Shown: positions 1 to 64,000 of the stretch, in pieces
Numbering within the stretch: position 1 is the first letter of the stretch
Layout: every line of letters starts with the position of its first letter
From: a virus
Reading direction: 5' to 3' (one strand)
DNA: 64,000 bases
IMG/VR virus record: IMGVR_UViG_3300010354_000053
Location: 1 to 64,000 of that record
Notes under the pieces: model-generated
Databases searched by the model: none
What the model was told of the DNA's origin: nothing
What the model saw: only the letters and a program-made list of their open reading frames with translations
Position numbers and translations under genes: made by a program

Positions 1-188
1 GTTAGAGGATTTTTAGCATTATTCCAAGTGGTTCCAAGAGCCGCTGATAAAGTTGGATATGCAGAGACATCAACTTCTGCACCATTGCATTCCAACCAAC
101 CTGCCGGCGTTGATGTACCGGCATATGGCATAATCATTCCTGCTGGAAAGTCTATAATTGTAAGTCCAGAAATTGCACTGTTAGACAT
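1..188 (-). CDS. Tail collar-domain fibre protein (partial, C-terminus beyond window)
   Basis: The first ~62 residues of a phage tail collar protein are visible, and the reading frame is open to the left edge. The translation has the collar-domain core (PAGMIMPYAG, then PAGWLECNGA), where a Pro-Gly-Trp-Leu and Cys-Asp/Asn-Gly pattern follows a short beta-rich leader. The ATG at 186-188 has an AAGGTG ribosome site that overlaps the stop of the upstream gene, so the two are translationally linked. It is the most downstream fibre gene visible in the minus-strand array. Seen: start, ribosome site and collar core. Inferred: a fibre-tip or adhesin role like its neighbours. Confidence 0.75.
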   Translation of the reverse strand, partial: MSNSAISGLTIIDFPAGMIMPYAGTSTPAGWLECNGAEVDVSAYPTLSAALGTTWNNAKNPL

Positions 189-191
189 TTT

Positions 192-995
192 CTACACCTT
201 AATAATATAGTGAACATTTATATTTAAAGGTCTTGTTTCATTATCACCATTACCCACTGTAACACTTTGAGCAGTTGCAGAGCCAGATGCTAATGAAATG
301 TTTGATGTCCCTAATGATTGGCCGCCAGCTGTATATGAAGATCCATGTGAGTGATTTGATGAACCGTATGTATCGACACGATTACCGAGCTGGCTTGACC
401 CATAACTTACTGGCGGAGAATAAACACCATTGCCGCCACCATCGTTCACGGGATTATTGCCAAACCCTAAAATCAATCCATTCATAACAATAGTTCCGCC
501 AGTATGACCGTGGTTTCCGCTAGAATCTGTTGATCCAGACACAGAACTTGCACCGTGACTATGACCAATATTTGTTGTACCGGAAACAGATGAAGATCCA
601 GCTGTTGCTGTCAAACCATTTTTAGCAGTAGCGTTAGTCTGTATACTACCAACATTATTGCCAGTATTACCACCAGTTGCAGCGGCAGTTCTTGCTGTTT
701 TATCTGGATCTCTGCCTGCTGTTCCGTCTACGCCACGCATAAATCGCCCACGAAAATCAGGTAAATTAAAAGTTGTAGAGTTATCGCCATAGCCATGAGC
801 AGTGCCAATTGCCGCAAACAAATTTGCGTAGGTTGTACGACTAATTGCCGAACCATCGCATAACAGCCAACCAGTTGGCGCAGTTCCACCACCAAATGGC
901 AATATAACACCAGATGGCATTAATTGAGCAATAGCGCCTGCAGCTTGCGACGAAGTTTGGTCTCCTATTGTTCCTAATAATGCTGCGTTTGCCAT
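192..995 (-). CDS. Tail collar-domain fibre tip protein with HxH motifs
   Basis: A 267-aa protein with a phage tail collar domain at about residues 25-100 (LPFGGGTAPTGWLLCDG, SRTTYANLFAAIGT, FNLPDFRGRFMRG). A Gly/Ser/Thr-rich region follows with several His-x-His motifs (GHSHG, GNHGH, NHSHG). It ends in NVHYIIKV, a close match to the last residues of the other collar proteins here. In T4, trimeric fibre tips with such HxH motifs (gp37) bind metal ions along the fibre axis, so a metal-stabilised receptor-binding tip is likely. It is a paralogue of the proteins at 1005-1724 and 12839-13537. The family call is firm; the receptor is unknown. Confidence 0.85.
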   Translation of the reverse strand: MANAALLGTIGDQTSSQAAGAIAQLMPSGVILPFGGGTAPTGWLLCDGSAISRTTYANLFAAIGTAHGYGDNSTTFNLPDFRGRFMRGVDGTAGRDPDKTARTAAATGGNTGNNVGSIQTNATAKNGLTATAGSSSVSGTTNIGHSHGASSVSGSTDSSGNHGHTGGTIVMNGLILGFGNNPVNDGGGNGVYSPPVSYGSSQLGNRVDTYGSSNHSHGSSYTAGGQSLGTSNISLASGSATAQSVTVGNGDNETRPLNINVHYIIKV

Positions 996-1004
996 TAGAT
1001 CCTC

Positions 1005-1724
1005 TTATAACTTAATAATGTAATTAAGAGCTAAAAATGCTGGTGTTGTTTCGATATCACCAGAAATTGTTTGAGCTGGGGTAGTTCCCGAAACAGAAAA
1101 TGTACTGTCATATGTAGTTGTATGGGTGTGATTTGCTGAAATGCCTCCGGTTGAAAGCCAGTGTGAGTGGTCAGTGCTTACACCCCCAGTGTTTGGATTA
1201 TATTGATTTGGCCCAGAATATGATCCTCCAAAAGATATACCCTGCCCACCAAAACCGCTATATACTTGAAATCCAGTGTTTGTGGAGTGAGTGTGGTTTG
1301 CACTAATGCCCCCACTTTGGCCCGAGTGGTAGTGATCCGAGCTAACTGTTCCGCTAGTTCTATCAAATTGATTTCTGTTACCAGAGGAAGATGTTGTAGA
1401 GGTAGAATTAGACAGTCCGTTTTTAGCAGTTTTTTGTCCGCCTTTTGCCGCCAAGACCCCACCAGCTGGTGTATGCCCCGTCACTCCACCATAATTTGCT
1501 GTCCCGTTCGTTCCGGTGCCTCGTGGATAAATACCACGCATATCAGGAACATTAAATGTTGATGAGTTATCGCCAACACCGTATGTAGTAGCAATAACGC
1601 CAAAAAGTTTTGAATATATTGTGCGACTAATAGCAGACCCATCACACAATGCCCAGCCTTCTGGCGCAGTCGAGCCGGCAAATGGTAATACTGTTCCGGT
1701 TGGTGCAATCCCTAAAAATGCCAT
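1005..1724 (-). CDS. Tail collar-domain fibre tip protein with HxH motifs
   Basis: A 239-aa collar protein starting MAFLGIAPTG. I chose the ATG at 1722-1724 over one 15 bases upstream because GGGAG lies 8 bases before it and it overlaps the stop of the preceding fibre gene (TAATG). The collar domain spans about residues 10-80 (LPFAGSTAPEGWALCDG, FNVPDMRGIYPRG). The rest is Gly/Ser/Thr-rich with repeated DHYH, NHTH and DHSH motifs, and the end is LNYIIKL. The nearest paralogue is 12839-13537; both lie directly downstream of paralogous ~613-aa fibre genes, so the two-gene cassette appears duplicated. Likely an adhesin tip; the HxH motifs suggest metal binding. Confidence 0.85.
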   Translation of the reverse strand: MAFLGIAPTGTVLPFAGSTAPEGWALCDGSAISRTIYSKLFGVIATTYGVGDNSSTFNVPDMRGIYPRGTGTNGTANYGGVTGHTPAGGVLAAKGGQKTAKNGLSNSTSTTSSSGNRNQFDRTSGTVSSDHYHSGQSGGISANHTHSTNTGFQVYSGFGGQGISFGGSYSGPNQYNPNTGGVSTDHSHWLSTGGISANHTHTTTYDSTFSVSGTTPAQTISGDIETTPAFLALNYIIKL

Positions 1725-3565
1725 TAGAACATCTCCCAAGATGTACCGTTACTTACTAAATAGCAAGATTCGTTTTGAAATAGGCTAATTGTTAAAGCAC
1801 CATCGATAGTTTCCGAACCATCGGCATCAATTGTCAAAACTTGGCCAGCATTTAGCCTACTTTTTACAATAAAAATTTTACCGGATACAGTCGATGCCAC
1901 AGGCAAATTGATTGTGTAACCAGCTGCGCCCGAAGCTGACACATAATAATCAGAAGGTGTGATTGTGTATGTTCCTGTAACTGCTCTATAATTTGCTACT
2001 ATATTATTTCCGCCAACAGTTAACGGAAATGTTGCGCCAACGGCTGGAGCATTTAATGCAAAATTAACACTTGCATTAGTAAATCCTGCAATATTTGGCA
2101 GTGTGATTTGGATCAAACCCAAAGTAGTGATAGTTATATTAAATCCAAGAGGCGGAACATCGCCCATTGTTTGATAGCCAATTATATAATCAGTGCCCAT
2201 GCCGTTTTTAGCAAACTGGGCCTGAACATAAAAACGATAATCTGTTCCAGCATCTAAATGAACCCAACCAACTAATTCGCCGGCATCATAAGTAGATACT
2301 GTTTGAATTGTTGTTATTGCATTATTAGATAACGAAATTTGTGTTCTAGCGTTTGCGCCGCCAACAACAGAGCCACGCATGTTATAAAAATCTATAGCGG
2401 TCGTTGTGCGAGCAACTCCTACGGGCTTTGAAACTTGCCCAATAACGGAAGGAGCGGTCGTAGTTATTTTACCGGCAGTTGTTGGCGATAAAAAATATGC
2501 TTCACCAGAAATAAGAGCCCCACCACCTTCAATAAGATTTGCTCCTACTGATGCAACTTCGCCTCCTAAACATATATAAAATGTATTTACGTCAATAATT
2601 TCGTAAATAAGACCTGCTACTTCTGCTGTATTTGTTGCATCGGCTTTAGCATATGCGTATGTAGAACCATTTAGATATACCGGTCTTCCAATGTCGGCAG
2701 ATGTAAATCCATGTAATGCTTGAGTTACCTGTGCAATAGTATTTGCTACACCAATTTTAGTTTCTTCGGCGGCGGAATTTTGTGCATAAAGAGCACCGTC
2801 TGGTTTAAAATAAAGCCTTGTATATCCGGCGTTTGGTGAAGATGGTGTTGTTTCGTTGAGCAAATCAAAATAAGCAGTTCCAGCAGTGCCTGTGCCTTTC
2901 AATGTGAGAAAAGTAAATGCTCCGGAACTAGCAGTAGTTGCACCAATAGAAGAAGAGTTAATAGTTTTATTAGTTAAAGCTTCTGCGCCGGCAAGTGTCG
3001 CAAGAGTACCGGATGTTGGTAATGTAACACTTGTTGATGCAGTTGTAGTTAACGTAATATTATTAGAACCGTAACTAAATAAACCGGTATTATTAATTCC
3101 AGTACCGCCTCTTATTGGCGATAATTGTGCCTCACCAGCTAATGAATTAGTAGCACTCCAATATGCAACGTAATTTGCTGTTCCGGTTCCAAGAGCAATC
3201 GAGCCATCTAAATTGGGGATTGTTAAAGTTCTTGAAGTATTATTACTAATTCCAGATAGTTGGAAATATAGTTTTTTAGTGGGGTCTGTTTCATCAACAA
3301 AATATACGGAGCTGTCTTCTAGTGCGGTAGATGTTAATGTTCCACCAGTACCAGTTGTTAAAGCCGGAGCCCATGCAGAAACACTGGATGCATATTTAAT
3401 ATAAAGAGTGCCGTTAGATCGAAGGTATAAAGACCCGGTCGGGACGCCAAGAGAAAGCGTAGTTGGGTCCGCTGACCCTGTTTCAATGTATGCGGCTTCG
3501 CCAAGTTTTAGCTTAGATTTTAATGCCTTGACATAATCGCCATTAAATATAACAGCGCCGCTCAT
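1724..3565 (-). CDS. Tail fibre protein (cassette copy 1, carries the shared 240-aa module)
   Basis: A 613-aa fibre protein. Residues 1-~265 are closely similar to the protein at 13539-15383: MSGAVIFNGDYVKALK, TGSADPTTLSL, SGTLATLAGAEALTNKTI and TASSGAFTFL, the last two being common in phage fibres. Residues ~277-516 (DNA 2018-2737) are a module also found in the proteins at 5547, 8034 and 9530 (HGFTSADIGRPVYLNGS, AEVAGLI, DFYNMRG). The last ~100 residues have a NLPVAS...LTIDADGSETIDGALT pattern seen in other fibre tips. The gene is coupled by TAATG to the downstream collar gene. A structural fibre role is firm; its position on the tail is not known. Confidence 0.85.
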   Translation of the reverse strand: MSGAVIFNGDYVKALKSKLKLGEAAYIETGSADPTTLSLGVPTGSLYLRSNGTLYIKYASSVSAWAPALTTGTGGTLTSTALEDSSVYFVDETDPTKKLYFQLSGISNNTSRTLTIPNLDGSIALGTGTANYVAYWSATNSLAGEAQLSPIRGGTGINNTGLFSYGSNNITLTTTASTSVTLPTSGTLATLAGAEALTNKTINSSSIGATTASSGAFTFLTLKGTGTAGTAYFDLLNETTPSSPNAGYTRLYFKPDGALYAQNSAAEETKIGVANTIAQVTQALHGFTSADIGRPVYLNGSTYAYAKADATNTAEVAGLIYEIIDVNTFYICLGGEVASVGANLIEGGGALISGEAYFLSPTTAGKITTTAPSVIGQVSKPVGVARTTTAIDFYNMRGSVVGGANARTQISLSNNAITTIQTVSTYDAGELVGWVHLDAGTDYRFYVQAQFAKNGMGTDYIIGYQTMGDVPPLGFNITITTLGLIQITLPNIAGFTNASVNFALNAPAVGATFPLTVGGNNIVANYRAVTGTYTITPSDYYVSASGAAGYTINLPVASTVSGKIFIVKSRLNAGQVLTIDADGSETIDGALTISLFQNESCYLVSNGTSWEMF

Positions 3566-3591
3566 AGTAGTTGCCCTTAGTTATTTTTAAA

Positions 3592-3630
3592 GTGGCTTTC
3601 GCCAGTAATTGCTATTAAATTGTAACACAA
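3592..3630 (-). repeat. Intergenic repeat element, copy A, with short hairpin
   Basis: The 72-base gap upstream of the fibre gene at 1724-3565 holds a ~39-base stretch that matches 15455-15493 with only a few mismatches. That second copy lies upstream of the paralogous fibre gene. Both contain a TGGC...GCCA inverted repeat; here the loop is GAAA when read on the minus strand. A run of TTAAATT and AACACA follows on the plus strand. It could be a promoter or leader element duplicated along with the cassette, or a weak terminator for the gene before it. Its function is unknown. Confidence 0.5.
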
Positions 3631-3637
3631 GATGTAT

Positions 3638-4324
3638 TTATAACGAATATGCTTTAACTATTATATATATCCATCCAGTTGTTGAAGCACTGTTAACTCC
3701 TGCTAAATCGTAATACAAAGTGCGACCGTTGCATGGAGCTATTACGCTAGACCACCATTGTCCTTGATATGGGGTGAACGTATCACCATCTCCATGATGA
3801 GTCATACAGACTACATTACGAGTACCGATTCCAGCACTAAAATAGGTACTGGGTTGTGTGCCTCGTGGAGCGACCCAGCTTGTTAGACTGCTTATTGCAG
3901 ATCTGCTAAAAGAAAGATTAAAATGATCCGTTAAACTTGCAGTTAAAAAAACATCCGCCAGAATATATCTGGCGTTGTTTGGCACAGATGAAGGATTTAT
4001 TGTAACTGAGCTACTAACGGGCCCAGTAAAAGACCATTCGGTGTATGCTGGTGTAACTTCTACCCAAGAAATAATATTATTACCATTTTGTTGAATATTA
4101 TTCAAAACTGACAAGTTACCAGTTTCTGAAATTGATGTTGTTGTGGTTCCAGATGAATTTTTAATATTTATAGCTGATGCTGTGTTTGCCTGTATTTCGT
4201 TAGTTTTTAAACCATCATTAAATGATTTGTTGCCAGCAAAAGTTTGTTGAGTAATTGATACTAAGCCTGGGCGATCTGTCGTTGATATTCCTTTTGATTC
4301 ATTATCAATAACCGTACTGGACAT
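3638..4324 (-). CDS. Short tail fibre protein with shared attachment domain
   Basis: A 228-aa protein. Residues ~15-90 hold an attachment-like domain (RPGLVSITQQTFAGNKSFNDGLKTNEIQANT split over two short segments, then SETGNLSVLNNIQQNG). This region is almost identical in protein and DNA to the N-terminal part of the next gene, 4332-5027. The remaining ~140 residues are a beta-rich tip with the pattern WVEVTPAYTEWSFTGPV...NNARYILADVF and WIYIIVKAYSL at the end; it aligns with its neighbour but has diverged. The arrangement of a conserved anchor and a variable tip is typical of phage adhesins. The receptor is unknown. Confidence 0.7.
   Translation of the reverse strand: MSSTVIDNESKGISTTDRPGLVSITQQTFAGNKSFNDGLKTNEIQANTASAINIKNSSGTTTTSISETGNLSVLNNIQQNGNNIISWVEVTPAYTEWSFTGPVSSSVTINPSSVPNNARYILADVFLTASLTDHFNLSFSRSAISSLTSWVAPRGTQPSTYFSAGIGTRNVVCMTHHGDGDTFTPYQGQWWSSVIAPCNGRTLYYDLAGVNSASTTGWIYIIVKAYSL
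4058..4270 (-). repeat. ~213-bp direct repeat, copy A
   Basis: This stretch inside the gene at 3638-4324 is nearly identical to 4761-4973 inside the neighbouring gene, an offset of 703 bases. It encodes the shared attachment domain. The flanking tip-coding DNA is much more diverged, so the repeat may be a site of recombination or gene conversion. Confidence 0.75.
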
Positions 4325-4331
4325 AGATTCC

Positions 4332-5027
4332 TCAGATTGAATAAGCTTTGATAATTATATAAAGCCATCCGCTGCTTCCGCTATTACCATAATTTCCAAA
4401 ATACATAGTTCTGCCGTCAACTGGTATATTTTGCGATGGATACCATATTCCATAATACGGGCTATATCCATCTGATTCCCCAGAATAAGTTAATAGTACG
4501 GCCTGTCGCGCTAAACCGCTACCAAAAGTAGTGGACGGCTGCTGGCCTCTTGAATTAACCCATGAATATTGATTTGTAAGAGCAGTTCTAGACAAAACAA
4601 AATTTTGGTGATCACCGTAAGTTTGTCCTGGAACTACAGTAGAAGTCGCAAAAACATCTGCAAGAATGTATCTTGTGTTCGCAGGAATAGCTGTGGTCAA
4701 ATTTATTGACTGAGATGTCACACTGCCTGAAAAAGACCACTCTAAATAATAGGGGGTAATTTCTACCCAAGAAATAATATTATTGCCATTTTGTTGAATA
4801 TTATTCAAAACTGACAAGTTACCAGTTTCTGAAATTGTTGCAGTTGTAGTTCCAGATGAATTTTTTATGGCTATTTGCGCAGATGTGTTTGCCTGTATTT
4901 CGTTAGTTTTTAAACCATCATTAAATGATTTGTTACCAGCAAAAGTTTGTTGAGTAGTTGATACTAAACCTGGCTGAGTGTTTGTCGCTGTGCTTATTTT
5001 TTGTTGAGTTAAATTTGTTGATGACAT
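4332..5027 (-). CDS. Short tail fibre protein with shared attachment domain
   Basis: A 231-aa paralogue of the protein at 3638-4324. It has the same N-terminal anchor (GLVSTTQQTFAGNKSFNDG, SETGNLSVLNNIQQNG) and a diverged C-terminal beta domain (WVEITPYYLEWSFSGSV, NTRYILADVF, WLYIIIKAYSI). The intergenic gap to the next gene is only 7 bases and contains a ribosome site. A FAGNK(S/T)F anchor also occurs in the C1q-like protein at 7145-7669, so at least three adhesins may dock to the same site. Structural role likely; ligand unknown. Confidence 0.7.
   Translation of the reverse strand: MSSTNLTQQKISTATNTQPGLVSTTQQTFAGNKSFNDGLKTNEIQANTSAQIAIKNSSGTTTATISETGNLSVLNNIQQNGNNIISWVEITPYYLEWSFSGSVTSQSINLTTAIPANTRYILADVFATSTVVPGQTYGDHQNFVLSRTALTNQYSWVNSRGQQPSTTFGSGLARQAVLLTYSGESDGYSPYYGIWYPSQNIPVDGRTMYFGNYGNSGSSGWLYIIIKAYSI
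4761..4973 (-). repeat. ~213-bp direct repeat, copy B
   Basis: Partner of the repeat at 4058-4270, with only scattered differences. It encodes the anchor domain of the adhesin at 4332-5027. Confidence 0.75.
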
Positions 5028-5030
5028 TTT

Positions 5031-5531
5031 TTATCCTAAAATTTCTGTTATAACCATGTTGGATGTACGGTTGGGATGTCCAAAACGACACGTTGTTGAA
5101 CCCGGGGTTCCTATTCCGCTTGCTCTGATCCAAACAGCAAATTGTAAAATTTGTCCGGCTGAATAAGAAACCGGCGATGATCCAAACAAAGTAAAACCAG
5201 ATGAGGTCCACTGATCAGTATCTATATCCGCATAAGATCCTATTCCATGAGAATCACAGGAGGGGCCCATAGCAAAATCGCTCCAAGCGCTTGCGGTAGT
5301 TAGATTTCTAACCATTATTTTAGCAGTAAAACCATAAGTCGCTGCTCGTGAATTTATTAGTGCAGTGCCGCTCACAAGAAATTTAGAGTTAGTTATTATT
5401 GGTGTAATTTGACAAGTCAGGCCAGATATTATATACGTAGCTCCTGATGTTGTAGAATCTGAAATACTCACACTGTTTTGCACAGTTTGCAACACTTGTC
5501 CAGTTTGCGCTAAAAGAGGTGTGTTTGCCAT
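5031..5531 (-). CDS. Small beta-rich tail-associated protein
   Basis: A 166-aa protein beginning MANTPLLAQTGQVLQTVQNSVSISDST. The composition is Ser/Thr/Gly/Ile-rich with alternating hydrophobics, as expected of a beta-sandwich tip (ISGLTCQITPIITNSKFLVSG; AGQILQFAVWIRASG; end SNMVITEILG). I do not recognise a named family. It sits 3 bases upstream of the adhesin at 4332 and 15 bases downstream of the fibre at 5547, so it is part of the fibre array and probably a virion tip or a subunit capping a fibre. Confidence 0.6.
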   Translation of the reverse strand: MANTPLLAQTGQVLQTVQNSVSISDSTTSGATYIISGLTCQITPIITNSKFLVSGTALINSRAATYGFTAKIMVRNLTTASAWSDFAMGPSCDSHGIGSYADIDTDQWTSSGFTLFGSSPVSYSAGQILQFAVWIRASGIGTPGSTTCRFGHPNRTSNMVITEILG

Positions 5532-5546
5532 AATTTACCCTTTCGA

Positions 5547-6884
5547 TTAATCTGTATAATATGCACCAGCAATGTGAACATTCAAGGTGCCGTTGGTTGC
5601 GTTAATCACACCTGCGGTTCCACCACCGGTCGGCATTGTATGTCCATACAAAAAATTAGAGGGATTAATGAGCCAGCCTGAGCAATAATGGCCTGCAGAC
5701 CAAGTTAAACCATTTCCATATGACATAGTAAATGCTGAATATGTTGCGTTCCATGCATTACCTGCATTTGATGCGGCTCTTGGGTATGGCAGATTACCAA
5801 TTCGCAATTCTCCGGCTGCTCCGGACATTGTGCCATTAAGATTAATAAATAAATAAACAAGTTTACCGATTTTAATGTAATATCCACCGGTTTGCGTTGC
5901 ATTTGGGGTCCATGTTCCGGCAGTAGATGCCCCATAAAAAGATGGTGCAAAAACGCCCTCTTCATAATCATCCAAATTATTTGGATCTGAACTAACAATC
6001 ATTGTTGCTGGAAATTGAATTCCAGCATTTAGTGTTAGTAAGCTTGACTGAATTTGTAAAGGTAACGATGCGCCAACTGCTGGCCCATTTAAACTAAACT
6101 GAGCAATCGCACTGCTGAAACCAGCAATTGATGGCAACGTAACCTGAACTAATCCGCCAGATGTAACAGAAATATTAAATCCAGTTGGACGTGTGTCGCC
6201 AGAAGTTTGATAACTAACCCAATAGTCTGTTCCGTCGCCCTTTTTAGTTATCTGCGCTTTAAAGTGAAAACGATATTTATCGGTCGCATTAATGTAAATC
6301 CAACCAGCAAGTTCTACGCTGTCGTAGGCTGCAGCATTTTGAATTGTGGTTGTATTGTTATTTGTAAGAACAATTTGCGTATAAGTATTTGAGCCACCAA
6401 CCGTGCTGCCGCGCATATTAAAGAAATCTAACGCGGTTGTTGTTCTTGCAATTCCAATTGGTTTTGATATATTCCCAACAACAGTTGGTGATGTTGTTGT
6501 AATTTTACCCGCAGTTGTGGCGGACAAAAAGTAAGCTTCTCCGGCGGTGAGAGTTGCTGATCCGCCTTCAATTAAATTTGCACCAATTGCTGGTATTTCG
6601 CCACCCAAACAAATTTGAAATGTATCTGCATCAACAATTTTATTAATTAAACCTGCAACTTCGGCAGTAGCCTCTAAATCGGCTTTTGCAAATGCATATG
6701 CAGATCCGCTTAAATATAATGGCCTACCAACATCAGCAGCAACAAAGCCGTGTGCAACTTGAGTGACTTGTACAACAGAACCGCCGCCGAACGAAAGTTC
6801 TCGTATATCGGCTCCATTGACGACACCACGTTGTGTTTCTGTTGCAACAGTATACTGAGATGGCTGATAGGTTGAATTAGGCAT
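5547..6884 (-). CDS. Tail fibre protein carrying the shared 240-aa module
   Basis: A 445-aa protein. The N-terminus (QYTVATETQRGVVNGAD) resembles short phage fibre anchors. Residues ~37-278 (DNA 6051-6776) are the module shared with the proteins at 1724, 8034 and 9530 (HGFVAADVGRPLYLSGS, AEVAGLI, ALDFFNMRGS, LAGWIYINAT). The C-terminal ~165 residues are unique and beta-rich (DDYEEGVFAPSFYGA, a motif seen in several phage fibre tips; GELRIGNLPYPRAASN). The module probably makes up a trimeric shaft or collar, with the unique end acting as adhesin. It overlaps the small gene at 6877 by 8 bases. Confidence 0.8.
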   Translation of the reverse strand: MPNSTYQPSQYTVATETQRGVVNGADIRELSFGGGSVVQVTQVAHGFVAADVGRPLYLSGSAYAFAKADLEATAEVAGLINKIVDADTFQICLGGEIPAIGANLIEGGSATLTAGEAYFLSATTAGKITTTSPTVVGNISKPIGIARTTTALDFFNMRGSTVGGSNTYTQIVLTNNNTTTIQNAAAYDSVELAGWIYINATDKYRFHFKAQITKKGDGTDYWVSYQTSGDTRPTGFNISVTSGGLVQVTLPSIAGFSSAIAQFSLNGPAVGASLPLQIQSSLLTLNAGIQFPATMIVSSDPNNLDDYEEGVFAPSFYGASTAGTWTPNATQTGGYYIKIGKLVYLFINLNGTMSGAAGELRIGNLPYPRAASNAGNAWNATYSAFTMSYGNGLTWSAGHYCSGWLINPSNFLYGHTMPTGGGTAGVINATNGTLNVHIAGAYYTD

Positions 6885-7134
6885 TAGGCGCTACCTGTTC
6901 GTTGTTAGTTAATACCCATCCGTTTGCAATCGCTAGATCGACCATTTCTTCTTTTGATTGAGGAATTTGAATTGATTGTTCTAAGCATTTTGCAACACAA
7001 ATTTGCACAATTTCATCAATCGCAATTCGTGCCCTGTTTTTAACTGCATTATCTGCCCATTCTTGCGGAGATGCGCAAACGGTCTGTAGAGCTTTTTGTT
7101 CAGTTTCTGTAATTTCAATAATTATTGTTGGCAT
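6877..7134 (-). CDS. Small phage protein of unknown function in fibre array
   Basis: An 85-aa protein starting MPTIIIEITETEQKALQ. I chose the ATG at 7132-7134 because AAGGAG lies just before it; an upstream ATG at 7152 lacks a ribosome site. It is not fibre-like: it reads as mostly helical (SPQEWADNAVKNRARIAIDEIVQI, with two Cys further on). Similar short proteins with EW..NAV..RA..A.D.I recur next to tail genes in other phages, as I remember, with no assigned role. It could be a fibre chaperone or regulator, but I cannot show this. Confidence 0.65.
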   Translation of the reverse strand: MPTIIIEITETEQKALQTVCASPQEWADNAVKNRARIAIDEIVQICVAKCLEQSIQIPQSKEEMVDLAIANGWVLTNNEQVAPNA

Positions 7135-7144
7135 ATTTATCTCC

Positions 7145-7669
7145 TTAACCAATTAAATAGCCGTGAAACCATTCATATGAACGATTATTGTATGAAGCGC
7201 ACGTCGAGTCATACACATAAATATCAACGTAATCATTTGCGTTTAAAAATAAAATAGCAGCGCAAGAACCAGACCCATACGTAGATTTTTCATCTAAACG
7301 CAAATGCCTACTGTCAAGTGCTTGTGTGCCATTTACTCTGATACTCTGTCTGTGAACAGAATCTAAAATATTTCCAATTTTAATAGCCGCCCACTCAAAA
7401 TAATATGCTCCTGTAATTGGAGCAGTAAATCTGCTGGTAGCAAGAGAAAATGCTGACCCTATATTTAGATATATAGAATCATATTGTTGTTGAGTGTTAT
7501 TTGATGCACTTAAAGAAGAAGAAACATTAAATACAATTCTATTCGGCGTTAATATTTGTCCATTAAATGTTTTATTACCGGCAAACATTTGCGTCGTAGT
7601 ACTAACTAGCCCGCTTTGAGAATCGGTGGCTAATCCTAGAGATTGTTGGCTAACTATTGATGATGGCAT
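7145..7669 (-). CDS. Adhesin with FAGNK anchor and C1q-like tip
   Basis: A 174-aa protein. The N-terminus (SGLVSTTTQMFAGNKTFNG) is the same anchor motif as in the proteins at 3638 and 4332. The C-terminal ~120 residues look like a C1q/TNF jelly-roll: FTAPITGAYYFEWAAIKIG near the middle, then AAILFLNANDYVDIYVY and WFHGYLIG at the very end, the usual positions of C1q signature residues. C1q-type tips are trimeric ligand-binding domains found on several phage fibres. Its TAA stop lies immediately before the ribosome site of the next gene. Confidence 0.65.
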   Translation of the reverse strand: MPSSIVSQQSLGLATDSQSGLVSTTTQMFAGNKTFNGQILTPNRIVFNVSSSLSASNNTQQQYDSIYLNIGSAFSLATSRFTAPITGAYYFEWAAIKIGNILDSVHRQSIRVNGTQALDSRHLRLDEKSTYGSGSCAAILFLNANDYVDIYVYDSTCASYNNRSYEWFHGYLIG

Positions 7670-7679
7670 ATTTTATTTC

Positions 7680-8018
7680 CTATACTGCAGACCAACTGCC
7701 CCAAGTGGTTCCTGATGTACTAACTCTTTTTTGAAATTGATTATCATTTAAAAATGCTAATTGCCACACGGGCCCCCCCGTGAAATCTGTTGTTGTGCCG
7801 TATGGCCTAAAAGTCATTAATCCAACATAACCAGTTCCAGGAGCGCCTGAAATACCAATTGTTGTACCTAATTTAAAATCATATGTAACGCCCGGAATAT
7901 AATCTTGCGGGTTGGTATTTACATTACGCGTATCTGGAGACGCTACACGTTTTACTGTGCCCTCTGTAACCAAATTATCAATCGACGCTTGATTAATTAT
8001 CAAGGGTACGTTAGCCAT
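7680..8018 (-). CDS. Pyocin-knob-like fibre tip protein
   Basis: A 112-aa protein with the pattern of the small knob domain found in phage and pyocin fibres: YIPGVTYDFKLGTTIG, YVGLMTFRPYG, then WQLAFLNDNQFQKRVSTSG and a final TTWGSWSAV. The ending Gly-x-x-W-x-x-W is typical of that domain. It stands as a separate gene rather than as part of a long fibre and may sit on a neighbouring fibre. Assignment is by motif reading only. Confidence 0.55.
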   Translation of the reverse strand: MANVPLIINQASIDNLVTEGTVKRVASPDTRNVNTNPQDYIPGVTYDFKLGTTIGISGAPGTGYVGLMTFRPYGTTTDFTGGPVWQLAFLNDNQFQKRVSTSGTTWGSWSAV

Positions 8019-8033
8019 TGGTAGTTACTCCCT

Positions 8034-9467
8034 TTACGCGATCCGTTTAAAATAAACACGCACACGACTTCCATCAGCCCCATTCAGCGATGGTAAAGTT
8101 GCTGGAAACGAAATATCAACATACTGTTTACCGTCTGCATTAGGCGTACCTCGAATTTGAGCTAACGGCGCATTAACCCCGTTACGCGCATGTCCCGAGC
8201 CTGAAATAAATGTAATTGCGACCGATTCTGATGAATTTGTTGCATATCCAAACATATATGCTGGACCATAACTCCATGTAAATTGATACACCGGCGAGCT
8301 ATTATATGTCGATTGATAGATAAATAGCATATAAACACCAGCTGGCATATTACTGCTATTTGCAATAGGATAATAAGTATTTGCGTTATAAGTTCCACTA
8401 AGTTCTACGGAATATGCATCTGACATACCACCAGTTAATTTAAGACCCGGAAGTGTTTCAATTTGTGTACCTGTGGCGGTTATTAAATTTGTTCCAGTTG
8501 ATGATTTAACTGCAATTCCGCTGGTATCTTTAGCCTGAACCGTGCTAAAGCTAACATTTGTGCTTTCGATTTGAAGTGGAAGGCTTACTCCAACTGCAGG
8601 ACCGTTCAAACTAAATTGCGCAATTGCACTGGTAAATCCAGACATGGATGGCAATGTTACTTGAACTAGTCCGCCAGTTGTTACAGAAATATTAAATCCG
8701 GTTGGTGGTGTATCACCAGATGTTTGATAGCTAATCAGGTAGTCTGTAGCATCGCCTTTTTTAGTTACTTGCGCTTTAAAATGAAAGCGGTATTTAGCCG
8801 TTGCGTTGATATACATCCAGCCAGCAAGTTCAACGCTGTCATAGGCTACAGCGTTTTGAATTGTGGTCGTCGTATTATTTGCTAATGAAATCTGTGTATA
8901 AACATTAGATCCACCAATTGCAGATCCTCGCATATTAAAAAAATCTAACGCTGCGGTTGTTCTTGCAATTCCAAGCGGTTTAGAAATTTGACCAACTATA
9001 GACGGCGCAGCGGCACTAATTTTTCCAGCAGAGGTGGCAGATAAAAAGTAAACTGTACCAGGGACTAAAGAACCGCCGCCCTCAAGTGTGTTTGCGCCGA
9101 CTGCGGCAATTTCGCCACTTAAACATACTTCAAATATATTTGTATCAATAATTTTACTAATTAAGCCTGCAACTTCAGCCGTGGCTTCCAAATCTGCTTT
9201 TGCTAATGTATAAGTTGAACTGTTTAGATAAAGGGGTCTACCTACATCTGCAGCCACAAATCCATGTGATGCTTGAGTAACTTGGACCACAGAACCACCA
9301 GAACCCACTGATGTTTCGGTGCCCGTAGCCGCGCTTAGTGTATATAATTTTCCGTCAGCCTTTGCATAAACTTGCACACCAGTAGCGGGTGCAGATCCTG
9401 GTGTTGTTGTTGGGTTTAAAACAATGCTGTCAGCAAATGTTTGTTTTGCCCAATTAATAGCTGACAT
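8034..9467 (-). CDS. Tail fibre protein carrying the shared 240-aa module
   Basis: A 477-aa protein. The N-terminal ~58 residues carry a fibre-like segment (VQVYAKADGKLYTLSAATG). Residues ~60-300 (DNA 8568-9290) are the shared module (HGFVAADVGRPLYLNSS, AEVAGLISKI, ALDFFNMRGS). A TNVSFSTVQAKDTSGIAVKSSTG-type hinge follows, also seen twice in the protein at 9530, and then a unique beta-rich tip (YPIANSSNMPAGVYMLFIYQS; end GSRVRVYFKRIA). The start has GGAG upstream. Virion fibre; target unknown. Confidence 0.8.
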   Translation of the reverse strand: MSAINWAKQTFADSIVLNPTTTPGSAPATGVQVYAKADGKLYTLSAATGTETSVGSGGSVVQVTQASHGFVAADVGRPLYLNSSTYTLAKADLEATAEVAGLISKIIDTNIFEVCLSGEIAAVGANTLEGGGSLVPGTVYFLSATSAGKISAAAPSIVGQISKPLGIARTTAALDFFNMRGSAIGGSNVYTQISLANNTTTTIQNAVAYDSVELAGWMYINATAKYRFHFKAQVTKKGDATDYLISYQTSGDTPPTGFNISVTTGGLVQVTLPSMSGFTSAIAQFSLNGPAVGVSLPLQIESTNVSFSTVQAKDTSGIAVKSSTGTNLITATGTQIETLPGLKLTGGMSDAYSVELSGTYNANTYYPIANSSNMPAGVYMLFIYQSTYNSSPVYQFTWSYGPAYMFGYATNSSESVAITFISGSGHARNGVNAPLAQIRGTPNADGKQYVDISFPATLPSLNGADGSRVRVYFKRIA

Positions 9468-9470
9468 AGA

Positions 9471-9524
9471 TCAAATTACTCCATAAAATGATAGATTAAT
9501 ATCAAAAAGAAATGCATCCATCAT
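9471..9524 (-). CDS. Possible 17-codon leader ORF
   Basis: The 62-base gap between two fibre genes is filled by a 17-codon frame (MMDAFLFDINLSFYGVI) with AGGA about 8 bases before its first ATG. Its stop lies three bases before the next start. It may be a translational leader or the remnant of a lost gene; chance is also possible given the AT-rich sequence. Confidence 0.25.
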   Translation of the reverse strand: MMDAFLFDINLSFYGVI

Positions 9525-9529
9525 GTTTT

Positions 9530-12109
9530 TTATCCTATAAAAAATGCACCAAATCCACCATAGGGTGTGTTAAAATTCACCGTTCCAAATGCAACCTGTA
9601 CATCTAAATAATCGCCTACGTTTAAATAAACATTTCTAGAAACTGTTTGCCAATAAAAATTTGTGCCACCAAGACCCCGCGCTTCGGCTCTACCTATAGC
9701 GGCTCCATTTTTTCTTATATCAAAATAATAATCAACGCTATTGCCGCCAGTACATGTAACGTAGTACACACCAGCTATTTGCGCTGTAAATCTTCCAGTA
9801 GTTGAATTGTAAAAACTACCAGTATTGGATTCAATGCTTGAAAATAAAACAACATTTGTTGCCGCAACTGAAGAAGGGGCTGTTGCAAAGAATTCGGGGG
9901 TGAATGGGCGTGTTAAAATACCGGCGTTATTAAAAGACGCTATCGTTGTACCTGATGAATTTTTAAATACAATTCCGTTACTGTCTTTAGCTTGTATAGT
10001 ACTAAAACTAGCGCTGGTAACATCAACACCTGTGTTATTAAAAGATGCTATCGTTGTACCTGATGAATTTTTAAACACAATTCCAGAAGCATCTTTTGCC
10101 TGAATAGTATTGAAACTAACATTCGTACTATCAATTTGTAGAGGAAATGTCGCGCCGATTGCGGGTGCATTTAATGAAAAATTAATTTTTGCGGCAATAA
10201 ATCCGGCAACACTCGGAAGCGTTGCTTGAATTAAACCTGCAGATGTAACGGAAAAATTAAACCCACTCGGAGGAACATCACCAACAGTATTAAATGCTAA
10301 TTCGTATGTACCTGCGGCAGTCTTTACAAATTTTGCTTCGATATAAAATCGATAATCGGTAGTTGCATCAATATAAATCCAGCCAGTTAATTCTCCAGCG
10401 TCATACGAACCAACGTTTTGAACTGTTGTGACTGCGTTATTTGTTAATGAAACTTGCGATTGTGCGTTTGTTCCACCAACAACAGAACCACGCATATTAA
10501 AGAAATCAAATGCGGCTGTTGAACGCGCTACACCAATCGGTTTTGTGATATGGCCGATTACAGCAGAAGGTGTAGTCGTGATTTTACCAGCTGTTGTTGC
10601 TGACAAAAAGTAGACTGTGCCCGCTGTTAATGAGCCACCGCCTTCTACTAAGTTTGCACCAACCGAACCGACTTCTCCACCAACGCAAATCTGAAATGTG
10701 TTTGTATCAATAATGCTATAAATAAGGCCGGCAACTTCCGCGGTGGCATCTAAATCAGCTTTTGCGTATGTATATGTAGATCCATTTAGATATAATGGCC
10801 TACCAATATCTGCTGCTAAAAATCCGTGTGATGCTTGAGTAATAGAAATAATAGTATTACCAGCAGCGGCCCAACTTAACGTACCAGAACCATTAGTAAT
10901 CAGCGCTTGCCCATTCGTTCCATCTGTAGATGGCAAAACCCATGCAATATTAGATGTAATTGCATCTGGAGCTTTAAGCGCAATATAATTAGTTCCATTT
11001 GCCGCCAGTTCTCTGAATCTTAATTCACCGGTGTTTCCGGTGGAAGTTCCTGTTGGGCCAAGAACCAAAGCTGTTTCTGCAATACCCGGAAATCTATATT
11101 TATGATTTATTGCGCCTAATACAAATTGATTGCTAGAGGTTGCAACGGCGGCATTTCCAGAACTATCAATTCCGATACACACAGTTCCTGATACACCGGT
11201 TGAACTTGTTTGGATACCAGTCTCTTTACCAATTGCTGTGTTGTTATATGAACCGGCATCGGTATAAGAATCTGCATTTGGTCCAATTAATGTGTGGCCA
11301 CCGCCTTGCGCATAATATCCTGCTCCAGAACCAATGGCCACTGAATTATTAATTGTTCCATACGAACGAAAAGTGTTTCTTCCAACTGCTGTGTTCGAAC
11401 CATTTGAAGATATATATATACCAGCGCCAGATCCAATTAATGTGTTTGATCCACCAGTCGTTATTTGTTGGCCAGCGCTTAACCCTAATACTGTATTTTC
11501 TGAACCAGAAGTTATCGAAACACCGGCAAGATAGCCAATACCTGTATTGTACTGCCCAGTCATTGACGCGTTATAACTATCAACTTCAAAAGTTGATCCG
11601 GTTGTTGGATGGTCTAATCCACCACCAACTTTTTTCTCTGTACCGGCTGAATCTTTTACATATAGCTTGCCATCTGATTTTGCATAAAGCCTGAGTGTGC
11701 TGGTTGCCGGAGATGATGGTGAAGTAATATATGGATAATCGGTATATGTGCTTGCAATTAATCCTAATATTCCTGGTGCATTAACAATCCAAGATCCCGC
11801 CAATGCGTTCCATGTGAATTCAATCCACATTTCGTTTGCATCTAGTAATAAGGATTCATTTGTTGCAAGATTATTAATTTTTTCACCAGATGCGGGTGTT
11901 ACCGTAACGTTATTTGTTAAAAACGTGCCCTTGGCATCTGTGATACGAATTGTTGTTCCGTCAATTCCGATTGGAAGATTAACAGTAATAGTATTAGATG
12001 TTGTATTAAGAATATAATGGCGCCTGCTCTCAGCAGTAATAGGCCCAGACGATGCGTAAACTGACGCCAATCCCGGGACTTGTACTGTTTTTTGCGACCA
12101 TAGAGCCAT
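9530..12109 (-). CDS. Large tail fibre: YadA-like repeats, shared module, C1q-like tip
   Basis: An 859-aa mosaic fibre. An N-terminal domain has a NNVTVTPASGEKINNLATNESLLLD-type segment, also present in the protein at 13539. Next is a run of NTxxG-type left-handed beta-roll repeats (YNTGIGYLAG, NTVLGLSAG, NTLIGSGAG, NTAVGRNTF) as in YadA-like adhesins. The shared 240-aa module lies at about DNA 10131-10860. Two 36-residue hinge repeats follow (GIVFKNSSGTTIASFNN), then a C1q-like tip (RFTAQIAGVYYVTCTGG; NVGDYLDVQVAFG; GAFFIG end). The domain string explains its length as module accretion. Virion fibre, probably trimeric. Confidence 0.85.
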   Translation of the reverse strand: MALWSQKTVQVPGLASVYASSGPITAESRRHYILNTTSNTITVNLPIGIDGTTIRITDAKGTFLTNNVTVTPASGEKINNLATNESLLLDANEMWIEFTWNALAGSWIVNAPGILGLIASTYTDYPYITSPSSPATSTLRLYAKSDGKLYVKDSAGTEKKVGGGLDHPTTGSTFEVDSYNASMTGQYNTGIGYLAGVSITSGSENTVLGLSAGQQITTGGSNTLIGSGAGIYISSNGSNTAVGRNTFRSYGTINNSVAIGSGAGYYAQGGGHTLIGPNADSYTDAGSYNNTAIGKETGIQTSSTGVSGTVCIGIDSSGNAAVATSSNQFVLGAINHKYRFPGIAETALVLGPTGTSTGNTGELRFRELAANGTNYIALKAPDAITSNIAWVLPSTDGTNGQALITNGSGTLSWAAAGNTIISITQASHGFLAADIGRPLYLNGSTYTYAKADLDATAEVAGLIYSIIDTNTFQICVGGEVGSVGANLVEGGGSLTAGTVYFLSATTAGKITTTPSAVIGHITKPIGVARSTAAFDFFNMRGSVVGGTNAQSQVSLTNNAVTTVQNVGSYDAGELTGWIYIDATTDYRFYIEAKFVKTAAGTYELAFNTVGDVPPSGFNFSVTSAGLIQATLPSVAGFIAAKINFSLNAPAIGATFPLQIDSTNVSFNTIQAKDASGIVFKNSSGTTIASFNNTGVDVTSASFSTIQAKDSNGIVFKNSSGTTIASFNNAGILTRPFTPEFFATAPSSVAATNVVLFSSIESNTGSFYNSTTGRFTAQIAGVYYVTCTGGNSVDYYFDIRKNGAAIGRAEARGLGGTNFYWQTVSRNVYLNVGDYLDVQVAFGTVNFNTPYGGFGAFFIG

Positions 12110-12119
12110 TTTAAACCCT

Positions 12120-12842
12120 TTATTTATCGACTAGCGGTATTCCGCATTTATTATATTTTGCATTAAATCCAGAATAAATCCAAGCTACACCCATCGTTCT
12201 AGGCATTTCTTTCGAGCAGGCAAAATCAATTGCTGTATGCCAACAGTTTGATGGAAACATTACTGCCGTATTATATGAATAATAAAAATCTTTATAAATC
12301 TTCCATTGAGAAGAGTCTTTTTGTTTTGGAATGTCTACTGGCGTTTTGGATGTAGCAAAACGCTGGCCGTTTAAGTCTTCACAAAAACACAGCCTTGCAG
12401 ATTGTTCTTGAGGGGTAAAATCAAATATAAATGACCACATTGGATGATTTACATATATGGGTCTGCCATGTTCATCAAAATCGTATCGGCTAAATCTGTC
12501 AATATGGGCGTGTAATTCTGAATGTTTTGGCTGCGTTAATCTTCTAAAATTAATAAAAGATGAGTCAATATACCAAATGTAATCTTGCAAAATACCAGAT
12601 GCTGTACTGGCAATATATTCTAATGTTTTATTTGCATAAAACGGATGAGAAATAATATTATCCCCCACCCAATATCCTGACGATTGATCATATTCTGCTT
12701 CCAAAACCATTTTACGATAAACTTCTGGATTTGGTAAAAAATCTTTAATGATAAAAAATGGAAAATCAACAGATGTATCTTTAGTAACAATCATAAAGAT
12801 CTTTCTTATTAAATTGTTAATTAAAGATACTAGTGTTTTCAT
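12120..12842 (-). CDS. 2-oxoglutarate/Fe(II)-dependent oxygenase-like protein
   Basis: A 240-aa non-fibre protein inside the fibre array. It shows the residues expected of a 2OG-Fe(II) oxygenase: an HxD pair in ELHAHIDRF (H113, D115), a distal His in NCWHTAIDF (H202) and an Arg 13 residues later (PRTMGVAW, R215) suited to bind 2-oxoglutarate. Spacing and length fit the family. The first ATG overlaps the stop of the collar gene (ATGA) without a good ribosome site; a start at residue 17 (MIVTKD, 12794) is also possible. Similar enzymes occur in phage structural regions. The substrate is unknown: a virion residue or a host surface molecule could be hydroxylated. Confidence 0.55.
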   Translation of the reverse strand: MKTLVSLINNLIRKIFMIVTKDTSVDFPFFIIKDFLPNPEVYRKMVLEAEYDQSSGYWVGDNIISHPFYANKTLEYIASTASGILQDYIWYIDSSFINFRRLTQPKHSELHAHIDRFSRYDFDEHGRPIYVNHPMWSFIFDFTPQEQSARLCFCEDLNGQRFATSKTPVDIPKQKDSSQWKIYKDFYYSYNTAVMFPSNCWHTAIDFACSKEMPRTMGVAWIYSGFNAKYNKCGIPLVDK

Positions 12843-13537
12843 AGTTTGATAATGTAATTAATCGCCAAAAAGGCGGGTGTTGTTTCGGAATCGCCAGTAT
12901 TTATTGTCACAGTTTGCGCTGGAGTTGTCCCTGATGCAGAAAAAGTTGTTCCGCCAAAATCCCAAGAATGGGAGTGGTTAGCATTCACACCACCTAAAAT
13001 TGCATATCCGGTATTTGTACCATTATGTAGTCCGTGATGAGCGTAGCCACCAGTACCACTGCTGCTACCTGGTATACTATTTCCTCTAGAAAACGCTAAA
13101 TCTTGGCCGGTTGCATGCGCATGCCCATTGTCACCGTGTGCGTGATCAGCGCTCTGGCCTCCGGAAGTACCGTTCATTTGATTTTTTGCACCGCTCACTG
13201 AAGTTGACACTGTCCCAGCACTTGCCGTTAATCCATTCTTAGCAGTCTTTTGCCCGCCTTTAGTGGCTAAAACACCTGCTGCTGGAGTGTGGCCAGTAAC
13301 TCCACCATAGTTTGCAGTTCCGTTTGTGCCAGCGCCCCGTGGATAGACACCACGAAAATCTGGCAAATTAAAAGTAGAAGCTCCGTCACCATTGCCGTAT
13401 GTTGTAGAAATTGCAGCAAATAAACGAGCGTAAGCTGTACGGCTGATTGCCGAACCATCACATAATAACCAACCATCCGGCGCTGTCGGGCCAGCAAATG
13501 TTAATAATGTTCCTGATGGAAATGGTAAATATGCCAT
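12839..13537 (-). CDS. Tail collar-domain fibre tip protein with HxH motifs
   Basis: A 232-aa collar protein, the clearest paralogue of 1005-1724. The collar domain is at residues ~6-75 (LTFAGPTAPDGWLLCDG, ARLFAAISTTYGNGDG, FNLPDFRGVYPRG), then TANYGGVTGHTPA and GGQKTAKNGL as in the paralogue. A glycine-rich part follows with DHAHG, GHAHA and NHSHS, and it ends in LAINYIIKL. It lies 1 base downstream of the fibre gene at 13539, mirroring the 1724/1005 pair. Confidence 0.85.
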   Translation of the reverse strand: MAYLPFPSGTLLTFAGPTAPDGWLLCDGSAISRTAYARLFAAISTTYGNGDGASTFNLPDFRGVYPRGAGTNGTANYGGVTGHTPAAGVLATKGGQKTAKNGLTASAGTVSTSVSGAKNQMNGTSGGQSADHAHGDNGHAHATGQDLAFSRGNSIPGSSSGTGGYAHHGLHNGTNTGYAILGGVNANHSHSWDFGGTTFSASGTTPAQTVTINTGDSETTPAFLAINYIIKL

Positions 13538-13538
13538 A

Positions 13539-15383
13539 TTAGAAAATACTCCAATCAGAAGAACCGCGCCAAACTAATTTAACTGATTCATAATTAGATG
13601 TTAACGGCCAAGTGCTAGCACCGTCAATTGTTACACCCGCACCGGGATTAATAGTGACAATTCCAGCCGCTGTAACCCTCTTTATATAAAGAGTAAATCC
13701 GGCGTCATTAGATGTTAAAGTCGGCAAATTCAAAGTGATTGCGGCAGTTGCAATGACAAAATGGTGATATTTATTTAAATTAGCATTAACGGCATAAGAG
13801 TCATAGGAACCTTTAAAACCGCCACTAAGATCTAACGGTGCTTGTGGAGACAGTGTATTAATTCCAACAAATCCTGTATTAGAAATTCTCATACGCTCTA
13901 ATCCATTTGTTTCAAATGCTAGAGCATAATTATCATTAGTACCAATTAATAAATCACTCGCTAAGCTATTTCCGGTATGAGTAACAAATCCATAGGGGGT
14001 GGTTCCGTATGATAATGAACCAGTTATAACCCAAGAAGAAGATGTCGAATCCCATGCGAGTTCAATCCATGAACCATTTATATCCATAATTAATGATTCA
14101 TCTGTCGCTAGATTGTCAATTTTTTGACCCGACGCTGGAGTAACAGTAAAATTATTTAATCCCCATTTTTCTTTTACGTCTAAAAATTTAATTCTAGCGT
14201 TAGCAGCGCCTGATGGTAATGTGGCTGTAACCGCTCCAGATGTAGTATCAACAAAATAATTTACATTATTAGAAGCCGTAAATGATGAGCTTTGATAGAG
14301 TGAGTTGGCATATTGCGCGATAGTATTCCAGTTTGTACCATCGGAATAGTATAAAAATCCACTGGTGTATTTAATAGCACCACTGCCTGCTGCAACAGCA
14401 GAAGATGTGATATTGCCAACTTTAAGGCCGCCAGTAATTGCTAGTGCAACAATATTTGCTGTGCTTAATGAAAGCACACCAGTAAAGGTTTGGTTTCCAT
14501 CTAAAGTTGCAATAGTTGAAGATATATCTGGCGCGGATAGTGTCCTAGATGCTGTTATTGCAGAATAATCAACTGCAAACACTTCATCTGATGCATTTTT
14601 TAAATTTAAAACATCTGCAGTAGCATAGAGCCTTGTGTATCCAGTTGCCGGAGATGTCGGTGCAGATGATTCGTTTAATAAATCAACATAAGAAGTTCCA
14701 GCTGATCCCGTGCCTTTTACTGTTAAAAAGGTGAATGCGCCAGAGCTTGCGGTTGTTGAACCAATAGATGAATCATTAATAGTTTTATTGCTTAAATTTT
14801 CTACGCCCGCAAGAGTTGCTAGCGTTCCAGTAGTTGGGAGAGTAAGAGTTGTTATTCCAGATGTAGTAAATGTAATATTATTAGTGCCATATGTTAATGT
14901 TCCGGTGTTATTGACCCCTGTACCACCTCTTGTAGAGGATAATTGAGCTTCGCCAGTTAATGTATTAGTGGCACTCCAATATGTTACATATCCAGTTGTG
15001 CTAGTTCCGAGCGGAATAGTACCGCTAGTATTTGGAATTGTTAGAGTTATTGATGTATTGTTATCAATCCCAGATAGCTGAAAATACAATTTTTTAGTGG
15101 GGTCGATTTCATCAACAAAATAAACACTACTGTCTTGTAGCTCAGTGCTAGTTAAAGTACCGCCGGTGCCAGTCGTTAAAGCTGGAGCCCATGCGGATGC
15201 AGCTGAATCATATTTAATATAAAGAGTGCCGTTAGATCTAAGATAAAGCGAGCCGGTCGGAGATGTTAACGAAAGCGTAGTAGGATCTGCAGATCCGGTT
15301 TCTATGTACGCGGCATCACTGAGTTTTAGCTTAGGTTTGAGGGCTTTTAAATAATCGCCATTAAAAATAATAGCGCTGCTCAT
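13539..15383 (-). CDS. Tail fibre protein (cassette copy 2)
   Basis: A 614-aa fibre. Residues 1-~265 match the protein at 1724-3565 closely (AIIFNGDYLKALKPKLK, TGSADPTTLSL, SSVYFVDEIDPTKKLYF, SGAFTFLTVKGTG). After that it diverges: there is no 240-aa module. It has a DGNQTFTGVLSLSTA segment, a NNFTVTPASGQKIDNLATDES segment shared with the 859-aa fibre, and the NGLERMRISNTGFVGINTLSP motif common in fibres near endosialidase-type chaperone domains. No C-terminal self-cleaving chaperone domain is visible. Together with the paralogue it shows replacement of the distal half on a conserved proximal half. Confidence 0.85.
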   Translation of the reverse strand: MSSAIIFNGDYLKALKPKLKLSDAAYIETGSADPTTLSLTSPTGSLYLRSNGTLYIKYDSAASAWAPALTTGTGGTLTSTELQDSSVYFVDEIDPTKKLYFQLSGIDNNTSITLTIPNTSGTIPLGTSTTGYVTYWSATNTLTGEAQLSSTRGGTGVNNTGTLTYGTNNITFTTSGITTLTLPTTGTLATLAGVENLSNKTINDSSIGSTTASSGAFTFLTVKGTGSAGTSYVDLLNESSAPTSPATGYTRLYATADVLNLKNASDEVFAVDYSAITASRTLSAPDISSTIATLDGNQTFTGVLSLSTANIVALAITGGLKVGNITSSAVAAGSGAIKYTSGFLYYSDGTNWNTIAQYANSLYQSSSFTASNNVNYFVDTTSGAVTATLPSGAANARIKFLDVKEKWGLNNFTVTPASGQKIDNLATDESLIMDINGSWIELAWDSTSSSWVITGSLSYGTTPYGFVTHTGNSLASDLLIGTNDNYALAFETNGLERMRISNTGFVGINTLSPQAPLDLSGGFKGSYDSYAVNANLNKYHHFVIATAAITLNLPTLTSNDAGFTLYIKRVTAAGIVTINPGAGVTIDGASTWPLTSNYESVKLVWRGSSDWSIF

Positions 15384-15401
15384 ACGTAATACCTTTGTTA
15401 A

Positions 15402-15446
15402 TTTCTGGCTAGGAATTACGCTAAAGCACTAATTGCTGGCCAGAAA
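15402..15446 (-). other. Imperfect inverted repeat upstream of fibre gene
   Basis: TTTCTGGCTA at 15402-15411 and TGGCCAGAAA at 15437-15446 are complementary at 9 of 10 positions with a 25-base loop. They lie in the 129-base gap before the fibre gene at 13539-15383. No U-tract follows on the minus strand, so a regulatory RNA structure or operator is as likely as a terminator. Confidence 0.35.
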
Positions 15447-15454
15447 ATCTGTAT

Positions 15455-15493
15455 GTGGCTTTTGCCAGTGACCGCAATTAAATTCTAACACAC
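15455..15493 (-). repeat. Intergenic repeat element, copy B
   Basis: Second copy of the element at 3592-3630, again upstream of a paralogous fibre gene. It contains GTGGCTTTTGCCAG (15455-15468), which can fold as TGGC-AAAA-GCCA on the minus strand, then TTAAATT and AACACA on the plus strand. See copy A for possible roles. Confidence 0.5.
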
Positions 15494-15512
15494 AAGCATT
15501 CAAAAACGTTTA

Positions 15513-16025
15513 TTATGAAATTTGATCAAAAAAATCAATTCTTATTGGTGAAAAAAATATTTTAACATTAGGGGTAAGATTGTTTTTTTCTTGATTTTTA
15601 AAAATTTTTATTTTTCGATCATCTATCATCAAAAATAAAAATTTTATTTGACAGTCTTCCAATTCGGCGCTGACAGCTTCTGTAAAAAAAATATTTTTTT
15701 GAGGCAGAAATACATCGTTTGGAATATCAGAAATTATAATTTCAGTACCATCTGGTACAGCGTCGTACCAGGGGTTTAATGAATAGATTGAAATTAAACT
15801 ATTGTTAATTTCATAGATCATTTCAACAGTTTTTTTGTTTTCGAAGCCGGAAATTTTTGCTAAAAATGGCATTTTTAATTTGCTATTATTCATGAAATAA
15901 TCAATTTGGGGGGCAGGTTCTATAAACGACAATGAATTTATTTTAGAATCTGTTGTTGTTGTTGTTGTTGTTGTTGTTTCAGATTCTGGCGTTAATTTTG
16001 ATAAATTATTATTTATGACAATCAT
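15513..16025 (-). CDS. Unknown protein with poly-threonine tract
   Basis: A 170-aa protein of unknown family. Nine consecutive threonines (residues ~18-26) are encoded by a perfect trinucleotide repeat and separate a short N-terminal segment from a mixed domain rich in Ile, Phe and Asp (KMPFLAKISGFENKKTVEMIY; WYDAVPDGTEIIISDIP). There is no fibre module, signal peptide or membrane segment. It lies between structural genes in the same direction, so a virion-associated or assembly role is plausible but unproven. Confidence 0.55.
   Translation of the reverse strand: MIVINNNLSKLTPESETTTTTTTTTDSKINSLSFIEPAPQIDYFMNNSKLKMPFLAKISGFENKKTVEMIYEINNSLISIYSLNPWYDAVPDGTEIIISDIPNDVFLPQKNIFFTEAVSAELEDCQIKFLFLMIDDRKIKIFKNQEKNNLTPNVKIFFSPIRIDFFDQIS
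15952..15978. repeat. (GTT)9 trinucleotide microsatellite in coding sequence
   Basis: Nine perfect GTT units on the plus strand read as nine threonine codons on the minus strand. Changes in unit number would keep the frame and alter only a linker length. Confidence 0.9.
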
Positions 16026-16043
16026 TTATAATAACCTTTTGCT

Positions 16044-16421
16044 TTAATTAAAGAAGTTAATAATTAACTCACTGTTAGTGCCCGGAACGACAGATTCTGG
16101 ACGATAGCAAATACGGGTGGCAGAGTCAATGTTAATCAATCCATACCCACCGCCGCCGGGAATAATTCTAAAAAGAACTATTTCTACACCAGCAGAGCCT
16201 GTTCCTAAAATTTCTACTTCACCGCTTGAACTGAAAATTTCTACCATAGTTACTTTTGCAGCAGAAGAACTAAATAATTCAAGCCATGTAGAAGTGCTTA
16301 CAGTAACAGCTGTAGGAGAATCTAGGTCTTTATATAGCTGGGCAGATCCAGCCCCTTGATGTACAAGGCGAATCGAAGATAGTGCTTTTTTCTTACCGCG
16401 TTCTGTTCCTGAATATGCCAT
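16044..16421 (-). CDS. Small beta-rich structural protein of unknown family
   Basis: A 125-aa protein starting MAYSGTERGKKKALSS. The middle and end are beta-rich with small residues (TWLELFSSSAAKVTMVEIFSSSGEV, EIVLFRIIPGGGGYGLINID, SELIINFF). A fold like a fibre-capping or tail-attached beta-barrel would fit. It has good spacing to its neighbours on both sides (18 and 15 bases). Function is not recognised. Confidence 0.55.
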   Translation of the reverse strand: MAYSGTERGKKKALSSIRLVHQGAGSAQLYKDLDSPTAVTVSTSTWLELFSSSAAKVTMVEIFSSSGEVEILGTGSAGVEIVLFRIIPGGGGYGLINIDSATRICYRPESVVPGTNSELIINFFN

Positions 16422-16436
16422 TTTATTTATCTCCGA

Positions 16437-19400
16437 TTAAATAATATACCAACGATTTACACCGTCGCTTTGAAGAGTGATCGATTCTCCATCTCTGTCT
16501 AATACATATGGTGTATTAATTGCATTAAATTCTACATATTGATTAGAAGCTGGAGAGATTTGAATAGATCTGCCGGCAACCGACGCATTATTTCCAATGT
16601 CTTTGATAACTAGAAGCCTTTTTGTTGCGGCGGATGGTAGAGTGATTGTACAGCCAGAAACTGAAGTATCTATATTCATAATGACATCTGTTGGTTGCAC
16701 CGTATAAGTTGTTGAAGAAATAGCAGCAGAATTAACAGAAACAGCTCCTAATAACTTAATGGCTGTCGAAGACAATTCTAAAATTGCTGTAGATGCGCCA
16801 TTTCCAACATTAGAATAGGTGTCACTACCAAATTGTAATACATCTGTAAACTCAAACTTATTTGAAACAGAAGAACCGGTTGCAACTTCTTCGTATATTT
16901 TGAAACATAAATCTTGACTAGATGGTGGTAATTGCCATCCTAAAATAGAATCATAGACATATGCAGTACCATCTGTGTATGAACTATCATCATTAGTGAT
17001 TAACCTAATACATGCCTCTGTGGGAACAGTTGAGGGTCCTATTAAATGACCTTCATATGCCCCTGGTATACCATAAGTTTCAAATATTTTAACAGAAATT
17101 GCATACGTACCGGGGGCTAAAATTTGGATTTCTGGAAAAACAAAATCTGTGAAATTTGACTGAAATCCATACGGAAATGTATCTAAAATAAGGGGCAAAG
17201 AAGAGGCAATTGGCATTGGACTTATTACTCCACCAGTTACAGAGTGGAGAAAAATTTTCATCGTTCCAAAAAATGATGGCGCCAATAGAGGGGCGGTTGT
17301 TGCTAGTTGCAAACCAATTTTTTTGATTTTTTTAGAAGCTGAAAGAACAAAAGTTTGTGCAATAGAACCCACTGTAGCAGAAAAAGGCAAGTTAGTTGTC
17401 TCTAGCGCTTGTGGCCCATTAGTTATTAATCCCGTACTAGAAAATAGGGTTTCTTTTGTTCTCAAAGAAATTGCAGAACTGTTTTCGCTGTTGCCGATTT
17501 TAATAGAATCTGTTCCAGATTTACTAATATCTAAAACATAATTTCCAACATTTTGCCCTAAAAATAATCTTAAATGTTCGTTATTCCAAAAGAATTTTAT
17601 ATTATTATCTGTCAAAGTTTTGTCATTGTTAACAAATACGACAGACCCTGCATTAAGGCTTGGAAAAATATATTTATTCGCGTAAACAGCTTCCCATGGC
17701 TTAGAAACAGATCCTAAAGAATAAACTGATGCTTGAGGAATTAAATCAGATACAAAAGAACCGCCGGCAGAAATAGTAGTTGTTACTGTAGAGCCTAAAT
17801 AAATTGAACCATCTGCAAATAACGAATTATAAGAGAATACATTTTTAGAATAAAGATTATTCCATTGATATGAAATAGATCCTAAATCATGGTCGGTATC
17901 TGGAATAATGTTACTTGTGACATAATTATTAAATGATGTTAAAGAATAAATGTTTAATAATGATGTTAAAGTTAACGGATTTCCTAGTGTTGAATTTTCG
18001 TATACAACCAAATCATTAATGTACGCGTTCCATGGATAGGCGCTCGAACCTAACGACACAAATGGAGTATTAGGTAATAATGCGTTTGCATTTACGAACA
18101 AACCAGAAGAAGAGGCCAATAATTCAACATTTGCGCCGTTATTTGATATTTTGAAATAATTCGAATAATAATTCGGACTTGTTAATTTCCAAGAAATTCT
18201 GTCAGAATCTAAAGAAATAGATGCGACTTCGAGAGGATTTGTACAAACTCCTAATCCAATTTCATCAACACTGTTATTAAAAACATTTAGATTGTTTACT
18301 TCAATATAAGAATTTGTACTAACGTTTGTGACTACGAATTGTCCATTGTTTAATGCGTTGACAAATCCAGAAATTGTAACTAAAGAACCTGCAATAATAT
18401 TACCGGTATTTATTGTCGAATATCTTACAATATTCTGAATTTGCCATGTAGGATCTGTAACTTGTAATAATACTGCATCTGACTCTTGAACAAAAAGACC
18501 ACTATTTTGTGCGGTATTATTAGCCCCACCAACATTTAAAGTAAACGATTTATCTTTTACTGTTGATTCAATCGTAGAAGCGACCGAAACAGTGCCGCTC
18601 ATATTAATAATATCTAAAGGGCCACCGATATTAATTGTTGTTTTGCCCGAACCGGTACCAATATTAATTGTTTTAGTTTCTGAGTTAGAACCAATATTGA
18701 CAAACTCTGTATCAGAAGAAACGCCCAAATTTAATATTTTTGAATCATTGGCAGACTCGATAGATCCTTTGACGCCTACAATAGATTCGACAATTAAGCT
18801 AGATCCAGTAGCTTTACTGAACCACGCAGTATCTGTAAGTATACTATTTCCAAAAACACTAAAATTATGGGTTAATACGTTATTAGAATTAATTCCAATA
18901 TTACCAGATATATCGATTGTAATCCCGTTGTTTGAGCCAGTCGTTAGTTTTAATGGAATTGCTACTGACGATTGTAAAGTTGCTACACCAGCATTAAAAC
19001 ACAATGATACTTTATCAGAATTTATGTTGTCGTTTCTGACAACAATTCCGTTTGGCCCTAAATGAATTTGTTTCCATCTATAGTCAAACGTGCCCAAGTC
19101 ATAAAAATTATCAACAAATGGGTTTAGCGGCGATGCAAAACCAGCATTAACAGTTACGATATCTGACGAAGAATCTCCAAGAATAGTATTACCATCAACT
19201 TGTAGATTAGAACCAAGCCATAAAGATCCCCATCTTAATCCCAAAGATCCTAAATCATAAGAATTATCTGTAGATGGAATTAATGAAGATGCAGCTCTTG
19301 CCGTAAAATAAATTAAATCAGCAGAAGAATCACCTAGAGCGGTATTACCATCAACTTGTAGATTAGAACCAAGCCATAAAGATCCCCATTTTAATCCAGA

Positions 19401-20168
19401 AGATCCTAAATCATAAGAATTTGTAAGAACTGGTACTACGGAGGTTGAAACTCTGGCATTTAGAGCTAATGTATTGGCGGCGTTATCTCCAAGAATAGTA
19501 TTACCATCAACTTGTAGATTAGAACCAAGCCATAAAGATCCCCATCTTAATCCCAAAGATCCTAAATCATAAGAATTATCTGTAGATGGAATTAATGAAG
19601 ATGAGATTCTGGCGTTAAAAGTTACTGTATCAGAAGTGTTGTCTCCAAGAATGGCATTGCCGTCAACTTTTAAATCTCCGGTAAACAGACCATCGACCGA
19701 AGTTAGTTTGACGCTCAACCATAGATTTTGCCATCTAAGAGAGTCTTGTCCTAAACTGTATGTATCGGTTGCCGATGGATCTAAATTACTAGAAATTCTT
19801 GCAGTAAATGTAGCCGTATCACTAGTAGAATTACCTACATATAAAGATTGGTCGATTATCAAAGATCCATTTGTCTGTAAAGCATTAGCCGCTGTGCGAT
19901 ATAGATTTATATCAGGGGAAAGAACTCCACCTGAACCCCATTCTAATTTTCCATCGCGATTAATAGAAAATAAAACATTATCTTCTCCTTGAATTCTACT
20001 TTCATAAACTAATGAGTTTGCTGATAATTGGGAAGAAATTAGAGAATTTACAGTAGTTTGCCCAACAACTGATAACGTATTATCAAAATTGACAGCGCCT
20101 AGAACATCTAGGTAAAGGGGGCTGGACGGTGGAATTTTTCCTATACCAACTCTTGACACAATATGCAT
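16437..20168 (-). CDS. Giant repetitive tail fibre protein (1243 aa)
   Basis: A 1243-aa fibre beginning MHIVSRVGIGKIPPSSPLYLDVLG, an N-terminus shared with the 525-aa collar protein at 20449 (MRIVSRVGVGK). Residues ~120-330 hold four copies of a 52-residue repeat (SYDLGSLGLRWGSLWLGSN, then LQVDGNTILGD), three of them nearly identical in DNA. Further diverged copies follow (DHDLGSISYQWNNLYSKN, VYSLGSVSKPWEAVYANK), as in long phage fibre shafts. The C-terminus has a TVQPTDVIMNIDTSVSGCTITLPSA-type domain. Probably a long trimeric fibre shaft; its adhesin tip may be another protein in the array. Confidence 0.85.
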   Translation of the reverse strand: MHIVSRVGIGKIPPSSPLYLDVLGAVNFDNTLSVVGQTTVNSLISSQLSANSLVYESRIQGEDNVLFSINRDGKLEWGSGGVLSPDINLYRTAANALQTNGSLIIDQSLYVGNSTSDTATFTARISSNLDPSATDTYSLGQDSLRWQNLWLSVKLTSVDGLFTGDLKVDGNAILGDNTSDTVTFNARISSSLIPSTDNSYDLGSLGLRWGSLWLGSNLQVDGNTILGDNAANTLALNARVSTSVVPVLTNSYDLGSSGLKWGSLWLGSNLQVDGNTALGDSSADLIYFTARAASSLIPSTDNSYDLGSLGLRWGSLWLGSNLQVDGNTILGDSSSDIVTVNAGFASPLNPFVDNFYDLGTFDYRWKQIHLGPNGIVVRNDNINSDKVSLCFNAGVATLQSSVAIPLKLTTGSNNGITIDISGNIGINSNNVLTHNFSVFGNSILTDTAWFSKATGSSLIVESIVGVKGSIESANDSKILNLGVSSDTEFVNIGSNSETKTINIGTGSGKTTINIGGPLDIINMSGTVSVASTIESTVKDKSFTLNVGGANNTAQNSGLFVQESDAVLLQVTDPTWQIQNIVRYSTINTGNIIAGSLVTISGFVNALNNGQFVVTNVSTNSYIEVNNLNVFNNSVDEIGLGVCTNPLEVASISLDSDRISWKLTSPNYYSNYFKISNNGANVELLASSSGLFVNANALLPNTPFVSLGSSAYPWNAYINDLVVYENSTLGNPLTLTSLLNIYSLTSFNNYVTSNIIPDTDHDLGSISYQWNNLYSKNVFSYNSLFADGSIYLGSTVTTTISAGGSFVSDLIPQASVYSLGSVSKPWEAVYANKYIFPSLNAGSVVFVNNDKTLTDNNIKFFWNNEHLRLFLGQNVGNYVLDISKSGTDSIKIGNSENSSAISLRTKETLFSSTGLITNGPQALETTNLPFSATVGSIAQTFVLSASKKIKKIGLQLATTAPLLAPSFFGTMKIFLHSVTGGVISPMPIASSLPLILDTFPYGFQSNFTDFVFPEIQILAPGTYAISVKIFETYGIPGAYEGHLIGPSTVPTEACIRLITNDDSSYTDGTAYVYDSILGWQLPPSSQDLCFKIYEEVATGSSVSNKFEFTDVLQFGSDTYSNVGNGASTAILELSSTAIKLLGAVSVNSAAISSTTYTVQPTDVIMNIDTSVSGCTITLPSAATKRLLVIKDIGNNASVAGRSIQISPASNQYVEFNAINTPYVLDRDGESITLQSDGVNRWYII
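19191..19814 (-). repeat. 156-bp coding tandem repeats (4 copies)
   Basis: Units start at about 19191, 19347, 19503 and 19659, exactly 156 bases (52 codons) apart. The first three share long identical stretches, such as the block beginning ACCATCAACTTGTAGA; the fourth is diverged. They encode fibre-shaft repeats of the protein at 16437-20168. Recombination between units would change fibre length in 52-residue steps. Confidence 0.85.
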
Positions 20169-20209
20169 TTTTTGATACCCTTAACAATATATAAATATAT
20201 TATATATGT

Positions 20210-20452
20210 CTAGACATTAAGATTTATGTTTGCGCCAGTTTCTTTTTCCATTTGTTTTTTTTGAGCATTTAAAAAATCTAAACCAAGAACAACAAAACAT
20301 TTTGACCATTGTGGTATTTCATTCATCGATCCATCTGAATGAAATAACACAATTTTGTCAAGTTCTTTATTATAAGAATGGCCAGATACTTTTATTTTTT
20401 TCCAAAACCAAGAATTTATATGTTTATATTTAATAAAATATTCGTTATTCAT
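20210..20452 (-). CDS. Small unknown protein between fibre genes
   Basis: An 80-aa protein (MNNEYFIKYKHINSWFWKKIKVSGHSYN...). Its ATG overlaps the stop of the upstream collar gene (ATGA) and an AGGG ribosome site lies just before it, so translation is coupled. It is charged and aromatic, unlike a fibre. It could be a fibre chaperone or a small accessory factor, but no family is recognised. The 41-base gap downstream is almost pure A/T and includes the palindrome TGTCTAGACA at its edge. Confidence 0.6.
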   Translation of the reverse strand: MNNEYFIKYKHINSWFWKKIKVSGHSYNKELDKIVLFHSDGSMNEIPQWSKCFVVLGLDFLNAQKKQMEKETGANINLNV

Positions 20453-22026
20453 ACTACCCTCATAACATAAATAACATTAAAAAACTGTGGTCTAATATCA
20501 AACGCCGTAGTTGAGCCGGCACCATCTGTTGATGTTCTTGTTCCACCAGTATTCCAATTATTATACGAATTATTTTCGTAATTGTATATATTATTTCCTG
20601 AGTCGTATGGCCCCTTATCATAGGTATTGTGATAGTGGTCATTTTGATAGCCCGCTTGGATTCTTACGTAATCTTTATCATCCCAATTTCCGGCGATCCA
20701 TCCTGCATCAAACCACCAATATGGACCAATTGTTGAATTACCATTGCCAGTTGCAGTGTTCCAAACCATTTTATATTGGCCTATGCCACTTGAATTAGGC
20801 ATACCGATTGAGTGTGTGTGGCCGCCATTAGACCACGTAAACCCGTAATGAGCATGCTGAAAACGATGGGAATGATCCATACCGTGTGAGTGGCTGGGTA
20901 GTTCTGATGTAGACAAAGTTTTACTGTTTGCACCTCCCGTCCCACCTATAGAAGACGCCCCCTGCAAAAATCTAGAATCGGATAAATTAGGTCTATTTCC
21001 TGAAAATGAAGCATTTGATCCAGATGGATATGCACCGCCATCACATAGAGCAAATCCATCTTTAATGCTATTTGATGCAGGAGGCGCCCATGCAGAATTG
21101 TGACCGATTGCAATTACCGCACCTAATGGCACAACACCTCTACCTTCATGTAACGGAGAATTGATATTTAACCACTTTGAGCCATTGCTTACTACGGTAA
21201 GAGTTTCTCCAAAAGTTAACACTTTTGTTGTGGCACTATCAATTAATTGACTACTAGTAGTAGCTACCGTTAAATAATAACCAATTGATAAATCACATTT
21301 AATTGTATATTGTCTTCCAGTTACGCCAACAGCAGTTGGCAGAGTAATCGTATAACTAGTACTTCCTGTGGCGGAAACAATCTGATCAGAAGATGTAATT
21401 GTGGTGGCCGATGAGACAGATCGATGACCAAGCGTTAGAGCTTGAATTTCTGCGTGACCAGTAACTTTTATGACAGTAGATGTAGAACCAAGATTAACAG
21501 TAGAAGCTGCCCCTGCAAAATTAACTGTAGTAGCGGTTGTGTTTAGGAGATTAAATGTAGTTTGATTAGTGGTTAAATCTCCACCTCTTATCTCTAAGTC
21601 ACCAATAAAAACTACGTTTGCGTTATTTACGGTAAAAGTACCAGATGTAGAACCAAGATTAACAGTAGAAGCTGCGGATGTTCCAATATTGATTGTAGAG
21701 GCGGAAACAGATCCAAGATTAAGAATATTGCCATCCGATTCAACAGAACCGTCATTTTTTATAATTAAATTTTTGGAATAAGTATTGTTCCAAAATAATC
21801 CGGAAGAACCAAAATTATTAGAAAGAGTTACAGATGGTTCGACATTTGTATCGATTCGGCCATTTACAGAAATTAAATCTGCCGTCGTATCGCCTAGTTC
21901 TACACCGGCATTAAAAAATGCTGTACTTTGAAAAAATACTTGTGAATCAAAATTAGATGAACCAGTTACATCTAAATGATGACTGGTCGGGTTTTTTCCT
22001 ACGCCTACTCTGCTTACAATTCTCAT
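20449..22026 (-). CDS. Tail fibre with C-terminal collar and histidine-rich tip
   Basis: A 525-aa protein. It has the N-terminal anchor MRIVSRVGVGKNPTSHHLDVTG, like the 1243-aa fibre. A beta-helical middle follows with repeated TVNLGSTS / TINIGTSA motifs, then a TITLPTAVGVTGRQYTIK segment. A collar-like domain comes next (PLGAVIAIGHNSAWAPP, DGFALCDGGAYPSG, NRPNLSDSRFLQGA). The His-rich stretch SELPSHSHGMDHSHRFQHAH follows, and the end is RPQFFNVIYVMRVV. It fuses shaft and collar functions that are separate genes elsewhere in the array. HxH repeats suggest metal binding. Confidence 0.85.
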   Translation of the reverse strand: MRIVSRVGVGKNPTSHHLDVTGSSNFDSQVFFQSTAFFNAGVELGDTTADLISVNGRIDTNVEPSVTLSNNFGSSGLFWNNTYSKNLIIKNDGSVESDGNILNLGSVSASTINIGTSAASTVNLGSTSGTFTVNNANVVFIGDLEIRGGDLTTNQTTFNLLNTTATTVNFAGAASTVNLGSTSTVIKVTGHAEIQALTLGHRSVSSATTITSSDQIVSATGSTSYTITLPTAVGVTGRQYTIKCDLSIGYYLTVATTSSQLIDSATTKVLTFGETLTVVSNGSKWLNINSPLHEGRGVVPLGAVIAIGHNSAWAPPASNSIKDGFALCDGGAYPSGSNASFSGNRPNLSDSRFLQGASSIGGTGGANSKTLSTSELPSHSHGMDHSHRFQHAHYGFTWSNGGHTHSIGMPNSSGIGQYKMVWNTATGNGNSTIGPYWWFDAGWIAGNWDDKDYVRIQAGYQNDHYHNTYDKGPYDSGNNIYNYENNSYNNWNTGGTRTSTDGAGSTTAFDIRPQFFNVIYVMRVV

Positions 22027-22030
22027 GTTT

Positions 22031-24313
22031 TCACCTTAAATGTCTTGTAAACATTATAGTTAATGGCTGAGCAGCATCTGGGGTTGAGTCTAAAGTCACA
22101 CCAGTGTTGGATTGTGTTCCACCAATCCACACATTTTGTCCCGTTGATGTAATTCGCGCATTCCACATAAAATCAGTAGTCGACCTTAAAAATCCATGAT
22201 TTACAACGGTTGTCGCAGAAGTGCTTGTCGTCACTCCTGTAATAATTTTAGTTAAATCACGCTGCAAAGCAAGTCCTTCAATTTGGACTACGGAGCCATC
22301 AAAAAACTGGAGGCTAACGACTCCGTTGATTGTTGCTCTTCTGGCAATCAACATAACGTTTTTATTGCGAAGATCTCGTCGTGGGTTTTGCGATGCCGGT
22401 AAAATTTGATAAGTATTATCAGCGGCTCCAAGATTGTAATAATCTACTATACCAGACGTAAGGGTCGCTGGAGTAGATGTAGTCGTATCATCTAATCGTA
22501 CCCATAATCCATCGCCATCATTAGAGAATGATAAAGAAGTGGACGAAATATTAAATGTCTGCCAAGCGTCCGCGTTATTTAAACCAACTTCTACTAAGTT
22601 CGAAGTGCGTCTTTTTTGAATAGTTAGGACGTCAGTATTCAATGAAGACAATACTCCAGATCCATCTATTTGGATACCGTAATCCAATTTAAGAAATAAA
22701 TTAGGGATACTACGAATTGGAGAAGAATCCGCATCTTCCATCAATGGAACTTCTTCTCCTGGTTGCATTACACCATAATTTCGCAATTGAAATAAATCAC
22801 CTTTTCGACGACCAAGAAAGTACAAGTTGATGTCATCAACAGGAAGGATAAGTGGGGAGGTATCTACGCTTTGTACTTTTAAACCCTGAGCATCAGACGT
22901 AACGAATAGATCAGACAGTTGGTATCTAGCCCTAAACCATCTAAACGGTTCCGTAGTCGGTGTATCAATTGGGTATTCTACAATTAGCGCAGTGGTGATT
23001 GCTGTAGCTACACGACCAGTAGTACTGTAAACAATTCCACCTTCAACTAAACCAACAACTCGATTATATTGATAATAATCTTCGCCAAGCTTACGGATAT
23101 AATCGCCAATAGCGACACCAGTGAAATCGCCTTCTTGGCCAGAGACAGTATACTCTTGGAGTGGTGGTGTGGGAATAAGAAGAGTTTCTACGCCCCATTT
23201 AACACTATTTCCACTTGAATCTACCGGAATTTTTTCACGATCTAGTTTTAAAAAGAAGGCGGCATTATCTGGAATAGAGGCAGTAAAATCTGTATTAGTA
23301 AATGCGCGATTAGTAAAGGCATTTACAAATGCTCCACCGATTTCCCATTTTACTGGACCATAGTTCATAGCAAGGCTAAGCGGGTCTGATGAACCGCTTA
23401 GAGAACTACTTTTTAATTGAGTGCCAGTCCATGATAAAGTGCGGCCATCAATTGACGGCACAAAAGATGTTGCGTTAGGATTCAAGAACAAAAGATTTGG
23501 AATGGTTTTTCCGGCAATCGGTGTATACCAACTTGCAGAACCTTTCATTTCTGAAATAATAGTCATTGTGGCATCCATCCAATCTTTAAGATTAGTTAGA
23601 GCCTTATCGTTAATAATACCGTTTGCATCTTGCGTATAATATGGATTTTGTGGCGTAAACTGATTCAAGTAAATGGATTGAGCAGGAAGAGCGTTTTCTA
23701 CTCGATTAGATGACCATGCATACTTTTTGTATGGACTGGGAAGTGCTCCGCCAGAACCTAATCTAAAAAACAAATCGCGAGCATCTGAAATATCAACAAC
23801 GCCCGCACTGCCGGTTCTTAAAATAGCAAGAGGAATTGCATCTACTGAAAATCCTTCGGTATTATATCTAAGTTGCAATTTTACAATAGACTGAAAATCA
23901 ACTGATGCGTTAAACTCTTGGCCGGCTGGGTTTTGGTCATTTGTGTTACTAGGGTCGAAAAAAGCGGCGGTTACAGGAGTTTCTGTAACTCTTTCTAGAA
24001 ACGCCTCCAAGAAAACCTTTTCGGTGCTTGGGGGCACATTAATAATTTCATCAGAAGCATCTGCTAGGCCATAGTAAAAAGAAGCTTCGTTATCTAGAGG
24101 AAAAAGAATAATAGAATTAGCAACTTTTACAGTTACGGTGAACCCGTTCAAAGCAGTAATTTCTAACCCACGAACAACATAGTTTTTTTCAAGGCCATTT
24201 AAGATGTACGAAAAGGCACGTAAATCAAACGCATTGAATGAGTCTGTGGCAATAACATGTTGCAAATCTAATCTTTGTTGAGAAAGATAATTTACTCTAC
24301 TTAAAATTGCCAT
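22031..24313 (-). CDS. Large baseplate- or fibre-attachment virion protein
   Basis: A 760-aa protein (MAILSRVNYLSQQRLDLQHVIATDSFNAFDLRAFSYILNG...). It lacks the low-complexity fibre repeats and has a mixed alpha/beta N-terminal part that looks like a fibre-connector or baseplate-periphery protein; as I remember, proteins of this type carry domains of unknown function in other myoviruses. Gene order places it directly after the gpI-like protein, where P2-type phages have the first fibre gene (H). It is therefore a good candidate for the connector to which the many fibres attach. Confidence 0.55.
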   Translation of the reverse strand: MAILSRVNYLSQQRLDLQHVIATDSFNAFDLRAFSYILNGLEKNYVVRGLEITALNGFTVTVKVANSIILFPLDNEASFYYGLADASDEIINVPPSTEKVFLEAFLERVTETPVTAAFFDPSNTNDQNPAGQEFNASVDFQSIVKLQLRYNTEGFSVDAIPLAILRTGSAGVVDISDARDLFFRLGSGGALPSPYKKYAWSSNRVENALPAQSIYLNQFTPQNPYYTQDANGIINDKALTNLKDWMDATMTIISEMKGSASWYTPIAGKTIPNLLFLNPNATSFVPSIDGRTLSWTGTQLKSSSLSGSSDPLSLAMNYGPVKWEIGGAFVNAFTNRAFTNTDFTASIPDNAAFFLKLDREKIPVDSSGNSVKWGVETLLIPTPPLQEYTVSGQEGDFTGVAIGDYIRKLGEDYYQYNRVVGLVEGGIVYSTTGRVATAITTALIVEYPIDTPTTEPFRWFRARYQLSDLFVTSDAQGLKVQSVDTSPLILPVDDINLYFLGRRKGDLFQLRNYGVMQPGEEVPLMEDADSSPIRSIPNLFLKLDYGIQIDGSGVLSSLNTDVLTIQKRRTSNLVEVGLNNADAWQTFNISSTSLSFSNDGDGLWVRLDDTTTSTPATLTSGIVDYYNLGAADNTYQILPASQNPRRDLRNKNVMLIARRATINGVVSLQFFDGSVVQIEGLALQRDLTKIITGVTTSTSATTVVNHGFLRSTTDFMWNARITSTGQNVWIGGTQSNTGVTLDSTPDAAQPLTIMFTRHLR

Positions 24314-24323
24314 TATTTATCAC

Positions 24324-27300
24324 CTATGCTTGAAACGGCGCAATTCCTGGATCATCATATTTTAGATCTGGCAATTGAACCTGTATATTTAATTTTACCC
24401 CAACACTTACAAGCTGCTCTAGAGTCTTTTGAAGAGTCACACGCACTTGAGTTGCACCTGTAATATATACTGGATATTCTTTCCCTGCAATTCCAATAGC
24501 GGGGGGTGTTGGTTGACTAATAACGCGAATAACTGAATGATTTTCATGTGATTGTTTAAAAACATATGCGGGGTCAATTTTTAATTGAGCGGGATTTCCA
24601 TCAATAGCTAAATCATATTTAATTGGACCTTCTTGCCTTGAGTTTCCATAATTAATCATTACAAAACCAGAAGGGGGGAGGTTGTCTATTTCGTCTATGA
24701 GCACAATTCCTGGAGATTCAAACGCAACAATAGGCTGTTCAAGCCGACAAAATTTATCTGAAATCACATATGAAGAATATGTGCCAACTGGATCATACAA
24801 ATATGATCCGACAATATATTGATTTTCCGGAACATTTGCAGAAACTAAATACAGTTTTGAATTTTTGAAAAATGTTTCTCTATTCCATTCAGAAAGAGGT
24901 TTCTGCATATAATATTTAAATTCTTTTCCGCCAAATTCTCCAGACCGTTTACATTTACCATCACGGATAATAAGCCATGTGTTGGGATCAAGAGGGTTGT
25001 AATCTAACGGAATACCAATATTAGATCTAAAATAGACGTATTTACCTTCTTGGCTGTGAACTTGCAAATAAATTGTTTTTAAATACGTTGCAATACCATA
25101 TCGAGATATTGGTATAAAACCAAAATCTAGTAATTTAACAGTTGAACCTTCTTGAAAATTTGCATATCCACGAGAAATTCGATCTGGAAATTCCATGGCA
25201 ATATCAGTTCTGCGCGTTGAATCTGGTCTGAAAATTACGTTAAATCCGTAAATCCACGCACCATCATATTTAACAGGCGCACCAAGAGGTGCATCGTTTG
25301 CTGAAGGTGTTGCTACTTTGTAAACTTTTGGCGTAGAAATACTCGGATAAAATCCGCTTTTAAGACGAAGTTTTGTATTAGAAACAACAGAGGCTACCTC
25401 ACGATTTTGCCCTGTTGCTAAAACTAACAAATCTCCAGGCTGTACCTGTGTTAAAAACTGAGTACCAACCCCTGTTACATTCTTGCCAATCGTAGTAATT
25501 GTTCCAGAACCATAGGGTGCGGGTCCAGTTCCTAAGATTTCAAAAATGAACCTTTCTTCATTAACTACTCGTTTAATTTTATGAGCCTTGTCAATATCTG
25601 CCCTTAAAAGTTTTCCATTAACAGATTCAACTGGATTAAAATAACTAGCCATTAAAAAAATATCTACACGCAAATCTTCAGTGGTATTCATATATTTTAA
25701 TTGAAATTGGGTATCACTTTGAATGCCACCAATATCTGTGAAAAATATACGAGGTCCTTCAAAAATAGAATTTGGAAGAAGACCCATAGTATTTGCTGGC
25801 GTCGGCCTAATTCGAATCTCAGTAATAATGTTTGTTGAGAATAAATTGTGGATAACAGTAATACTGTTTTCACCGGCAGGAGACGCCGGCAAAAGCACAT
25901 TAATAGCAACGGCTCTTGTAAAGTTTGGAAATACGTGTTGATAATCTAAAACATATGTGTTAACATTTGTTAAAGATTGATGCGGTGCAGAAATAAACTT
26001 AACGTTATTTACATCATCAACAATTCTCACACCATGCAGATTAGAATTAGTGTCTGCGTCTGACATCATGAAAGATGTATATTGCGTGTTGAAATTATGT
26101 GTATAAGTAGTTTGTACGTCTGTATTAGGAAACGAATTAGGTCCAATTGATAACGTAACTTCACCGGGAGTAACAGCGGGATTCATAGAGCACATAATTG
26201 CACGAACGAATCTTTCATCGGGCATGGGAATACATTTTAAAATAGTACTATTATCGGCATCTTCGGGATCTGGTTCGTAATTAAAATAATATTTTTCGTT
26301 AGTGTTTTCGTCTGCGAATTGCATATAAAGAAGTTGTGTATCCATTCCATTTTCAAAAGAAACTTCATCTAAATCTGGCGGAATCCTAATATTTTTTATA
26401 GTTTTATGTTTAAAAATTGGTTGATCAAGATTTACATCTTGAAAAACAACTTCTTCAATATTTTCTAAATTGTGGCGCAAGCCAGGCGTATGAATGGATA
26501 ACTCAGAATTATCGACCAACCCACCGATTGGATTAGTCATTTCTGCAGCTTCAAACGCAATTTGACATTCAACCGGAGACAAAAACGGCGTGCTGTTTTG
26601 TATCGAACTATTAATAGATAATGCTTGCGTACTACCTGATGGCTGTTCTTTGTTTGAATAATAATAATATTTTTCAATGAATCCATTCAAAAATTTTGCT
26701 GATTCAAATGCAACCACTCCAGATTCTGGAAATGCATTTGGATATGGGATGATAAGTTTATTAGACTCAATGTCAAGTAATTGAGTTGATTGACTTCTAA
26801 ACCGCGAAACGCCTTCTTGGTTTTTTCTAATAATTGGCGGAATTACTGGAATACTAATATCTACCGTACCAGTAGTGGCTTCTGTGGTATATGCATACTG
26901 ATCATTAGTAAATATCGTTTTAAAGTCTTGGCCAGTAACTGCAAAATTATTACTTGATTGTTGTGACCAAAAAACATCGGTATAAGGAAACTCGAAAGAA
27001 TTGATTTCAAAATAATCGTAACCGCAATTTATAATTTCAAATGTTCCATTTAATTTTGAAAACAAAACCGTCGAAGTGTCTTGCAAGTTGTATAGAGATA
27101 TAAAATCGCCGACGTCAACGGCTGCTAAATTAGGATTTGCGCCGCCAATCCAAGTGAATCTAATAGTTTTAGAATAAGTGGCGTTAGAAAAATGAGATAT
27201 ATTCCATTCTGTCCCTACTAAATTGCAAGAATTTTTATAACCTTGAAATTTAAGTTTATTTTGTACTGCACCGCCAACTACTCTAATCTTTGCGGCAATT

Positions 27301-27872
27301 CCAAACTCCCTGCTTACAACACGCACACTACTACGTCGTGTATTTTTATCGGTGACAATGTCTGCATACAGCTCGGGAACTTGAGCGTTAATCGTGCTGG
27401 CAATTTGAGATGCCGAAAGATTCGTTATATCCGGAAAACGTTCAGCTAAAAACAGAACGCTAAAAATCCCGGATTCAGTTTCAATTATTAATGTGTCACG
27501 ATCTTGAAGATTAAATGGCTCGGACACTGTGCTTGATACAACTGGATGTAAAACTGCTGTGCCATAAAACACTTCGATGATTTTATTAAATGTCGGAATC
27601 GACTGTTTAGGAGCAAAAATAGCCGGAAGGGCTAATTGACGAAAAGAATTCTGATCCAGACCTGAATTAGGGGGGACAGAAAAATTATATCTGTTGGCTA
27701 AATTGGTTAGAAAACTACTCTCCGCAGTGGTTAAAAATAACTGCCTTCTAGCCTGAGATAATAATTCAATAACAAAAGTATCACCAGTAGCAATAGCTTG
27801 TAGCAAGCCTTTTAAAACTATTTGCTCTTCTTTAAGAAAAGAATCTGGCAAAAAATCAAAAAGAGAACTCAC
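24324..27872 (-). CDS. Baseplate protein, gpI-like N-terminus (1182 aa)
   Basis: An 1182-aa protein. Residues ~1-110 (FDFLPDSFLKEEQIVLKGLL, LFLTTAESSFLTNLANRYN, QSIPTFNKIIEVFYG) resemble the start of P2-type gpI baseplate proteins. The rest consists of long beta-rich regions, with a GTGTITTIGKNVTGVGTQF-type insert like those in other virion proteins. It overlaps the baseplate-J gene by 4 bases, so the W-J-I order is kept. It probably sits at the baseplate periphery between the J ring and the fibres. It is far longer than P2 gpI (under 200 aa), as expected for a jumbo phage baseplate. Confidence 0.6.
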   Translation of the reverse strand: MSSLFDFLPDSFLKEEQIVLKGLLQAIATGDTFVIELLSQARRQLFLTTAESSFLTNLANRYNFSVPPNSGLDQNSFRQLALPAIFAPKQSIPTFNKIIEVFYGTAVLHPVVSSTVSEPFNLQDRDTLIIETESGIFSVLFLAERFPDITNLSASQIASTINAQVPELYADIVTDKNTRRSSVRVVSREFGIAAKIRVVGGAVQNKLKFQGYKNSCNLVGTEWNISHFSNATYSKTIRFTWIGGANPNLAAVDVGDFISLYNLQDTSTVLFSKLNGTFEIINCGYDYFEINSFEFPYTDVFWSQQSSNNFAVTGQDFKTIFTNDQYAYTTEATTGTVDISIPVIPPIIRKNQEGVSRFRSQSTQLLDIESNKLIIPYPNAFPESGVVAFESAKFLNGFIEKYYYYSNKEQPSGSTQALSINSSIQNSTPFLSPVECQIAFEAAEMTNPIGGLVDNSELSIHTPGLRHNLENIEEVVFQDVNLDQPIFKHKTIKNIRIPPDLDEVSFENGMDTQLLYMQFADENTNEKYYFNYEPDPEDADNSTILKCIPMPDERFVRAIMCSMNPAVTPGEVTLSIGPNSFPNTDVQTTYTHNFNTQYTSFMMSDADTNSNLHGVRIVDDVNNVKFISAPHQSLTNVNTYVLDYQHVFPNFTRAVAINVLLPASPAGENSITVIHNLFSTNIITEIRIRPTPANTMGLLPNSIFEGPRIFFTDIGGIQSDTQFQLKYMNTTEDLRVDIFLMASYFNPVESVNGKLLRADIDKAHKIKRVVNEERFIFEILGTGPAPYGSGTITTIGKNVTGVGTQFLTQVQPGDLLVLATGQNREVASVVSNTKLRLKSGFYPSISTPKVYKVATPSANDAPLGAPVKYDGAWIYGFNVIFRPDSTRRTDIAMEFPDRISRGYANFQEGSTVKLLDFGFIPISRYGIATYLKTIYLQVHSQEGKYVYFRSNIGIPLDYNPLDPNTWLIIRDGKCKRSGEFGGKEFKYYMQKPLSEWNRETFFKNSKLYLVSANVPENQYIVGSYLYDPVGTYSSYVISDKFCRLEQPIVAFESPGIVLIDEIDNLPPSGFVMINYGNSRQEGPIKYDLAIDGNPAQLKIDPAYVFKQSHENHSVIRVISQPTPPAIGIAGKEYPVYITGATQVRVTLQKTLEQLVSVGVKLNIQVQLPDLKYDDPGIAPFQA

Positions 27873-30800
27873 AGTAAGATATCCTCTGGTTTAGAAATAC
27901 GAGGTACTTCAAAGCTTCCGACTTTAATAACGCCTTCGTTTGCTAACGGCAACGTGTATGTGATTTGAACGCTTTTAACACCAGGTACTTCTTGAATATG
28001 CTTTATAACTTGGCTAATTACAACTTCTTTACCAACACCCAATGAATTGATATATGTCGTGATTGCTGATTTAATTGGATTTTTAATTGTATTTAAAGAA
28101 ATACCATCGCTTGATTCAACAGAAATACCAATTTGAATACTCTTGATTAATGGAGCTAAGATTTCAATCGAAGTACCAGCGGCTCTGACTCCTGGATATG
28201 CAATCGTATTAGAAGGCAAACCATCGAGTACTTTGTGAGCTTCGGCAATTAATTCAGAATAATAATTATATGCATCAACGCCAACTGTTGTTGAAGAATC
28301 AAAATTAAGTTTATGCAGACATTTAATTTGTGTGTTAAATGCTGGACTTAATTTATAGGCAGCAATCTGAGGCATTAGATACAATTCTGCATCCGTTTGA
28401 ATTGTATTATGGTGTGCATAACCTGAAACCCATCTGTAACCCTTATAAGGGACGGCTTCTTCAAAAGCTATTGCATTTTTTGAATTTGCCAAAACAACTT
28501 GTTTAGAAATACTTGTTGCATTAATAATACCCGCCTCAACAAAAACATCAAATTCATTATTAATACCAATTTTGGTAATAGGCCATTTTCCAATTAAAGA
28601 TGTATCAAACCAAGAGGTTGTTCCCACGTTTGGGGTTTTAACAATCAAATTATCATTTTCAAATACAGAATCAATATCCCATATTCTTACATGGCGTTTA
28701 TCTTGAGTGTTTATTGTGTTTGTATCACCGATTGGTCCAACTTGCCAATTAACGTTTCCTCTTGTGTTATCAGAATTAATAATGTCTTCTTTTAAAGAAA
28801 GAATTTCTTCAACAGCTTCATCGTTTTTAATGATAAAAGCGTTCTTGCCATTGTGGGCAATAATTTTGAATCGACCGCGATTTGCAACTGCAAATGCATC
28901 TGAAAACGAAATTAAATCGTCAGAACTTACAGATAGATCGTGTAATTGCATATCATCGTGTGAATCAAATGCAAAATCTACATAAACAAACCCATTTCCT
29001 AAAGGTTTGATTCGGTAGTACACCGATTCATTTGAAGATAATTTCCAAGAAGAAAAATCTTTTGGGGCTCCAGCTTTGTAATTTGTTTTAATATTTTTTT
29101 CATTTTTCAACATCGGGACAAACATGAATTCAGTTGTTTCACGAATAACACCAATACCGTCTTTATTTGTCTCATCATTTGTCGAGTTTAGTCTAGCGGT
29201 TGTTACATAAATGTTTGATGCATCTTTTCCAATTATTCTAGATCTTGCGTTGTTTGAATCGTTTAAAAAACCGGAAACAGAAACAGTATCACCAACAAAA
29301 AAATCAGAAATATTAATTAATGGACCGATTTTGACAAAACCTGTAAAAGAGCCAGATGTTTGATAGATAGCAGACATTGTATTAGAATCTGTTGTTTTTC
29401 TAGCGGAAACTATTTCGGGAACAATATTTGGACCAATTACATAGATAATCTTTTCATCTTCAATATGAACAACTGGATAACCAATATATTGATCTGTCAA
29501 ATCTTCGGTTGGAGTGACACATTGATTATTAGCGTCAAATAATGAAGTATAATCAACCGGATATGGCGAAGAAATATTTTTTGATCCTCTGAGGATCAAC
29601 ATATCACCAACTTTCGTATTAAAAGTACCGGTTCCAGAAGTTATTGCAATTTTTGCAATTGAATTTGTGGGTTTTGTGATTTCAATAGTTTCGTCACCTA
29701 CTAAACCGCTAAGAGATTTTCTGAATACAAATCTGCCTTTATTTGGGGATGGACGTGTGTATGAAACAACCGTTGAAATTTTAAACCAAGTTTCAATATC
29801 GGGTGAGTTTGTAGCAGTAATTTTTGAATCAACAGGCAGGGCGCTTGGTTGTGTACGATATGCTCTATAAATAGGGGCAGTTATTGAATTATTTATTTCT
29901 ACAAAAGATCCACGAGCAAACGACTGAGCAAGAGGAAAATCCGTTCGTATCTTGACAGATGTCCCTTGTTTAGAAGCGGCATTTTTTGCTTTTGCAGTTA
30001 CTGTATTTGCAGTAACTCCAGTGATTTTAACAGCTCCGGCAGCTCCCAAGTTTAATGAATTCAGCTGAATATTTTTTTCATCAGTAATACGAGAAATTTC
30101 AGCCTGGATATTAAGCGGACTAATTGCTGTAAATTTTAACCATTTTTCCAAAGCTTTTGCCGAAGCCGGAATTAAAACGCATTCTTGATCTGAATAAACT
30201 GCACTAAAACCTGTATTCAAAATCTTAGAAGACTCTGGTAATACCGAATCATCTGACTGCACAAGCGCAACGATCTCATTATCAATTGGAGAATAGGTAT
30301 GAATATGTGCAATGCATCCAAATGGGGCACGTGCAGAATGGTAATAGTTACTTTCAGTAAGAGTTGTTAAATTAGTTCTTGCAATTATATTTCCATGAGT
30401 GTGGTATGAAGGAAATTTAATGACGGAGCTTGTATTAGTCGTTGGAGTCGCTTCAATGGTAAATACTGGATTATTTGTATAATATTCGCCAGCTTTAGTG
30501 ATTACATCTTGGATAGTCTTTTGCAAAAGAGTAAATGACTGAATGGGCGCATAATCTGAAATATAGCTAACCGGTGTATAAACAGTTTGGCGAATCCCAG
30601 GTGCAGAAACAACAATTGTGTCTGGATCTGGGGTTTCAATAATTAAAAATGAACCAGAATATGGCTGAGAACCGCCAATATTTAAAATATCATCAATTAA
30701 AAAAGCGCCGGAAAGATTAATTGAAAGGGCGCTAATTGTTAGTTTAACAATTTCTGCGCCAGTTGGGCTGGTGTAATTAGATGGTGTAATTGTATAGGCA

Positions 30801-33800
30801 CCGGTATATTGGGTACCTAAGACTGCTGCGCCTGAACAAAGAGTGCAGTTTACAACCAAAACAGTGCGATCTTCTTCTTGAAAAGATTCATGAGTAAATT
30901 GAATTTGTGATGAATTTGGTTGTAGGGGAAAAGAAAAATTAAATCTAAAATCGTGTGCTGAGCCATACTGAGTGGATCTAATAACTAATGCATCTGATGG
31001 ATTTCCGCCAAACGGCAAACTTGGATACACGGTATGAATGATAGTTGGTTTAAATAAAATATTAAAATCAGTAAAATCAAATGAACGGAATGGGCTATTA
31101 GGTTCAAAGAATGGACGCGGTTCATTTGTTATTAATTTGTCTTCTGGGTCTTTTAAAGTAAAAATAAATTGATTACCAGGACCTGCTCCAAATGGCTGCA
31201 CTACTTCTGTAAGTGCTTTTTTATACATCGGTATATTAGTTGTTTTATTAGTTGAATCTAAATCCATTTGTACAACTAAGCGATCAACTGGAGTCAGAGG
31301 AATATCATTTAATCTTAAAGATAAGTTTGATCGTGTTTCATTTGAGCCGTAAACAGTTTGTGAAAGAGGCGGAATAGTATCTACCCCGCGAACAAACCCT
31401 CCAAATGGAGCGGTTGAATCGTTATTATAAATACGAGAAATAATATTTTCATTACGACCAGTTATAAAAGCTTCTTGCAATCCTTTTGGATAATCAATAA
31501 TATTAGCGGATGCAGCAATTGCTGGGTTTTCGGCATCATTTAAAACTTCAGTTTCGGTTGTTGAAAATCCTAAATAGCCCCGAGTGTTGTAAAAATCTTT
31601 TGGGAGCGTAGGGTCGCCAGTGTTGGCGATATATGGTGCACCGCTTGCAATAAAACCACTTTTTTTGGCGGCGGTGTGTGGCTGAATACTATCTGCAATC
31701 ATTTGACTAAATAGATTATTAGCGGAAGAAATAGAAGCTAAAATAGCTACTGTTGATTTATTTTGATCAAAATTATTTGATCTGATAGCAATTTGTCGCG
31801 GGGATAATTTATACGCAGAAGCCCCAATTAACTGTTTATTAATTTCAGTTACAAGAATATCTGCAGTTTGATAATCGGATGCGGGAATACTTATAATTTG
31901 AGGCACAGCGTTGTCAATTTTAAATGCAGAAAGCATCCCAGAAGTCAAATCGAAAGAAGTCGGAGTTAAAGGACTTAAACCATCAATTGTTGTTTCGCCA
32001 GAAACGGAAGACGCTACCGCAGATACGGGTAGGTCGATATAGAAAGTATCCATAGTCGGAGCGGGCGATGCTTTAACAACAGCCGTAACCGGAAATGATA
32101 ATCCAGGGAAAATAGATTGTGTTAATGCACTTGCATTTGTGATTTGAAATGAATCAAGCTGTAAAAACCCGTGGTTAGGCAACATGACTTTAATAGTGGG
32201 AGAGCCAAGATTTGATTCAATCAATGTATTTGAAAAAACACCAAAAAATGCTTCGCGCTCGATTTTTGAAGTTTCAATGTCAATAAATGTATCTTTAGAA
32301 ACAGAAAAATTAATAGTATTTGGTGTAAAAACTGTGGCAACGCCTGCAATTTGTTTTTTAAATTTAAAAACAGTGCTGCTATCTACCGCAGATACTATGT
32401 GTGTGCCAACAATTTCCGAACTTAAAAAACTTGTACCGGCTGCTAAACTAGCCGCTGTGATTTCAAATGATTGCCCAACAACAAATCTATGATCCTCTGT
32501 TGTTGTAACAGTAAATGTTACATAGCCATTTACATCGGTTGTTGAATATTCGGTTGGAACTAGATTAAAATTTTGATCTACAGTTCTTGTGCAAAGACCT
32601 TTTTTAAGGACTTTCATTACACTATTAGTGCGTCCAGGTAGTCTGTTTGCGACTGAAGAGTTACTATTTAAATAGATGTAATCACCTAGTTGAATACTAG
32701 AATATAACGCAATATCAGAACTGTGTAATCTAACTACTGTAGAGTTAGGCGACAAAATTTCTGGGGTGAGAGAGCTTGCGCCAGTAAGACCAAGAGTTCT
32801 TAATTCAAACTCTCCATCAACACCAACAATAATTTTTGGAGTACCAAGGTTTGTACTACCGGCAGAAAATAAACCACTTGGCGCTGGTTTTGATTGAATT
32901 TCTGCGCGGGTAAATTTCGACGAAACCGTCACATTGTCATTAAGTTGAGGTTCATTTAAAAGTTTAATTTCGCCGCTAATTCTATTTATCTCAAAATCTG
33001 GCGTTGCACCTTTACTTTCTAATACAGCCGAAGATTTAAATAACTTATTAACACCAATCCATGTTGCTGGAGCGCCTGTTGAAGTTGTAGGTTCAATTTT
33101 AACCGAACCGGTAGGACTCAAAGACTGCCATGAAGCAAAAGCTAGTTTTGAACCTACTTGATAAACATTTACACCCGCAACTTTTTTCTTAAAAACAGTA
33201 ATCCAGTCGGATAATTGTGCAGAGGCGATTGTACGACCGAGAGCCAACATGTCATTATTGTCGATTGTAAAAGTTTGTGTTACACCATCAACGGTCATTC
33301 TAACGTTTTGTAAGTCTAAGTCGGTTAATGATAACCATGGAAAATCTGAAGAGTAAACTACTGCAGATAAACCCTTAAAAGATAAAATTTTATTGTTTTT
33401 ATATACATAAATAGGTCTGATCTCATGAACAGGGAGACCTAAAATAGCTTGCAATTCGCTTGGTAAAATTTGCAAAGTTTCTGCTTGTCCAGAAATATCG
33501 AATACAGAAAATGTAGTTCCATCGTTAGCAGTTCTAAAACCTAATGCTGAAGATCCGCTAAGAATTACACCGTTGAATGCTCTGACAATTTCTGATGGAG
33601 AAACTGAAGAAAGATTTGTATATTCGGATTGATTGATTTCAAATCGTGTAGGTATACCATCAATAATAATGTCTAAATACATTCCGTCTTGCAAAGCGTA
33701 AGGCGCAGGCTCAACTCCTACAGCAATACAAGGAGAAATTGGTTTGTTTGAAGTTTTTAAGAAAATTTCTTGACCACTAGAATTTACTAACAATTGTTCA

Positions 33801-34840
33801 AAATCTTGACCACGGTACGATGGCTCTAACCCTGAACCATCATCTATGTATATTTTTGTTGAATCAGTTCTGTTTGTTGGCTCAACAATATTCAAAGATG
33901 TAATTGTTTTTCCACTAACCGGATCTCGCAATCCTTGTAAAGAACTAGAAATAGATTGTTTGGTTCCACGACTGAGTGATGCAATGTAATTTGCAATGCG
34001 GAGTCTCAACGCTTCGTCGCCTTCAGCACTAGCTCCGTTTGTGATTGTAGATGGATTAGAAACAATCGCTCCTGTGAACGGTGGTGTTAAAAATTGTTTA
34101 ATTGCACCAACTGAAACATTTCCGGTTTCTCCAAAAGAACTGCAAGTGACAGATACCCTGATAGTGTCTTCGCCGTCAGCAAGAGTAAATGATCCATCTA
34201 CGGTATACTGAACGGGAACATTTCCGCTAGAGCCAGGTGCAATTACAATAGCTCCTGCAGAAATTTGTCTTGTACCTCCCTGCGACAAAATAGCTGTTTC
34301 GCCATAAGAATGGTTGTTAACCAACGGGGTAGATGAGTTTAAATTTAAAGTCCAAAAAGTGTTGTTATTTTCAATACTTGTATATTGAATTGGCCCTTCT
34401 TCATTTGCGGTATTTCTTCCTAAATAAAACGCACCAGCAGAAGGCCACCCAGAGCAATCTTGAAGATAAACTTTAATACTGCCGGCGTAGGGTGTCGGTT
34501 TACCGATATATACCGATGTAGCCTTTTTAGTAAAGGGCGACGAAATTAAAACTTGTCCACTAGCTCTTTTAGCCGGAAAACGACCGAACCCACCAACACC
34601 ATTCGGTATTTGGGCCTCAATAGCTTTTTCATCCAGCTCACTACCAACTAAAGTTTGAAGATTAGAGCTTTCTAGTACTTTGAGGACGCCGATTTGATTT
34701 TGATAATCTTGAAGAGCGGCTGCTTCTAAAATTGTAGAAGTAATACTTCCTTCACTGACATCTGTAATATCAGTATTGGCAGTCAATTTCCGGATCATAT
34801 CAGCTAAAATCGATTGAACGCTTTTAACTGTAATTGCCAT
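27869..34840 (-). CDS. Giant baseplate-J (gp6-type) wedge protein, 2323 aa
   Basis: The N-terminal ~310 residues follow the baseplate-J family: a helical start, SAGAIVIAPGSSGNVPVQYTV at ~194-214, and the motif NGASAEGDEALRLRI at 268-282. The C-terminal ~140 residues (AGTSIEILAPLIKSIQIGISV, VISQVIKHIQEVPGVKSVQITY) match the C-terminal arm of that family. Between them lie roughly 1,800 residues of beta-rich inserted domains with SGTGTFNTKVGDMLILRG- and VSGFLNDSNNARSRIIGKD-like repeats. Ordinary J proteins are about 300-450 aa. In T4 the equivalent gp6 forms the ring that joins the six wedges. Confidence 0.8.
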   Translation of the reverse strand: MAITVKSVQSILADMIRKLTANTDITDVSEGSITSTILEAAALQDYQNQIGVLKVLESSNLQTLVGSELDEKAIEAQIPNGVGGFGRFPAKRASGQVLISSPFTKKATSVYIGKPTPYAGSIKVYLQDCSGWPSAGAFYLGRNTANEEGPIQYTSIENNNTFWTLNLNSSTPLVNNHSYGETAILSQGGTRQISAGAIVIAPGSSGNVPVQYTVDGSFTLADGEDTIRVSVTCSSFGETGNVSVGAIKQFLTPPFTGAIVSNPSTITNGASAEGDEALRLRIANYIASLSRGTKQSISSSLQGLRDPVSGKTITSLNIVEPTNRTDSTKIYIDDGSGLEPSYRGQDFEQLLVNSSGQEIFLKTSNKPISPCIAVGVEPAPYALQDGMYLDIIIDGIPTRFEINQSEYTNLSSVSPSEIVRAFNGVILSGSSALGFRTANDGTTFSVFDISGQAETLQILPSELQAILGLPVHEIRPIYVYKNNKILSFKGLSAVVYSSDFPWLSLTDLDLQNVRMTVDGVTQTFTIDNNDMLALGRTIASAQLSDWITVFKKKVAGVNVYQVGSKLAFASWQSLSPTGSVKIEPTTSTGAPATWIGVNKLFKSSAVLESKGATPDFEINRISGEIKLLNEPQLNDNVTVSSKFTRAEIQSKPAPSGLFSAGSTNLGTPKIIVGVDGEFELRTLGLTGASSLTPEILSPNSTVVRLHSSDIALYSSIQLGDYIYLNSNSSVANRLPGRTNSVMKVLKKGLCTRTVDQNFNLVPTEYSTTDVNGYVTFTVTTTEDHRFVVGQSFEITAASLAAGTSFLSSEIVGTHIVSAVDSSTVFKFKKQIAGVATVFTPNTINFSVSKDTFIDIETSKIEREAFFGVFSNTLIESNLGSPTIKVMLPNHGFLQLDSFQITNASALTQSIFPGLSFPVTAVVKASPAPTMDTFYIDLPVSAVASSVSGETTIDGLSPLTPTSFDLTSGMLSAFKIDNAVPQIISIPASDYQTADILVTEINKQLIGASAYKLSPRQIAIRSNNFDQNKSTVAILASISSANNLFSQMIADSIQPHTAAKKSGFIASGAPYIANTGDPTLPKDFYNTRGYLGFSTTETEVLNDAENPAIAASANIIDYPKGLQEAFITGRNENIISRIYNNDSTAPFGGFVRGVDTIPPLSQTVYGSNETRSNLSLRLNDIPLTPVDRLVVQMDLDSTNKTTNIPMYKKALTEVVQPFGAGPGNQFIFTLKDPEDKLITNEPRPFFEPNSPFRSFDFTDFNILFKPTIIHTVYPSLPFGGNPSDALVIRSTQYGSAHDFRFNFSFPLQPNSSQIQFTHESFQEEDRTVLVVNCTLCSGAAVLGTQYTGAYTITPSNYTSPTGAEIVKLTISALSINLSGAFLIDDILNIGGSQPYSGSFLIIETPDPDTIVVSAPGIRQTVYTPVSYISDYAPIQSFTLLQKTIQDVITKAGEYYTNNPVFTIEATPTTNTSSVIKFPSYHTHGNIIARTNLTTLTESNYYHSARAPFGCIAHIHTYSPIDNEIVALVQSDDSVLPESSKILNTGFSAVYSDQECVLIPASAKALEKWLKFTAISPLNIQAEISRITDEKNIQLNSLNLGAAGAVKITGVTANTVTAKAKNAASKQGTSVKIRTDFPLAQSFARGSFVEINNSITAPIYRAYRTQPSALPVDSKITATNSPDIETWFKISTVVSYTRPSPNKGRFVFRKSLSGLVGDETIEITKPTNSIAKIAITSGTGTFNTKVGDMLILRGSKNISSPYPVDYTSLFDANNQCVTPTEDLTDQYIGYPVVHIEDEKIIYVIGPNIVPEIVSARKTTDSNTMSAIYQTSGSFTGFVKIGPLINISDFFVGDTVSVSGFLNDSNNARSRIIGKDASNIYVTTARLNSTNDETNKDGIGVIRETTEFMFVPMLKNEKNIKTNYKAGAPKDFSSWKLSSNESVYYRIKPLGNGFVYVDFAFDSHDDMQLHDLSVSSDDLISFSDAFAVANRGRFKIIAHNGKNAFIIKNDEAVEEILSLKEDIINSDNTRGNVNWQVGPIGDTNTINTQDKRHVRIWDIDSVFENDNLIVKTPNVGTTSWFDTSLIGKWPITKIGINNEFDVFVEAGIINATSISKQVVLANSKNAIAFEEAVPYKGYRWVSGYAHHNTIQTDAELYLMPQIAAYKLSPAFNTQIKCLHKLNFDSSTTVGVDAYNYYSELIAEAHKVLDGLPSNTIAYPGVRAAGTSIEILAPLIKSIQIGISVESSDGISLNTIKNPIKSAITTYINSLGVGKEVVISQVIKHIQEVPGVKSVQITYTLPLANEGVIKVGSFEVPRISKPEDILL

Positions 34841-34852
34841 TATCGTTCTCCA

Positions 34853-36403
34853 TTATATAACAAAGGCTAATGGTATTAGCTGATTAGATCCCGCTATTGT
34901 AACTAATACAGTCATTCCGATTTTACCATCTGCCGATATCTGTATATCCTTTAGTGTAACAGAAGTAAAACGAGAATCTCGCTTTAAACTTTCTTCTACA
35001 ACCGTTGCTATTTTCGTGGAAGTTGTAGCTCCTTGCAAGGCAAAACCTAAATTATTAGAGATTCCATACTGTCTATGAAGGGGGAGTTGACCTTGTTCTG
35101 TTTTGAGAGTTGTTAAAATAGTCTGTCTAAGATTATTTATTCCAAATTGATACTTTAAATCACCATCGGTTCCGATTAAAAGATCACCAGTAACATCATC
35201 AGTAGCAACATCTACTCCAAATGATAACAAAGCTTTATCAATTTTCTTTAACTCTCCTTCGGAGGGCTCCGGGACATTTTGATTTGGGGCTATCATTGGT
35301 GTTGGTATTTTAACTAAAGAAAAGTCATTTAAGGTTTCTGGCTTGTATACTCTAATGTATGGAACATGATTAATTAATAATTTAGCTAGATCTTGTTTTC
35401 CGCTTAGATAAATAGTGGCTGAGCCATCCCTGTTATCATTGACCTGCTCAACTTTTCTGATTTCTTCGGGTACTAACCGACTACCAATTTTTACTGCTGC
35501 GTTAATTCGAAATTTTTCTTGTTGAGAAATTGGTACTCGTATTGTAGATGCACTGCCACTTTCTAGTAAAACAATTTTCTCGCCATACAAATCTACATAT
35601 GGTGCTTTTAAATTATTAACGGTTACAAGTTCATACCATTTTGCCGCGCTACCTAAATAATCTTGTGCCATTTGATGCAAACTTTTCTCAAACGGTACAA
35701 CCGTATAACTTTTATAAACGTCACTCACTCGTACTGTCGATTTTCCCTCGACTAATTTTTCATTTGCGAACTTTAATAAGTTTGGGCTGATATTTCTTCG
35801 ATATTTAAATTCTATAATTATGCCTTCAATATATTTTTCTAATTCAATTGTAGAATTTAATAAAACTAAATCAGAAATGAAATAGTCTCTTTGTTTTGGT
35901 GAACTTTTCCGTTGTTTAATCTGATCGTAAAATGAGTTACCCAAACCAATAAAATCAAAAGCAATTTCTCTTTGAGCTTTTAAAAAACTCAACATTCCTT
36001 TGAAATCTTCAACATCAAATTGAGTCACCCTTTGAATTTCTTCTTTGACAAACTGAGATTCTGGATCTGTTAAATCGATAGTAGCTATATCAATCAAACT
36101 CAACAGTTCGGACATCTCAGCGAAAGTATTCAAGTCTAAGAATGGGTTAACATTCGCTCCGTTTTCATAAGATTCAATATAATCGTGTAACCTGAGAATC
36201 TGCTGAGTTAAAAACTCGTCCCCATTCGCGTATTTTTCGAATTGAGGTATTACCCTAGACTTGTTTTTAACAAACCATGTCCATCTGTCTGCTGTTAATT
36301 TTGCGAATAGATTTAATCCCAGCTTTCCTCCTGCCTTACTCTGCACGTAAAGCATTAAGTCTGTTTGTATAGAAAAGCGGTCTGTATACTGTTTCGTCCC
36401 CAT
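34853..36403 (-). CDS. Baseplate wedge protein: LysM (gp53-like) fused to gp25 domain
   Basis: A 516-aa protein starting MGTKQYTDRF; the ATG at 36401-36403 has GAGGAAG upstream, whereas the upstream alternative does not. A helical N-terminus is followed by a LysM-like segment at ~232-270 (SLHQMAQDYLGSAAKWYELV, then NNLKAPYVD). The last ~108 residues form a gp25/GPW domain (GDLKYQFGINNLRQTILTTL, EQGQLPLHRQYGISNNLG, SVTLKDIQI). In T4, gp53 carries a LysM-like domain and binds gp25 in the wedge; here the two seem fused. First gene of the structural block. Confidence 0.75.
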   Translation of the reverse strand: MGTKQYTDRFSIQTDLMLYVQSKAGGKLGLNLFAKLTADRWTWFVKNKSRVIPQFEKYANGDEFLTQQILRLHDYIESYENGANVNPFLDLNTFAEMSELLSLIDIATIDLTDPESQFVKEEIQRVTQFDVEDFKGMLSFLKAQREIAFDFIGLGNSFYDQIKQRKSSPKQRDYFISDLVLLNSTIELEKYIEGIIIEFKYRRNISPNLLKFANEKLVEGKSTVRVSDVYKSYTVVPFEKSLHQMAQDYLGSAAKWYELVTVNNLKAPYVDLYGEKIVLLESGSASTIRVPISQQEKFRINAAVKIGSRLVPEEIRKVEQVNDNRDGSATIYLSGKQDLAKLLINHVPYIRVYKPETLNDFSLVKIPTPMIAPNQNVPEPSEGELKKIDKALLSFGVDVATDDVTGDLLIGTDGDLKYQFGINNLRQTILTTLKTEQGQLPLHRQYGISNNLGFALQGATTSTKIATVVEESLKRDSRFTSVTLKDIQISADGKIGMTVLVTIAGSNQLIPLAFVI

Positions 36404-36545
36404 GATTCTTCCTCGTTCTAATAATATTACCCCATATTTACATAAAGCCAACTGCTTAAAATAAGGGGAAGAAATACATCCAAATAAAATACCTAACTCA
36501 GGGGAAAAGTTTAATGGTAACTTTTATAAGATTGGAGAACCTGCC
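36404..36545. promoter_or_regulatory. Divergent intergenic region with inverted repeat
   Basis: This 142-base AT-rich gap separates the minus-strand structural block from the plus-strand polymerase operon, so it should hold promoters for both. A perfect inverted repeat AAAAGTT (36505-36511) / AACTTTT (36519-36525) with a 7-base loop lies upstream of the plus-strand gene and could be an operator or a 5' hairpin. For the minus strand a TTGGCT / TAATAT pair with 16-base spacing is a weak promoter candidate. The plus-strand start has GGAG upstream. Confidence 0.4.
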
Positions 36546-36809
36546 ATGAAAAATCTCAACGGAGAGCTGATAGCCTTTCTTCAAGCAGTCACGGAGGAGG
36601 AAGACCTGATGGAAATAAGCCACCAGCTCTTAGCCAAAAACTACCGATCAATAAAGCTAATGGAAAACACTCAACCAAGGCGGAATTTTTATAACACAGA
36701 TTTTTTGTTCAATAATCAGCAATACAAAGTTGTAGTAACTAGAAAACTACCGTTATTTCATAACTCTGAAGATGAAATGGACGAAGAACTAGAGGAATAC
36801 GAAGAATGA
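36546..36809 (+). CDS. Small acidic protein of unknown function
   Basis: An 87-aa protein (MKNLNGELIAFLQAVTEEEDLMEIS...) with a strongly acidic end (EDEMDEELEEYEE). GGAG lies 8 bases upstream of its start. It is the first gene of a three-gene run leading into the DNA polymerase and overlaps the next start (ATGA). The acidic tail could bind a basic partner or mimic DNA, but there is no recognised family. Probably an early gene given its position. Confidence 0.6.
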   Translation: MKNLNGELIAFLQAVTEEEDLMEISHQLLAKNYRSIKLMENTQPRRNFYNTDFLFNNQQYKVVVTRKLPLFHNSEDEMDEELEEYEE

Positions 36810-37072
36810 TTTACTTATACGAATTGATCAATCCGATGTATCGAGACATATCATTAGAAGATCACGGCCATCCATTTTTTATTATAAATGCACCCGTTTA
36901 TGAACCAGAATCTGTTATGCCATCTATCTCTCTTTCTACAAAAGTCAAGTTTCAACGTCTAGTTGAAAAGTTTGAAACAATGGACCAGCTGGCCGACTAT
37001 GTTATTTCTTGGGATACAAACAATGAGCCGTATAAAAACGCACTGTTAAATGAACTAACAAAAGAAGTATAA
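36806..37072 (+). CDS. Small protein of unknown function upstream of polymerase
   Basis: An 88-aa protein (MIYLYELINPMYRDISLEDHG...) overlapping the preceding gene by 4 bases; its stop is one base before the polymerase start. It reads as a compact mixed alpha/beta protein with no transmembrane segment. Tight coupling to the polymerase suggests a replication-related role, but no motif supports a specific one. Confidence 0.6.
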   Translation: MIYLYELINPMYRDISLEDHGHPFFIINAPVYEPESVMPSISLSTKVKFQRLVEKFETMDQLADYVISWDTNNEPYKNALLNELTKEV

Positions 37073-37073
37073 A

Positions 37074-40007
37074 ATGTCACATTTTAAGTTGTTTGATTTT
37101 ATTGATCAGCATCCAGAAGAAAAACGTCCGTGGAGTAACCGTTGGAAAAATAAAAAAATTTGCGCAAACCTTCATTGCCACTCTCATTTTTCTCTAGATG
37201 GGGGTTCGACTGTCCAAACTATGGTTGAACGGGCAGTAGAACTAGAATACACGCATTTTACACTTTCCGAACATGGAAACGTCAACAGCGCAGTAGCGTT
37301 ATACCGCGAGGCTGAAAAAATAAACAAAAAAGGGAATAAAATAAAGCTATTTCATTCGGTGGAAGCTTATATCCGACATCCTAAAGATGAAAAATCTACC
37401 CATATCACAATAGGATTTAAAACTAGCGCAGCGTTCCAAAAATACTGCGAGCTAACGCACATACTGTATGACGAGAAGCACATGGAGGTTAAATGGGGTG
37501 ATGTTAAACCCGTTATGACTACCGAGCATCTTGAAGAACTAGCTCCCCTTGGGATTGTCATAGGAACGGGCTGCATCGGTTCGTTCTTTAACTACCCCAT
37601 TTATAAACACGGTAATGTTAAGGAGTCACGTGAGCGCCTTGAGTGGGTTATGAGTTTAGTTGGAAGAGATAACATTTACGACGAGTGGATTGTAGATGAC
37701 CTTAGTAAATATTACGCGCCCGCTAAAGTTGAAGAAGGCAAAATTATCAAAGAAGCAGCGCTTGAGCTTAACGAGTGCTCACCTCACCTCCTGCAGTATG
37801 GGCAGAATACCCCAAACATTGGCAAAGCTGTAAACAATGTGCGCCGTGATCATGTTACAGGCCCATTAAATATTAAGCCGATTGTTTCGCTGGATTCTCA
37901 TTACGCTCGCAAGAAAGATAAAGTAATTCAAGACTCTAAGAATTACGGTTCGGATTGGATTATGTCTAACTTCCAACATATGCGCGGGGCTGAAGAATAT
38001 GCATACGAGGCTAAAAAATACGGTGGGCTGGAAGATAAATTTATTGAAGAACTGCTAGATAATACCGAAGATTATGCAGAACAGTTTAATGGTTACGAAT
38101 TTGGACCTTCCAAAGAATGGATTATGCCAAATTACGAAGATTCAAATTTAAAGTGGATTGTTAATAAGATTAAATCAGAAAAACGTATTAATCTAGATGA
38201 AAAAGATTACGCAGACCGTCTTAATTATGAAATTAAAGTCCTTGGCAACAATGGTGTATTTGATGGCTTGGCATATTTAAGAACAGTTAGTGAGATTTGC
38301 GACGAGGCAGAAAAACGAAATATTCTTGTTAATACCCGTGGTTCGGCTGGTGGTAGTCTTTCTTATTTTGCCGTAGGCGCATCTGTTACAGATCCAATTA
38401 AATATGACTTACAATTTGAGCGGCACATCACACTAGGCCGTATTAAATCTGGTTCCTTGCCGGACTGCGATTTGGATTTCGATGTTAAAGACGAAGCTCT
38501 AGCTATGATTTACGAAATGTATCCAAACAGAGTATTACCTATCTCAGTAAACCAAAACCTTAAACCACGATCTGCTATTAAAGATGCTGAACGATTTATT
38601 CTTGGCGCCGTGCGGCAAGAAACAGAAATCTTGACAAAGTCAATGCCAATTGTTCCACAAGGAAAAGATGAAACTGAATGGCTGTTTGGCTATGAAGACA
38701 TTGAAACTGGTGAGCATATTCAAGGATATTTTGAAACTTCTCAAGAACTGCAAGCATATGCTGCAAAAAATCCAGAAATTTGGATGATGGTTGAACAAAT
38801 GTGCGGAGTTATGCGGCAAAAATCTTCACATCCATGTGGGCTTATTGTTACACCTACCGAAAGTAAATACTGGCTTCCAGTGTGCCGCGTTGGAGGAAAA
38901 AATGGTGCGCTTGTAACTGCATGGTGCCCAAAAGATTTGGAATGGTACAAAGCAGTAAAGTTTGATGTTCTTGGTGTTAAAAAAATGCAAACAATCAAAA
39001 AAACATTTGAACTAATTAAGCAACGCCATGGGATTGATTTAAAATGGGGTGAGTTTGATCACAATGATCAAGTATTTGAAAATATTTACCATACCGGTAA
39101 AACTGATGCGACGTTTCAAACAAATACTTCCGGCATTCGTTCTCTGTGCGTAAGAACTAAGCCAAAAAATATTGTGGATATTTCCAACTTAATTGCTTTG
39201 TATCGTCCATCGACAATTGACTGGCAGATGCATTTGCAGCCATCGGAAGAGCGGCCAAGTGGATTCCATGGCAATGCCATGGAATTTTATGTGCAATGTT
39301 CTGCAGGCAATCAGAGACCTTATTACATTCACCCCTCGCTCGAACCAATTTTTGGTTCTACGTTTGGTGTGCCACTGTTTCAGGAGCAGATTCTAAAACT
39401 AGCTCGAGAAGTTGGTGGTTATTCATTTGAAGAAGCTGAAAACTTACGACGAGGTATTGGTAAAAAAGATAAAAAACTGATTAACGAGATTTTGGACGAT
39501 ATGGAAAAACGTATTATTACAAAAGATTCTTCTTGGGCTGAAAACCAATTGCACGAATTACGCGAGATGGTTATTGCGTCCGCACGTTATGGGTTCAATT
39601 GTGCCCATAGTACATCTTATGGAATTGTTTCTTATGCTACAGCGTGGCTAAAAAATAACTACCCTCTAGAGTTTTGGACTGCAGAACTTAGTGTTGAATA
39701 TGGAGACGAAGACAAATTGAGAGAATATTCTCAACTTATTTCTGACAAACTTTTGCAGCCTTCAGTCCTTCATTCCGATACAACAGATTTTGTCATTGAA
39801 GGGGACAAGATTCGCGTACCTTTGTGTGTTTTAAAAGGAGTTGGGGAAGAAGCCGCAAAAGCCGTCAAAAAACTTATGCATAATAGTTTAGAGGAGATTG
39901 GTTTAACCAAAAAGCCACAAGTGGTCAAAAACTCAAGAGAATCAACTAAACGTGCAAAAGTACTTAGTGACCAAAAATCGGATGATAATTTGTTGTCGCT
40001 CGGGTAA
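37074..40007 (+). CDS. dnaE: DNA polymerase III alpha subunit, C-family, lacking C-terminal region
   Basis: A 977-aa DnaE-type polymerase. The PHP domain at ~30-280 begins LHCHSHFS (H34, H36) and keeps SEHGNVNSA, HSVEAY, GTGCIGS and DSHYAR. The palm has RGSAGGSLSYFAVG (422-435), the catalytic pair D466/D468 in PDCDLDFD and the third Asp D631 in KFDVLGVKKM. Fingers and thumb regions include LFQEQILKLAREVGGYSFEEAENLRRGIGKKD (cf. DnaE) and FNCAHSTSYGIVSYATAWLK. It stops just after the first helix-hairpin-helix signature (VLKGVGEEAAKAV), so the usual second part of that region and the OB fold are missing. The missing part appears to be encoded at 51402-52220 on the other strand. Confidence 0.9.
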   Translation: MSHFKLFDFIDQHPEEKRPWSNRWKNKKICANLHCHSHFSLDGGSTVQTMVERAVELEYTHFTLSEHGNVNSAVALYREAEKINKKGNKIKLFHSVEAYIRHPKDEKSTHITIGFKTSAAFQKYCELTHILYDEKHMEVKWGDVKPVMTTEHLEELAPLGIVIGTGCIGSFFNYPIYKHGNVKESRERLEWVMSLVGRDNIYDEWIVDDLSKYYAPAKVEEGKIIKEAALELNECSPHLLQYGQNTPNIGKAVNNVRRDHVTGPLNIKPIVSLDSHYARKKDKVIQDSKNYGSDWIMSNFQHMRGAEEYAYEAKKYGGLEDKFIEELLDNTEDYAEQFNGYEFGPSKEWIMPNYEDSNLKWIVNKIKSEKRINLDEKDYADRLNYEIKVLGNNGVFDGLAYLRTVSEICDEAEKRNILVNTRGSAGGSLSYFAVGASVTDPIKYDLQFERHITLGRIKSGSLPDCDLDFDVKDEALAMIYEMYPNRVLPISVNQNLKPRSAIKDAERFILGAVRQETEILTKSMPIVPQGKDETEWLFGYEDIETGEHIQGYFETSQELQAYAAKNPEIWMMVEQMCGVMRQKSSHPCGLIVTPTESKYWLPVCRVGGKNGALVTAWCPKDLEWYKAVKFDVLGVKKMQTIKKTFELIKQRHGIDLKWGEFDHNDQVFENIYHTGKTDATFQTNTSGIRSLCVRTKPKNIVDISNLIALYRPSTIDWQMHLQPSEERPSGFHGNAMEFYVQCSAGNQRPYYIHPSLEPIFGSTFGVPLFQEQILKLAREVGGYSFEEAENLRRGIGKKDKKLINEILDDMEKRIITKDSSWAENQLHELREMVIASARYGFNCAHSTSYGIVSYATAWLKNNYPLEFWTAELSVEYGDEDKLREYSQLISDKLLQPSVLHSDTTDFVIEGDKIRVPLCVLKGVGEEAAKAVKKLMHNSLEEIGLTKKPQVVKNSRESTKRAKVLSDQKSDDNLLSLG

Positions 40008-40083
40008 GGGCAGGAAACCTAAGTCATACTTTTTATGGTGGCGTTCAAATTTTCCTAGTTGGAATAATATCAAAAAGTATAAA

Positions 40084-40305
40084 ATGCCAACCCGAATAAA
40101 TAAAAAAAATTTACATCACGGCAACCTTGGGTTGCCGCGGTTTTTTTGGGTGATGTTAACAGATTCTAAAGGACAAATTATTTCGTATGAAGAAATAAAA
40201 AAAGAATCTATCTTCGAAACAAATTCAAAGATAGATCTTTTAGAATTCTTAGCGGATAATAAATTTCCGTCACAAATTTTAGATGTTTTTATGTCAAAAC
40301 TCTAA
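40084..40305 (+). CDS. Doubtful small ORF downstream of polymerase
   Basis: An open frame continues from within the polymerase end to 40305. Usable ATGs are at 40084 and 40153, neither with a ribosome site. An intrinsic terminator (40119-40147) lies inside the frame, and the end overlaps the convergent lysis gene by 12 bases. The part after the terminator (MLTDSKGQIISYEEIKK...) could encode a ~50-aa peptide. I consider it more likely non-coding. Confidence 0.2.
   Translation: MPTRINKKNLHHGNLGLPRFFWVMLTDSKGQIISYEEIKKESIFETNSKIDLLEFLADNKFPSQILDVFMSKL
40119..40147 (+). terminator. Intrinsic terminator after polymerase operon
   Basis: CGGCAACC (40119-40126) and GGTTGCCG (40130-40137) form a perfect 8-bp stem with a TTG loop, followed after CGG by seven T residues. 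It lies ~110 bases after the polymerase stop and before the convergent lysis genes. An A-run on the 5' side may give weak function in the other direction. Confidence 0.8.
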
Positions 40306-40848
40306 TTTTAGACCCAGCCCTAAACTTTTATCTTTAAATCCATATCCAGTTTCTAGCCAGAGCGGGCCATATACTCGAAGGCCGAGATTTAACTGAAGGT
40401 TTAATTCTTCGGCTGGTTTTGTTGTTAATAATTTATCAATAGGCTTTTCAGCCATTAATCCAGCAGAATATTTAGATAAATTTTGTTTTTGAATTACTTC
40501 AGTTTCTTTCTTTGTGCTTTCTTTTTCTTTGGTTTCTTTTGATTCTTTTTTATTTTTGTCTGTAGTTTCTTTTTGTTTTTCTTTTGTTTTTGATTCTTCT
40601 TCTGTTATTTCTACAACTTCTCCGTTTGGTTTTGTGACTTTCTTAGTTTTTTTCTTTTCCCATTTTTTTGATTCGTATTCTTTTTTGAGTCGTTCGCGCT
40701 CTTCCGCAATCACCTTTTCTGTTTTTTCTTTATCAACAACTATAACTTCTTTAATTTGAATATCTGGTGCCGGTCGTCGGCCATAACCGATTGCATAGCC
40801 ACCGACTAAACACAAAACTGCTGCAACGATATATTTTTTTTCAAACAT
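40294..40848 (-). CDS. Membrane-anchored coiled-coil protein; atypical spanin candidate
   Basis: A 184-aa protein with an N-terminal transmembrane segment (YIVAAVLCLVGGYAIGYG, residues ~6-23), a long Lys/Glu-rich charged middle (~55-125) likely to form an extended helix, and a C-terminal ~45 residues of beta-strand pattern ending in LGLGLKLEF. Such an end, with alternating hydrophobics and a terminal Phe, looks like an outer-membrane beta segment. It follows the endolysin gene with an 8-base overlap. Spanins link inner and outer membranes at lysis; one protein spanning both this way would be unusual. No lipobox seen. Confidence 0.45.
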   Translation of the reverse strand: MFEKKYIVAAVLCLVGGYAIGYGRRPAPDIQIKEVIVVDKEKTEKVIAEERERLKKEYESKKWEKKKTKKVTKPNGEVVEITEEESKTKEKQKETTDKNKKESKETKEKESTKKETEVIQKQNLSKYSAGLMAEKPIDKLLTTKPAEELNLQLNLGLRVYGPLWLETGYGFKDKSLGLGLKLEF

Positions 40849-41287
40849 ACGGGTTCTTCTTTTGTAGATCTTTCCATGTTAGATTTTGAGGATTATATTC
40901 AAAATGGGCGGTTTCTTTAAATTTCTTCCAATTACCAGCCCACCTTAGACCCTTTGATTCAAGTATAGGCTTTACAAGACTCCAAACTTTACGATAAAGC
41001 TTTTCATCCCAAATAATCGCCCCCTTTTTGTCAACAAAATGAAAATCGCCGGCTAAACGATAATTGTGCGTAGACTGACCGCCTTTTGCATTTGTAACAA
41101 TTTTTCCTGGCTCGGTTCGACCTAGTGCATAAAGCTTGTCTTGATCTTCAGGCGCTCTATAGCCAGAATGACACTGCATGTTTAGCCCATTAGCATATGC
41201 AGTTTCTAGCATTCGAGACATAACTTCTTGGGCGGGCGGAATCAACTCAGCTAGAAGTTTTTTTGTTCTTTTGTCCATTTCCAGCAT
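40841..41287 (-). CDS. Endolysin: M15-type L-alanyl-D-glutamate peptidase
   Basis: A 148-aa peptidoglycan peptidase. It shows the M15 zinc site: STHNYRLAGDF gives H74 and D81, and ETAHFE gives H128. CHSGYRAPEDQDKLYALGR precedes the site, as in VanY/CwlK-type endolysins. I chose the ATG at 41285-41287 with AGAGGA upstream, rather than a TTG two codons earlier. There is no signal peptide, so export would rely on the holin candidate encoded just upstream, with which it overlaps. T5-like and other Gram-negative phages use this class of enzyme. Confidence 0.85.
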   Translation of the reverse strand: MLEMDKRTKKLLAELIPPAQEVMSRMLETAYANGLNMQCHSGYRAPEDQDKLYALGRTEPGKIVTNAKGGQSTHNYRLAGDFHFVDKKGAIIWDEKLYRKVWSLVKPILESKGLRWAGNWKKFKETAHFEYNPQNLTWKDLQKKNPYV

Positions 41288-41486
41288 ACTCAATATCCTC
41301 TTTCTGGTTCATGCGAGGTTCTTTGTATGCTTTTTCTACACCATTCACAGCAGCCAATGCAATGGCTACAGACGCAATCGAGTTTGCAACATCCACATCA
41401 TTAACAAATCCTAGAATTGCTAAAATTGTGATTGTATAAAACGCAATTGCAGTCCGCCTGCAACCATTAAATGGTGTTAATAACAT
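41247..41486 (-). CDS. Putative holin, two transmembrane segments
   Basis: A 79-aa protein with two hydrophobic segments (TAIAFYTITILAILGFV, ~12-28, and VANSIASVAIALAAVNGV, ~33-50) and a hydrophilic charged tail (KAYKEPRMNQKED). Size, topology and position directly upstream of and overlapping the endolysin gene fit a holin. Its ATG overlaps the preceding stop (TAATG). No specific holin family is recognised. Confidence 0.65.
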   Translation of the reverse strand: MLLTPFNGCRRTAIAFYTITILAILGFVNDVDVANSIASVAIALAAVNGVEKAYKEPRMNQKEDIEYAGNGQKNKKTSS

Positions 41487-41983
41487 TACTTATATTTCTT
41501 CTTTAATAAAGAATGAGCCTTTTTAAGAGCTTCTGCACTTCCAAACCCTTGTTTTTTAACTGGTTTGTCGTTTACAGATTTTTCTTCGCCCATTCTTTCA
41601 GAATAATCACCTATCACATCAGACTCTGGAATTTCTCCGGCGACGGCGCCTTCTTTTGGTTTTTTTGGCAAAGCTGGATTTTTTGTTTGCTCTGCAGATT
41701 TTTCCATATCTTCTGTTTTTGCCATTGCAGTTTGTGATGACGTTTGCACCAAGGCGGGATTAGGTTCCATGCCTGGCATTGAACCGCCGGCTGGCATAGC
41801 CTGTTTTTGTAATTCTGTAGCTTTTTCCATACGTAGTTTATTAAAAACCTGAGCACGATCTTCAGCATCAACTTTTGGGATAACTTCATTAACTTTAGCA
41901 GGGCCTTTAATTTCTTCTACCGCTTGATCAACCGACAATCCTTTGCACATTTTGTGCATTTTTTTAAGATGTTGAACGCTCAT
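41486..41983 (-). CDS. Unknown charged, Met/Pro-rich protein upstream of lysis genes
   Basis: A 165-aa protein starting MSVQHLKKMHKMCKGLS; the ATG at 41981-41983 has GGAG upstream, whereas a start 45 bases upstream does not. After ~70 residues of helical sequence it becomes low-complexity (MPAGGSMPGMEPNP, NPALPKKPKEGAV) and ends Lys-rich (LKKAHSLLKKKYK). First gene of the lysis run. It could be a virion or regulatory protein; no family recognised. Confidence 0.6.
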   Translation of the reverse strand: MSVQHLKKMHKMCKGLSVDQAVEEIKGPAKVNEVIPKVDAEDRAQVFNKLRMEKATELQKQAMPAGGSMPGMEPNPALVQTSSQTAMAKTEDMEKSAEQTKNPALPKKPKEGAVAGEIPESDVIGDYSERMGEEKSVNDKPVKKQGFGSAEALKKAHSLLKKKYK

Positions 41984-42027
41984 TTTTTTCTCCAAAAAAA
42001 CCTTGACTTTTAATGAAATTAATGCCA

Positions 42028-42078
42028 TTGTCTTATATTAGCAAATCGCTAGTATAAATTATACACTTGGAGTCGCCT
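42028..42078 (+). promoter_or_regulatory. Possible promoter for amidoligase/phosphatase pair
   Basis: The gap between divergent genes holds TATAAATT (42053-42060), within the near-palindrome TATAAATTATA, with a TTGTCT about 19 bases upstream and GGAG before the start codon. It resembles either a sigma70-type -10 box or a T4-late-like TATAAATA box. Weak evidence. Confidence 0.35.
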
Positions 42079-43002
42079 ATGGCAATTGATTTAAGCAAAA
42101 TGACGTTTGGCGCTGAACTAGAACTTGGCGATGTTGATACAAAAATTATTCTGCCGCTAGGTAATAGATGGTGTGATAAAGATGGATCTATTTGTAATTC
42201 CAATGGAACTGCAAACGATCCGAAAAAAGTTTTTAATCGGTATGGTGGTGAGATTCAAATGAAGCCTGAAAACTCTCCGGAAGAGTTGCTTCGAGCCACT
42301 AAAGAAATCTACGACCTTCTGCCTAAAAAACACTTTAACTTTACCACTAATTTGCATGTTCATATTCGTATTCCCGGACTTAAGGATGACTTAGAGGCCC
42401 TAAAGAAAATTGCTGCGTATCTTCGTAAATATGACGAAGAAATTTATGAACTTATAGACCCAAATCCATTCCCAGAACGACAACTTAAATTTTCCAATCC
42501 TGACTTTTACAACGGCGCAGTCTCGAGATGGCGTCGTCGTAATAAGTCACATAGGTATCGGGTGACAGAAAAAGTTCATAAATTAATGATGAACGCAAAA
42601 TCACCACGCGAGTTCTACGAGGCTCACGCCCCTAAAAATCGTTTTGGACAACCAATGTGGCATGTTGTGGTCAGAGCCGGTGTGAATCTCAAACAAGTAT
42701 TTGAAGATACTGAAACTATTGAGTTTCGGCATTTTACAATGTCACCAGATCTAAATAAGATGTTGTCGGCATATAAGTGGCCTAGGCTTCTTATGGAAGC
42801 AATTTTTGTCACGGGGCACACACCGAAGCAGATTTTAGAAAACAATCCAGACTTGGTATTCCAAAATTTTCATCCGTATGATCACGAACTAGATAAAATC
42901 TTTAGGCAAACCAATGTTTACCATAACAAACGTTCCGAAGTGCGGGAAAACTATAAACGTTTAATTGAGCAGGGCCTAGTTGACGAACAGACTCTTTATT
43001 GA
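42079..43002 (+). CDS. Amidoligase-family enzyme
   Basis: A 307-aa protein; the ATG at 42079 is preceded by GGAG, so I prefer it to an in-frame TTG at 42067. It shows amidoligase-type motifs: TFGAELEL near the N-terminus, then YGGEIQMKPENSP, NLHVHIRIPG and ETIEFRHF. These are the positions of the metal- and substrate-binding acidic and His residues of the ATP-grasp-related amidoligase superfamily (glutamine synthetase/COOH-NH2 ligase fold). Members join a carboxylate to an amine, often on proteins or peptides. It is followed after 7 bases by a tyrosine phosphatase gene. The substrate is unknown; host protein modification or a DNA-linked amino acid are options. Confidence 0.65.
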   Translation: MAIDLSKMTFGAELELGDVDTKIILPLGNRWCDKDGSICNSNGTANDPKKVFNRYGGEIQMKPENSPEELLRATKEIYDLLPKKHFNFTTNLHVHIRIPGLKDDLEALKKIAAYLRKYDEEIYELIDPNPFPERQLKFSNPDFYNGAVSRWRRRNKSHRYRVTEKVHKLMMNAKSPREFYEAHAPKNRFGQPMWHVVVRAGVNLKQVFEDTETIEFRHFTMSPDLNKMLSAYKWPRLLMEAIFVTGHTPKQILENNPDLVFQNFHPYDHELDKIFRQTNVYHNKRSEVRENYKRLIEQGLVDEQTLY

Positions 43003-43009
43003 GGATTGC

Positions 43010-43462
43010 ATGAAAGTTTTATTTATTTGTACGGGTAACAAGTTTCGTAGTCCAACTGCGGAACATATTATGAAATGCCTAGCCCCGCATTTAGAAGTTA
43101 AATCGGCTGGAACAGCGGAAGGCGCTCATAAAAACTATTTAATGGCCAAAAAAATGCGTCGTTGTTTAATTGAATTAGGTTATCCTGAGCCCGCAATACG
43201 TTCTCAGCATCTGACGGCGGAATTAATGGAGTGGGCAGATATTGTTTTATATATGGCCCCTACACATTTCAACTATATGTACAAAAATCATGTCCAATTT
43301 ATACATAAATGCAGGCCGCTCTACACCGTCCTGCCAGACCTTGATTTAAAACGAATTGAAGACCCTGCTTTTATTAAAAAGCATGAAGATGTTATGGAAG
43401 TAACTAAAATTATTGAAGATTCGATTAAAAAAATACTAAACGATGAAGCAAAACTAATTTAA
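43010..43462 (+). CDS. Low-molecular-weight protein tyrosine phosphatase
   Basis: A 150-aa protein with the P-loop at its very start: VLFICTGNKFRSPTAE gives C7 and R13 of the CX5R motif. IEDPAF (D118-P119) is at the place of the general acid Asp-Pro. ATG at 43010 with GAGGATT overlapping the amidoligase stop, so the two are coupled. Family members remove phosphate from tyrosine, or from arginine in some bacterial lines. In a phage it could counter host signalling or act on the product of the neighbouring amidoligase. The catalytic residues look intact. Confidence 0.8.
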   Translation: MKVLFICTGNKFRSPTAEHIMKCLAPHLEVKSAGTAEGAHKNYLMAKKMRRCLIELGYPEPAIRSQHLTAELMEWADIVLYMAPTHFNYMYKNHVQFIHKCRPLYTVLPDLDLKRIEDPAFIKKHEDVMEVTKIIEDSIKKILNDEAKLI

Positions 43463-43653
43463 ACTTCGGAATTACCGATCTTATTCTTTTGACGAGAACC
43501 TGTTGGAATAGATGTACCCGGAAGTTTAGGAGCTTCTGGCATTTTTATTTCTGAAGTTTTAACTGTAGTTTTTTTAGAAGTAGAAGATACAGAACCGTCA
43601 AGAATTTTGTACATTCTGTCTTGTACAGTTTCTGCAGGTGTGGATTTAGTCAT
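43459..43653 (-). CDS. Small Pro/Lys/Thr-rich protein of unknown function
   Basis: A 64-aa frame starting MTKSTPAETVQDRMYKILDG, with the ATG inside the end of the deaminase-like gene (8-base overlap). The second half is disordered (KMPEAPKLPGTSIPTGSR). No ribosome site is evident, so translation would be coupled. It is convergent with the phosphatase gene, with a 4-base overlap. Uncertain as a gene. Confidence 0.4.
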   Translation of the reverse strand: MTKSTPAETVQDRMYKILDGSVSSTSKKTTVKTSEIKMPEAPKLPGTSIPTGSRQKNKIGNSEV

Positions 43654-44182
43654 TTTCTTGCACAGTTCGACTATTTCTAACAGTTTGTTCAAGTTCGGCC
43701 TCTGTTACAATCCAAGGTGGTACGCAAACCATTTTATGCTCTATTTTACCATATTGGATATTAGATAAAAAAGGCTTCATGAGTTCTTGTTCATCTTGAT
43801 GGCGATTTTCTTTAATATAACCAATGTTATCGATATTTTTATCCAGTAATTTAGACATACAAGCCATACAAGGCTGAACACTCACAATAAATTGGTATTT
43901 ATGGATATTGATTGTTTGAATCATCTTTTCCAGAAGATCTGTCTCCGCATGGCGAATTAAGAATTTTTTAGCAGGATTTTTATCAATATTTAACTCGGCA
44001 AGAGCTTTTGAATTTTTTTCAAAAGCAGAAATTATCTTGTTAACGCCATAAGCAATAACAGAATTTGTGGATGTATCTACAGCAATTGCGACTACCTGAA
44101 CTAGAGGATCACTACTTCGTTTTTTAAGAACGTCAAATAGGATCTCGGTACTAACTACAGGGAAGGAGCCGTAGACAAACAT
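43646..44182 (-). CDS. Deoxycytidylate (dCMP) deaminase-like protein
   Basis: A 178-aa zinc deaminase: RHAETDLL gives H78 and the catalytic E80, and VQPCMACMSK gives C105 and C108. This is the HAE...PCxxC signature. Length and layout fit dCMP deaminases, which supply dUMP for thymidine or for dU-derived bases. Phages that make 5-hydroxymethyl-dU need this input. It overlaps the kinase gene by 28 bases and is the last clear enzyme in this operon. Other deaminase specificities (e.g. riboflavin-type) cannot be excluded. Confidence 0.65.
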   Translation of the reverse strand: MFVYGSFPVVSTEILFDVLKKRSSDPLVQVVAIAVDTSTNSVIAYGVNKIISAFEKNSKALAELNIDKNPAKKFLIRHAETDLLEKMIQTINIHKYQFIVSVQPCMACMSKLLDKNIDNIGYIKENRHQDEQELMKPFLSNIQYGKIEHKMVCVPPWIVTEAELEQTVRNSRTVQEND

Positions 44183-44793
44183 TCTTTAATTCCTTGTTGT
44201 AGTTTTTGTACTACTTGTTCGGGTGAATCTTCAAAATCTACTTTTACGAGAGTAACAGGAGCGCGACATAAATCCAAGAAATAACCTACGCACATCTTTG
44301 CCCTATCCATAAACACTTGAACATTATTGAATGTCAAGTCAGGAAGTCTTTCTTCAACAATACCAGCATTTTTTCTTCGCAAAGAAAGACGTTCTCTAAT
44401 CTTTTCTACAGTAAAATCGTAGTGTACAACAACGACTTTAATGTCTTCTTTATGGCGATATTCATTAACCATTTCTACCCAACGAGACGTAGACATAACG
44501 CCATCGATAATAACTGTATCTGACAGCTCGAGAGCATCAAAGAAACCTGTTCTAACTAGCGATGGTGTAGTTATGGAATCTGTGCCAGAATTTTTATTAC
44601 CAACCAAAACACAATTATCATATTGAACAATACTATATTTCTGCTCAATTGTAGCTCCCCTGTTGGGCATACGTTTTTTAATAAATTTACCCATTTTAGA
44701 AATTTCTTTGCCATCTCCTTGGCAAAAAGTATTTCTGGTGGTGGTTTTGCCGGTTGCACCTGCGCCCATTAGAAAAATTGCTACTTTAGTCAT
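44155..44793 (-). CDS. P-loop kinase; candidate 5-hydroxymethyl-dU DNA kinase
   Basis: A 212-aa P-loop kinase: the Walker A motif GAGATGKTT lies at residues 10-18, DTVIIDGVM is a likely Walker B region, and ERLSLRRKNAGIVEERLPD resembles a nucleotide-kinase lid. I chose the ATG at 44791-44793 with GAGGG upstream. By itself it could be a deoxynucleotide or polynucleotide kinase. Its place in an operon with a transferase-like protein, a flavoenzyme and a dCMP-deaminase-like protein favours the DNA kinase of thymidine hypermodification. That specific role is inference. Confidence 0.6.
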   Translation of the reverse strand: MTKVAIFLMGAGATGKTTTRNTFCQGDGKEISKMGKFIKKRMPNRGATIEQKYSIVQYDNCVLVGNKNSGTDSITTPSLVRTGFFDALELSDTVIIDGVMSTSRWVEMVNEYRHKEDIKVVVVHYDFTVEKIRERLSLRRKNAGIVEERLPDLTFNNVQVFMDRAKMCVGYFLDLCRAPVTLVKVDFEDSPEQVVQKLQQGIKECLSTAPSL

Positions 44794-45160
44794 GAAAGCC
44801 CTCAATATACTCTTGATTTGTTTTATGGCATTTAAAACAAATTCTGTTTCCGTTTGGTGAAAAGAAAACATTGTTGCATTTTAAACAATTTCTATTTTTT
44901 GCAATGGCAGAACCGTGTTCTGAAAAAAACTTCTCGTCCGCTTTTCGTAGTTCTTCCATAAGCTGTTTGTGTCGCTCTTTACGTCTATTTGACGTTCGCT
45001 CTTTATTCTTTTTTATTTTTTCTGTTAAATCAATCCAGTTTAAATTATGTTGAATAACATAATTTTGCATGAATGATTCATGATTATCAATGGATGGTAC
45101 TGGAATATTGAGAGTTTTGCAAAACATTTTTAATGTAATTTTAGTTTCATTAACAATCAT
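44786..45160 (-). CDS. Small protein with C-terminal zinc ribbon
   Basis: A 124-aa protein. Residues ~45-75 are a highly charged helix (KIKKNKERTSNRRKERHKQ), and a four-Cys ribbon follows (NCLKCNNVFFSPNGNRICFKCHK: CxxC-x13-CxxC). Such proteins often bind nucleic acid or RNA polymerase. It overlaps the kinase gene by 8 bases. The family is not recognised; a regulatory or DNA-tethering role within the modification operon is possible. Confidence 0.6.
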   Translation of the reverse strand: MIVNETKITLKMFCKTLNIPVPSIDNHESFMQNYVIQHNLNWIDLTEKIKKNKERTSNRRKERHKQLMEELRKADEKFFSEHGSAIAKNRNCLKCNNVFFSPNGNRICFKCHKTNQEYIEGFHD

Positions 45161-45170
45161 TACTCTGCCC

Positions 45171-45500
45171 TTATTCTAATTCAGCACCCATGTCTACGAT
45201 ACCTTCTTTCTGCAACAACGAAAGGGCTAACACTCGTTTAGAATCTGCAAAATTTCTTGTTTCATTGAAGGCACTGCGAAAAGTTTGCAGAACTTCTTGA
45301 GCAGCTTTAAATTCCGAATTAGCTTCCATTTCTTTCTTTGCCTTCAAAACATGCGCATTCTGTTCTGCAATGATCTGTTTTAGTTTATCGACGTTATAAG
45401 TTTTTAGCATTTGCAATTCATCGTAAGAATAATTCTTTACAAACGCTTTTTCAATATCACTCAGATGGCTGTACTTATTTGACTTACTCTTCTTTCTCAT
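45171..45500 (-). CDS. Small helical protein of unknown function
   Basis: A 109-aa protein (MRKKSKSNKYSHLSDIEKAFVKNYSYDELQML...) whose start overlaps the preceding gene (ATGA). It is predicted to be mostly helical, with a coiled-coil-like centre (LKQIIAEQNAHVLKAKKEMEA, split by charge). There is no catalytic motif. It lies between the transferase-like gene and the zinc-ribbon gene, so it may be an accessory subunit. Confidence 0.55.
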   Translation of the reverse strand: MRKKSKSNKYSHLSDIEKAFVKNYSYDELQMLKTYNVDKLKQIIAEQNAHVLKAKKEMEANSEFKAAQEVLQTFRSAFNETRNFADSKRVLALSLLQKEGIVDMGAELE

Positions 45501-46360
45501 TTAACATCCTCCACAAAAAGTAATTGTTTCGTTTTAATGTATGCAGTTTTTTCTTTTACTGAAAAATGGTGTTGTAAAAACTTATGATCAAATTCACATT
45601 CATCTATTAAATTCCAAAATACGTTATCTGAATACAATTCTGGTTTTTTAAGAACTAAAAATTCATTAATGTCATGTCCAACTACATAACTCCCCTTGTG
45701 CAGTATTTTAGGCACTTTACACAAACAGCTTTCTACTTGACCAATCGGCGCGTTCCAAATTTTTGATAAATTCCAACCCAAAGCTTCCCATTCTGGGATT
45801 ATGTCTTTAGTAAATTTTTGATTAATACCATATAGGTAACGAAGTCCAAATACTGGTCCAGTATTTTTGTTAGGATCAGAGCTTTCGATTCCTAACCCAT
45901 TAATACGAAAGCTTTTATATCCAAGCGTTTGATCCATGAGTTCACAAGTTTTATAGCAGGCCCAATCACCAAAATATGGAATAGTCTTGAATAACTCTCT
46001 TCCGCTGTTAAAATCTAACTGCTCTGTTTTAAGCGTTGATTCAACTGTTAACCATCTATCAAAAGCTTTTTCAAAATTTTCAGTTCGTCGCACTTGTGGT
46101 GTTCGACCACGTTCCATTCCAAACTTACTGATTTTTTCAAACATCTGAATGGGTGTTTTACCTTCAGCAATTCCCCGCATGAATAAAACCATGCTTTCGA
46201 TAGAATAGTAATATACGTACATGAAAATTGCGGTTTCGGGGTCAAATTTTTCGTGATTAATAATTGATTTTAGAAAAGGATAAACAGGGTCAACATCTTG
46301 TGTGCGAATTAAAGCTAAGCTAGCCTTCTCGAAATCAGAAAAGTTAAATAGATGTTGCAT
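45497..46360 (-). CDS. Amino-acid:DNA transferase-like (aGPT-pyrophosphorylase type) protein
   Basis: A 287-aa protein starting MQHLFNFSDFEKA; the ATG lies within the end of the flavoenzyme gene. It looks like the helical, DNA-glycosylase-related proteins called alpha-glutamyl/putrescinyl thymine pyrophosphorylases: TQDVDPVYPFLKSIIN near the start, AIFMYVYYYSIES, and later IPYFGDWACYKTCELMDQTLG followed by GLRYLYG. In phages such as SP10, phiW-14, ViI and M6 this family replaces the diphosphate or phosphate on 5-hydroxymethyl-dU with an amino acid or amine. The call rests on remembered family patterns plus operon context, so a profile search is essential. Confidence 0.5.
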   Translation of the reverse strand: MQHLFNFSDFEKASLALIRTQDVDPVYPFLKSIINHEKFDPETAIFMYVYYYSIESMVLFMRGIAEGKTPIQMFEKISKFGMERGRTPQVRRTENFEKAFDRWLTVESTLKTEQLDFNSGRELFKTIPYFGDWACYKTCELMDQTLGYKSFRINGLGIESSDPNKNTGPVFGLRYLYGINQKFTKDIIPEWEALGWNLSKIWNAPIGQVESCLCKVPKILHKGSYVVGHDINEFLVLKKPELYSDNVFWNLIDECEFDHKFLQHHFSVKEKTAYIKTKQLLFVEDVK

Positions 46361-47249
46361 ATAAATACTCTTGAACGCCGTCAGCAAGTTCTTTAATGTA
46401 TGTTGGAGCATGGCGTAAGCCGTTTGCAGATTTTGGAGTTACATACATACAATTACCTTCTTGAATAAACGCATGTAAATAGTCTTCCATATAAGCTGGC
46501 CTCCAGCCTGTTTTTGGCTCTCCCGTTATTTCAATACTTACCTGGCCATTGGTTACTTTAGAAATATGCTCAATAATTTTTTGAATTTTATCTTTAATTT
46601 CTAAATCTTTTTGTTCTTTTTGATAAATAAAATGAGTACCAAGATAATAGGCATCGGTAGTGGGTTTTGGATATAGATACGCATTAATAAAACGACCTTC
46701 TTTTGCATTTAAACAAAATCTTGGATAACGATCAAATACTTCTCCGCTTGGCTTGCACTCTACCGACCATCCCCAACGATAATCGGTAGGTTTATATTTA
46801 TGAAAACCATTAGCGTGAATAATAAGGCGATTTGTTGGAGTTTTATTTATGCGAGAAGAAAAGAAAAAATCTTGGGTAAACTGCACAAACGCTTGTACAT
46901 TAACATGCATTGATTGTTTGTTTAAAACTTTAATATTACCTATAGTTTGCACGTACCTGAGTTCTTTAGAATTATTATGATGCGGAATGCTTTTTTGGGT
47001 ATATCCGTAAGGGACAGCTTCTGAAAAAAGAATAATTGGTCTGCGGTCTGTTTGGCTGAACGATTGTAGCCAAAGGTTATAATTAATTGCATCTAGCTCT
47101 TCACCTGATGGGTAAATACACCCAGTACTTGCCTTCCATGCACCGGGTGAATCGTCGTCTTCCCACGAAAACATAATTTTTCTACTAGTAAGCTCCCAAG
47201 CAAGAAGTGAACCAATCAATCCAAAGCCTTTAATATGTACTGTAGACAT
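46344..47249 (-). CDS. FAD-dependent oxidoreductase/lyase of the DAO (glycine-oxidase-like) family
   Basis: A 301-aa flavoprotein. The Rossmann motif IKGFGLIGSLLAWEL (G8, G10, G13) is at the N-terminus, with an acidic residue (E30 in FSWEDDD) at the end of the second strand. The C-terminal GWRPAYMEDYLHAFI and KSANGLRHAPTYIKELADG match the FAD- and substrate-end motifs of D-amino-acid-oxidase-like enzymes. In thymidine hypermodification, flavin-dependent lyases trim a glycine attached to 5-methyl-dU. Adjacent genes encode the proposed transferase, kinase and deaminase, so that role is favoured here. Confidence 0.65.
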   Translation of the reverse strand: MSTVHIKGFGLIGSLLAWELTSRKIMFSWEDDDSPGAWKASTGCIYPSGEELDAINYNLWLQSFSQTDRRPIILFSEAVPYGYTQKSIPHHNNSKELRYVQTIGNIKVLNKQSMHVNVQAFVQFTQDFFFSSRINKTPTNRLIIHANGFHKYKPTDYRWGWSVECKPSGEVFDRYPRFCLNAKEGRFINAYLYPKPTTDAYYLGTHFIYQKEQKDLEIKDKIQKIIEHISKVTNGQVSIEITGEPKTGWRPAYMEDYLHAFIQEGNCMYVTPKSANGLRHAPTYIKELADGVQEYLYATSI

Positions 47250-47265
47250 TTTTTAATTCCCGATT

Positions 47266-47736
47266 TTAGTACGGACCAAATGCTCCTCCGCCTCCGCGGC
47301 GCCGCGATGGCACTGCATTCTGGCGTTGTTGTTCTTCCCACTCCCTCTGCAACTCCTCTTGTGTTGCCGTTAGTACTGGCGACGGCGTGCGTTGATTCGC
47401 CGCCGTTGTCCCGTTTCCCACAGGTTGCTGCTGTTTTGGTGTAGGAGAAGAAAGATTTTGGTTAATTCGTTGCAATACTTCCACTACAGGATTGCTAGAA
47501 ATTTCTTTAAACAGAGCCGCTAGCTTTACTGCCTTTTCTTCTACTTCGGATATTGCTTTAGCCGTTTCTGGATTGTTATTTTCTAGTAATTGCTCCAGCA
47601 CAATGTTTAGGCTTTTTTGAATATGCCCCCAAAGAAATTCTCCGCTAGGAAGGGTCAAAATGCCCTCTTTAAGAGCTTCATTCTCGAGAGCCGATTGAAC
47701 ATCGCTCAGTAATTTAATTTTTTCTTTCTTGTCCAT
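47266..47736 (-). CDS. Unknown helical protein with disordered Gly/Gln-rich tail
   Basis: A 156-aa protein starting MDKKEKIKLLSDVQSALE; the ATG follows the recA stop with GAGGGA as ribosome site. The first ~90 residues are helical. The tail is disordered and rich in Gln, Thr and Pro, ending RRRGGGGAFGPY. Its DNA is more GC-rich than its surroundings toward the 3' end. Position after recA suggests a recombination accessory or oligomerisation factor; no family recognised. Confidence 0.5.
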   Translation of the reverse strand: MDKKEKIKLLSDVQSALENEALKEGILTLPSGEFLWGHIQKSLNIVLEQLLENNNPETAKAISEVEEKAVKLAALFKEISSNPVVEVLQRINQNLSSPTPKQQQPVGNGTTAANQRTPSPVLTATQEELQREWEEQQRQNAVPSRRRGGGGAFGPY

Positions 47737-47737
47737 A

Positions 47738-48826
47738 TCATCCCTCGTAAATATCAGCATTCATAGCAATACCCATGTTTTTTGAAGTAAATACTTCTTG
47801 CTTGATTTTGGCGTATAGGTTTTCATCCATTTTGACCAAATCTACAAACTTAGACATATTTCCCCCCTTGATTCCAAGCTCCTCCGGGCCAAAATAAATT
47901 GTGTTTCCTGTTTCTTTTTTATAGAGAACACCGAGATTAAGAGCTAGCTCAACAAGTTCTTCGTATTGGTTAGCTAGTTCGCCACTTTCCATATTTAACC
48001 AGAATTCAGCAGCTTTGCCCTCGACAGTAAGGCGCGTTTTATTAACTTTGCAGCGAACCTTAGAACCGACTGCAATATTCTTGCCTTGGCCGTCTTTGGA
48101 TTCGGAGACCAGCTTGTCCTTCATGCCAGTTGCCTTTTCCAAAAAAATAATAGTCGAGCATAGGTGTTTTAGCCGTTGACCGCCAGTAAGCACCCATGGA
48201 TAGTACTTAGCCATACGGGTATCGAGGTTTGCCATAGCATGGTTAGTAAGCACGACCAACACTTCGCACTCGTTAGCAATACGGTTTAATACGTTTAAGG
48301 CTGGATTGATGCTTTTAGAAATACCACCGTATCCATTAGCAGCACCGCTAACATCGCCTTCTTCCATTGCCCCCTGTTCGCCAAGTGCAGTAAGAGCTTT
48401 AACGGAATCAAGGACAATTGCGCAACAATCCTTGTTTTTTTTGATTTCCTCTTCTGCCTTAGCTAGAGGCTTAATAGCACCTTCAAACGTGTTTGATTGA
48501 ATAACTACCAGACGGTCGAGATCAACACCTAAACTGGCTGCACGTTCGGGGTTAAACGCATATTCTGTGTCGATAAATATGCCGTATTTAGTTGGATTCA
48601 TCCGCTGTTCTTGTGCAAGCAGCTTTAGAGCCATAAGACTTTTACCCGAGCCGGGTGAACCCCACAGCATAACTAGTTCACCGACCGGAATACCACCGCC
48701 TACGGCCCAGTCAAATGAAACCGAACCGGTAGAGCGAACTTGTTTTTGTTTATTAGAAAATTCTTTGGCTACGGCTACTCGCTCCATTTTTAACATTGAC
48801 GATAAATAACTTGGTAGTTTTGACAT
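47738..48826 (-). CDS. recA: RecA/UvsX-type recombinase
   Basis: A 362-aa recombinase. Walker A GSPGSGKS is at 56-63, FIDTEYAFNPERAASLGVD at ~90-108 is the RecA-like metal/ATP region, CCAIVLDSVKAL is the Walker B strand, and VVLTNHAMANLDT follows. It is nearer to bacterial RecA in these motifs than to T4 UvsX, and like RecA it drives strand exchange on SSB-covered DNA. The C-terminal part (~270-362) is phage-specific. GAGGT before the start. Neighbours encode SSB and SbcCD, so it belongs to a recombination-dependent replication set. Confidence 0.9.
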   Translation of the reverse strand: MSKLPSYLSSMLKMERVAVAKEFSNKQKQVRSTGSVSFDWAVGGGIPVGELVMLWGSPGSGKSLMALKLLAQEQRMNPTKYGIFIDTEYAFNPERAASLGVDLDRLVVIQSNTFEGAIKPLAKAEEEIKKNKDCCAIVLDSVKALTALGEQGAMEEGDVSGAANGYGGISKSINPALNVLNRIANECEVLVVLTNHAMANLDTRMAKYYPWVLTGGQRLKHLCSTIIFLEKATGMKDKLVSESKDGQGKNIAVGSKVRCKVNKTRLTVEGKAAEFWLNMESGELANQYEELVELALNLGVLYKKETGNTIYFGPEELGIKGGNMSKFVDLVKMDENLYAKIKQEVFTSKNMGIAMNADIYEG

Positions 48827-48834
48827 TTATTACC

Positions 48835-49305
48835 TCATGCACGGATGCTGATATTGTTAAAGTTAGTACGGCCATAAATATTTTTCTTAACATCATCTAT
48901 GGAAATTGATAGCACTGAACGGACTGAAGATAAATAAGAATAAACGCTCTCCCAATATGCTTCATCCTCTTGTGCCATTTGATATTCTGGTTGAATACAA
49001 ATAAATGCCTGTTTATCTTTTTCTGTGGGTTTTTGTAGATTTTTTTCAGCCGCCCATTCGGGGAATTTTTCAATTCGTAATACCGATTCAATTCGTTCCT
49101 TTTCAATCTTTGATTTAGACAAAGAGTATTGTGCTTTAGTCATTAGCTCAGAAATGGCAAGCAGTCCTTCACGCATTGACTGTAAAAACACAGGAGCGTC
49201 GTGTTCGCTAACTTGCACAGATTGTTTGCTCTTTGCAATAAAAGGAGCAAGTTGATTAGCGATCATGTTCATTTGATCGCGCTTAGAAACAACTTCTGAT
49301 GCCAT
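48835..49305 (-). CDS. Small helical protein between ssb and recA; mediator candidate
   Basis: A 156-aa protein; the ATG at 49303-49305 has AGGTGG upstream and lies just past the terminator that follows ssb. It is highly helical (LLAISELMTKAQYSLSKSKIEKERIES; YWESVYSYLSSVRSVLSISID). Position, size and helical content resemble recombination mediator proteins such as UvsY, which load the recombinase onto SSB-coated DNA. Sequence similarity to UvsY is not clear by eye, so this is a hypothesis. Confidence 0.35.
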   Translation of the reverse strand: MASEVVSKRDQMNMIANQLAPFIAKSKQSVQVSEHDAPVFLQSMREGLLAISELMTKAQYSLSKSKIEKERIESVLRIEKFPEWAAEKNLQKPTEKDKQAFICIQPEYQMAQEDEAYWESVYSYLSSVRSVLSISIDDVKKNIYGRTNFNNISIRA

Positions 49306-49322
49306 ATGTCCACCTAATATAT

Positions 49323-49350
49323 AAAAAAACCGACCAAATGCATGGTCGGT
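49323..49350 (-). terminator. Intrinsic terminator downstream of ssb
   Basis: ACCGACC (49344-49350 complement) and GGTCGGT (49329-49335 complement) form a 7-bp stem with an 8-base loop, followed on the minus strand by seven T residues (49323-49329). It lies between the ssb stop and the next gene in the same direction, so it should reduce read-through from a strongly expressed ssb while letting some transcription continue. Confidence 0.8.
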
Positions 49351-49373
49351 CAAAAACAAATTATTGAGTACTA

Positions 49374-50291
49374 TTAGAAGGGATTCCAGTTCTCATCATC
49401 TGTGCTGTCAAAATCAACAGATGCAGAACTTGCAGCCGGCTTACTACTACCTTCTTCTCCACTGTTAGCAGATTTGCGGAGTAAACGTTCAGGAAGTTCT
49501 GTGCCACCAGACGCAACAAATGCAGCCATTTCATCTTCACTCCAAAGGCGAGAAGCAAACATTTGCACTAAATCGATCATCTTTTCTGGATCTTTGAGGC
49601 GATCTTTAACAGAATTAGGGAGTGTTTGCTCATAAAGCATTTCGGTTTTTTGGCGACCAACCATCTTTGATTCAACGCAAAGATCTGCGGAATAACGAGT
49701 GTCGAGCTTTTCTCCAGTTTTATTTAATACCATCCAACCAGTAGGCTCAGAAGGATTGTAAACTTGTGCGTTATAATCTTTAAATTTATGCACAACACCA
49801 CTGATTTTTTTGCCGGCGTCACCAAAGATAGACTTGATCAACGAAGTTTTAGCATCAAGTACCGAAATCTTGTCGTCGCCGCGAAGAACAACAAGAACAG
49901 AGAATCTACGTTTTTGCTCAAAGGATTTAGCAAGCGTAGAGTGGTTCAAGTATTTTTCATGCATCTTATGACCAGGGGCTTTAGCACCCATTTCTTCGAG
50001 CTTGACGGCTTCATCGCGGTGCTTCCAATGAGCATCGCAGATAGAACACGTTTTGCCAACAGAGCGAGGGCATGGAATACGCATGTATTCACCATTCAAA
50101 GTGTATTCATGGAAATGGTTTTCTGCGTATGGACGAGGTTTACCAACATGTTGATTAACAACTACACGCAACGTAAGTGGCCAAGTAGTGTTTTTAGCAC
50201 CGCCAACATAGTTGATTTTTTCGCGTTGTTCTTTTTGTTTACCAACAGAGAAGTCTTCATTTTCAAGAAGTGAATAATCAAAATTTTCCAT
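49374..50291 (-). CDS. gp32-like single-stranded DNA-binding protein
   Basis: A 305-aa SSB of the T4 gp32 type. The zinc site looks conserved: H61 in NHFHEY, C74, C82 and C85 in CPRSVGKTCSIC, with the H61-C74 spacing of 13 equal to that in gp32. The core has the strand pattern of the OB domain (RFSVLVVLRG, SVLDAKTSLIKSIFG). The tail is acidic and ends STDDENWNPF, a hydrophobic tip like the C-terminal peptide that recruits partners in bacterial SSBs. It covers ssDNA and is expected at high level; a terminator follows. Confidence 0.85.
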   Translation of the reverse strand: MENFDYSLLENEDFSVGKQKEQREKINYVGGAKNTTWPLTLRVVVNQHVGKPRPYAENHFHEYTLNGEYMRIPCPRSVGKTCSICDAHWKHRDEAVKLEEMGAKAPGHKMHEKYLNHSTLAKSFEQKRRFSVLVVLRGDDKISVLDAKTSLIKSIFGDAGKKISGVVHKFKDYNAQVYNPSEPTGWMVLNKTGEKLDTRYSADLCVESKMVGRQKTEMLYEQTLPNSVKDRLKDPEKMIDLVQMFASRLWSEDEMAAFVASGGTELPERLLRKSANSGEEGSSKPAASSASVDFDSTDDENWNPF

Positions 50292-50304
50292 TTTACGGCT
50301 CCTT

Positions 50305-50931
50305 TTAACGGTATTGAAATTTAGCTAGCGACGGATTCATTGAATTATTAGCAGCAGCGGTTACTCTTGATAACTCGATGCCTTCTTCGATTGTTTTGAT
50401 CACGGTTGCAATTTTTTCTTCTTGCGACTTTTTACCACCCCCTTTTGGTACGGCAATTACGGTTCTTGACAAACGACTATTAAGTGGTGTGCGTCGAAAT
50501 GTGTAAAATACGTTTGATTGTAGCTCACCAGTTCTAAAAATTTGAGAAACGCTAATGTTATCTTGTTGCAAAGTTAGATCTTCTACGATTCGCATAAAAT
50601 CACGATTGCTTTCAATTTTTTTAGAAACTCGACTCGTATCAGGGGTTCTGCGAAGAGCTGTCGTGCCGGAAAATAATTTAAGGCAATTAGCAAAAAGGAC
50701 GTTCGCTTCAGTTGCAGAAATTTCAAATGGCATCTCTCTACTTAGAGATGCCGCGTATCCTTTTGTTTTCATTTCTTCCGCCATTTGAATTGCGTAATCA
50801 GAAACGTATCCAAGTTGGATGGGTGAATATTTTTCAACACCTTGAATAATAACTTGAGCTTCATCTTCTTTAAGATCTGATAAATCTATGATTACTGGAA
50901 TTGAATAAGAACGGTCGTACATAACGGTCAT
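50305..50931 (-). CDS. Unknown protein in replication operon
   Basis: A 208-aa protein (MTVMYDRSYSIPVIIDLSDL...) with good ribosome site GGAG; its ATG overlaps the stop of the HNH gene (ATGA). Mixed fold; a basic segment RRTPLNSRLSRTVIAVPKGGGKK near the C-terminus may bind nucleic acid. No family recognised. Its neighbours (ssb, HNH protein, polymerase fragment) suggest a DNA-metabolism role. Confidence 0.55.
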   Translation of the reverse strand: MTVMYDRSYSIPVIIDLSDLKEDEAQVIIQGVEKYSPIQLGYVSDYAIQMAEEMKTKGYAASLSREMPFEISATEANVLFANCLKLFSGTTALRRTPDTSRVSKKIESNRDFMRIVEDLTLQQDNISVSQIFRTGELQSNVFYTFRRTPLNSRLSRTVIAVPKGGGKKSQEEKIATVIKTIEEGIELSRVTAAANNSMNPSLAKFQYR

Positions 50932-51383
50932 TTTTTTCTCCTAGACGGTTTCTTTGGTTTTCGCCTTGCTTTATTTTCAACAATACTTTTTTGTTTATGA
51001 CAAGGAATACATTTTACGGTTAGTCTTGATAATATGTGTTGTTTGGTTTCATCAGTTATGTTTTCCTCATCAAAAAAATCTATGCCAACAAACATTCGAT
51101 CAACATATGTATTCCAATCTTTCCATCCAGAAATCTCAATTACTGGATCTTCATGATCTACCTGTATTTCTTTATAATCGAAAATTTTATTACAGGAGCA
51201 ACACTTATACTTAACTCTTTTTGCCTTGCTCTCTGTTCCGTCTTTTTTAGATGCTTTATATGGAATTTTGGCATTTTCTAAAACAAGTTTTTTGATTGGA
51301 CTAATAGAAAATAAACGCCGAATTGCAGAAATTAACGACGCTCTTAATACCCACTTACGTTTCTTTTTAGATTTCTTTGCCAT
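50928..51383 (-). CDS. HNH-type endonuclease-like protein
   Basis: A 151-aa basic protein with HNH-like arrangement: a CxxC pair (C61, C64 in CCSCNK), VDHEDP (D76-H77), and a second pair at C125/C128 followed by H129-K130 (KCIPCHKQKS). The N- and C-termini are rich in Lys/Arg, as in DNA binders. It may be a packaging, repair or resolving nuclease, or a homing-type enzyme. It sits between the split polymerase fragment and an unknown gene in the same direction, which argues for a housekeeping role rather than a mobile one. No strong ribosome site. Confidence 0.65.
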   Translation of the reverse strand: MAKKSKKKRKWVLRASLISAIRRLFSISPIKKLVLENAKIPYKASKKDGTESKAKRVKYKCCSCNKIFDYKEIQVDHEDPVIEISGWKDWNTYVDRMFVGIDFFDEENITDETKQHILSRLTVKCIPCHKQKSIVENKARRKPKKPSRRKK

Positions 51384-51401
51384 CTATTGATGGTAATAAA
51401 T

Positions 51402-52220
51402 TTAAATTGAAAAGTCGATGATATCTTGTAGATTAAAATATGGTTTTTTCGTAAAACTACTTACGCCAACTTTTCCCACAAATAAACAAAGTTTATGGCG
51501 ATAAGAACCTAGCTTTTTACTTATTTTAGGATCGTATTCAAATACTTTCTTTTTTATACCAGAAACTGGATCATCGACTAGCCGATCTTTTGGCCACATA
51601 CGCACTCGAACATCATCGCTGCCATCAAAGATAGAAACTTCAATAAATTCTTTACCATCATACTTTTTAGTGGCATATCCATTAAAATAACCAAAAAATG
51701 CTTTACGCCACATGCCAGTTTTTACCGAAAATTCAGATATTGTCCCCTTGTAGTTTTTAGCTATTGCTACACGGTCTTCTACTTTCTGGCCATTTTGATC
51801 AATAGTAAATTGGCGAGCGAATGGAAACACTTCGGCAAATTCTTCTTTAGTAGGTTTAAAGCCCAGTTGCTGTAGCGCAGATTGATATACATTACAAAAG
51901 TTAATGGAAAAAATTGGATTAAAATCAGCCAACCACAGCTGACGATCAAAGTCAGACGTGATTTTTTCCATAGGAATGCGTTGGTCTTTGATCTTTGGAA
52001 AACCGGCGGTAGACTTACACGCCTTTTTAAGTTGCTCAACAGCCGCAAATCTCTGGTCTACTGTAAGTGGTTCTGGAAAGCAGTCGTCAAATGCACCACT
52101 CATGATCATAGTTATAATTGGCGAAACCATAATTTTAATTTCGCCGGTTTCATAATTCTGTTTTACGTCCTTAACTTTCGCTAAAAAGTCTTCCCATTTA
52201 CTCAATGTAAACAACCTCAT
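51402..52220 (-). CDS. Detached C-terminal part of DNA polymerase III alpha (HhH remainder + OB fold)
   Basis: A ~270-aa protein. Its start looks like the part of DnaE after the first hairpin: SKWEDFLAKVKD, then VSPIITMIMSGAFDDCFPE, equal in pattern to the bacterial EALIxAGAFD region. The C-terminal ~110 residues resemble the DnaE OB fold (GYFNGYATKKYDGKEFIEVSIFDG, then VRVRMWPKD). The 977-aa polymerase at 37074 ends just before this region, so the two would complement each other in trans. Start is uncertain: ATG 52220 lacks a ribosome site, TTG 52205 has GAGG. There is no intein-like sequence. Confidence 0.55.
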   Translation of the reverse strand: MRLFTLSKWEDFLAKVKDVKQNYETGEIKIMVSPIITMIMSGAFDDCFPEPLTVDQRFAAVEQLKKACKSTAGFPKIKDQRIPMEKITSDFDRQLWLADFNPIFSINFCNVYQSALQQLGFKPTKEEFAEVFPFARQFTIDQNGQKVEDRVAIAKNYKGTISEFSVKTGMWRKAFFGYFNGYATKKYDGKEFIEVSIFDGSDDVRVRMWPKDRLVDDPVSGIKKKVFEYDPKISKKLGSYRHKLCLFVGKVGVSSFTKKPYFNLQDIIDFSI

Positions 52221-54195
52221 CAAAGTAGTAATCTTGCGTATGATGCTCAATCATCAGCACAAGCTTACGATCTGAAATTTCTTTAATCGCGCTGATGCAG
52301 ATTTCCTGTGTAGCAAGATCGCAACCTTGCAGGCTTTCATCAAGCATCAAAATCGGGCTATTATACATATCTGATAAAGCTAATTGAAACGCTAAAACCA
52401 AACGGCTAAATTGACCACCAGATAAATCATCTTCATTGAGTGTTTCTAATACTTGTCCATCACATGTTAGCTCTAAATTAATTGCGGAAATTTCTTTATC
52501 TTTAGACTTTAGCTTTCTAGTAGTTTTTAATTCGGCTTTAACTCGACCGTCTAACAGTAGATCTAGCCAATATGTAGCACGGAAATTAATTTCATCGATA
52601 ATACTTTCTAGCGATTCCAACATTGACTTCTGCCAAACTTCGCCAATTTCACTGCAGCCAGAATATAGTTCTTTAGCGTCTTGCTTCTGTTTTGCAATCT
52701 CTACTAAAGATTCTGTTAACGCATTTAATTTTTGCTCGTACTCATTAATTTTATTGCTAATTTCTGCATTTTTATTAATCTGATCAAGCTTTGCTTGCAA
52801 AGCATTCTTCTTAGAAGTTTCTTTGCTTAGTTCATTTGAATATGTTTCTATTTTCATAAACGCAGATTGAATTTTGCTTTCTAGTTCAGCCATTGGAATC
52901 AAATTAGCGTTTGTGTTAATAATTTGGTCAGCTTTTTGTTTCTTTTTCTGTAGTCCCAAAATGTTATTTTCAACATCATCTGATAAAACTTTGTACTTTC
53001 GCATTTCTTTTAAATGATCACCCAATTGGCTTGCGGCCAACTCAAATTTTTGAATATTGTTTTTATGTTTAAGAATTTTTGTATTAATTTCAGATTCAAA
53101 ATTAGTGACTGAAATTGATTCTACAGCATCGTGATGGCTAAGAAACTCTTCACAAATTATTTTTAAATCTAAAATTCTGTCTACAATCTCTGGTTCGCCG
53201 TATAGCTCAATATTCTGTGTGAGATTAAATATTTTGCCCAAAGACAACTGTTTTTGTTCTTGATATCTTTCTAGGTTTTGCATCTGCGAAAGCAGCCATT
53301 CCATTTTGTTTAATTCTTGCTTCAGTTTTTTGGCTTGCTCTAAATATTCGTTTATTTGTTTGCTAACATAATCTTCTTTGAAATCAAGCAGCTTTTCTTT
53401 ATATTCGGCTTGTTTTACTGTTAATTCTTGAAGGTTTTCTTCATATTTAAATAAAAAATCGGAGGCCGATTGAAATACGTTACGTGCTGGATGATTTTTG
53501 TTTTCATTAAATTCATCTCGAGCTTTTTTGAGTTCATCAATCTTACGAGTTAACGTATAAATGTGACCTTCTGTCGCAGTAATTTTTTTCTGTAAATCTT
53601 TTGGCGCACCTTGTACATCAAACATAGTTTCCGACAGAGAGCTGATTGTGTTTTTAGCTTCTTTTATTTTGTCTTGGATGTTTTGTTCTTTGTGTTCTAA
53701 TTGGCTAAGTAAATTACCCACTTCCTTAGTTTTTTCGGTAATTTCTTCTTTTTGTTTAAATGGATCAGAGCCTTTAAACGCAAGCTCGTTAATTAATTCC
53801 ATTTGCTCTGAAGGAGACAAATTAATCAAACTATTCTTTTGATTTTGAGCAACATATGAACAAATATCAAATTCGGTTTTATTCATACGCAAAATATTTT
53901 CAATTTCATTCTGCGCGGTAGATGAACTAAGCCCGTTTACCTTGAGTATGTTTGGGCCACGACCTCTAGTTATTGAGAGATCAAAACCGTCGAATTGTAC
54001 CGATGTAGTTTCTTCATTCCATGTCGTAATCTTATTCTGTTTACCATAAAAAGCGTAGCTAATAGCTTTAAAAACAGACGACTTTCCCACACCGCTGCGC
54101 CCATGAATACGCACCATGCCAGTTTCGGGTAGAGAAAAAGATACGTCGTTATGATTACGGAAGTTTGTCAAAGATAAATTGATACGATTTTTCAA
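52198..54195 (-). CDS. sbcC: SbcC/Rad50/gp46-like nuclease ATPase subunit
   Basis: A 665-aa SMC-like ATPase. Walker A GRSGVGKS is at 32-39 after NLSLTNFRNHNDVSF, the signature LSGGQFSR at ~591-598, and Walker B ILMLDES with DES at ~619-621. Long charged coiled coils lie between (~140-560). I see no CxxC zinc-hook motif in the middle of the coil, unlike many Rad50/gp46 proteins. With the SbcD-like protein it would process DNA ends for recombination-dependent replication. The 41-base overlap with sbcD indicates coupled translation. Confidence 0.85.
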   Translation of the reverse strand: MKNRINLSLTNFRNHNDVSFSLPETGMVRIHGRSGVGKSSVFKAISYAFYGKQNKITTWNEETTSVQFDGFDLSITRGRGPNILKVNGLSSSTAQNEIENILRMNKTEFDICSYVAQNQKNSLINLSPSEQMELINELAFKGSDPFKQKEEITEKTKEVGNLLSQLEHKEQNIQDKIKEAKNTISSLSETMFDVQGAPKDLQKKITATEGHIYTLTRKIDELKKARDEFNENKNHPARNVFQSASDFLFKYEENLQELTVKQAEYKEKLLDFKEDYVSKQINEYLEQAKKLKQELNKMEWLLSQMQNLERYQEQKQLSLGKIFNLTQNIELYGEPEIVDRILDLKIICEEFLSHHDAVESISVTNFESEINTKILKHKNNIQKFELAASQLGDHLKEMRKYKVLSDDVENNILGLQKKKQKADQIINTNANLIPMAELESKIQSAFMKIETYSNELSKETSKKNALQAKLDQINKNAEISNKINEYEQKLNALTESLVEIAKQKQDAKELYSGCSEIGEVWQKSMLESLESIIDEINFRATYWLDLLLDGRVKAELKTTRKLKSKDKEISAINLELTCDGQVLETLNEDDLSGGQFSRLVLAFQLALSDMYNSPILMLDESLQGCDLATQEICISAIKEISDRKLVLMIEHHTQDYYFDEVVYIE

Positions 54196-55132
54196 GTTTA
54201 CGTTCCTTCACATAGTCAGAAAAACGTTCGGTAAAACTTTTTGTATTTGCCTGTAACTTGCGCTGTGTTTTTTCTTGATGATCTTCCGCAATGAATTTAA
54301 ACTTAACTTGCTTAGCCAATTTTTTATATTCTTTTGTTTTCTTAAACGCAATAATGTTAAACGATGTATCCTTGATAACAATGCGATATTCGTTTACAGG
54401 ATCAATCTGGAATTTATTGACGTCTTCAATTTTTATTTCACGTGTAACAAACTTTGGCATTTGTAAGTCAATAGCCTGAATAACTTTATAATTTTCATTT
54501 TTAATGTCAATTAAAAAAACAAACTTTTCTTCATCTTCACTAAATCGATGTTGGCATGGAGTTCCGGGGTACCAAATTAAATTTCCTACGGTGTGTTCAC
54601 CATGGATGTGTCCACTAATCACCTTGCACGATGGAAGCTCATCGCCATGTTCACTTTTTAACCCAGCTTCCATCAAACAGCCTTTGAATTCTTGATGAGC
54701 AAACAATAAAGTTTCTCTTCCTGATAACATCTCCATGGCTTTATGGAATGCTCCGGGAGGGCAATAAGGAATAAAACCGACGTGTGTATCATCAATACAA
54801 TCATATATAGGATGATCAACCACAACGTAATTTGGAGTGTTTTTAAATGGCGCAAGAGCATGAAATCTAGGTAAGAAAGTCTTGCTATCGTTCATTTCAT
54901 GGTTGCCAAGAATATGGACAATCTTTACATGGCTGTTTGCGCTTAAAAACTCAGAAAAAATAGTGAGGCAATCATTACGAACAATATCGTGCTCGTCAAA
55001 CACGTCACCTAGTAAAACTACCATCTCAGGGTTAACTGAAGATATAGTTTCAGTTAACCGAGATAACAGCAACTCTGAACGCTTTAATCTGCGGTGTGTT
55101 AGATGGATGTCCCCGACTACTAAACAATTCAT
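54155..55132 (-). CDS. sbcD: SbcD/Mre11/gp47-like nuclease subunit
   Basis: A 325-aa metallophosphoesterase with the Mre11 motif string: GDIHLTHRR (D8, H10), LLGDVFDEHD, ILGNHEMND, FAHQEF and SGHIHGEH. The C-terminal ~110 residues should bind the SbcC coil. First gene of the minus-strand replication/recombination run and overlapping sbcC. Role: Mn-dependent end resection with SbcC. Confidence 0.85.
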   Translation of the reverse strand: MNCLVVGDIHLTHRRLKRSELLLSRLTETISSVNPEMVVLLGDVFDEHDIVRNDCLTIFSEFLSANSHVKIVHILGNHEMNDSKTFLPRFHALAPFKNTPNYVVVDHPIYDCIDDTHVGFIPYCPPGAFHKAMEMLSGRETLLFAHQEFKGCLMEAGLKSEHGDELPSCKVISGHIHGEHTVGNLIWYPGTPCQHRFSEDEEKFVFLIDIKNENYKVIQAIDLQMPKFVTREIKIEDVNKFQIDPVNEYRIVIKDTSFNIIAFKKTKEYKKLAKQVKFKFIAEDHQEKTQRKLQANTKSFTERFSDYVKERKLEKSYQFIFDKLP

Positions 55133-55267
55133 AGCACCTCACTTTAAAGCTAGCGTACCAAAATTAATAAAATTGAAAACAAAAAAGTTCAGTTGTCATC
55201 CGATAGGTGTTTTCTTATTTCTACGATTGTGGTTTTATTTAAAAACAAACCCAAAAAAGAAGACGCT
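55133..55267. promoter_or_regulatory. Divergent intergenic region between sbcD and primase-like gene
   Basis: This 135-base AT-rich gap separates genes going in opposite directions and must drive both. I see no clear -10/-35 pair, inverted repeat or hairpin. An in-frame extension of the plus-strand gene reaches 55193 without a ribosome site, so I leave it as non-coding. Confidence 0.3.
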
Positions 55268-57193
55268 ATGGCAAAAGCGCAAAATATATATTTTCCATTC
55301 TTTGTCAGAAGACGATGGGAAAAAGATACACAAATCATTCCATACTTTAAAATCAATAATCTTTTTCTTGATCAAAACAAAGATAAAGATAAAAAATATC
55401 TAGTTTTTTATAATAAGAAAAACATTGAAAAAATCAAACAGATAAAAACTAATCGATACATACCGTTTGTGCAGCCGACGAATGACTTTTTGCCACAAAC
55501 TACATTTGTGATTGATTTCGATTTAAAAGAACATTTGCCAGAAATCACGCAAAAAATTGTGAATGGTTTTTCTAAACTTAATTCAATTTTAAACGGTAAA
55601 TGTCTGTTAGTCAACAGCTCTAGTGGTGTCGGCTGGCATATTATTTTTGTAGCGAACGGAAATATAGAACCTAAAAACTATCAACAGTTACAAAAAGATA
55701 TAATACAAAGTTTATTTAACGATATTCAAGATTATATTGATTTCAACGCATCGTTATCTAAAAAACAAGGTTTTTATCATCTTGCGTATTTTCCAGAGTG
55801 GATTGAGAATGGATATATTAATATCACTAAACGAGAGCAGGGAAGAAATAGAAACTTTTGGACTTCGAAGATTGCGCTTGATTCTTTTGAAATCCATTCT
55901 TTGCAAGATAATTTAATCCCATTTGAAAAACGCGATTTCTATAGATTAGATAATGATCTGAAAAAAACTATAGAATTTATAGAACGAGCATCAACATTTA
56001 ATAATCAAACTGTAAAAAACCAATATGCGAGTAGATTTATTAATATTATTGGTTGTATTTCTCAGTCTTCAAATTTTCAAATTAGATCTTTGCTTAGTAA
56101 GCATAATGTTTCAAATATTCGAAAAACCCATCCACTAAGTGCAGATTTTTTATCGAAGGCTGCTCTATCTATTTCTAGATACACTCAATATTATAGAGAG
56201 TTTGATAGTTTTCTAAATCCAGAAGAACAAATTGAACCCGTTGAAGACTTCAGCCGGTTAATACTCTTATCTAAAGAGATCAATTTTAATAAATCGGTAA
56301 ACAAATATTTTGGGACTGGGAAAATAGATAAGGCGTTTTATTTTGAATCGGAAATCAAATTCTTAGATAATCTTTTTATTGATTGTCTACAAATTTCATT
56401 AATCAAAAATCCAGAAAAATGCCTACAGATTTTAGAAAAAAACATTCAACTTATTGATGAAAAACAGATTGTTGTTGAGGCTCAAACAATTAAGCGATTC
56501 ATTAAATTTGTGTTTGAAATAAAACAACTTGAGAAAAAAATTCATACTCAAAAAAATAATTTTATTCTGAATGATGAATTGGTTGAAGATTTTCTGAAAA
56601 AAGTTTTTGAAAATGATTACAAAAACCTTTCTATTTCTAAACAAAACGAACAAACTTTAAAAAAAATCTGGCGTGTAGAAAAAGAATGGCTAATGAAAGG
56701 TTTTAAACAACTTTTAGCGTTTATTTTACATTTAAAAATGGCCGAAAATAATCTTTTTATTGATATTGGTCTAGAAGATTTTAAACAATTTTGGAATACA
56801 CATGAAAGAAAAGCCACTGCGTTACGCCAATTGCTTATGCCTAGCCTATCAAAAGATATTAATGAGTATAAAGCACACTGGAAACGCCGGGGTTTCATGA
56901 TTGATTGGAAGTTGATAGAAAATTTCTGCTCTACGGGATTTGTTTTTACACCGCAATATCTAGCAACAAGATTAGGCAATGGTAACACGTGGAGTATCAT
57001 TCGCGTTTATGCTAAACCCTTAGTTATCAATCACGGTTTACATGAAGCTTGCAAAATATTTAATGAGGCTTTATGGTTATCAGAGGCAAAGAATAAAAAA
57101 CAGCGGATCAGAGAATTTGCTCTTTTCGCTAGAAAAATATCTAGGCAATTACAGGAACAGCGATGCAAATCACAAGTGCAGACGGCAGAATAG
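55268..57193 (+). CDS. AEP-like primase candidate
   Basis: A 641-aa protein starting MAKAQNIYFPFF (AGAAGA before the ATG). The N-terminal part shows two motifs of archaeo-eukaryotic-type primases: FVIDFD (D83, D85) and NSSSGVGWHIIF (S119-G-x-G-x-H124). A later KKQGFYHLAYF may be the third. The C-terminal ~400 residues are helical and unrecognised, possibly a primase C-terminal or helicase-loading domain. The plus-strand operon continues into a methyltransferase-like gene and the chaperonin. If right, the phage primes with an AEP enzyme next to a bacterial-type polymerase. A typical DnaG-like toprim is not seen in this window. Confidence 0.45.
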   Translation: MAKAQNIYFPFFVRRRWEKDTQIIPYFKINNLFLDQNKDKDKKYLVFYNKKNIEKIKQIKTNRYIPFVQPTNDFLPQTTFVIDFDLKEHLPEITQKIVNGFSKLNSILNGKCLLVNSSSGVGWHIIFVANGNIEPKNYQQLQKDIIQSLFNDIQDYIDFNASLSKKQGFYHLAYFPEWIENGYINITKREQGRNRNFWTSKIALDSFEIHSLQDNLIPFEKRDFYRLDNDLKKTIEFIERASTFNNQTVKNQYASRFINIIGCISQSSNFQIRSLLSKHNVSNIRKTHPLSADFLSKAALSISRYTQYYREFDSFLNPEEQIEPVEDFSRLILLSKEINFNKSVNKYFGTGKIDKAFYFESEIKFLDNLFIDCLQISLIKNPEKCLQILEKNIQLIDEKQIVVEAQTIKRFIKFVFEIKQLEKKIHTQKNNFILNDELVEDFLKKVFENDYKNLSISKQNEQTLKKIWRVEKEWLMKGFKQLLAFILHLKMAENNLFIDIGLEDFKQFWNTHERKATALRQLLMPSLSKDINEYKAHWKRRGFMIDWKLIENFCSTGFVFTPQYLATRLGNGNTWSIIRVYAKPLVINHGLHEACKIFNEALWLSEAKNKKQRIREFALFARKISRQLQEQRCKSQVQTAE

Positions 57194-57861
57194 TGATAAT
57201 GATCACGGACGATATTTATAATAAAAGCATTTATCCGCAGTGCGATTTTAGCATCATTGAATTGCCCCTTGAGTCCAAAGACGCTAAAAAAATGTACCAG
57301 CAGCTGTATAAAACTCAAAAAAATAACCATATTTCCCTTCAATACAGCAGACTTCCAAAAAAACTGCGCCTCAAAGCTATGAGCAATGTTTATTTGGGCG
57401 ATGAAATTGGTTTTAAATTTTATGATTATATAACAATTGTTTCGCAGCAGCCGTGTAGGCAGCCTCCTAATCATTTATCCCCACTTGGAGAAGTCGGCAT
57501 CTTATTTACTAAGAACGAAGAGCCGAATACTAAAACAACCAACTGGTTTAATCCCGAAATTGGCGATTGCACAAACGTTTGGGATGTTAGTTTTCAGCCA
57601 AAAGAGGGAAGCGGGCAGACTGTATCAAAAAAATTTGCGTGGGAGATAGGTTATCTTTTAGCAAATTTAGCGAGTCCGCTCATTTGTAGAAAATTTTTAA
57701 TACTGGGTCTGCCTGAGTTGTCAATGGCAAGGTTTGCATTACATTCAAACTTGCAAATGTATGCAATAACTTCAGATGAGTTTACGGCTAATAAAATTAT
57801 CAAAGATTATGATAAGGCGTGTAAAAGCGAGGTACAGGATAAATCATGGCAAAAGAAATAA
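57163..57861 (+). CDS. DNA methyltransferase-like fold, probably inactive or atypical
   Basis: A 232-aa protein, overlapping the primase-like gene by 31 bases and the chaperonin by 16. The central part (NHLSPLGEVGILFTKNEEP, then TNVWDVSFQPKEGSGQTVSKKFAWEIGYLLANLASP) follows the order of N6/N4-type DNA methylases, and KFLILGLPELSMARFALHSN lies where the cofactor loop would be. The usual DPPY and DPFxGSGT motifs are not visible. It could be a degenerate methylase that binds DNA, or an unrelated protein. Low confidence. Confidence 0.3.
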   Translation: MQITSADGRIVIMITDDIYNKSIYPQCDFSIIELPLESKDAKKMYQQLYKTQKNNHISLQYSRLPKKLRLKAMSNVYLGDEIGFKFYDYITIVSQQPCRQPPNHLSPLGEVGILFTKNEEPNTKTTNWFNPEIGDCTNVWDVSFQPKEGSGQTVSKKFAWEIGYLLANLASPLICRKFLILGLPELSMARFALHSNLQMYAITSDEFTANKIIKDYDKACKSEVQDKSWQKK

Positions 57862-59456
57862 AATATGGACACGAGGCAAGAAATAAAGCCGTTCAAGCAT
57901 TGGAAGAAATTTCCTATATTGTTGGCAGTACTCTTGGGCCTGGTGGTAAAACTGTTCTTTTAAGTCGTCGTAATTCTGCCGATGAAATTTCTGTTTCTCA
58001 TACTAAAGACGGGTTTAATGTATTAAACAGTTTGCGTTATACCGATCCGGTATTTGACGCCGTGCATAAACTTTGCCTACAGGCTAGTGCAAACTCGGTT
58101 GTGTCATCCGGAGACGGCACAACTTCAACTATTGTAATGGCTGCAGCTTTTGCTAAGGCTCTGGTCAATAGTGGAAATAATCCACAGGCGGCAGCTCGAA
58201 AGTTTCGCAAAGAAATTCAAAATGCTATAGAGGCTATTAAAAGCGAAGCTGTGGCTAGTGATGAAGCAGTTTATAAAGTGGCGCTTACTAGTGCTAACGG
58301 AGATGAGGAGCTTACTAAGTTTGTAATGGATGCAGTATCTCAAAGCTCAGCTTATGGAACTGTAATTGTAGAAAAGAACCCTATGTCTAAAGATCCTTAT
58401 AGGATTGATAAGGAATACGGTTACCAAGCTGGCACAGGATACAGCTATTATCTGCCATTTGCGCAAAGCATTCGACCAAACTTAGCAAATAATGCCGAGT
58501 TTACTCTTAAAAAATGCCATGTATTGCCATATAACGGCGACCTAATGATGATGTCTCAAGTTAAGCCAATGCTGGAGTCTTTAGCAAGAAATGCAACCGG
58601 TGGATGGAACTTATTGATTATTTGTCATCAGATTGCTGAAGATTTGGCTGCAAATTTGGCATTTTTTAATCGACAAAACCCTAATGCAAAAGTGTTTGTT
58701 GTAAGAACCACGCCCTCGGCAGAGCTGAATGGGCAGGTCCAACAACTTAATGATATTGCCTCGTATACTGGGGCAAAAGTTATGGATGGGGGCAGTTTAA
58801 CTCACTTGGTGATAGAAGATTTTGGCGACTGCCAGTCAGTTCGGATTGGACCACATAAAACTTTCATCTTAGGCAAATCTGAACGTAATTGGATTATTGA
58901 GCGAGCAGAACAAAATGAAGAATCGGCTCGCCTAGCACCAAGCCAAATGGATCGTGACATCATTCATTCCCGTAATGCATCGCTGACTGGTGGTTGTGTC
59001 AAGCTTATTATTGGCGGTTCGTTAATGAGTGATCTACAAGAACGAGCCGACCGTGCTGATGACGCTATTAAAGCTTCGCAAGCTTGTTCACGCTCAGGAG
59101 CTCTGCCGGGCTGCGGTGCATCGTACATGCGAGCGGGGCAGCAAGCTAAGGTTTCTGAATCCGTACAGACAGCGCTTGCGAGCATTCATAATGTGATTAT
59201 GACAAATTTTGGCGAAACGCCTATGAAGCATTTTGATAAAAATCAAACATATTATATTACCGACAATGATATCCAAAAGGTCGAAAACTTTTTAGACCAT
59301 GGAGTTGCTGATAGTTTTGAAACTATTCGGTCAGTTATCACAAACGCCTTTGAACTAGGTTTGTTGGTGACAAATTTAGGTGGATATAGCCTTGAAGCAG
59401 ATTTAGATCAAATGGAGCAGGCGGCAAGGGCTAAAGAAATTTTAAGAGGCGTATAG
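57846..59456 (+). CDS. groEL: GroEL-type chaperonin
   Basis: A 536-aa chaperonin. Equatorial motifs are intact: YGHEARNKAVQALEE, STLGPGGKTVLL, TKDGFNVL (D55) and GDGTTSTIV (D90, matching GroEL D87); near the end are ADRADDAIKASQACSRSGALPGCG and the C-terminal equatorial helices. It has no GGM tail. Length is close to GroEL (548). Large phages carry such proteins to fold capsid or other virion proteins. No groES-like gene is visible beside it, so it may use the host co-chaperonin or work without one. Confidence 0.9.
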   Translation: MAKEIKYGHEARNKAVQALEEISYIVGSTLGPGGKTVLLSRRNSADEISVSHTKDGFNVLNSLRYTDPVFDAVHKLCLQASANSVVSSGDGTTSTIVMAAAFAKALVNSGNNPQAAARKFRKEIQNAIEAIKSEAVASDEAVYKVALTSANGDEELTKFVMDAVSQSSAYGTVIVEKNPMSKDPYRIDKEYGYQAGTGYSYYLPFAQSIRPNLANNAEFTLKKCHVLPYNGDLMMMSQVKPMLESLARNATGGWNLLIICHQIAEDLAANLAFFNRQNPNAKVFVVRTTPSAELNGQVQQLNDIASYTGAKVMDGGSLTHLVIEDFGDCQSVRIGPHKTFILGKSERNWIIERAEQNEESARLAPSQMDRDIIHSRNASLTGGCVKLIIGGSLMSDLQERADRADDAIKASQACSRSGALPGCGASYMRAGQQAKVSESVQTALASIHNVIMTNFGETPMKHFDKNQTYYITDNDIQKVENFLDHGVADSFETIRSVITNAFELGLLVTNLGGYSLEADLDQMEQAARAKEILRGV

Positions 59457-59463
59457 TATTATA

Positions 59464-59715
59464 ATGAAAAAGAAATTTTCTGCAAAAATTGAGTTTTTGT
59501 TACCAGATGATTTTGAAGGCTCGTACCTTGAAGCGTTGAGAGAATATGTTGGGTATTTAGAGAAGAACGGATCGGAGGAAACAAACATTCCACAGTTTCT
59601 GCCAGAAGATTGGCACTTTGCGTTTTCATTAGGGCAGGGAAAGAAATCCTGCCATAGCTATTCAATAGAATTATTCGGAGTAGATGTTCAGGAATTAGAA
59701 GAATATCTCGATTAA
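59464..59715 (+). CDS. Small protein of unknown function after chaperonin
   Basis: An 83-aa acidic protein (MKKKFSAKIEFLLPDDFEGSYLEALREYVGYLE...) 7 bases after the chaperonin stop. Compact mixed fold with a C-terminal acidic helix (VQELEEYLD). It has no GroES signature. It could be a co-factor or an unrelated small protein; the gene is supported only by position and length. Confidence 0.45.
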   Translation: MKKKFSAKIEFLLPDDFEGSYLEALREYVGYLEKNGSEETNIPQFLPEDWHFAFSLGQGKKSCHSYSIELFGVDVQELEEYLD

Positions 59716-59728
59716 TTAATAAAAAGAT

Positions 59729-59756
59729 GTGATATACTTTTATAGTGTTTTTTCAC
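59729..59756 (+). promoter_or_regulatory. Possible promoter/hairpin before abundant virion gene
   Basis: The 63-base gap has a -10-like TATACT (59733-59738), a second TATAGT at 59741, and a GTG-T6-CAC hairpin (59745-59756). The start that follows has a strong AAAGGAGT ribosome site. No good -35 box is seen. The next gene appears highly expressed from its codon use. Confidence 0.3.
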
Positions 59757-59778
59757 ACACACAAAGGAGTATTTTGTT

Positions 59779-61626
59779 ATGCAGATTAAAAAGAAGTTTA
59801 TTAAGAATAATGCAGTTGATGGTGCGAAACTGCTTCTTCTTAACGATCAATCCGTTCGCGCCCTAGACGCTAGCGATAACGTTGTTGAGCTCATGAAGCT
59901 AGATGCTTCTGGCGATCTTCGTATGCTAGTTCTTCCAAAGGCATCCGTTGACCCTTCAGATGCAGAGCATCTAGCTCGTAAAGGCTATGTTGATACCGAA
60001 GTTTCTGGTGCGTTAAGCTCCGCAAACAGCTATACAGATGCACAGATTGCAGCAACTGTTGGTGCAGCTCCTGATCTTCTAAATACATTGCAAGAACTTT
60101 CAGCAGCTCTTGGCGATGATGAAAACTTTGCTTCAACAATCGCAAGCCAAATTAGTGCTCTTGATGGCAGACTAGATACACTAGAAGGCGACGAAAGCGT
60201 TGCTGACTCTGTTGAGCAACGAATTTCTGAGCGTCTTAACCCATCTGATTCACGCAGATTCCTCTATGTAGACCTTACTGCTCCCGGCGGTTGGCATAAA
60301 GAATCTGAAAGTCTTTCATATACGCCAGATGGTACTGTTTTTAAGCCATTCAATACCATCCAAGCCGCTATTAACCATGGCTATACTCAACTAGATGACA
60401 TGACTTACGGAAATAGTGATGCAAATCATGACTTCGTAGTCGTTATTCGTGCGCTTGCTGCTGGAGATAGCACTGGTGCAAACGTAAGTATGCAAACTGG
60501 TAATAACGCTAGACCTCTTAGTATTAGTATTGACCCAGATGCAATTCGTACTGCGGCTGGCCTGAATGCTCTTTCTGCTGCTGGCGGCGGAAAATGTACA
60601 ATCATGGTCGAAGATGGTTTAATTAACGGTATTATTCCAATTAAACTAGTTGGTACAATCACAATTGCTGGTGCAAATACTACTCGTATTAAAATGAAGA
60701 ATATCTTCATTGAAGCTCCGGGCGGTGTTAATAATACAGTGCTAACTATCAACGGTACTGCTGGTCGCCACTATTTCGAAAATTGCGGTTTTTCTGGTAC
60801 CGTCCAATTTTCTGGTGCATGGCGCCGTTGGCATGATTTCACAAATGGCTACCACTATGGTCTAAAAATGCAAGGTACTCCTGCAGCAGACCAGAGTGTT
60901 TCGTTGAATCAAGAACAAGCTCTTGCTCAACAGCTTGTAGACTGCGGTACTCTTGTAGTTAATAACTGTGAAAGAATCCACTCTGTTGTTCATAATGCGG
61001 GTATTGTTTCTATTGCAAAATCTGCATTTACAAACGTTGCTGGTTTGGTGTCTTCGGCTGCAAGCCCTGGTGCTCTCTACCTAAGAGACGTTATGTTACA
61101 TAACGGAGCTGCTTATTGTGCATTAACAAAAACCGGTTCTGCTCCTTATTTGTTCACCAACGTCACAAGATCAGCCGCTGCAGAAAATGTTGCCGCTGGT
61201 ACGCGAATGGCTCTTGGTGCATCTGCAGGCGACTTTAAATTCGTTCCAGCTTCTGTTGGCGATTGGACAGTTGCAGCGGGCGGAGAAGCTTCTGTTAAGT
61301 CTGCACTTGATGAGCTAAAATCCCAAGTTGTTTCTTCGTTGAATCAATTGGCAGATATTACGTGGGTTTCAGGAAGCTTTGAAATCACTGCACAAATGAT
61401 TGCTGATGGATATGTTGATTTAGGATTTGGCGCAGAATATGCAGAGGGCTCTCTAGTAGCGTTTATAGACAGACTAGCTATCCATGAAGGCGATGATTTT
61501 TCTTTGATCAATCTTGGCGACAATTGGAGAATGGCGTTTGATGGAAGTTTACTACCCGGTGGCGAGGAAGCACTTGCTGAGGGCGATAAAATTCGCATTA
61601 AATACCAGACCAGATCTGTTATCTAA
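59779..61626 (+). CDS. Abundant virion surface protein with beta-helix (head fibre or spike)
   Basis: A 615-aa protein. Residues ~40-160 contain SDAEHLARKGYVDTEVSGAL and LLNTLQELSAALGDDENFAST, patterns common in phage head-fibre and tail-fibre N-termini. Residues ~165-440 look like a beta-helix with stacked strands and glycine turns (GTITIAGANTTRIKMKNIFIE; HYFENCGFSG). A C-terminal domain follows. Its codons are more GC-rich and uniform than those of the fibre genes, suggesting high expression. It has strong ribosome binding and its own terminator, consistent with a major surface protein. Location on head or tail is uncertain. Confidence 0.65.
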   Translation: MQIKKKFIKNNAVDGAKLLLLNDQSVRALDASDNVVELMKLDASGDLRMLVLPKASVDPSDAEHLARKGYVDTEVSGALSSANSYTDAQIAATVGAAPDLLNTLQELSAALGDDENFASTIASQISALDGRLDTLEGDESVADSVEQRISERLNPSDSRRFLYVDLTAPGGWHKESESLSYTPDGTVFKPFNTIQAAINHGYTQLDDMTYGNSDANHDFVVVIRALAAGDSTGANVSMQTGNNARPLSISIDPDAIRTAAGLNALSAAGGGKCTIMVEDGLINGIIPIKLVGTITIAGANTTRIKMKNIFIEAPGGVNNTVLTINGTAGRHYFENCGFSGTVQFSGAWRRWHDFTNGYHYGLKMQGTPAADQSVSLNQEQALAQQLVDCGTLVVNNCERIHSVVHNAGIVSIAKSAFTNVAGLVSSAASPGALYLRDVMLHNGAAYCALTKTGSAPYLFTNVTRSAAAENVAAGTRMALGASAGDFKFVPASVGDWTVAAGGEASVKSALDELKSQVVSSLNQLADITWVSGSFEITAQMIADGYVDLGFGAEYAEGSLVAFIDRLAIHEGDDFSLINLGDNWRMAFDGSLLPGGEEALAEGDKIRIKYQTRSVI

Positions 61627-61637
61627 TTCGGTATAGT

Positions 61638-61675
61638 AAAAAAAAACCCCACCAAGAAATTGGTGGGGTTTTTTT
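61638..61675. terminator. Bidirectional intrinsic terminator with GAAA loop
   Basis: CCCCACCAA (61647-61655), loop GAAA, TTGGTGGGG (61660-61668), with A8 on the 5' side and T7 on the 3' side. A perfect 9-bp stem between convergent genes, able to stop transcription from both directions. Confidence 0.95.
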
Positions 61676-61694
61676 GTTTATGAAACACTTCAAA

Positions 61695-62849
61695 TTAGCT
61701 GGCTGAAATCAAGTCAATCGAAAAACAAGAATCCGGCATCATTTTAATAAGATGCGCCCCTTCCGATCTCATTTGAATCGAAATCGTCCCGGCGGATGTT
61801 ATTCTAAAAACACCATCGCCTATAACCAAAAAATTTGTGTTTGCAGCTGGCGCTGATTGAGAAACAACGTTTGTTGTTAAACCTGTTTGGTCATAAGAAA
61901 ATGTACTATTTGTTCCGTCGGCAGCTTGTGAAATATTCCAGAACGCGAAGCAGGTAGAAATACCCGCATCTGTTCCGTCAATACGCACACCAACGCCATT
62001 TGTTGCTGTGCTGCTCTGCATCAATCCCCAGAATTTAAATTTATACAGACCTATTGGCAAACTAGCAGAAGTCAATTCGCTGATCGAGCTGTAAGATGTT
62101 GAAGATGTAGTAATTTCGGTATTCAAAAAATAATTATAACGTTGCCCGAATCCAGTACCACCAACTTTGTTATCTACATAGGCTTTAATGGCATCAACAG
62201 ATGGAGACTGATCTGTTTCGTTACCAGAAGTTGAATTCACAACAACCGCTTCGGTTGCCCTGGTAGCAGAGAAGTACAAATTAGTATCGCCTTCTGAAAT
62301 ATTATCTGTATTAATAGATACGTTATTACTTACCGGCAATACGTTATTTACACTTTTTACTACATCGACATCATTAGCTTTTAAAGCTAGAGCGTCAAAG
62401 ACTGCGTTTTGCGACGGGGCAATATTAGTTACGCCGTCAGTGATACTATCTGATATTGCGGTATCTCCGGTGGCAATTATTACATCTCCGGTCAGTCCGT
62501 TTACAGAAGTTACTGGTGCGGATGGATATGGAGGAAGTTGTTCTACGGGTACAAAGCCTGTTGAATCCAGTGTAGCTACACCATTTGCAACTCCCTTTTC
62601 ACTTGCTTGAACTGTTCCGTCAGCAGTATTTAGGCGCTGCCACTCTGTTCCACTAAAAATAATCCAATCCCCAACCTCCCAATTTGATTCATTATCTATA
62701 GAGGTTGAGCCGGCTTGAGAAACTATGTAATAATTTCCTTTTTTCCCAATTCCCGATGTTAACTCTGGATTATTAGATGAGGCGTCCCAAGTCCCTTTAA
62801 AATCAAAAACTCCAAGTTTATTTGCTCCAAATTTTTGAATAAAACTCAT
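61695..62849 (-). CDS. Fibre-like virion protein with C1q-type or beta tip
   Basis: A 384-aa protein. The N-terminus has the domain FDFKGTWDASSNNPELTSGIG, KKGNYYIVSQAGST, WEVGDWIIFSGTEWQRL, frequent in phage fibre proteins. Repeated segments follow (ITDGVTNIAPSQNAVFDALA, TDQSPSVDAIKAYVDN) and a C-terminal ~150-residue beta domain (YKFKFWGLMQSSTATNGVGVRIDG). AAGAGGC precedes its start. It is the only minus-strand gene among the plus-strand virion genes at the right end and may have been moved from the fibre array. Confidence 0.7.
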   Translation of the reverse strand: MSFIQKFGANKLGVFDFKGTWDASSNNPELTSGIGKKGNYYIVSQAGSTSIDNESNWEVGDWIIFSGTEWQRLNTADGTVQASEKGVANGVATLDSTGFVPVEQLPPYPSAPVTSVNGLTGDVIIATGDTAISDSITDGVTNIAPSQNAVFDALALKANDVDVVKSVNNVLPVSNNVSINTDNISEGDTNLYFSATRATEAVVVNSTSGNETDQSPSVDAIKAYVDNKVGGTGFGQRYNYFLNTEITTSSTSYSSISELTSASLPIGLYKFKFWGLMQSSTATNGVGVRIDGTDAGISTCFAFWNISQAADGTNSTFSYDQTGLTTNVVSQSAPAANTNFLVIGDGVFRITSAGTISIQMRSEGAHLIKMMPDSCFSIDLISAS

Positions 62850-62930
62850 TTTTTGCCTCTTATCATGTTACTAAAATATAAATATCATAAATATGATATC
62901 ATTAAATAATAAAAAAAAGGATTTACTGAA
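62850..62930. promoter_or_regulatory. Divergent intergenic region with palindromes
   Basis: An 81-base AT-rich gap between divergent genes. It holds the inverted repeat TATCAT-AAAT-ATGATA (62883-62898), which overlaps the palindrome ATGATATCAT (62893-62902). These could be an operator for a repressor or sigma-specific control. No clear promoter boxes are visible. Confidence 0.35.
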
Positions 62931-63335
62931 ATGTTTGGAATCCAACCAATTGAGTATTTTAGCAACATAAATGATTTTACTTTCATAAAAAGTTGGGAAG
63001 TATCTAGTGGTAGTCCGACCACTTTATACTTCATTTTAACAAAAACCGACGGTTTAGGGAATAGAAGATTTATTATAGACAATTCAACGACAGTCAACGT
63101 TGCGTTTTTACGATCTAGGCCGGCAAAAAGCGGGGAAACCGCTAAAACTATTTCAAAAACTGCAACCGTAGTATCACCTAATGATAAATCGTTATTTCAA
63201 ATAACTTTATCTGCAGATGACGCGGCTACTATTCTTTCGGGTTCTGTACAGTTAATTGTGACAATCGGTGGCGCTCAAAACAAGAGTAGTGTGCCGTATA
63301 TTGTGAAAAAGAGCATTTCTTCCCCAGGATTTTAG
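62931..63335 (+). CDS. Small virion-type beta protein
   Basis: A 134-aa beta-rich protein (MFGIQPIEYFSNINDFTFIKSWEV...). The pattern TLYFILTKTDGLGNRRFIID and FQITLSADDAATILSGSVQLIVT resembles small decoration or baseplate-accessory proteins in large phages. Ribosome site AAAAGGAT. Function unknown; placement among structural genes is the main support. Confidence 0.55.
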   Translation: MFGIQPIEYFSNINDFTFIKSWEVSSGSPTTLYFILTKTDGLGNRRFIIDNSTTVNVAFLRSRPAKSGETAKTISKTATVVSPNDKSLFQITLSADDAATILSGSVQLIVTIGGAQNKSSVPYIVKKSISSPGF

Positions 63336-63343
63336 TGTATAAT
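63315..63343 (+). promoter_or_regulatory. Candidate promoter before 175-aa gene
   Basis: A perfect TATAAT (63338-63343) begins two bases after the stop of the preceding gene; the -35 region (about 63315-63321) is poor. The following gene has GAGG and codons typical of strong expression. Confidence 0.4.
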
Positions 63344-63385
63344 TTTTTGTAGTTTAACACTCTTTCTTTACAGAGGTATTTTAAT

Positions 63386-63913
63386 ATGGCTAGTCCACGT
63401 TTTTCCAAAGTTGCTAAACAGCTCGAAGACAATCTAAAAAACCTTGGCTATTCAAAAGCTAAGGCTAAAGTTGTTTCTCTTGATTCTGATGGCAATGTTA
63501 TTGCTTGGTTGAATCTTTCTTCTGCAGGTTCAGCGGCTGGTGATCTTCAATGCTTCCTCCGTTTCAAGGCTTGGGAAGTTGCTGGTCTTCAATGGCCGGA
63601 TTCAATGAAAACTCAACTCCATGCTGCTGGCCAATTTGCTGAAGGTGCTGCTTTAGTTGAACTCATCGTTGAATCTCCAGCGGCAACGCCTGCTGCTGGT
63701 GGACTTCATAAGTTCCTTCCAGATGTACTTCATGTTCTTCGCGGCCAAAACGGCGCTGCAGTTAAGTTAAAACAAACTGCTGCCGGAACTGCTCCTGCTC
63801 TTGCTCCAAGTGGAGCCCTTGCAACTGCTGCCGCAACATGGGATGCTGCAGGTGTTGAAGTCGGTGTGCTTATGCCTTATGGCCGCGGCACTGCTCCTGG
63901 TTCTTTGGCCTAA
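63386..63913 (+). CDS. Alanine-rich virion-type protein, likely abundant
   Basis: A 175-aa protein (MASPRFSKVAKQLEDNLKNLGY...), Ala/Gly-rich, with a C-terminal PYGRGTAPGSLA. No family is recognised. Codon choice is more biased and GC-richer than in most of the window, pointing to high expression. It lies before a gene that starts like a virion protein, with its own promoter candidate and terminator. It could be a capsid decoration or internal head protein. Confidence 0.55.
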   Translation: MASPRFSKVAKQLEDNLKNLGYSKAKAKVVSLDSDGNVIAWLNLSSAGSAAGDLQCFLRFKAWEVAGLQWPDSMKTQLHAAGQFAEGAALVELIVESPAATPAAGGLHKFLPDVLHVLRGQNGAAVKLKQTAAGTAPALAPSGALATAAATWDAAGVEVGVLMPYGRGTAPGSLA

Positions 63914-63918
63914 TTTAG

Positions 63919-63944
63919 TGGGCCGAAAGGCCCATTTATTTTTA
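63919..63944 (+). terminator. Intrinsic terminator with GAAA loop
   Basis: TGGGCC (63919-63924), loop GAAA, GGCCCA (63929-63934), followed by a T-rich TTTATTTTT tract. It sits directly after the 175-aa gene and before the next start. Confidence 0.75.
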
Positions 63945-63963
63945 AAACATGAGGTAGATAAGC

Positions 63964-64000
63964 ATGGCTCTTTTAACCCCTGAAGTAAAAAAACTTCTAA
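63964..64000 (+). CDS. Start of a further gene (partial)
   Basis: ATG at 63964 with GAGGTAGAT upstream opens a frame MALLTPEVKKLL running to the window edge. Only 12 residues are visible, so no function can be given; the setting suggests a virion protein. Confidence 0.6.
   Translation, partial: MALLTPEVKKLL

Follow-up and report, generated by a model that had tools for sequence, protein, structure and literature searches.

The locus analyzed here raises the question of whether a phage DNA polymerase III (Pol III) alpha subunit that is encoded by two distant genes can still work as one enzyme. The window, a stretch of 64,000 nucleotides, is part of a 104,757-base phage record. It contains a gene for a 977-aa N-terminal piece of Pol III alpha (37074..40007, plus strand; N-piece) and a gene for a 272-aa C-terminal piece (51402..52220, minus strand; C-piece), which lie on opposite strands with 11.4 kb between them. 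That alpha is present as two distant genes on opposite strands had been noticed in a first-pass annotation, and this observation was confirmed.

The N-piece consists of PHP, palm, fingers, the first HhH and a tail of about 45 aa. Pfam matches were obtained for PHP (5.7e-23), DNA_pol3_alpha (8.6e-37) and the finger domain (1.9e-34), and all three families (PF02811, PF07733 and PF17657) score above the curated cut-offs. Three aspartates, D466, D468 and D631, which we take to be the catalytic residues by the E. coli motifs, are located in PDxDxDF and KFDxLG contexts and are invariant in our alignment (A1). Against a profile of intact phage alphas, the protein aligns to columns 3-842 (E 1e-108). 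Its last residue alignable to intact alphas is approximately 931, and the tail behind it has no counterpart in these proteins. HHH_6 is matched in part, over its first ~40 positions. The HhH pair and the OB domain are not found in one polypeptide: the N-piece ends after the first HhH, and the rest is probably located in the second gene. The alpha reading frame continues for 157-342 aa beyond the last aligned residue, which is about the size of the C-piece, in 76 of 80 related viral loci (in the remaining four it leaves the contig end). The N-piece is a DnaE-type Pol III alpha whose C-terminal part is missing. Pfam and the profile alignment bear out the earlier description of a 977-aa DnaE with PHP, palm, fingers and catalytic Asp residues that ends in the HhH region.

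The C-piece appears to be composed of the second HhH/GAFD segment, a helical segment and OB-like strands. Counted from the first TTG, its reading frame spans 51402-52250 on the minus strand (282 aa); the likely start is the ATG at 52220 (272 aa) or the TTG at 52205, which has GAGG ahead of it. A tail profile was purpose-built from the C-termini of 43 intact phage alphas. The C-piece matches it with 17.5 bits (E 3.6e-5); the best of 200 shuffled sequences reached 6.0 bits and the 104 other ORFs of the record 3.3 bits at most, and the reversed sequence served as a further control. Among 1,909 phage ORFs, the C-piece was the top-scoring non-alpha, the non-alpha list being taken without matches from L001, L102, L104 and L105. 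Most of the signal is carried by the HhH/GAFD part (14.1 bits, with the top shuffle at 9.4); taken by itself, the OB part is weak and barely exceeds the shuffles (7.6 vs 6.4 bits). In the coordinates of this profile the N-piece ends near position 13 and the C-piece begins at about position 27, and the two are complementary, with no domain missing or repeated. Judged by sequence comparison, homology to alpha is strong for the N-piece and moderate for the C-piece.

The start of the C-piece gene overlaps the stop of its upstream neighbour, an SbcC/gp46-like gene (52198..54195, minus strand; phrog_77 SbcC-like, 1.3e-27). A gene for an SbcD/gp47-like metallophosphoesterase is located at 54155..55132 (minus strand; PHROG metallo-phosphoesterase, 4.7e-4). 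On the downstream side, an HNH endonuclease gene (see below) is followed by a conserved protein defined by its position between HNH and SSB, with no family above chance (50305..50931), a single-strand DNA binding protein (SSB; 49374..50291; phrog_1607, 2.6e-5), a conserved small protein (48835..49359) and a RecA/UvsX recombinase (47738..48826; Pfam RecA, 1.3e-24; phrog_97 UvsX-like, 1.3e-46), all on the minus strand. The latter two are syntenic markers, RecA bounding the alpha slot downstream; homologues of the small protein adjoin RecA in contig L011 (2.5e-13) and in Myxococcus phage Mx1 (0.001). SbcC/gp46-like homologues are found near alpha in Mx1 and L011, SbcD/gp47-like homologues in L010 and L011. 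In both Mx1 and L011 an intact alpha occupies the SbcC/SSB/RecA neighbourhood, where the C-piece stands here. The DnaE-like alpha of Mx1 (OR576727.2) shares 27% identity with the N-piece over 92% of the latter and, unlike here, is a single 1,289-aa gene. The gene order adds support to the assignment of the C-piece as the alpha C-terminus, with the SbcC gene marking the ancestral alpha slot. Together, profile match and gene order favour the proposal of the first-pass annotation that the second gene, on the opposite strand, holds the matching remainder of alpha. Its expectations that the end of one protein meets the start of the other, and that the small protein belongs to the DnaE C-terminus and not to another OB family, agree with the profile positions and with the tail match alongside no Pfam match at E <= 1. 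Nothing was found in favour of the further idea that the small piece could have become an independent unit for ssDNA binding or clamp loading. A regular expression for the clamp motif had no match in the C-piece.

The split was found in three other, related records with 86-95% protein identity, two of which appear to be one phage. Each of the four records of this group contains one N-piece and one C-piece, widely separated. A RecA-based scan returned only the three related records already known, and a scan of genome contigs for C-pieces found none. In the tree, the split sequences form one clade within a group holding the intact alphas of Mx1, L010, L011 and L012 (support 99/95, midpoint root). 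Purifying selection on the two pieces is strong, with dN/dS of about 0.02-0.03 for the N-piece and 0.01-0.05 for the C-piece. A second full-length alpha, which had been presumed absent, was indeed not seen: each of the six records searched contains one PF07733 match. PolA and PolB were found in none of four records searched, and PF00136 (family B polymerase) is absent from all four, which may be incomplete. Replisome partners recognized by PHROG are a DnaB helicase, a DnaG-type primase, SSB and a separate DnaQ-like exonuclease.

Since the only detected DNA-copying enzyme is encoded by two distant genes on opposite strands, the two alpha halves most likely have to meet in order to work. We favour, with a probability of roughly 0.7, the explanation that one alpha gene underwent fission, that its N-terminal part was relocated and inverted, and that the products join in trans. 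A phage Pol III alpha gene of Mx1-like type would have been broken between the two HhH motifs. The C-terminal part would have stayed at the ancestral site, flanked by SbcC and SSB/RecA, where its start came to overlap the SbcC stop, and the N-terminal part, which contains PHP and the complete catalytic core, would have been shifted by about 11 kb and inverted. Contact between the two proteins is most likely made by the HhH pair, which would restore the module behind the active site that holds the DNA and includes the OB domain. The rejoined alpha would then act as the phage's own replicase together with the DnaB helicase, DnaG-type primase, SSB and DnaQ-like exonuclease. Physical assembly in trans, replicase function and the order of the fission events are inferred.

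The HNH endonuclease gene (50928..51383, minus strand; PHROG HNH endonuclease, 4.2e-12) directly behind the C-piece may be linked to the fission, either as agent or as beneficiary. That its homing activity made the break, as for mobE in the nrdA gene of Aeh1, is a tentative possibility that is compatible with the fission model. An ORF of similar size occupies the same position behind the C-piece in L009, and HNH homologues occur near alpha in L011 and L012; there, however, they stand upstream of an intact alpha. In Alicyclobacillus phage MMB025 (PV686781.1), too, two genes encode Pol III alpha and an endonuclease gene is close by, but this alpha is cut in the fingers and the halves are adjacent with the endonuclease between them; an intron is possible there. 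In the window, by contrast, the HNH gene is located downstream of the C-piece and not between the pieces, and insertion alone would not yield an N-piece that is inverted and 11 kb away. Rfam detected no intron or other RNA over 34000-55500. A promoter scan gave fewer sites than were seen in shuffled sequences.

An improbable reading is that the N-piece functions unaided as a naturally truncated alpha, and that the C-piece derives from the alpha tail but now has another task, e.g., ssDNA binding in the SbcCD-SSB-RecA operon. The small gene does stand in a recombination cluster, and the large one is encoded on the other strand. In Agathobaculum phage AB434P2, the 910-aa alpha stops behind the GAVEF segment and has a RecA-like gene and no OB protein as its neighbour; therefore, phage alphas without an OB domain exist. 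However, unlike the N-piece, the AB434P2 alpha retains the second HhH segment, and the complementary, similarly constrained pieces described above argue against independent roles. AB434P2 was also considered as a case of the same split and was rejected, the gene after its alpha being a RecA-like ATPase as judged by eye.

Rather doubtful is a natural two-subunit C-family replicase, in which the DNA-gripping C-terminal module would be supplied from the recombination cluster and the core from a separate unit, the supply of the small subunit switching between a distributive and a recombination-coupled processive form. If this were true, the cut within the HhH pair would be a regulated joint, more than a tolerated scar.

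It is unlikely that the small protein has no relation to alpha and is some other OB or DNA-binding protein in the alpha slot whose likeness to the alpha tail is due to chance. It has no Pfam family (E <= 1), and its single PHROG match is at chance level (E 0.45). Pairwise BLAST and phmmer searches with the C-piece against 81 intact alphas gave nothing significant, and tblastn against phages gave no match. In the reverse search with a profile of three C-pieces against 1,910 ORFs, alphas did not rank first and one alpha was among the top 50; against the PDB, this profile yielded no alpha, with chance matches to Tdp1 only. Of 39 alpha tails from the loci, 37 entered a first combined alignment (without L036 and L061) and 33 the one for structure prediction (L039, L063, L071 and L076 also omitted). 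AlphaFold2 models of the C-piece were poor, with a mean pLDDT of 43.7 from three sequences and 49.9 from 36 sequences with intact alpha tails. In the second run, the block means for residues 1-70 were higher, at 55-91, with an input alignment that presupposes homology. Foldseek with both models returned noise. Together with the weak OB signal, these negative results also weigh against the fission model. Against a chance likeness stand the forward profile match with its shuffle, reversed-sequence and other-ORF controls, the rank among phage ORFs, and a C-piece that is collinear with the end of the N-piece, of the right size and in the right slot.

In cyanobacteria, DnaE is encoded by two distant genes and joined by a split intein. 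Trans-splicing of this kind is highly improbable here, despite the similar arrangement: the cut site is different, neither protein contains an intein family (Pfam, E <= 1), in line with the first-pass annotation, and intein halves, which are longer, do not fit because only ~45 residues past the last aligned residue of the N-piece and ~9 before the first of the C-piece are unaligned. An assembly artefact or pseudogene is equally improbable, although the window stems from a single metagenome record, given the identical arrangement in the three other records and a dN/dS of about 0.01-0.05.

Phage Pol III alpha split at another site has been published before. In the account of group 2.2 jumbo phages by Iyer et al. 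(2021, PMC7824862), a minimal Pol III alpha is made as two proteins from distant genes, which are proposed to reconstitute one enzyme. The cut described there lies within the catalytic module, between an NTP-binding and a Mg/DNA-binding part; all remaining Pol III domains are given as absent and PolB as the main replicase. The phage analyzed here likewise has alpha in two unlinked genes. Unlike the jumbo phages as described, its PHP and catalytic core are whole, the cut is located between the HhH motifs and PolB was not found. For a split at the HhH point, no report was found in the literature searched. T4-like phages offer genes-in-pieces such as nrdA of Aeh1, gene 60 of T4 and the split gene 43 of phages 25 and 44RR, which the source ties to mobile endonucleases, the split nrdA reportedly being still active (PMC2988022). 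They resemble the present case in that a phage enzyme gene is cut in two; they are described as insertions into one gene, whereas here the halves of a C-family polymerase are unlinked and on opposite strands.

If the pieces assemble, the phage would provide a natural domain-cut experiment on Pol III alpha, with the core and the module behind it made as separate proteins. The contribution of the HhH-pair/OB module to activity and processivity would then become directly testable, and another example of an essential phage enzyme that was split into unlinked genes would be at hand.

The N-piece gene is part of a plus-strand island amid minus-strand genes. Just upstream of it, two small ORFs of 87 and 88 aa are located at 36546..37072 (plus strand), without a PHROG match. 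A 107-aa gene (39982..40305, plus strand) begins within the N-piece tail in a different frame. It has no PHROG and does not match the alpha-tail profile; by DNA alignment, it is kept in two related records.

The larger gene (37074-40007, + strand) encodes a 977-aa protein, here called the N-piece, in which Pfam identified PHP (5.7e-23), DNA_pol3_alpha (8.6e-37) and DNA_pol3_finger (1.9e-34). This agrees with the first-pass annotation of a DnaE with PHP and catalytic domains, as do the three putative catalytic aspartates, which we place at D466, D468 and D631 by comparison with the motifs of E. coli alpha. The annotation had also placed the end of the protein just after the first helix-hairpin-helix (HhH), and indeed only the first part of HHH_6 is covered. 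On a profile of intact phage alphas the N-piece occupies columns 3-842 (hhalign, E 1e-108). It is located in a small + strand island (36546-40305) surrounded by - strand genes. Synonymous divergence from the related locus L004 is about 0.20 over its last 46 codons (39867-40004) and 1.5 over the whole gene. A conserved 107-aa gene without a family match (39982-40305, + strand) starts inside the N-piece in another frame and is likely translationally coupled to it. The overlap is limited to the last few codons and would account for little of the low divergence, to which recent recombination, or else a constraint at the RNA or regulatory level, may have contributed.

The second gene, the C-piece (ORF at 51402, - strand, ATG 52220), encodes 272 aa. 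A TTG at 52205, with GAGG nine bases upstream, is an alternative start giving a slightly shorter product, and the start of the gene overlaps the SbcC stop. BLASTP revealed no significant match to the alpha of Myxococcus phage Mx1, nor did BLASTP or phmmer against 81 intact alphas. The two best local matches on the intact alpha profile (hhalign; columns 852-896, p 0.018, and 980-1003, p 0.033) are collinear with the N-piece and lie directly beyond its end. A profile of 43 non-redundant intact alpha tails, i.e., the C-terminal parts of phage Pol III alphas, scored 17.5 bits against the C-piece (E 3.6e-5, 308 queries) and 18.9 and 20.3 bits against two relatives, compared with 6.0 bits for the best of 200 shuffles, 0.0 for the reversed sequence and at most 3.3 bits for 104 other ORFs of the record. 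When 1,909 ORFs from further phage loci were scored as well, the C-piece ranked directly after the alphas (E 2.2e-4; next ORF 0.27). Counting against the match, a profile of C-pieces used as the query did not bring alphas to the top of the ranking, with one alpha among the best 50. As had been predicted, the end of one protein meets the start of the other: the N-piece ends at position 13 of the tail profile and the C-piece aligns from position 27, with an alignment that spans the GAFD motif and reaches into the OB part. The match to the alpha remainder proposed for this gene resides mainly in the HhH/GAFD part (14.1 bits vs 9.4 for the best shuffle); the proposed OB-like end is weak on its own (7.6 vs 6.4 bits). 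AlphaFold2 models of the C-piece (pLDDT 43.7 and 49.9) were too poor for use, and Foldseek searches with them returned noise only.

Gene order is evidence on the identity of the C-piece that is independent of the profile match. In Mx1 alpha is intact (1,289 aa), and the genes after it are a hypothetical gene, SSB, a small gene and RecA. Along the phage locus L011 an intact alpha comes after SbcC and HNH and before two ORFs, the same small gene and RecA; small ORFs also separate SbcC from alpha. In the window the C-piece comes between SbcC and HNH, and beyond HNH are a hypothetical gene, SSB, the small gene (48835..49359, - strand) and RecA. Because these orders correspond, the C-piece lies in the neighbourhood of alpha.

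The split is real and conserved. Scans of viral contigs detected the N-piece (88-95% identity) and the C-piece (86-95%) in the same three other records, two of which look like one and the same phage; each piece is present in one copy in 4/4 records. dN/dS (NG86, dS saturated) is 0.02-0.03 for the N-piece and 0.01-0.05 for the C-piece, and both are therefore maintained. Among 80 more distant loci, alpha extends well beyond the HhH in 76 and runs off the contig in the remaining 4. Midpoint rooting of a tree with 31 alphas places the split sequences, taken from 3 of the 4 records, in a single clade with a long stem. Since this clade is nested in a group with the intact alphas of Mx1, L010, L011 and L012 (support 99/95), the split looks derived on the sequences compared. 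In the 169-kb relative L005, the alpha pieces are separated by two large genes (14386-18908, - strand), whose products have 715 and 791 aa; one of them carries KKESKPTAAPVEA repeats. They are absent as such from the window.

No second full-length alpha, which would have argued against a split, was found, with one PF07733 match in each of six records. PolA (PF00476), PolB (PF00136) and beta clamp (PF02768) were not found in the 4 records, which may be incomplete. A split without inteins had been supposed, and Pfam identified no intein family in either protein; Rfam introns were not seen in 34000-55500. Most likely, the two proteins form a two-subunit C-family polymerase. The N-piece would provide the active site, PHP and first HhH, and the C-piece the second HhH segment, the subsequent helical segment and the OB-like region, with the HhH pair as the likely joint.

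The N-part was likely duplicated or transferred to a new site and inverted, each site then losing the corresponding portion. The HNH endonuclease adjoining the C-piece is suspected as the agent, because split genes have been linked to phage endonucleases (PMC2988022) and an endonuclease gene cuts the alpha of Alicyclobacillus phage MMB025. It is left as a suspicion, since the HNH gene is not located between the two pieces here, and its counterparts in L011 and L012 are upstream of an alpha that is intact. In MMB025 (L105, 3422-7784) alpha consists of two adjacent genes with the endonuclease gene between them and is cut in the fingers.

The split alpha belongs to an already known kind of split. 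In group 2.2 jumbo phages, Iyer and co-workers described a minimal Pol III alpha encoded by two genes far apart, with the break falling within the catalytic module and PolB also encoded (PMC7824862). Compared with that account, the window alpha is cut at a different place and keeps PHP, and PolB was not detected in its record. This cut site in Pol III alpha was not found reported in the literature searched. Agathobaculum phage AB434P2 (L101, 2995-5727) has a 910-aa alpha, annotated as hypothetical, which apparently terminates naturally without reaching an OB domain. In Staphylococcus phage MVC_VPHSA1 (L103, 2441-5543) five consecutive pieces are annotated as DNA polymerase, perhaps through frameshifts or sequencing errors.

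The record comprises 104,757 bases, of which the window covers 64 kb. The genes of the window are of the tailed phage type, with UvsX/RecA, SSB, SbcCD and, judged by eye, baseplate-like genes. DnaB, a DnaG-type primase and a polymerase exonuclease are encoded elsewhere in the record. The last is a 447-aa protein (L099, 12283-13626, - strand) matching the polymerase exonuclease subunit (phrog_192, 8.8e-10), which may act as a proofreading subunit of its own. By eye, the gene at 42980-43462 (+ strand) resembles a low-molecular-weight phosphatase (CTGNKFRSP motif) and that at 57846-59456 (+ strand) encodes a GroEL-like protein; in Mx1 an annotated GroEL is likewise located near replication genes.

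Follow-up and report, generated by a model that had tools for sequence, protein, structure and literature searches.

Organization and conservation of the operon

The window analyzed here is a 64,000-nucleotide stretch of the record of an uncultured virus, which is itself incomplete at 104,757 bases. On the minus strand, from position 47,249 to 43,646, it carries an operon of six genes that overlap or almost abut (Table 1). The original prediction had read this run as a candidate thymidine hypermodification operon with FAD-enzyme, transferase-like, kinase and deaminase genes, and all four were indeed found on that strand at the coordinates listed. The VDPVYPFLK and WACYKTCEL patterns noted at the time were also present, as were the HAE and PCxxC motifs of the deaminase, which scored above the cut-off for Pfam dCMP_cyt_deam_1 (E = 3.5e-7). 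Three tiny genes had been described as lying between these enzymes; only two, encoding proteins of 109 and 124 amino acids, lie between the transferase and kinase genes, and the third small ORF (77 amino acids) comes after the deaminase gene.

Table 1. Genes of the operon, with window coordinates and the basis of each assignment
Feature	Coordinates	Strand	Basis
FAD enzyme, D-amino-acid/glycine-oxidase fold, proposed glycyl-adduct-trimming lyase	46344..47249	-	tblastn, model fold
ADDT-like amino-acid:DNA transferase	45497..46360 (ATG start at 46360)	-	phrog_6364, profile, model fold
Small protein, 109 aa, operon member	45171..45500	-	window clade only; dN/dS 0.02-0.03
Small protein, 124 aa, CxxC pairs (possible zinc ribbon), operon member	44786..45160	-	window clade only; dN/dS 0.06-0.14
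P-loop kinase, proposed DNA kinase for hydroxymethyl group	44155..44793	-	phrog_800, profile comparison
Predicted dCMP/cytidine-deaminase-fold protein, HAE + PCxxC	43646..44182	-	Pfam dCMP_cyt_deam_1

By comparison with three related contigs (G001, G002, and G003), the gene order of the operon is identical in all of them, and each operon gene gave a dN/dS of 0.02 to 0.17 when compared with G001 and G002, indicative of purifying selection. Thus, the conserved order and the selection on the genes show that the operon is not a chance arrangement. The phage collection contained no close DNA relatives of the window and no relatives of the deaminase, which matched PDB sequences weakly.

Families of the transferase, kinase and FAD enzyme

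In a profile search, the transferase matched phrog_6364 (E = 2.9e-9), the family that also holds the ADDT gp51 of Pseudomonas phage M6, and a window-clade profile of the protein matched reference ADDTs at 1.8e-6 in a profile comparison. Its structural model (pLDDT 87) had an ADDT domain protein as its best viral-structure match (TM 0.67, E = 1.2e-5), and the ADDT-invariant residues D22, D24, Y27, R91, R92, K137, E210, C214, and D230 are retained in a seven-sequence alignment. These data bear out the family membership that had been claimed for this protein, with the Pfam ADDT score of 0.055 falling under the cut-off. A PDB sequence search with the window transferase alone returned no match, and a PDB fold search with its model returned nothing significant. 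The transferase profile gave strong PDB matches, which are not independent evidence as the profile includes the M6 and actinophage proteins.

The kinase matched phrog_800 (E = 5.8e-5), the family of the M6 gp54 and Vi01 gp61 kinases, and a profile comparison gave 7e-5; both matches span the P-loop half of the protein. The comparison with the kinases of these two phages, suggested by the original prediction, yielded a weak sequence link and a probable shared family. The window kinase, which is 97% and 90% identical to those of its relatives, had no match to Pfam HMUDK. HMUDK_hel, the helical 5-hmdU-kinase partner, was detected above the Pfam cut-off (E = 1.8e-21) at positions 85182-86105 of the record, close to the terminase gene and outside the operon; the original prediction had suggested looking for this helical profile in the transferase gene.

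In tblastn, the FAD enzyme is closest in sequence to proteins of the actinophages Gordonia Wooper and Rhodococcus Tonitrus (E 1e-19 to 1e-23), encoded beside aGPT-Pplase2 and a kinase. In actinophages annotated as thymine-hypermodifying, proteins related to the FAD enzyme and to the ADDT are encoded next to a kinase, and the FAD gene adjoins the ADDT gene both in the window and, for FAD-family proteins, in other contigs. Alignment with the FAD lyase gp47 of Pseudomonas phage PaMx11 was confined to the N-terminal FAD-binding segment, and no full-length sequence relationship with it was found; a fold search was therefore used. The model (pLDDT 88) matched the folds of DAAO, glycine oxidase and the PaMx11 gp47 lyase (8z2o/8z79). 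The flavin-lyase assignment thus holds as regards fold and position beside the transferase but not as regards a full-length match to gp47, and we do not place the enzyme in the gp47 family; it may instead represent a DAO-superfamily branch of its own.

Because the ADDT, FAD and kinase matches occur in the same record as HMUDK_hel, we consider a pathway of the kinase/amino-acid transferase/flavin-lyase type highly likely, whichever base it acts on. With this enzyme set the phage very probably links an amino acid to one of the bases of its DNA and then cuts the adduct back to a short amine, and the modification is probably a disguise against bacterial defences. It is very unlikely that the operon plays no part in DNA modification and that its FAD enzyme, kinase and deaminase instead function in the metabolism of nucleotides or amino acids, with the likeness to ADDT incidental. 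Such a role would be in keeping with the weak sequence links of the kinase and FAD enzyme to proven enzymes, the Pfam ADDT score and the fact that the window clade is known from genes alone, but it is countered by the co-occurrence of four pathway components, the retained ADDT-invariant residues, the selection on the operon genes and the adjoining of FAD-family and ADDT genes elsewhere.

Comparison with known modification systems

Phage PaMx11 has the same set of functions: a glycinyltransferase (gp46), a glycine-oxidase-like FAD lyase (gp47), a kinase (gp49), HMUDK_hel as helical partner (gp50) and a thymidylate-synthase homologue (gp51). The window operon differs from it in having no acetyltransferase, in including two small proteins and a deaminase, and in having HMUDK_hel outside the operon. 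Among named phages, the nearest ADDT-like relatives are in the actinophage TET/JBP operons of Wooper, Tonitrus and Mycobacterium phage Phelemich, in which ADDT, kinase and FAD genes adjoin; the window operon likewise groups these three kinds of gene. The actinophage operons start with ParB-like and TET/JBP genes, whereas neither the window operon nor its record has these, and their order of ADDT, kinase, FAD differs from that of the window. M6 has the ADDT family, HMUDK_hel and probably the kinase family in common with the window phage, and Salmonella phage Vi01 probably the kinase family; the PLP and radical-SAM enzymes of M6 were not found in the window operon.

The hydroxymethylase and the proposed modified base

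The original prediction expected a dUMP hydroxymethylase. No such enzyme (Asn177), ThyA or other hydroxymethylase was found in the phage's own incomplete record, and ThyX is absent from G000 to G003. G001 and G002 each carry one thymidylate-synthase homologue, in a part missing from the window record. By sequence comparison, this homologue is closest to dCMP hydroxymethylases, with T4 dCMP hydroxymethylase as its best PDB match, and its specificity residue (177 in E. coli) is Asp. Replacement of Asn177 by Asp turns specificity from dUMP to dCMP and is a marker of modified-cytosine phages (PMC8670742; its text makes no mention of HMUDK or ADDT). Homologues read from other HMUDK_hel-bearing records have Asn, the dUMP type, in 30 of 30 cases, and the PaMx11, M6 and Vi01 enzymes are also Asn177, unlike those of the window relatives. 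Asp177 recurs in G015, another phage with the pathway, and in T4-type hmC phages and hmC-carbamoylating phages (PMC8670742), which decorate hmC by glycosyl- or carbamoyltransferases, unlike the window pathway. T4-like Asp177 contigs were rejected as extra pathway carriers: none of the 39 has ADDT, and a single one has a partial HMUDK_hel match, with no adjoining kinase. Thus, the closest relatives seem to make their precursor from cytosine, not uracil, unlike nearly all comparable viruses checked. Because two relatives carry the Asp177 signature, thymidine may be the wrong base; what endures of the original operon assignment is the pathway type, given by the ADDT, kinase, FAD and HMUDK_hel families.

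The dCMP signature of the hydroxymethylase makes cytosine the most likely base, and we tentatively propose, at slightly under an even chance for the scheme as a whole, a hydroxymethyl-dCMP-fed kinase/ADDT/FAD-lyase pathway on DNA cytosine. The thymidylate-synthase-family hydroxymethylase, which we infer the window phage also encodes, would make 5-hydroxymethyl-dCMP for incorporation into DNA. The kinase and HMUDK_hel would then phosphorylate the hydroxymethyl group within DNA, the ADDT-like enzyme would swap the phosphate for an amino acid, most likely glycine, and the FAD enzyme would oxidise the glycine C-N bond to leave a 5-aminomethyl base and glyoxylate. To our knowledge, the kinases and transferases of such pathways act on 5-hmU, and we found no literature report of one acting on 5-hydroxymethylcytosine. 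It is possible, if somewhat doubtful, that this chemistry is used here on 5-hydroxymethylcytosine to give, for example, 5-aminomethylcytosine, with the switch accompanying Asp177, perhaps in two lineages or more (that of the window clade and that of G015). Until now, descriptions of amino-acid-derived bases made by this pathway have been limited to thymine; were it to run on hydroxymethylcytosine, cytosine too could bear a full range of amine-type modifications. The DNA kinases and transferases involved would then have an altered base preference, of use for labelling 5hmC, and the phage would have a disguise that might escape known defences against hmC and hmU.

Several observations, besides the 5-hmU substrates of the known enzymes, speak against the cytosine scheme. 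The hydroxymethylase was not found in the phage's own record and its gene is distant from the operon in the relatives, and position 147 is Cys in the window clade, unlike the Thr of T4-like dCMP hydroxymethylases. In addition, the deaminase, which may supply dUMP as the original prediction had it, could instead turn hydroxymethyl-dCMP into hydroxymethyl-dUMP, so that 5-hmdU would enter DNA and be converted by the kinase, transferase and FAD lyase into 5-aminomethyl-dU as in PaMx11. We regard this route as unlikely. The deaminase gene within the operon, the deaminase gene adjoining the hydroxymethylase gene of G015, and the characterised pathway relatives, all of which, so far as is known and as a PDB title indicates, act on 5-hmU, are in its favour. 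However, it is roundabout, as a dUMP hydroxymethylase would suffice, and a dCMP deaminase is not specific to it, such genes also being frequent among phages whose hydroxymethylase is of the dUMP type (M6, Vi01, PaMx11, PhiW-14).

Less likely still is ordinary thymidine hypermodification, in which 5-hmU would come from an unrecognised oxygenase or from a dUMP hydroxymethylase in the missing genome part, with the relatives' dCMP enzyme serving otherwise. The incompleteness of the window record leaves room for such a gene, and a 2OG oxygenase gene adjoins HMUDK_hel in G002 and G003, with more 2OG oxygenases in G002. Yet in G002, at 169 kb by far the longest of the relatives, the one thymidylate-synthase homologue is of the dCMP type, and the 2OG gene is missing beside HMUDK_hel in the window phage. 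Its weak Tet_JBP matches in G002 and G003 were set aside, as the generic 2OG family fits far better. The window protein at 12120-12842, considered as a 2OG oxygenase/hydroxylase, was likewise rejected; it had no Pfam match and matched phrog_1644, a minor coat protein.

Operon organization and family assignment

Adjoining reading frames of the operon either share a few to about 28 bases or have gaps of about 10 bases between them, a tight spacing that fits, as expected, a single coupled transcript. The gene order is identical in three related IMG/VR contigs, G001 (79,376 bases), G002 (169,059 bases) and G003 (106,653 bases), which with the window record constitute the window clade. Comparison of the window with G001 and G002 gave dN/dS values of 0.02-0.17 across all six genes, indicating that both anonymous small proteins are also under selection. 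As reportedly described by Lee et al. in 2018 and 2022, the known pathway starts with phosphorylation of a hydroxymethylated pyrimidine in DNA; the phosphate is then exchanged for an amino acid, and the resulting adduct is trimmed. Wen et al. 2024 reportedly describe a FAD enzyme that cleaves the glycyl adduct, leaving an aminomethyl base. Exactly the parts of this pathway are present in the operon, so that a kinase, amino-acid transferase and FAD-trimming scheme appears well supported as a family assignment, and the individual reactions would be those suggested by family membership. No acetyltransferase was found among the operon genes.

Features of the operon (genes in transcription order), the record and related contigs; L numbers are stretches of the record or of other contigs outside the window
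Feature	Location	Strand	Size or match
FAD protein	Window, first in operon 47249-43646	minus	301 aa
ADDT-like protein	Second in operon	minus	287 aa
Two small proteins	Third and fourth in operon	minus	109 and 124 aa
P-loop kinase	Fifth in operon	minus	212 aa
Deaminase	Last in operon	minus	178 aa
HMUDK_hel	Record 85182-86105, outside window		E=1.8e-21
Amidoligase_2-like protein, then low-molecular-weight phosphatase-fold protein	Window 42067-43462	plus	E=7e-4 (amidoligase, below cut-off)
DNA polymerase III alpha subunit, bacterial type, with PHP domain	Window 37074-40007	plus	
Chaperonin, GroEL/Cpn60 family	Window 57846-59456	plus	E=1.1e-28
Pyrimidine-dimer-glycosylase-like protein	L007 5791-6318 = record 69,791-70,318		1.8e-12
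IMP dehydrogenase/GMP reductase	L007 9747-10805 = record 73,747-74,805		4e-71
ClpP-like protease	L008 8107-8679 = record 90,107-90,679		1.8e-11
Alliinase/aminotransferase-like PLP enzyme	L009 1534-2589 = record 101,534-102,589		E=5.6e-30
Generic 2OG-Fe(II) oxygenase	L101 19205-19858 = G002 79,205-79,858, between terminase and HMUDK_hel genes		
Mom-family protein	L103 15262-15906 = G002 115,262-115,906		E=3e-32
G015 pathway genes	L045 8074-13877		
G015 thymidylate-synthase homologue and deaminase genes	L097 1465-2499		

The protein resembling amino-acid:DNA transferases (ADDTs) matches phrog_6364 (E=2.9e-9), as do M6 gp51 and Wooper gp3, both Pfam ADDT proteins. Directly against Pfam ADDT it falls short of the cut-off (E=0.055); the family-invariant residues are retained, and profile comparison of three clade members with the ADDTs of M6, PaMx11, FP1, Sonora and SH-Ab15599 gave 1.8e-6. 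The top viral-library match of its AlphaFold2 model (pLDDT 87) was an ADDT domain protein (TM 0.67, E=1.2e-5), and the PDB returned weak DNA-glycosylase-like matches only.

The kinase matches phrog_800 (5.8e-5), a family misleadingly labelled "terminase small subunit", to which the kinases of M6 and Vi01 belong; profile comparison gave 7e-5, and there was no direct match to Pfam HMUDK, the 5-hmdU DNA kinase. A fifth pathway component, HMUDK_hel, the helical partner of HMUDK, adjoins the terminase gene in this phage; its M6 homologue, gp55, adjoins the kinase gene. Relatives of the FAD protein occur in Gordonia and Rhodococcus phages (E 1e-19 to 1e-23), encoded beside aGPT-Pplase2 and kinase genes; in Tonitrus, the FAD, aGPT-Pplase2 and kinase genes together have been reported as a system for thymine hypermodification (PMC11955845). 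Its model (pLDDT 88) matches D-amino-acid oxidase, glycine oxidase and the PaMx11 N-alpha-glycinylthymidine lyase gp47; by this resemblance to glycine-acting enzymes, the amino acid of the pathway would most likely be glycine.

Hydroxymethylase type and the modified base

The original prediction of hypermodified thymidine took the absence of a dUMP hydroxymethylase as evidence against itself, so such a gene was sought. No ThyA-type, ThyX or TET/JBP gene was found in the phage's own record, which is incomplete, since it aligned to G002 1-99,102 only and G002 reaches 169 kb; the two ends of G002 adjoin, as seen in G001. G001 and G002 each encode one thymidylate-synthase homologue, in the stretch of genome that the window record lacks, and it carries Asp where E. 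coli ThyA has Asn177. Replacing Asn177 by Asp changes the substrate of the enzyme from dUMP to dCMP, and modified-cytosine contigs are enriched in Asp at this position (PMC8670742). The top PDB match of the homologue is T4 dCMP hydroxymethylase (2e-18); among its highest-scoring matches in phages is an Acinetobacter phage gene (2e-28) that neighbours glucosyltransferases. It lies among tail genes, far from the operon; its tie to the operon is co-presence in one genome, without adjacency.

Asn177 was present in 30/30 homologues read from HMUDK_hel-bearing records, including PaMx11, Epa5, Sonora and LysYB1, and likewise in M6, Vi01, FP1, SH-Ab15599 and SPO1. In the tree, the Asn177 sequences form a single clade (100/99) that excludes the window-clade sequences; these lie close to the dCMP types, with a weak exact join (83/42) and flagged long branches. 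G015, another phage with the pathway, has an M6-like set (HMUDK_hel, kinase, ADDT, PLP and radical-SAM enzymes), and its sole thymidylate-synthase homologue, adjoining a deaminase gene, also has Asp177. Two phage lineages with the pathway thus have this unusual type of enzyme. TET/JBP matches at E<=0.01 were found in 37 of 39 ADDT-bearing contigs, 25 of them over the cut-off; G001 and G015, the two exceptions, had none. Those in G002 and G003 proved to be a generic 2OG oxygenase, whose gene is missing at the same place in the window phage.

Most simply, hydroxymethyl-dCMP would be the precursor and the operon would act on 5-hydroxymethylcytosine; we found no prior report in the literature of chemistry of this type on that base. 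In the strongest rival account, the operon deaminase would turn hydroxymethyl-dCMP into hydroxymethyl-dUMP, leading to ordinary hypermodified thymidine. This deaminase is divergent, with no relative found in the phage collection; its substrate may be dCMP or hydroxymethyl-dCMP.

Other genes of the phage and its relatives

The amidoligase and phosphatase-fold pair is convergent to the operon and kept beside it in G001 and G002. Attachment of a residue to an amine would be within the reach of an amidoligase, but the window protein has so far no link to the pathway. The PLP enzyme of the record also occurs in G002 and has no known link to the operon. Mom is a known adenine-modification family, and its member in G002 lies in a region that the window record lacks. 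The phage itself encodes the chaperonin and the DNA polymerase III alpha subunit, and its record further holds the IMP dehydrogenase/GMP reductase and the glycosylase-like and ClpP-like proteins.
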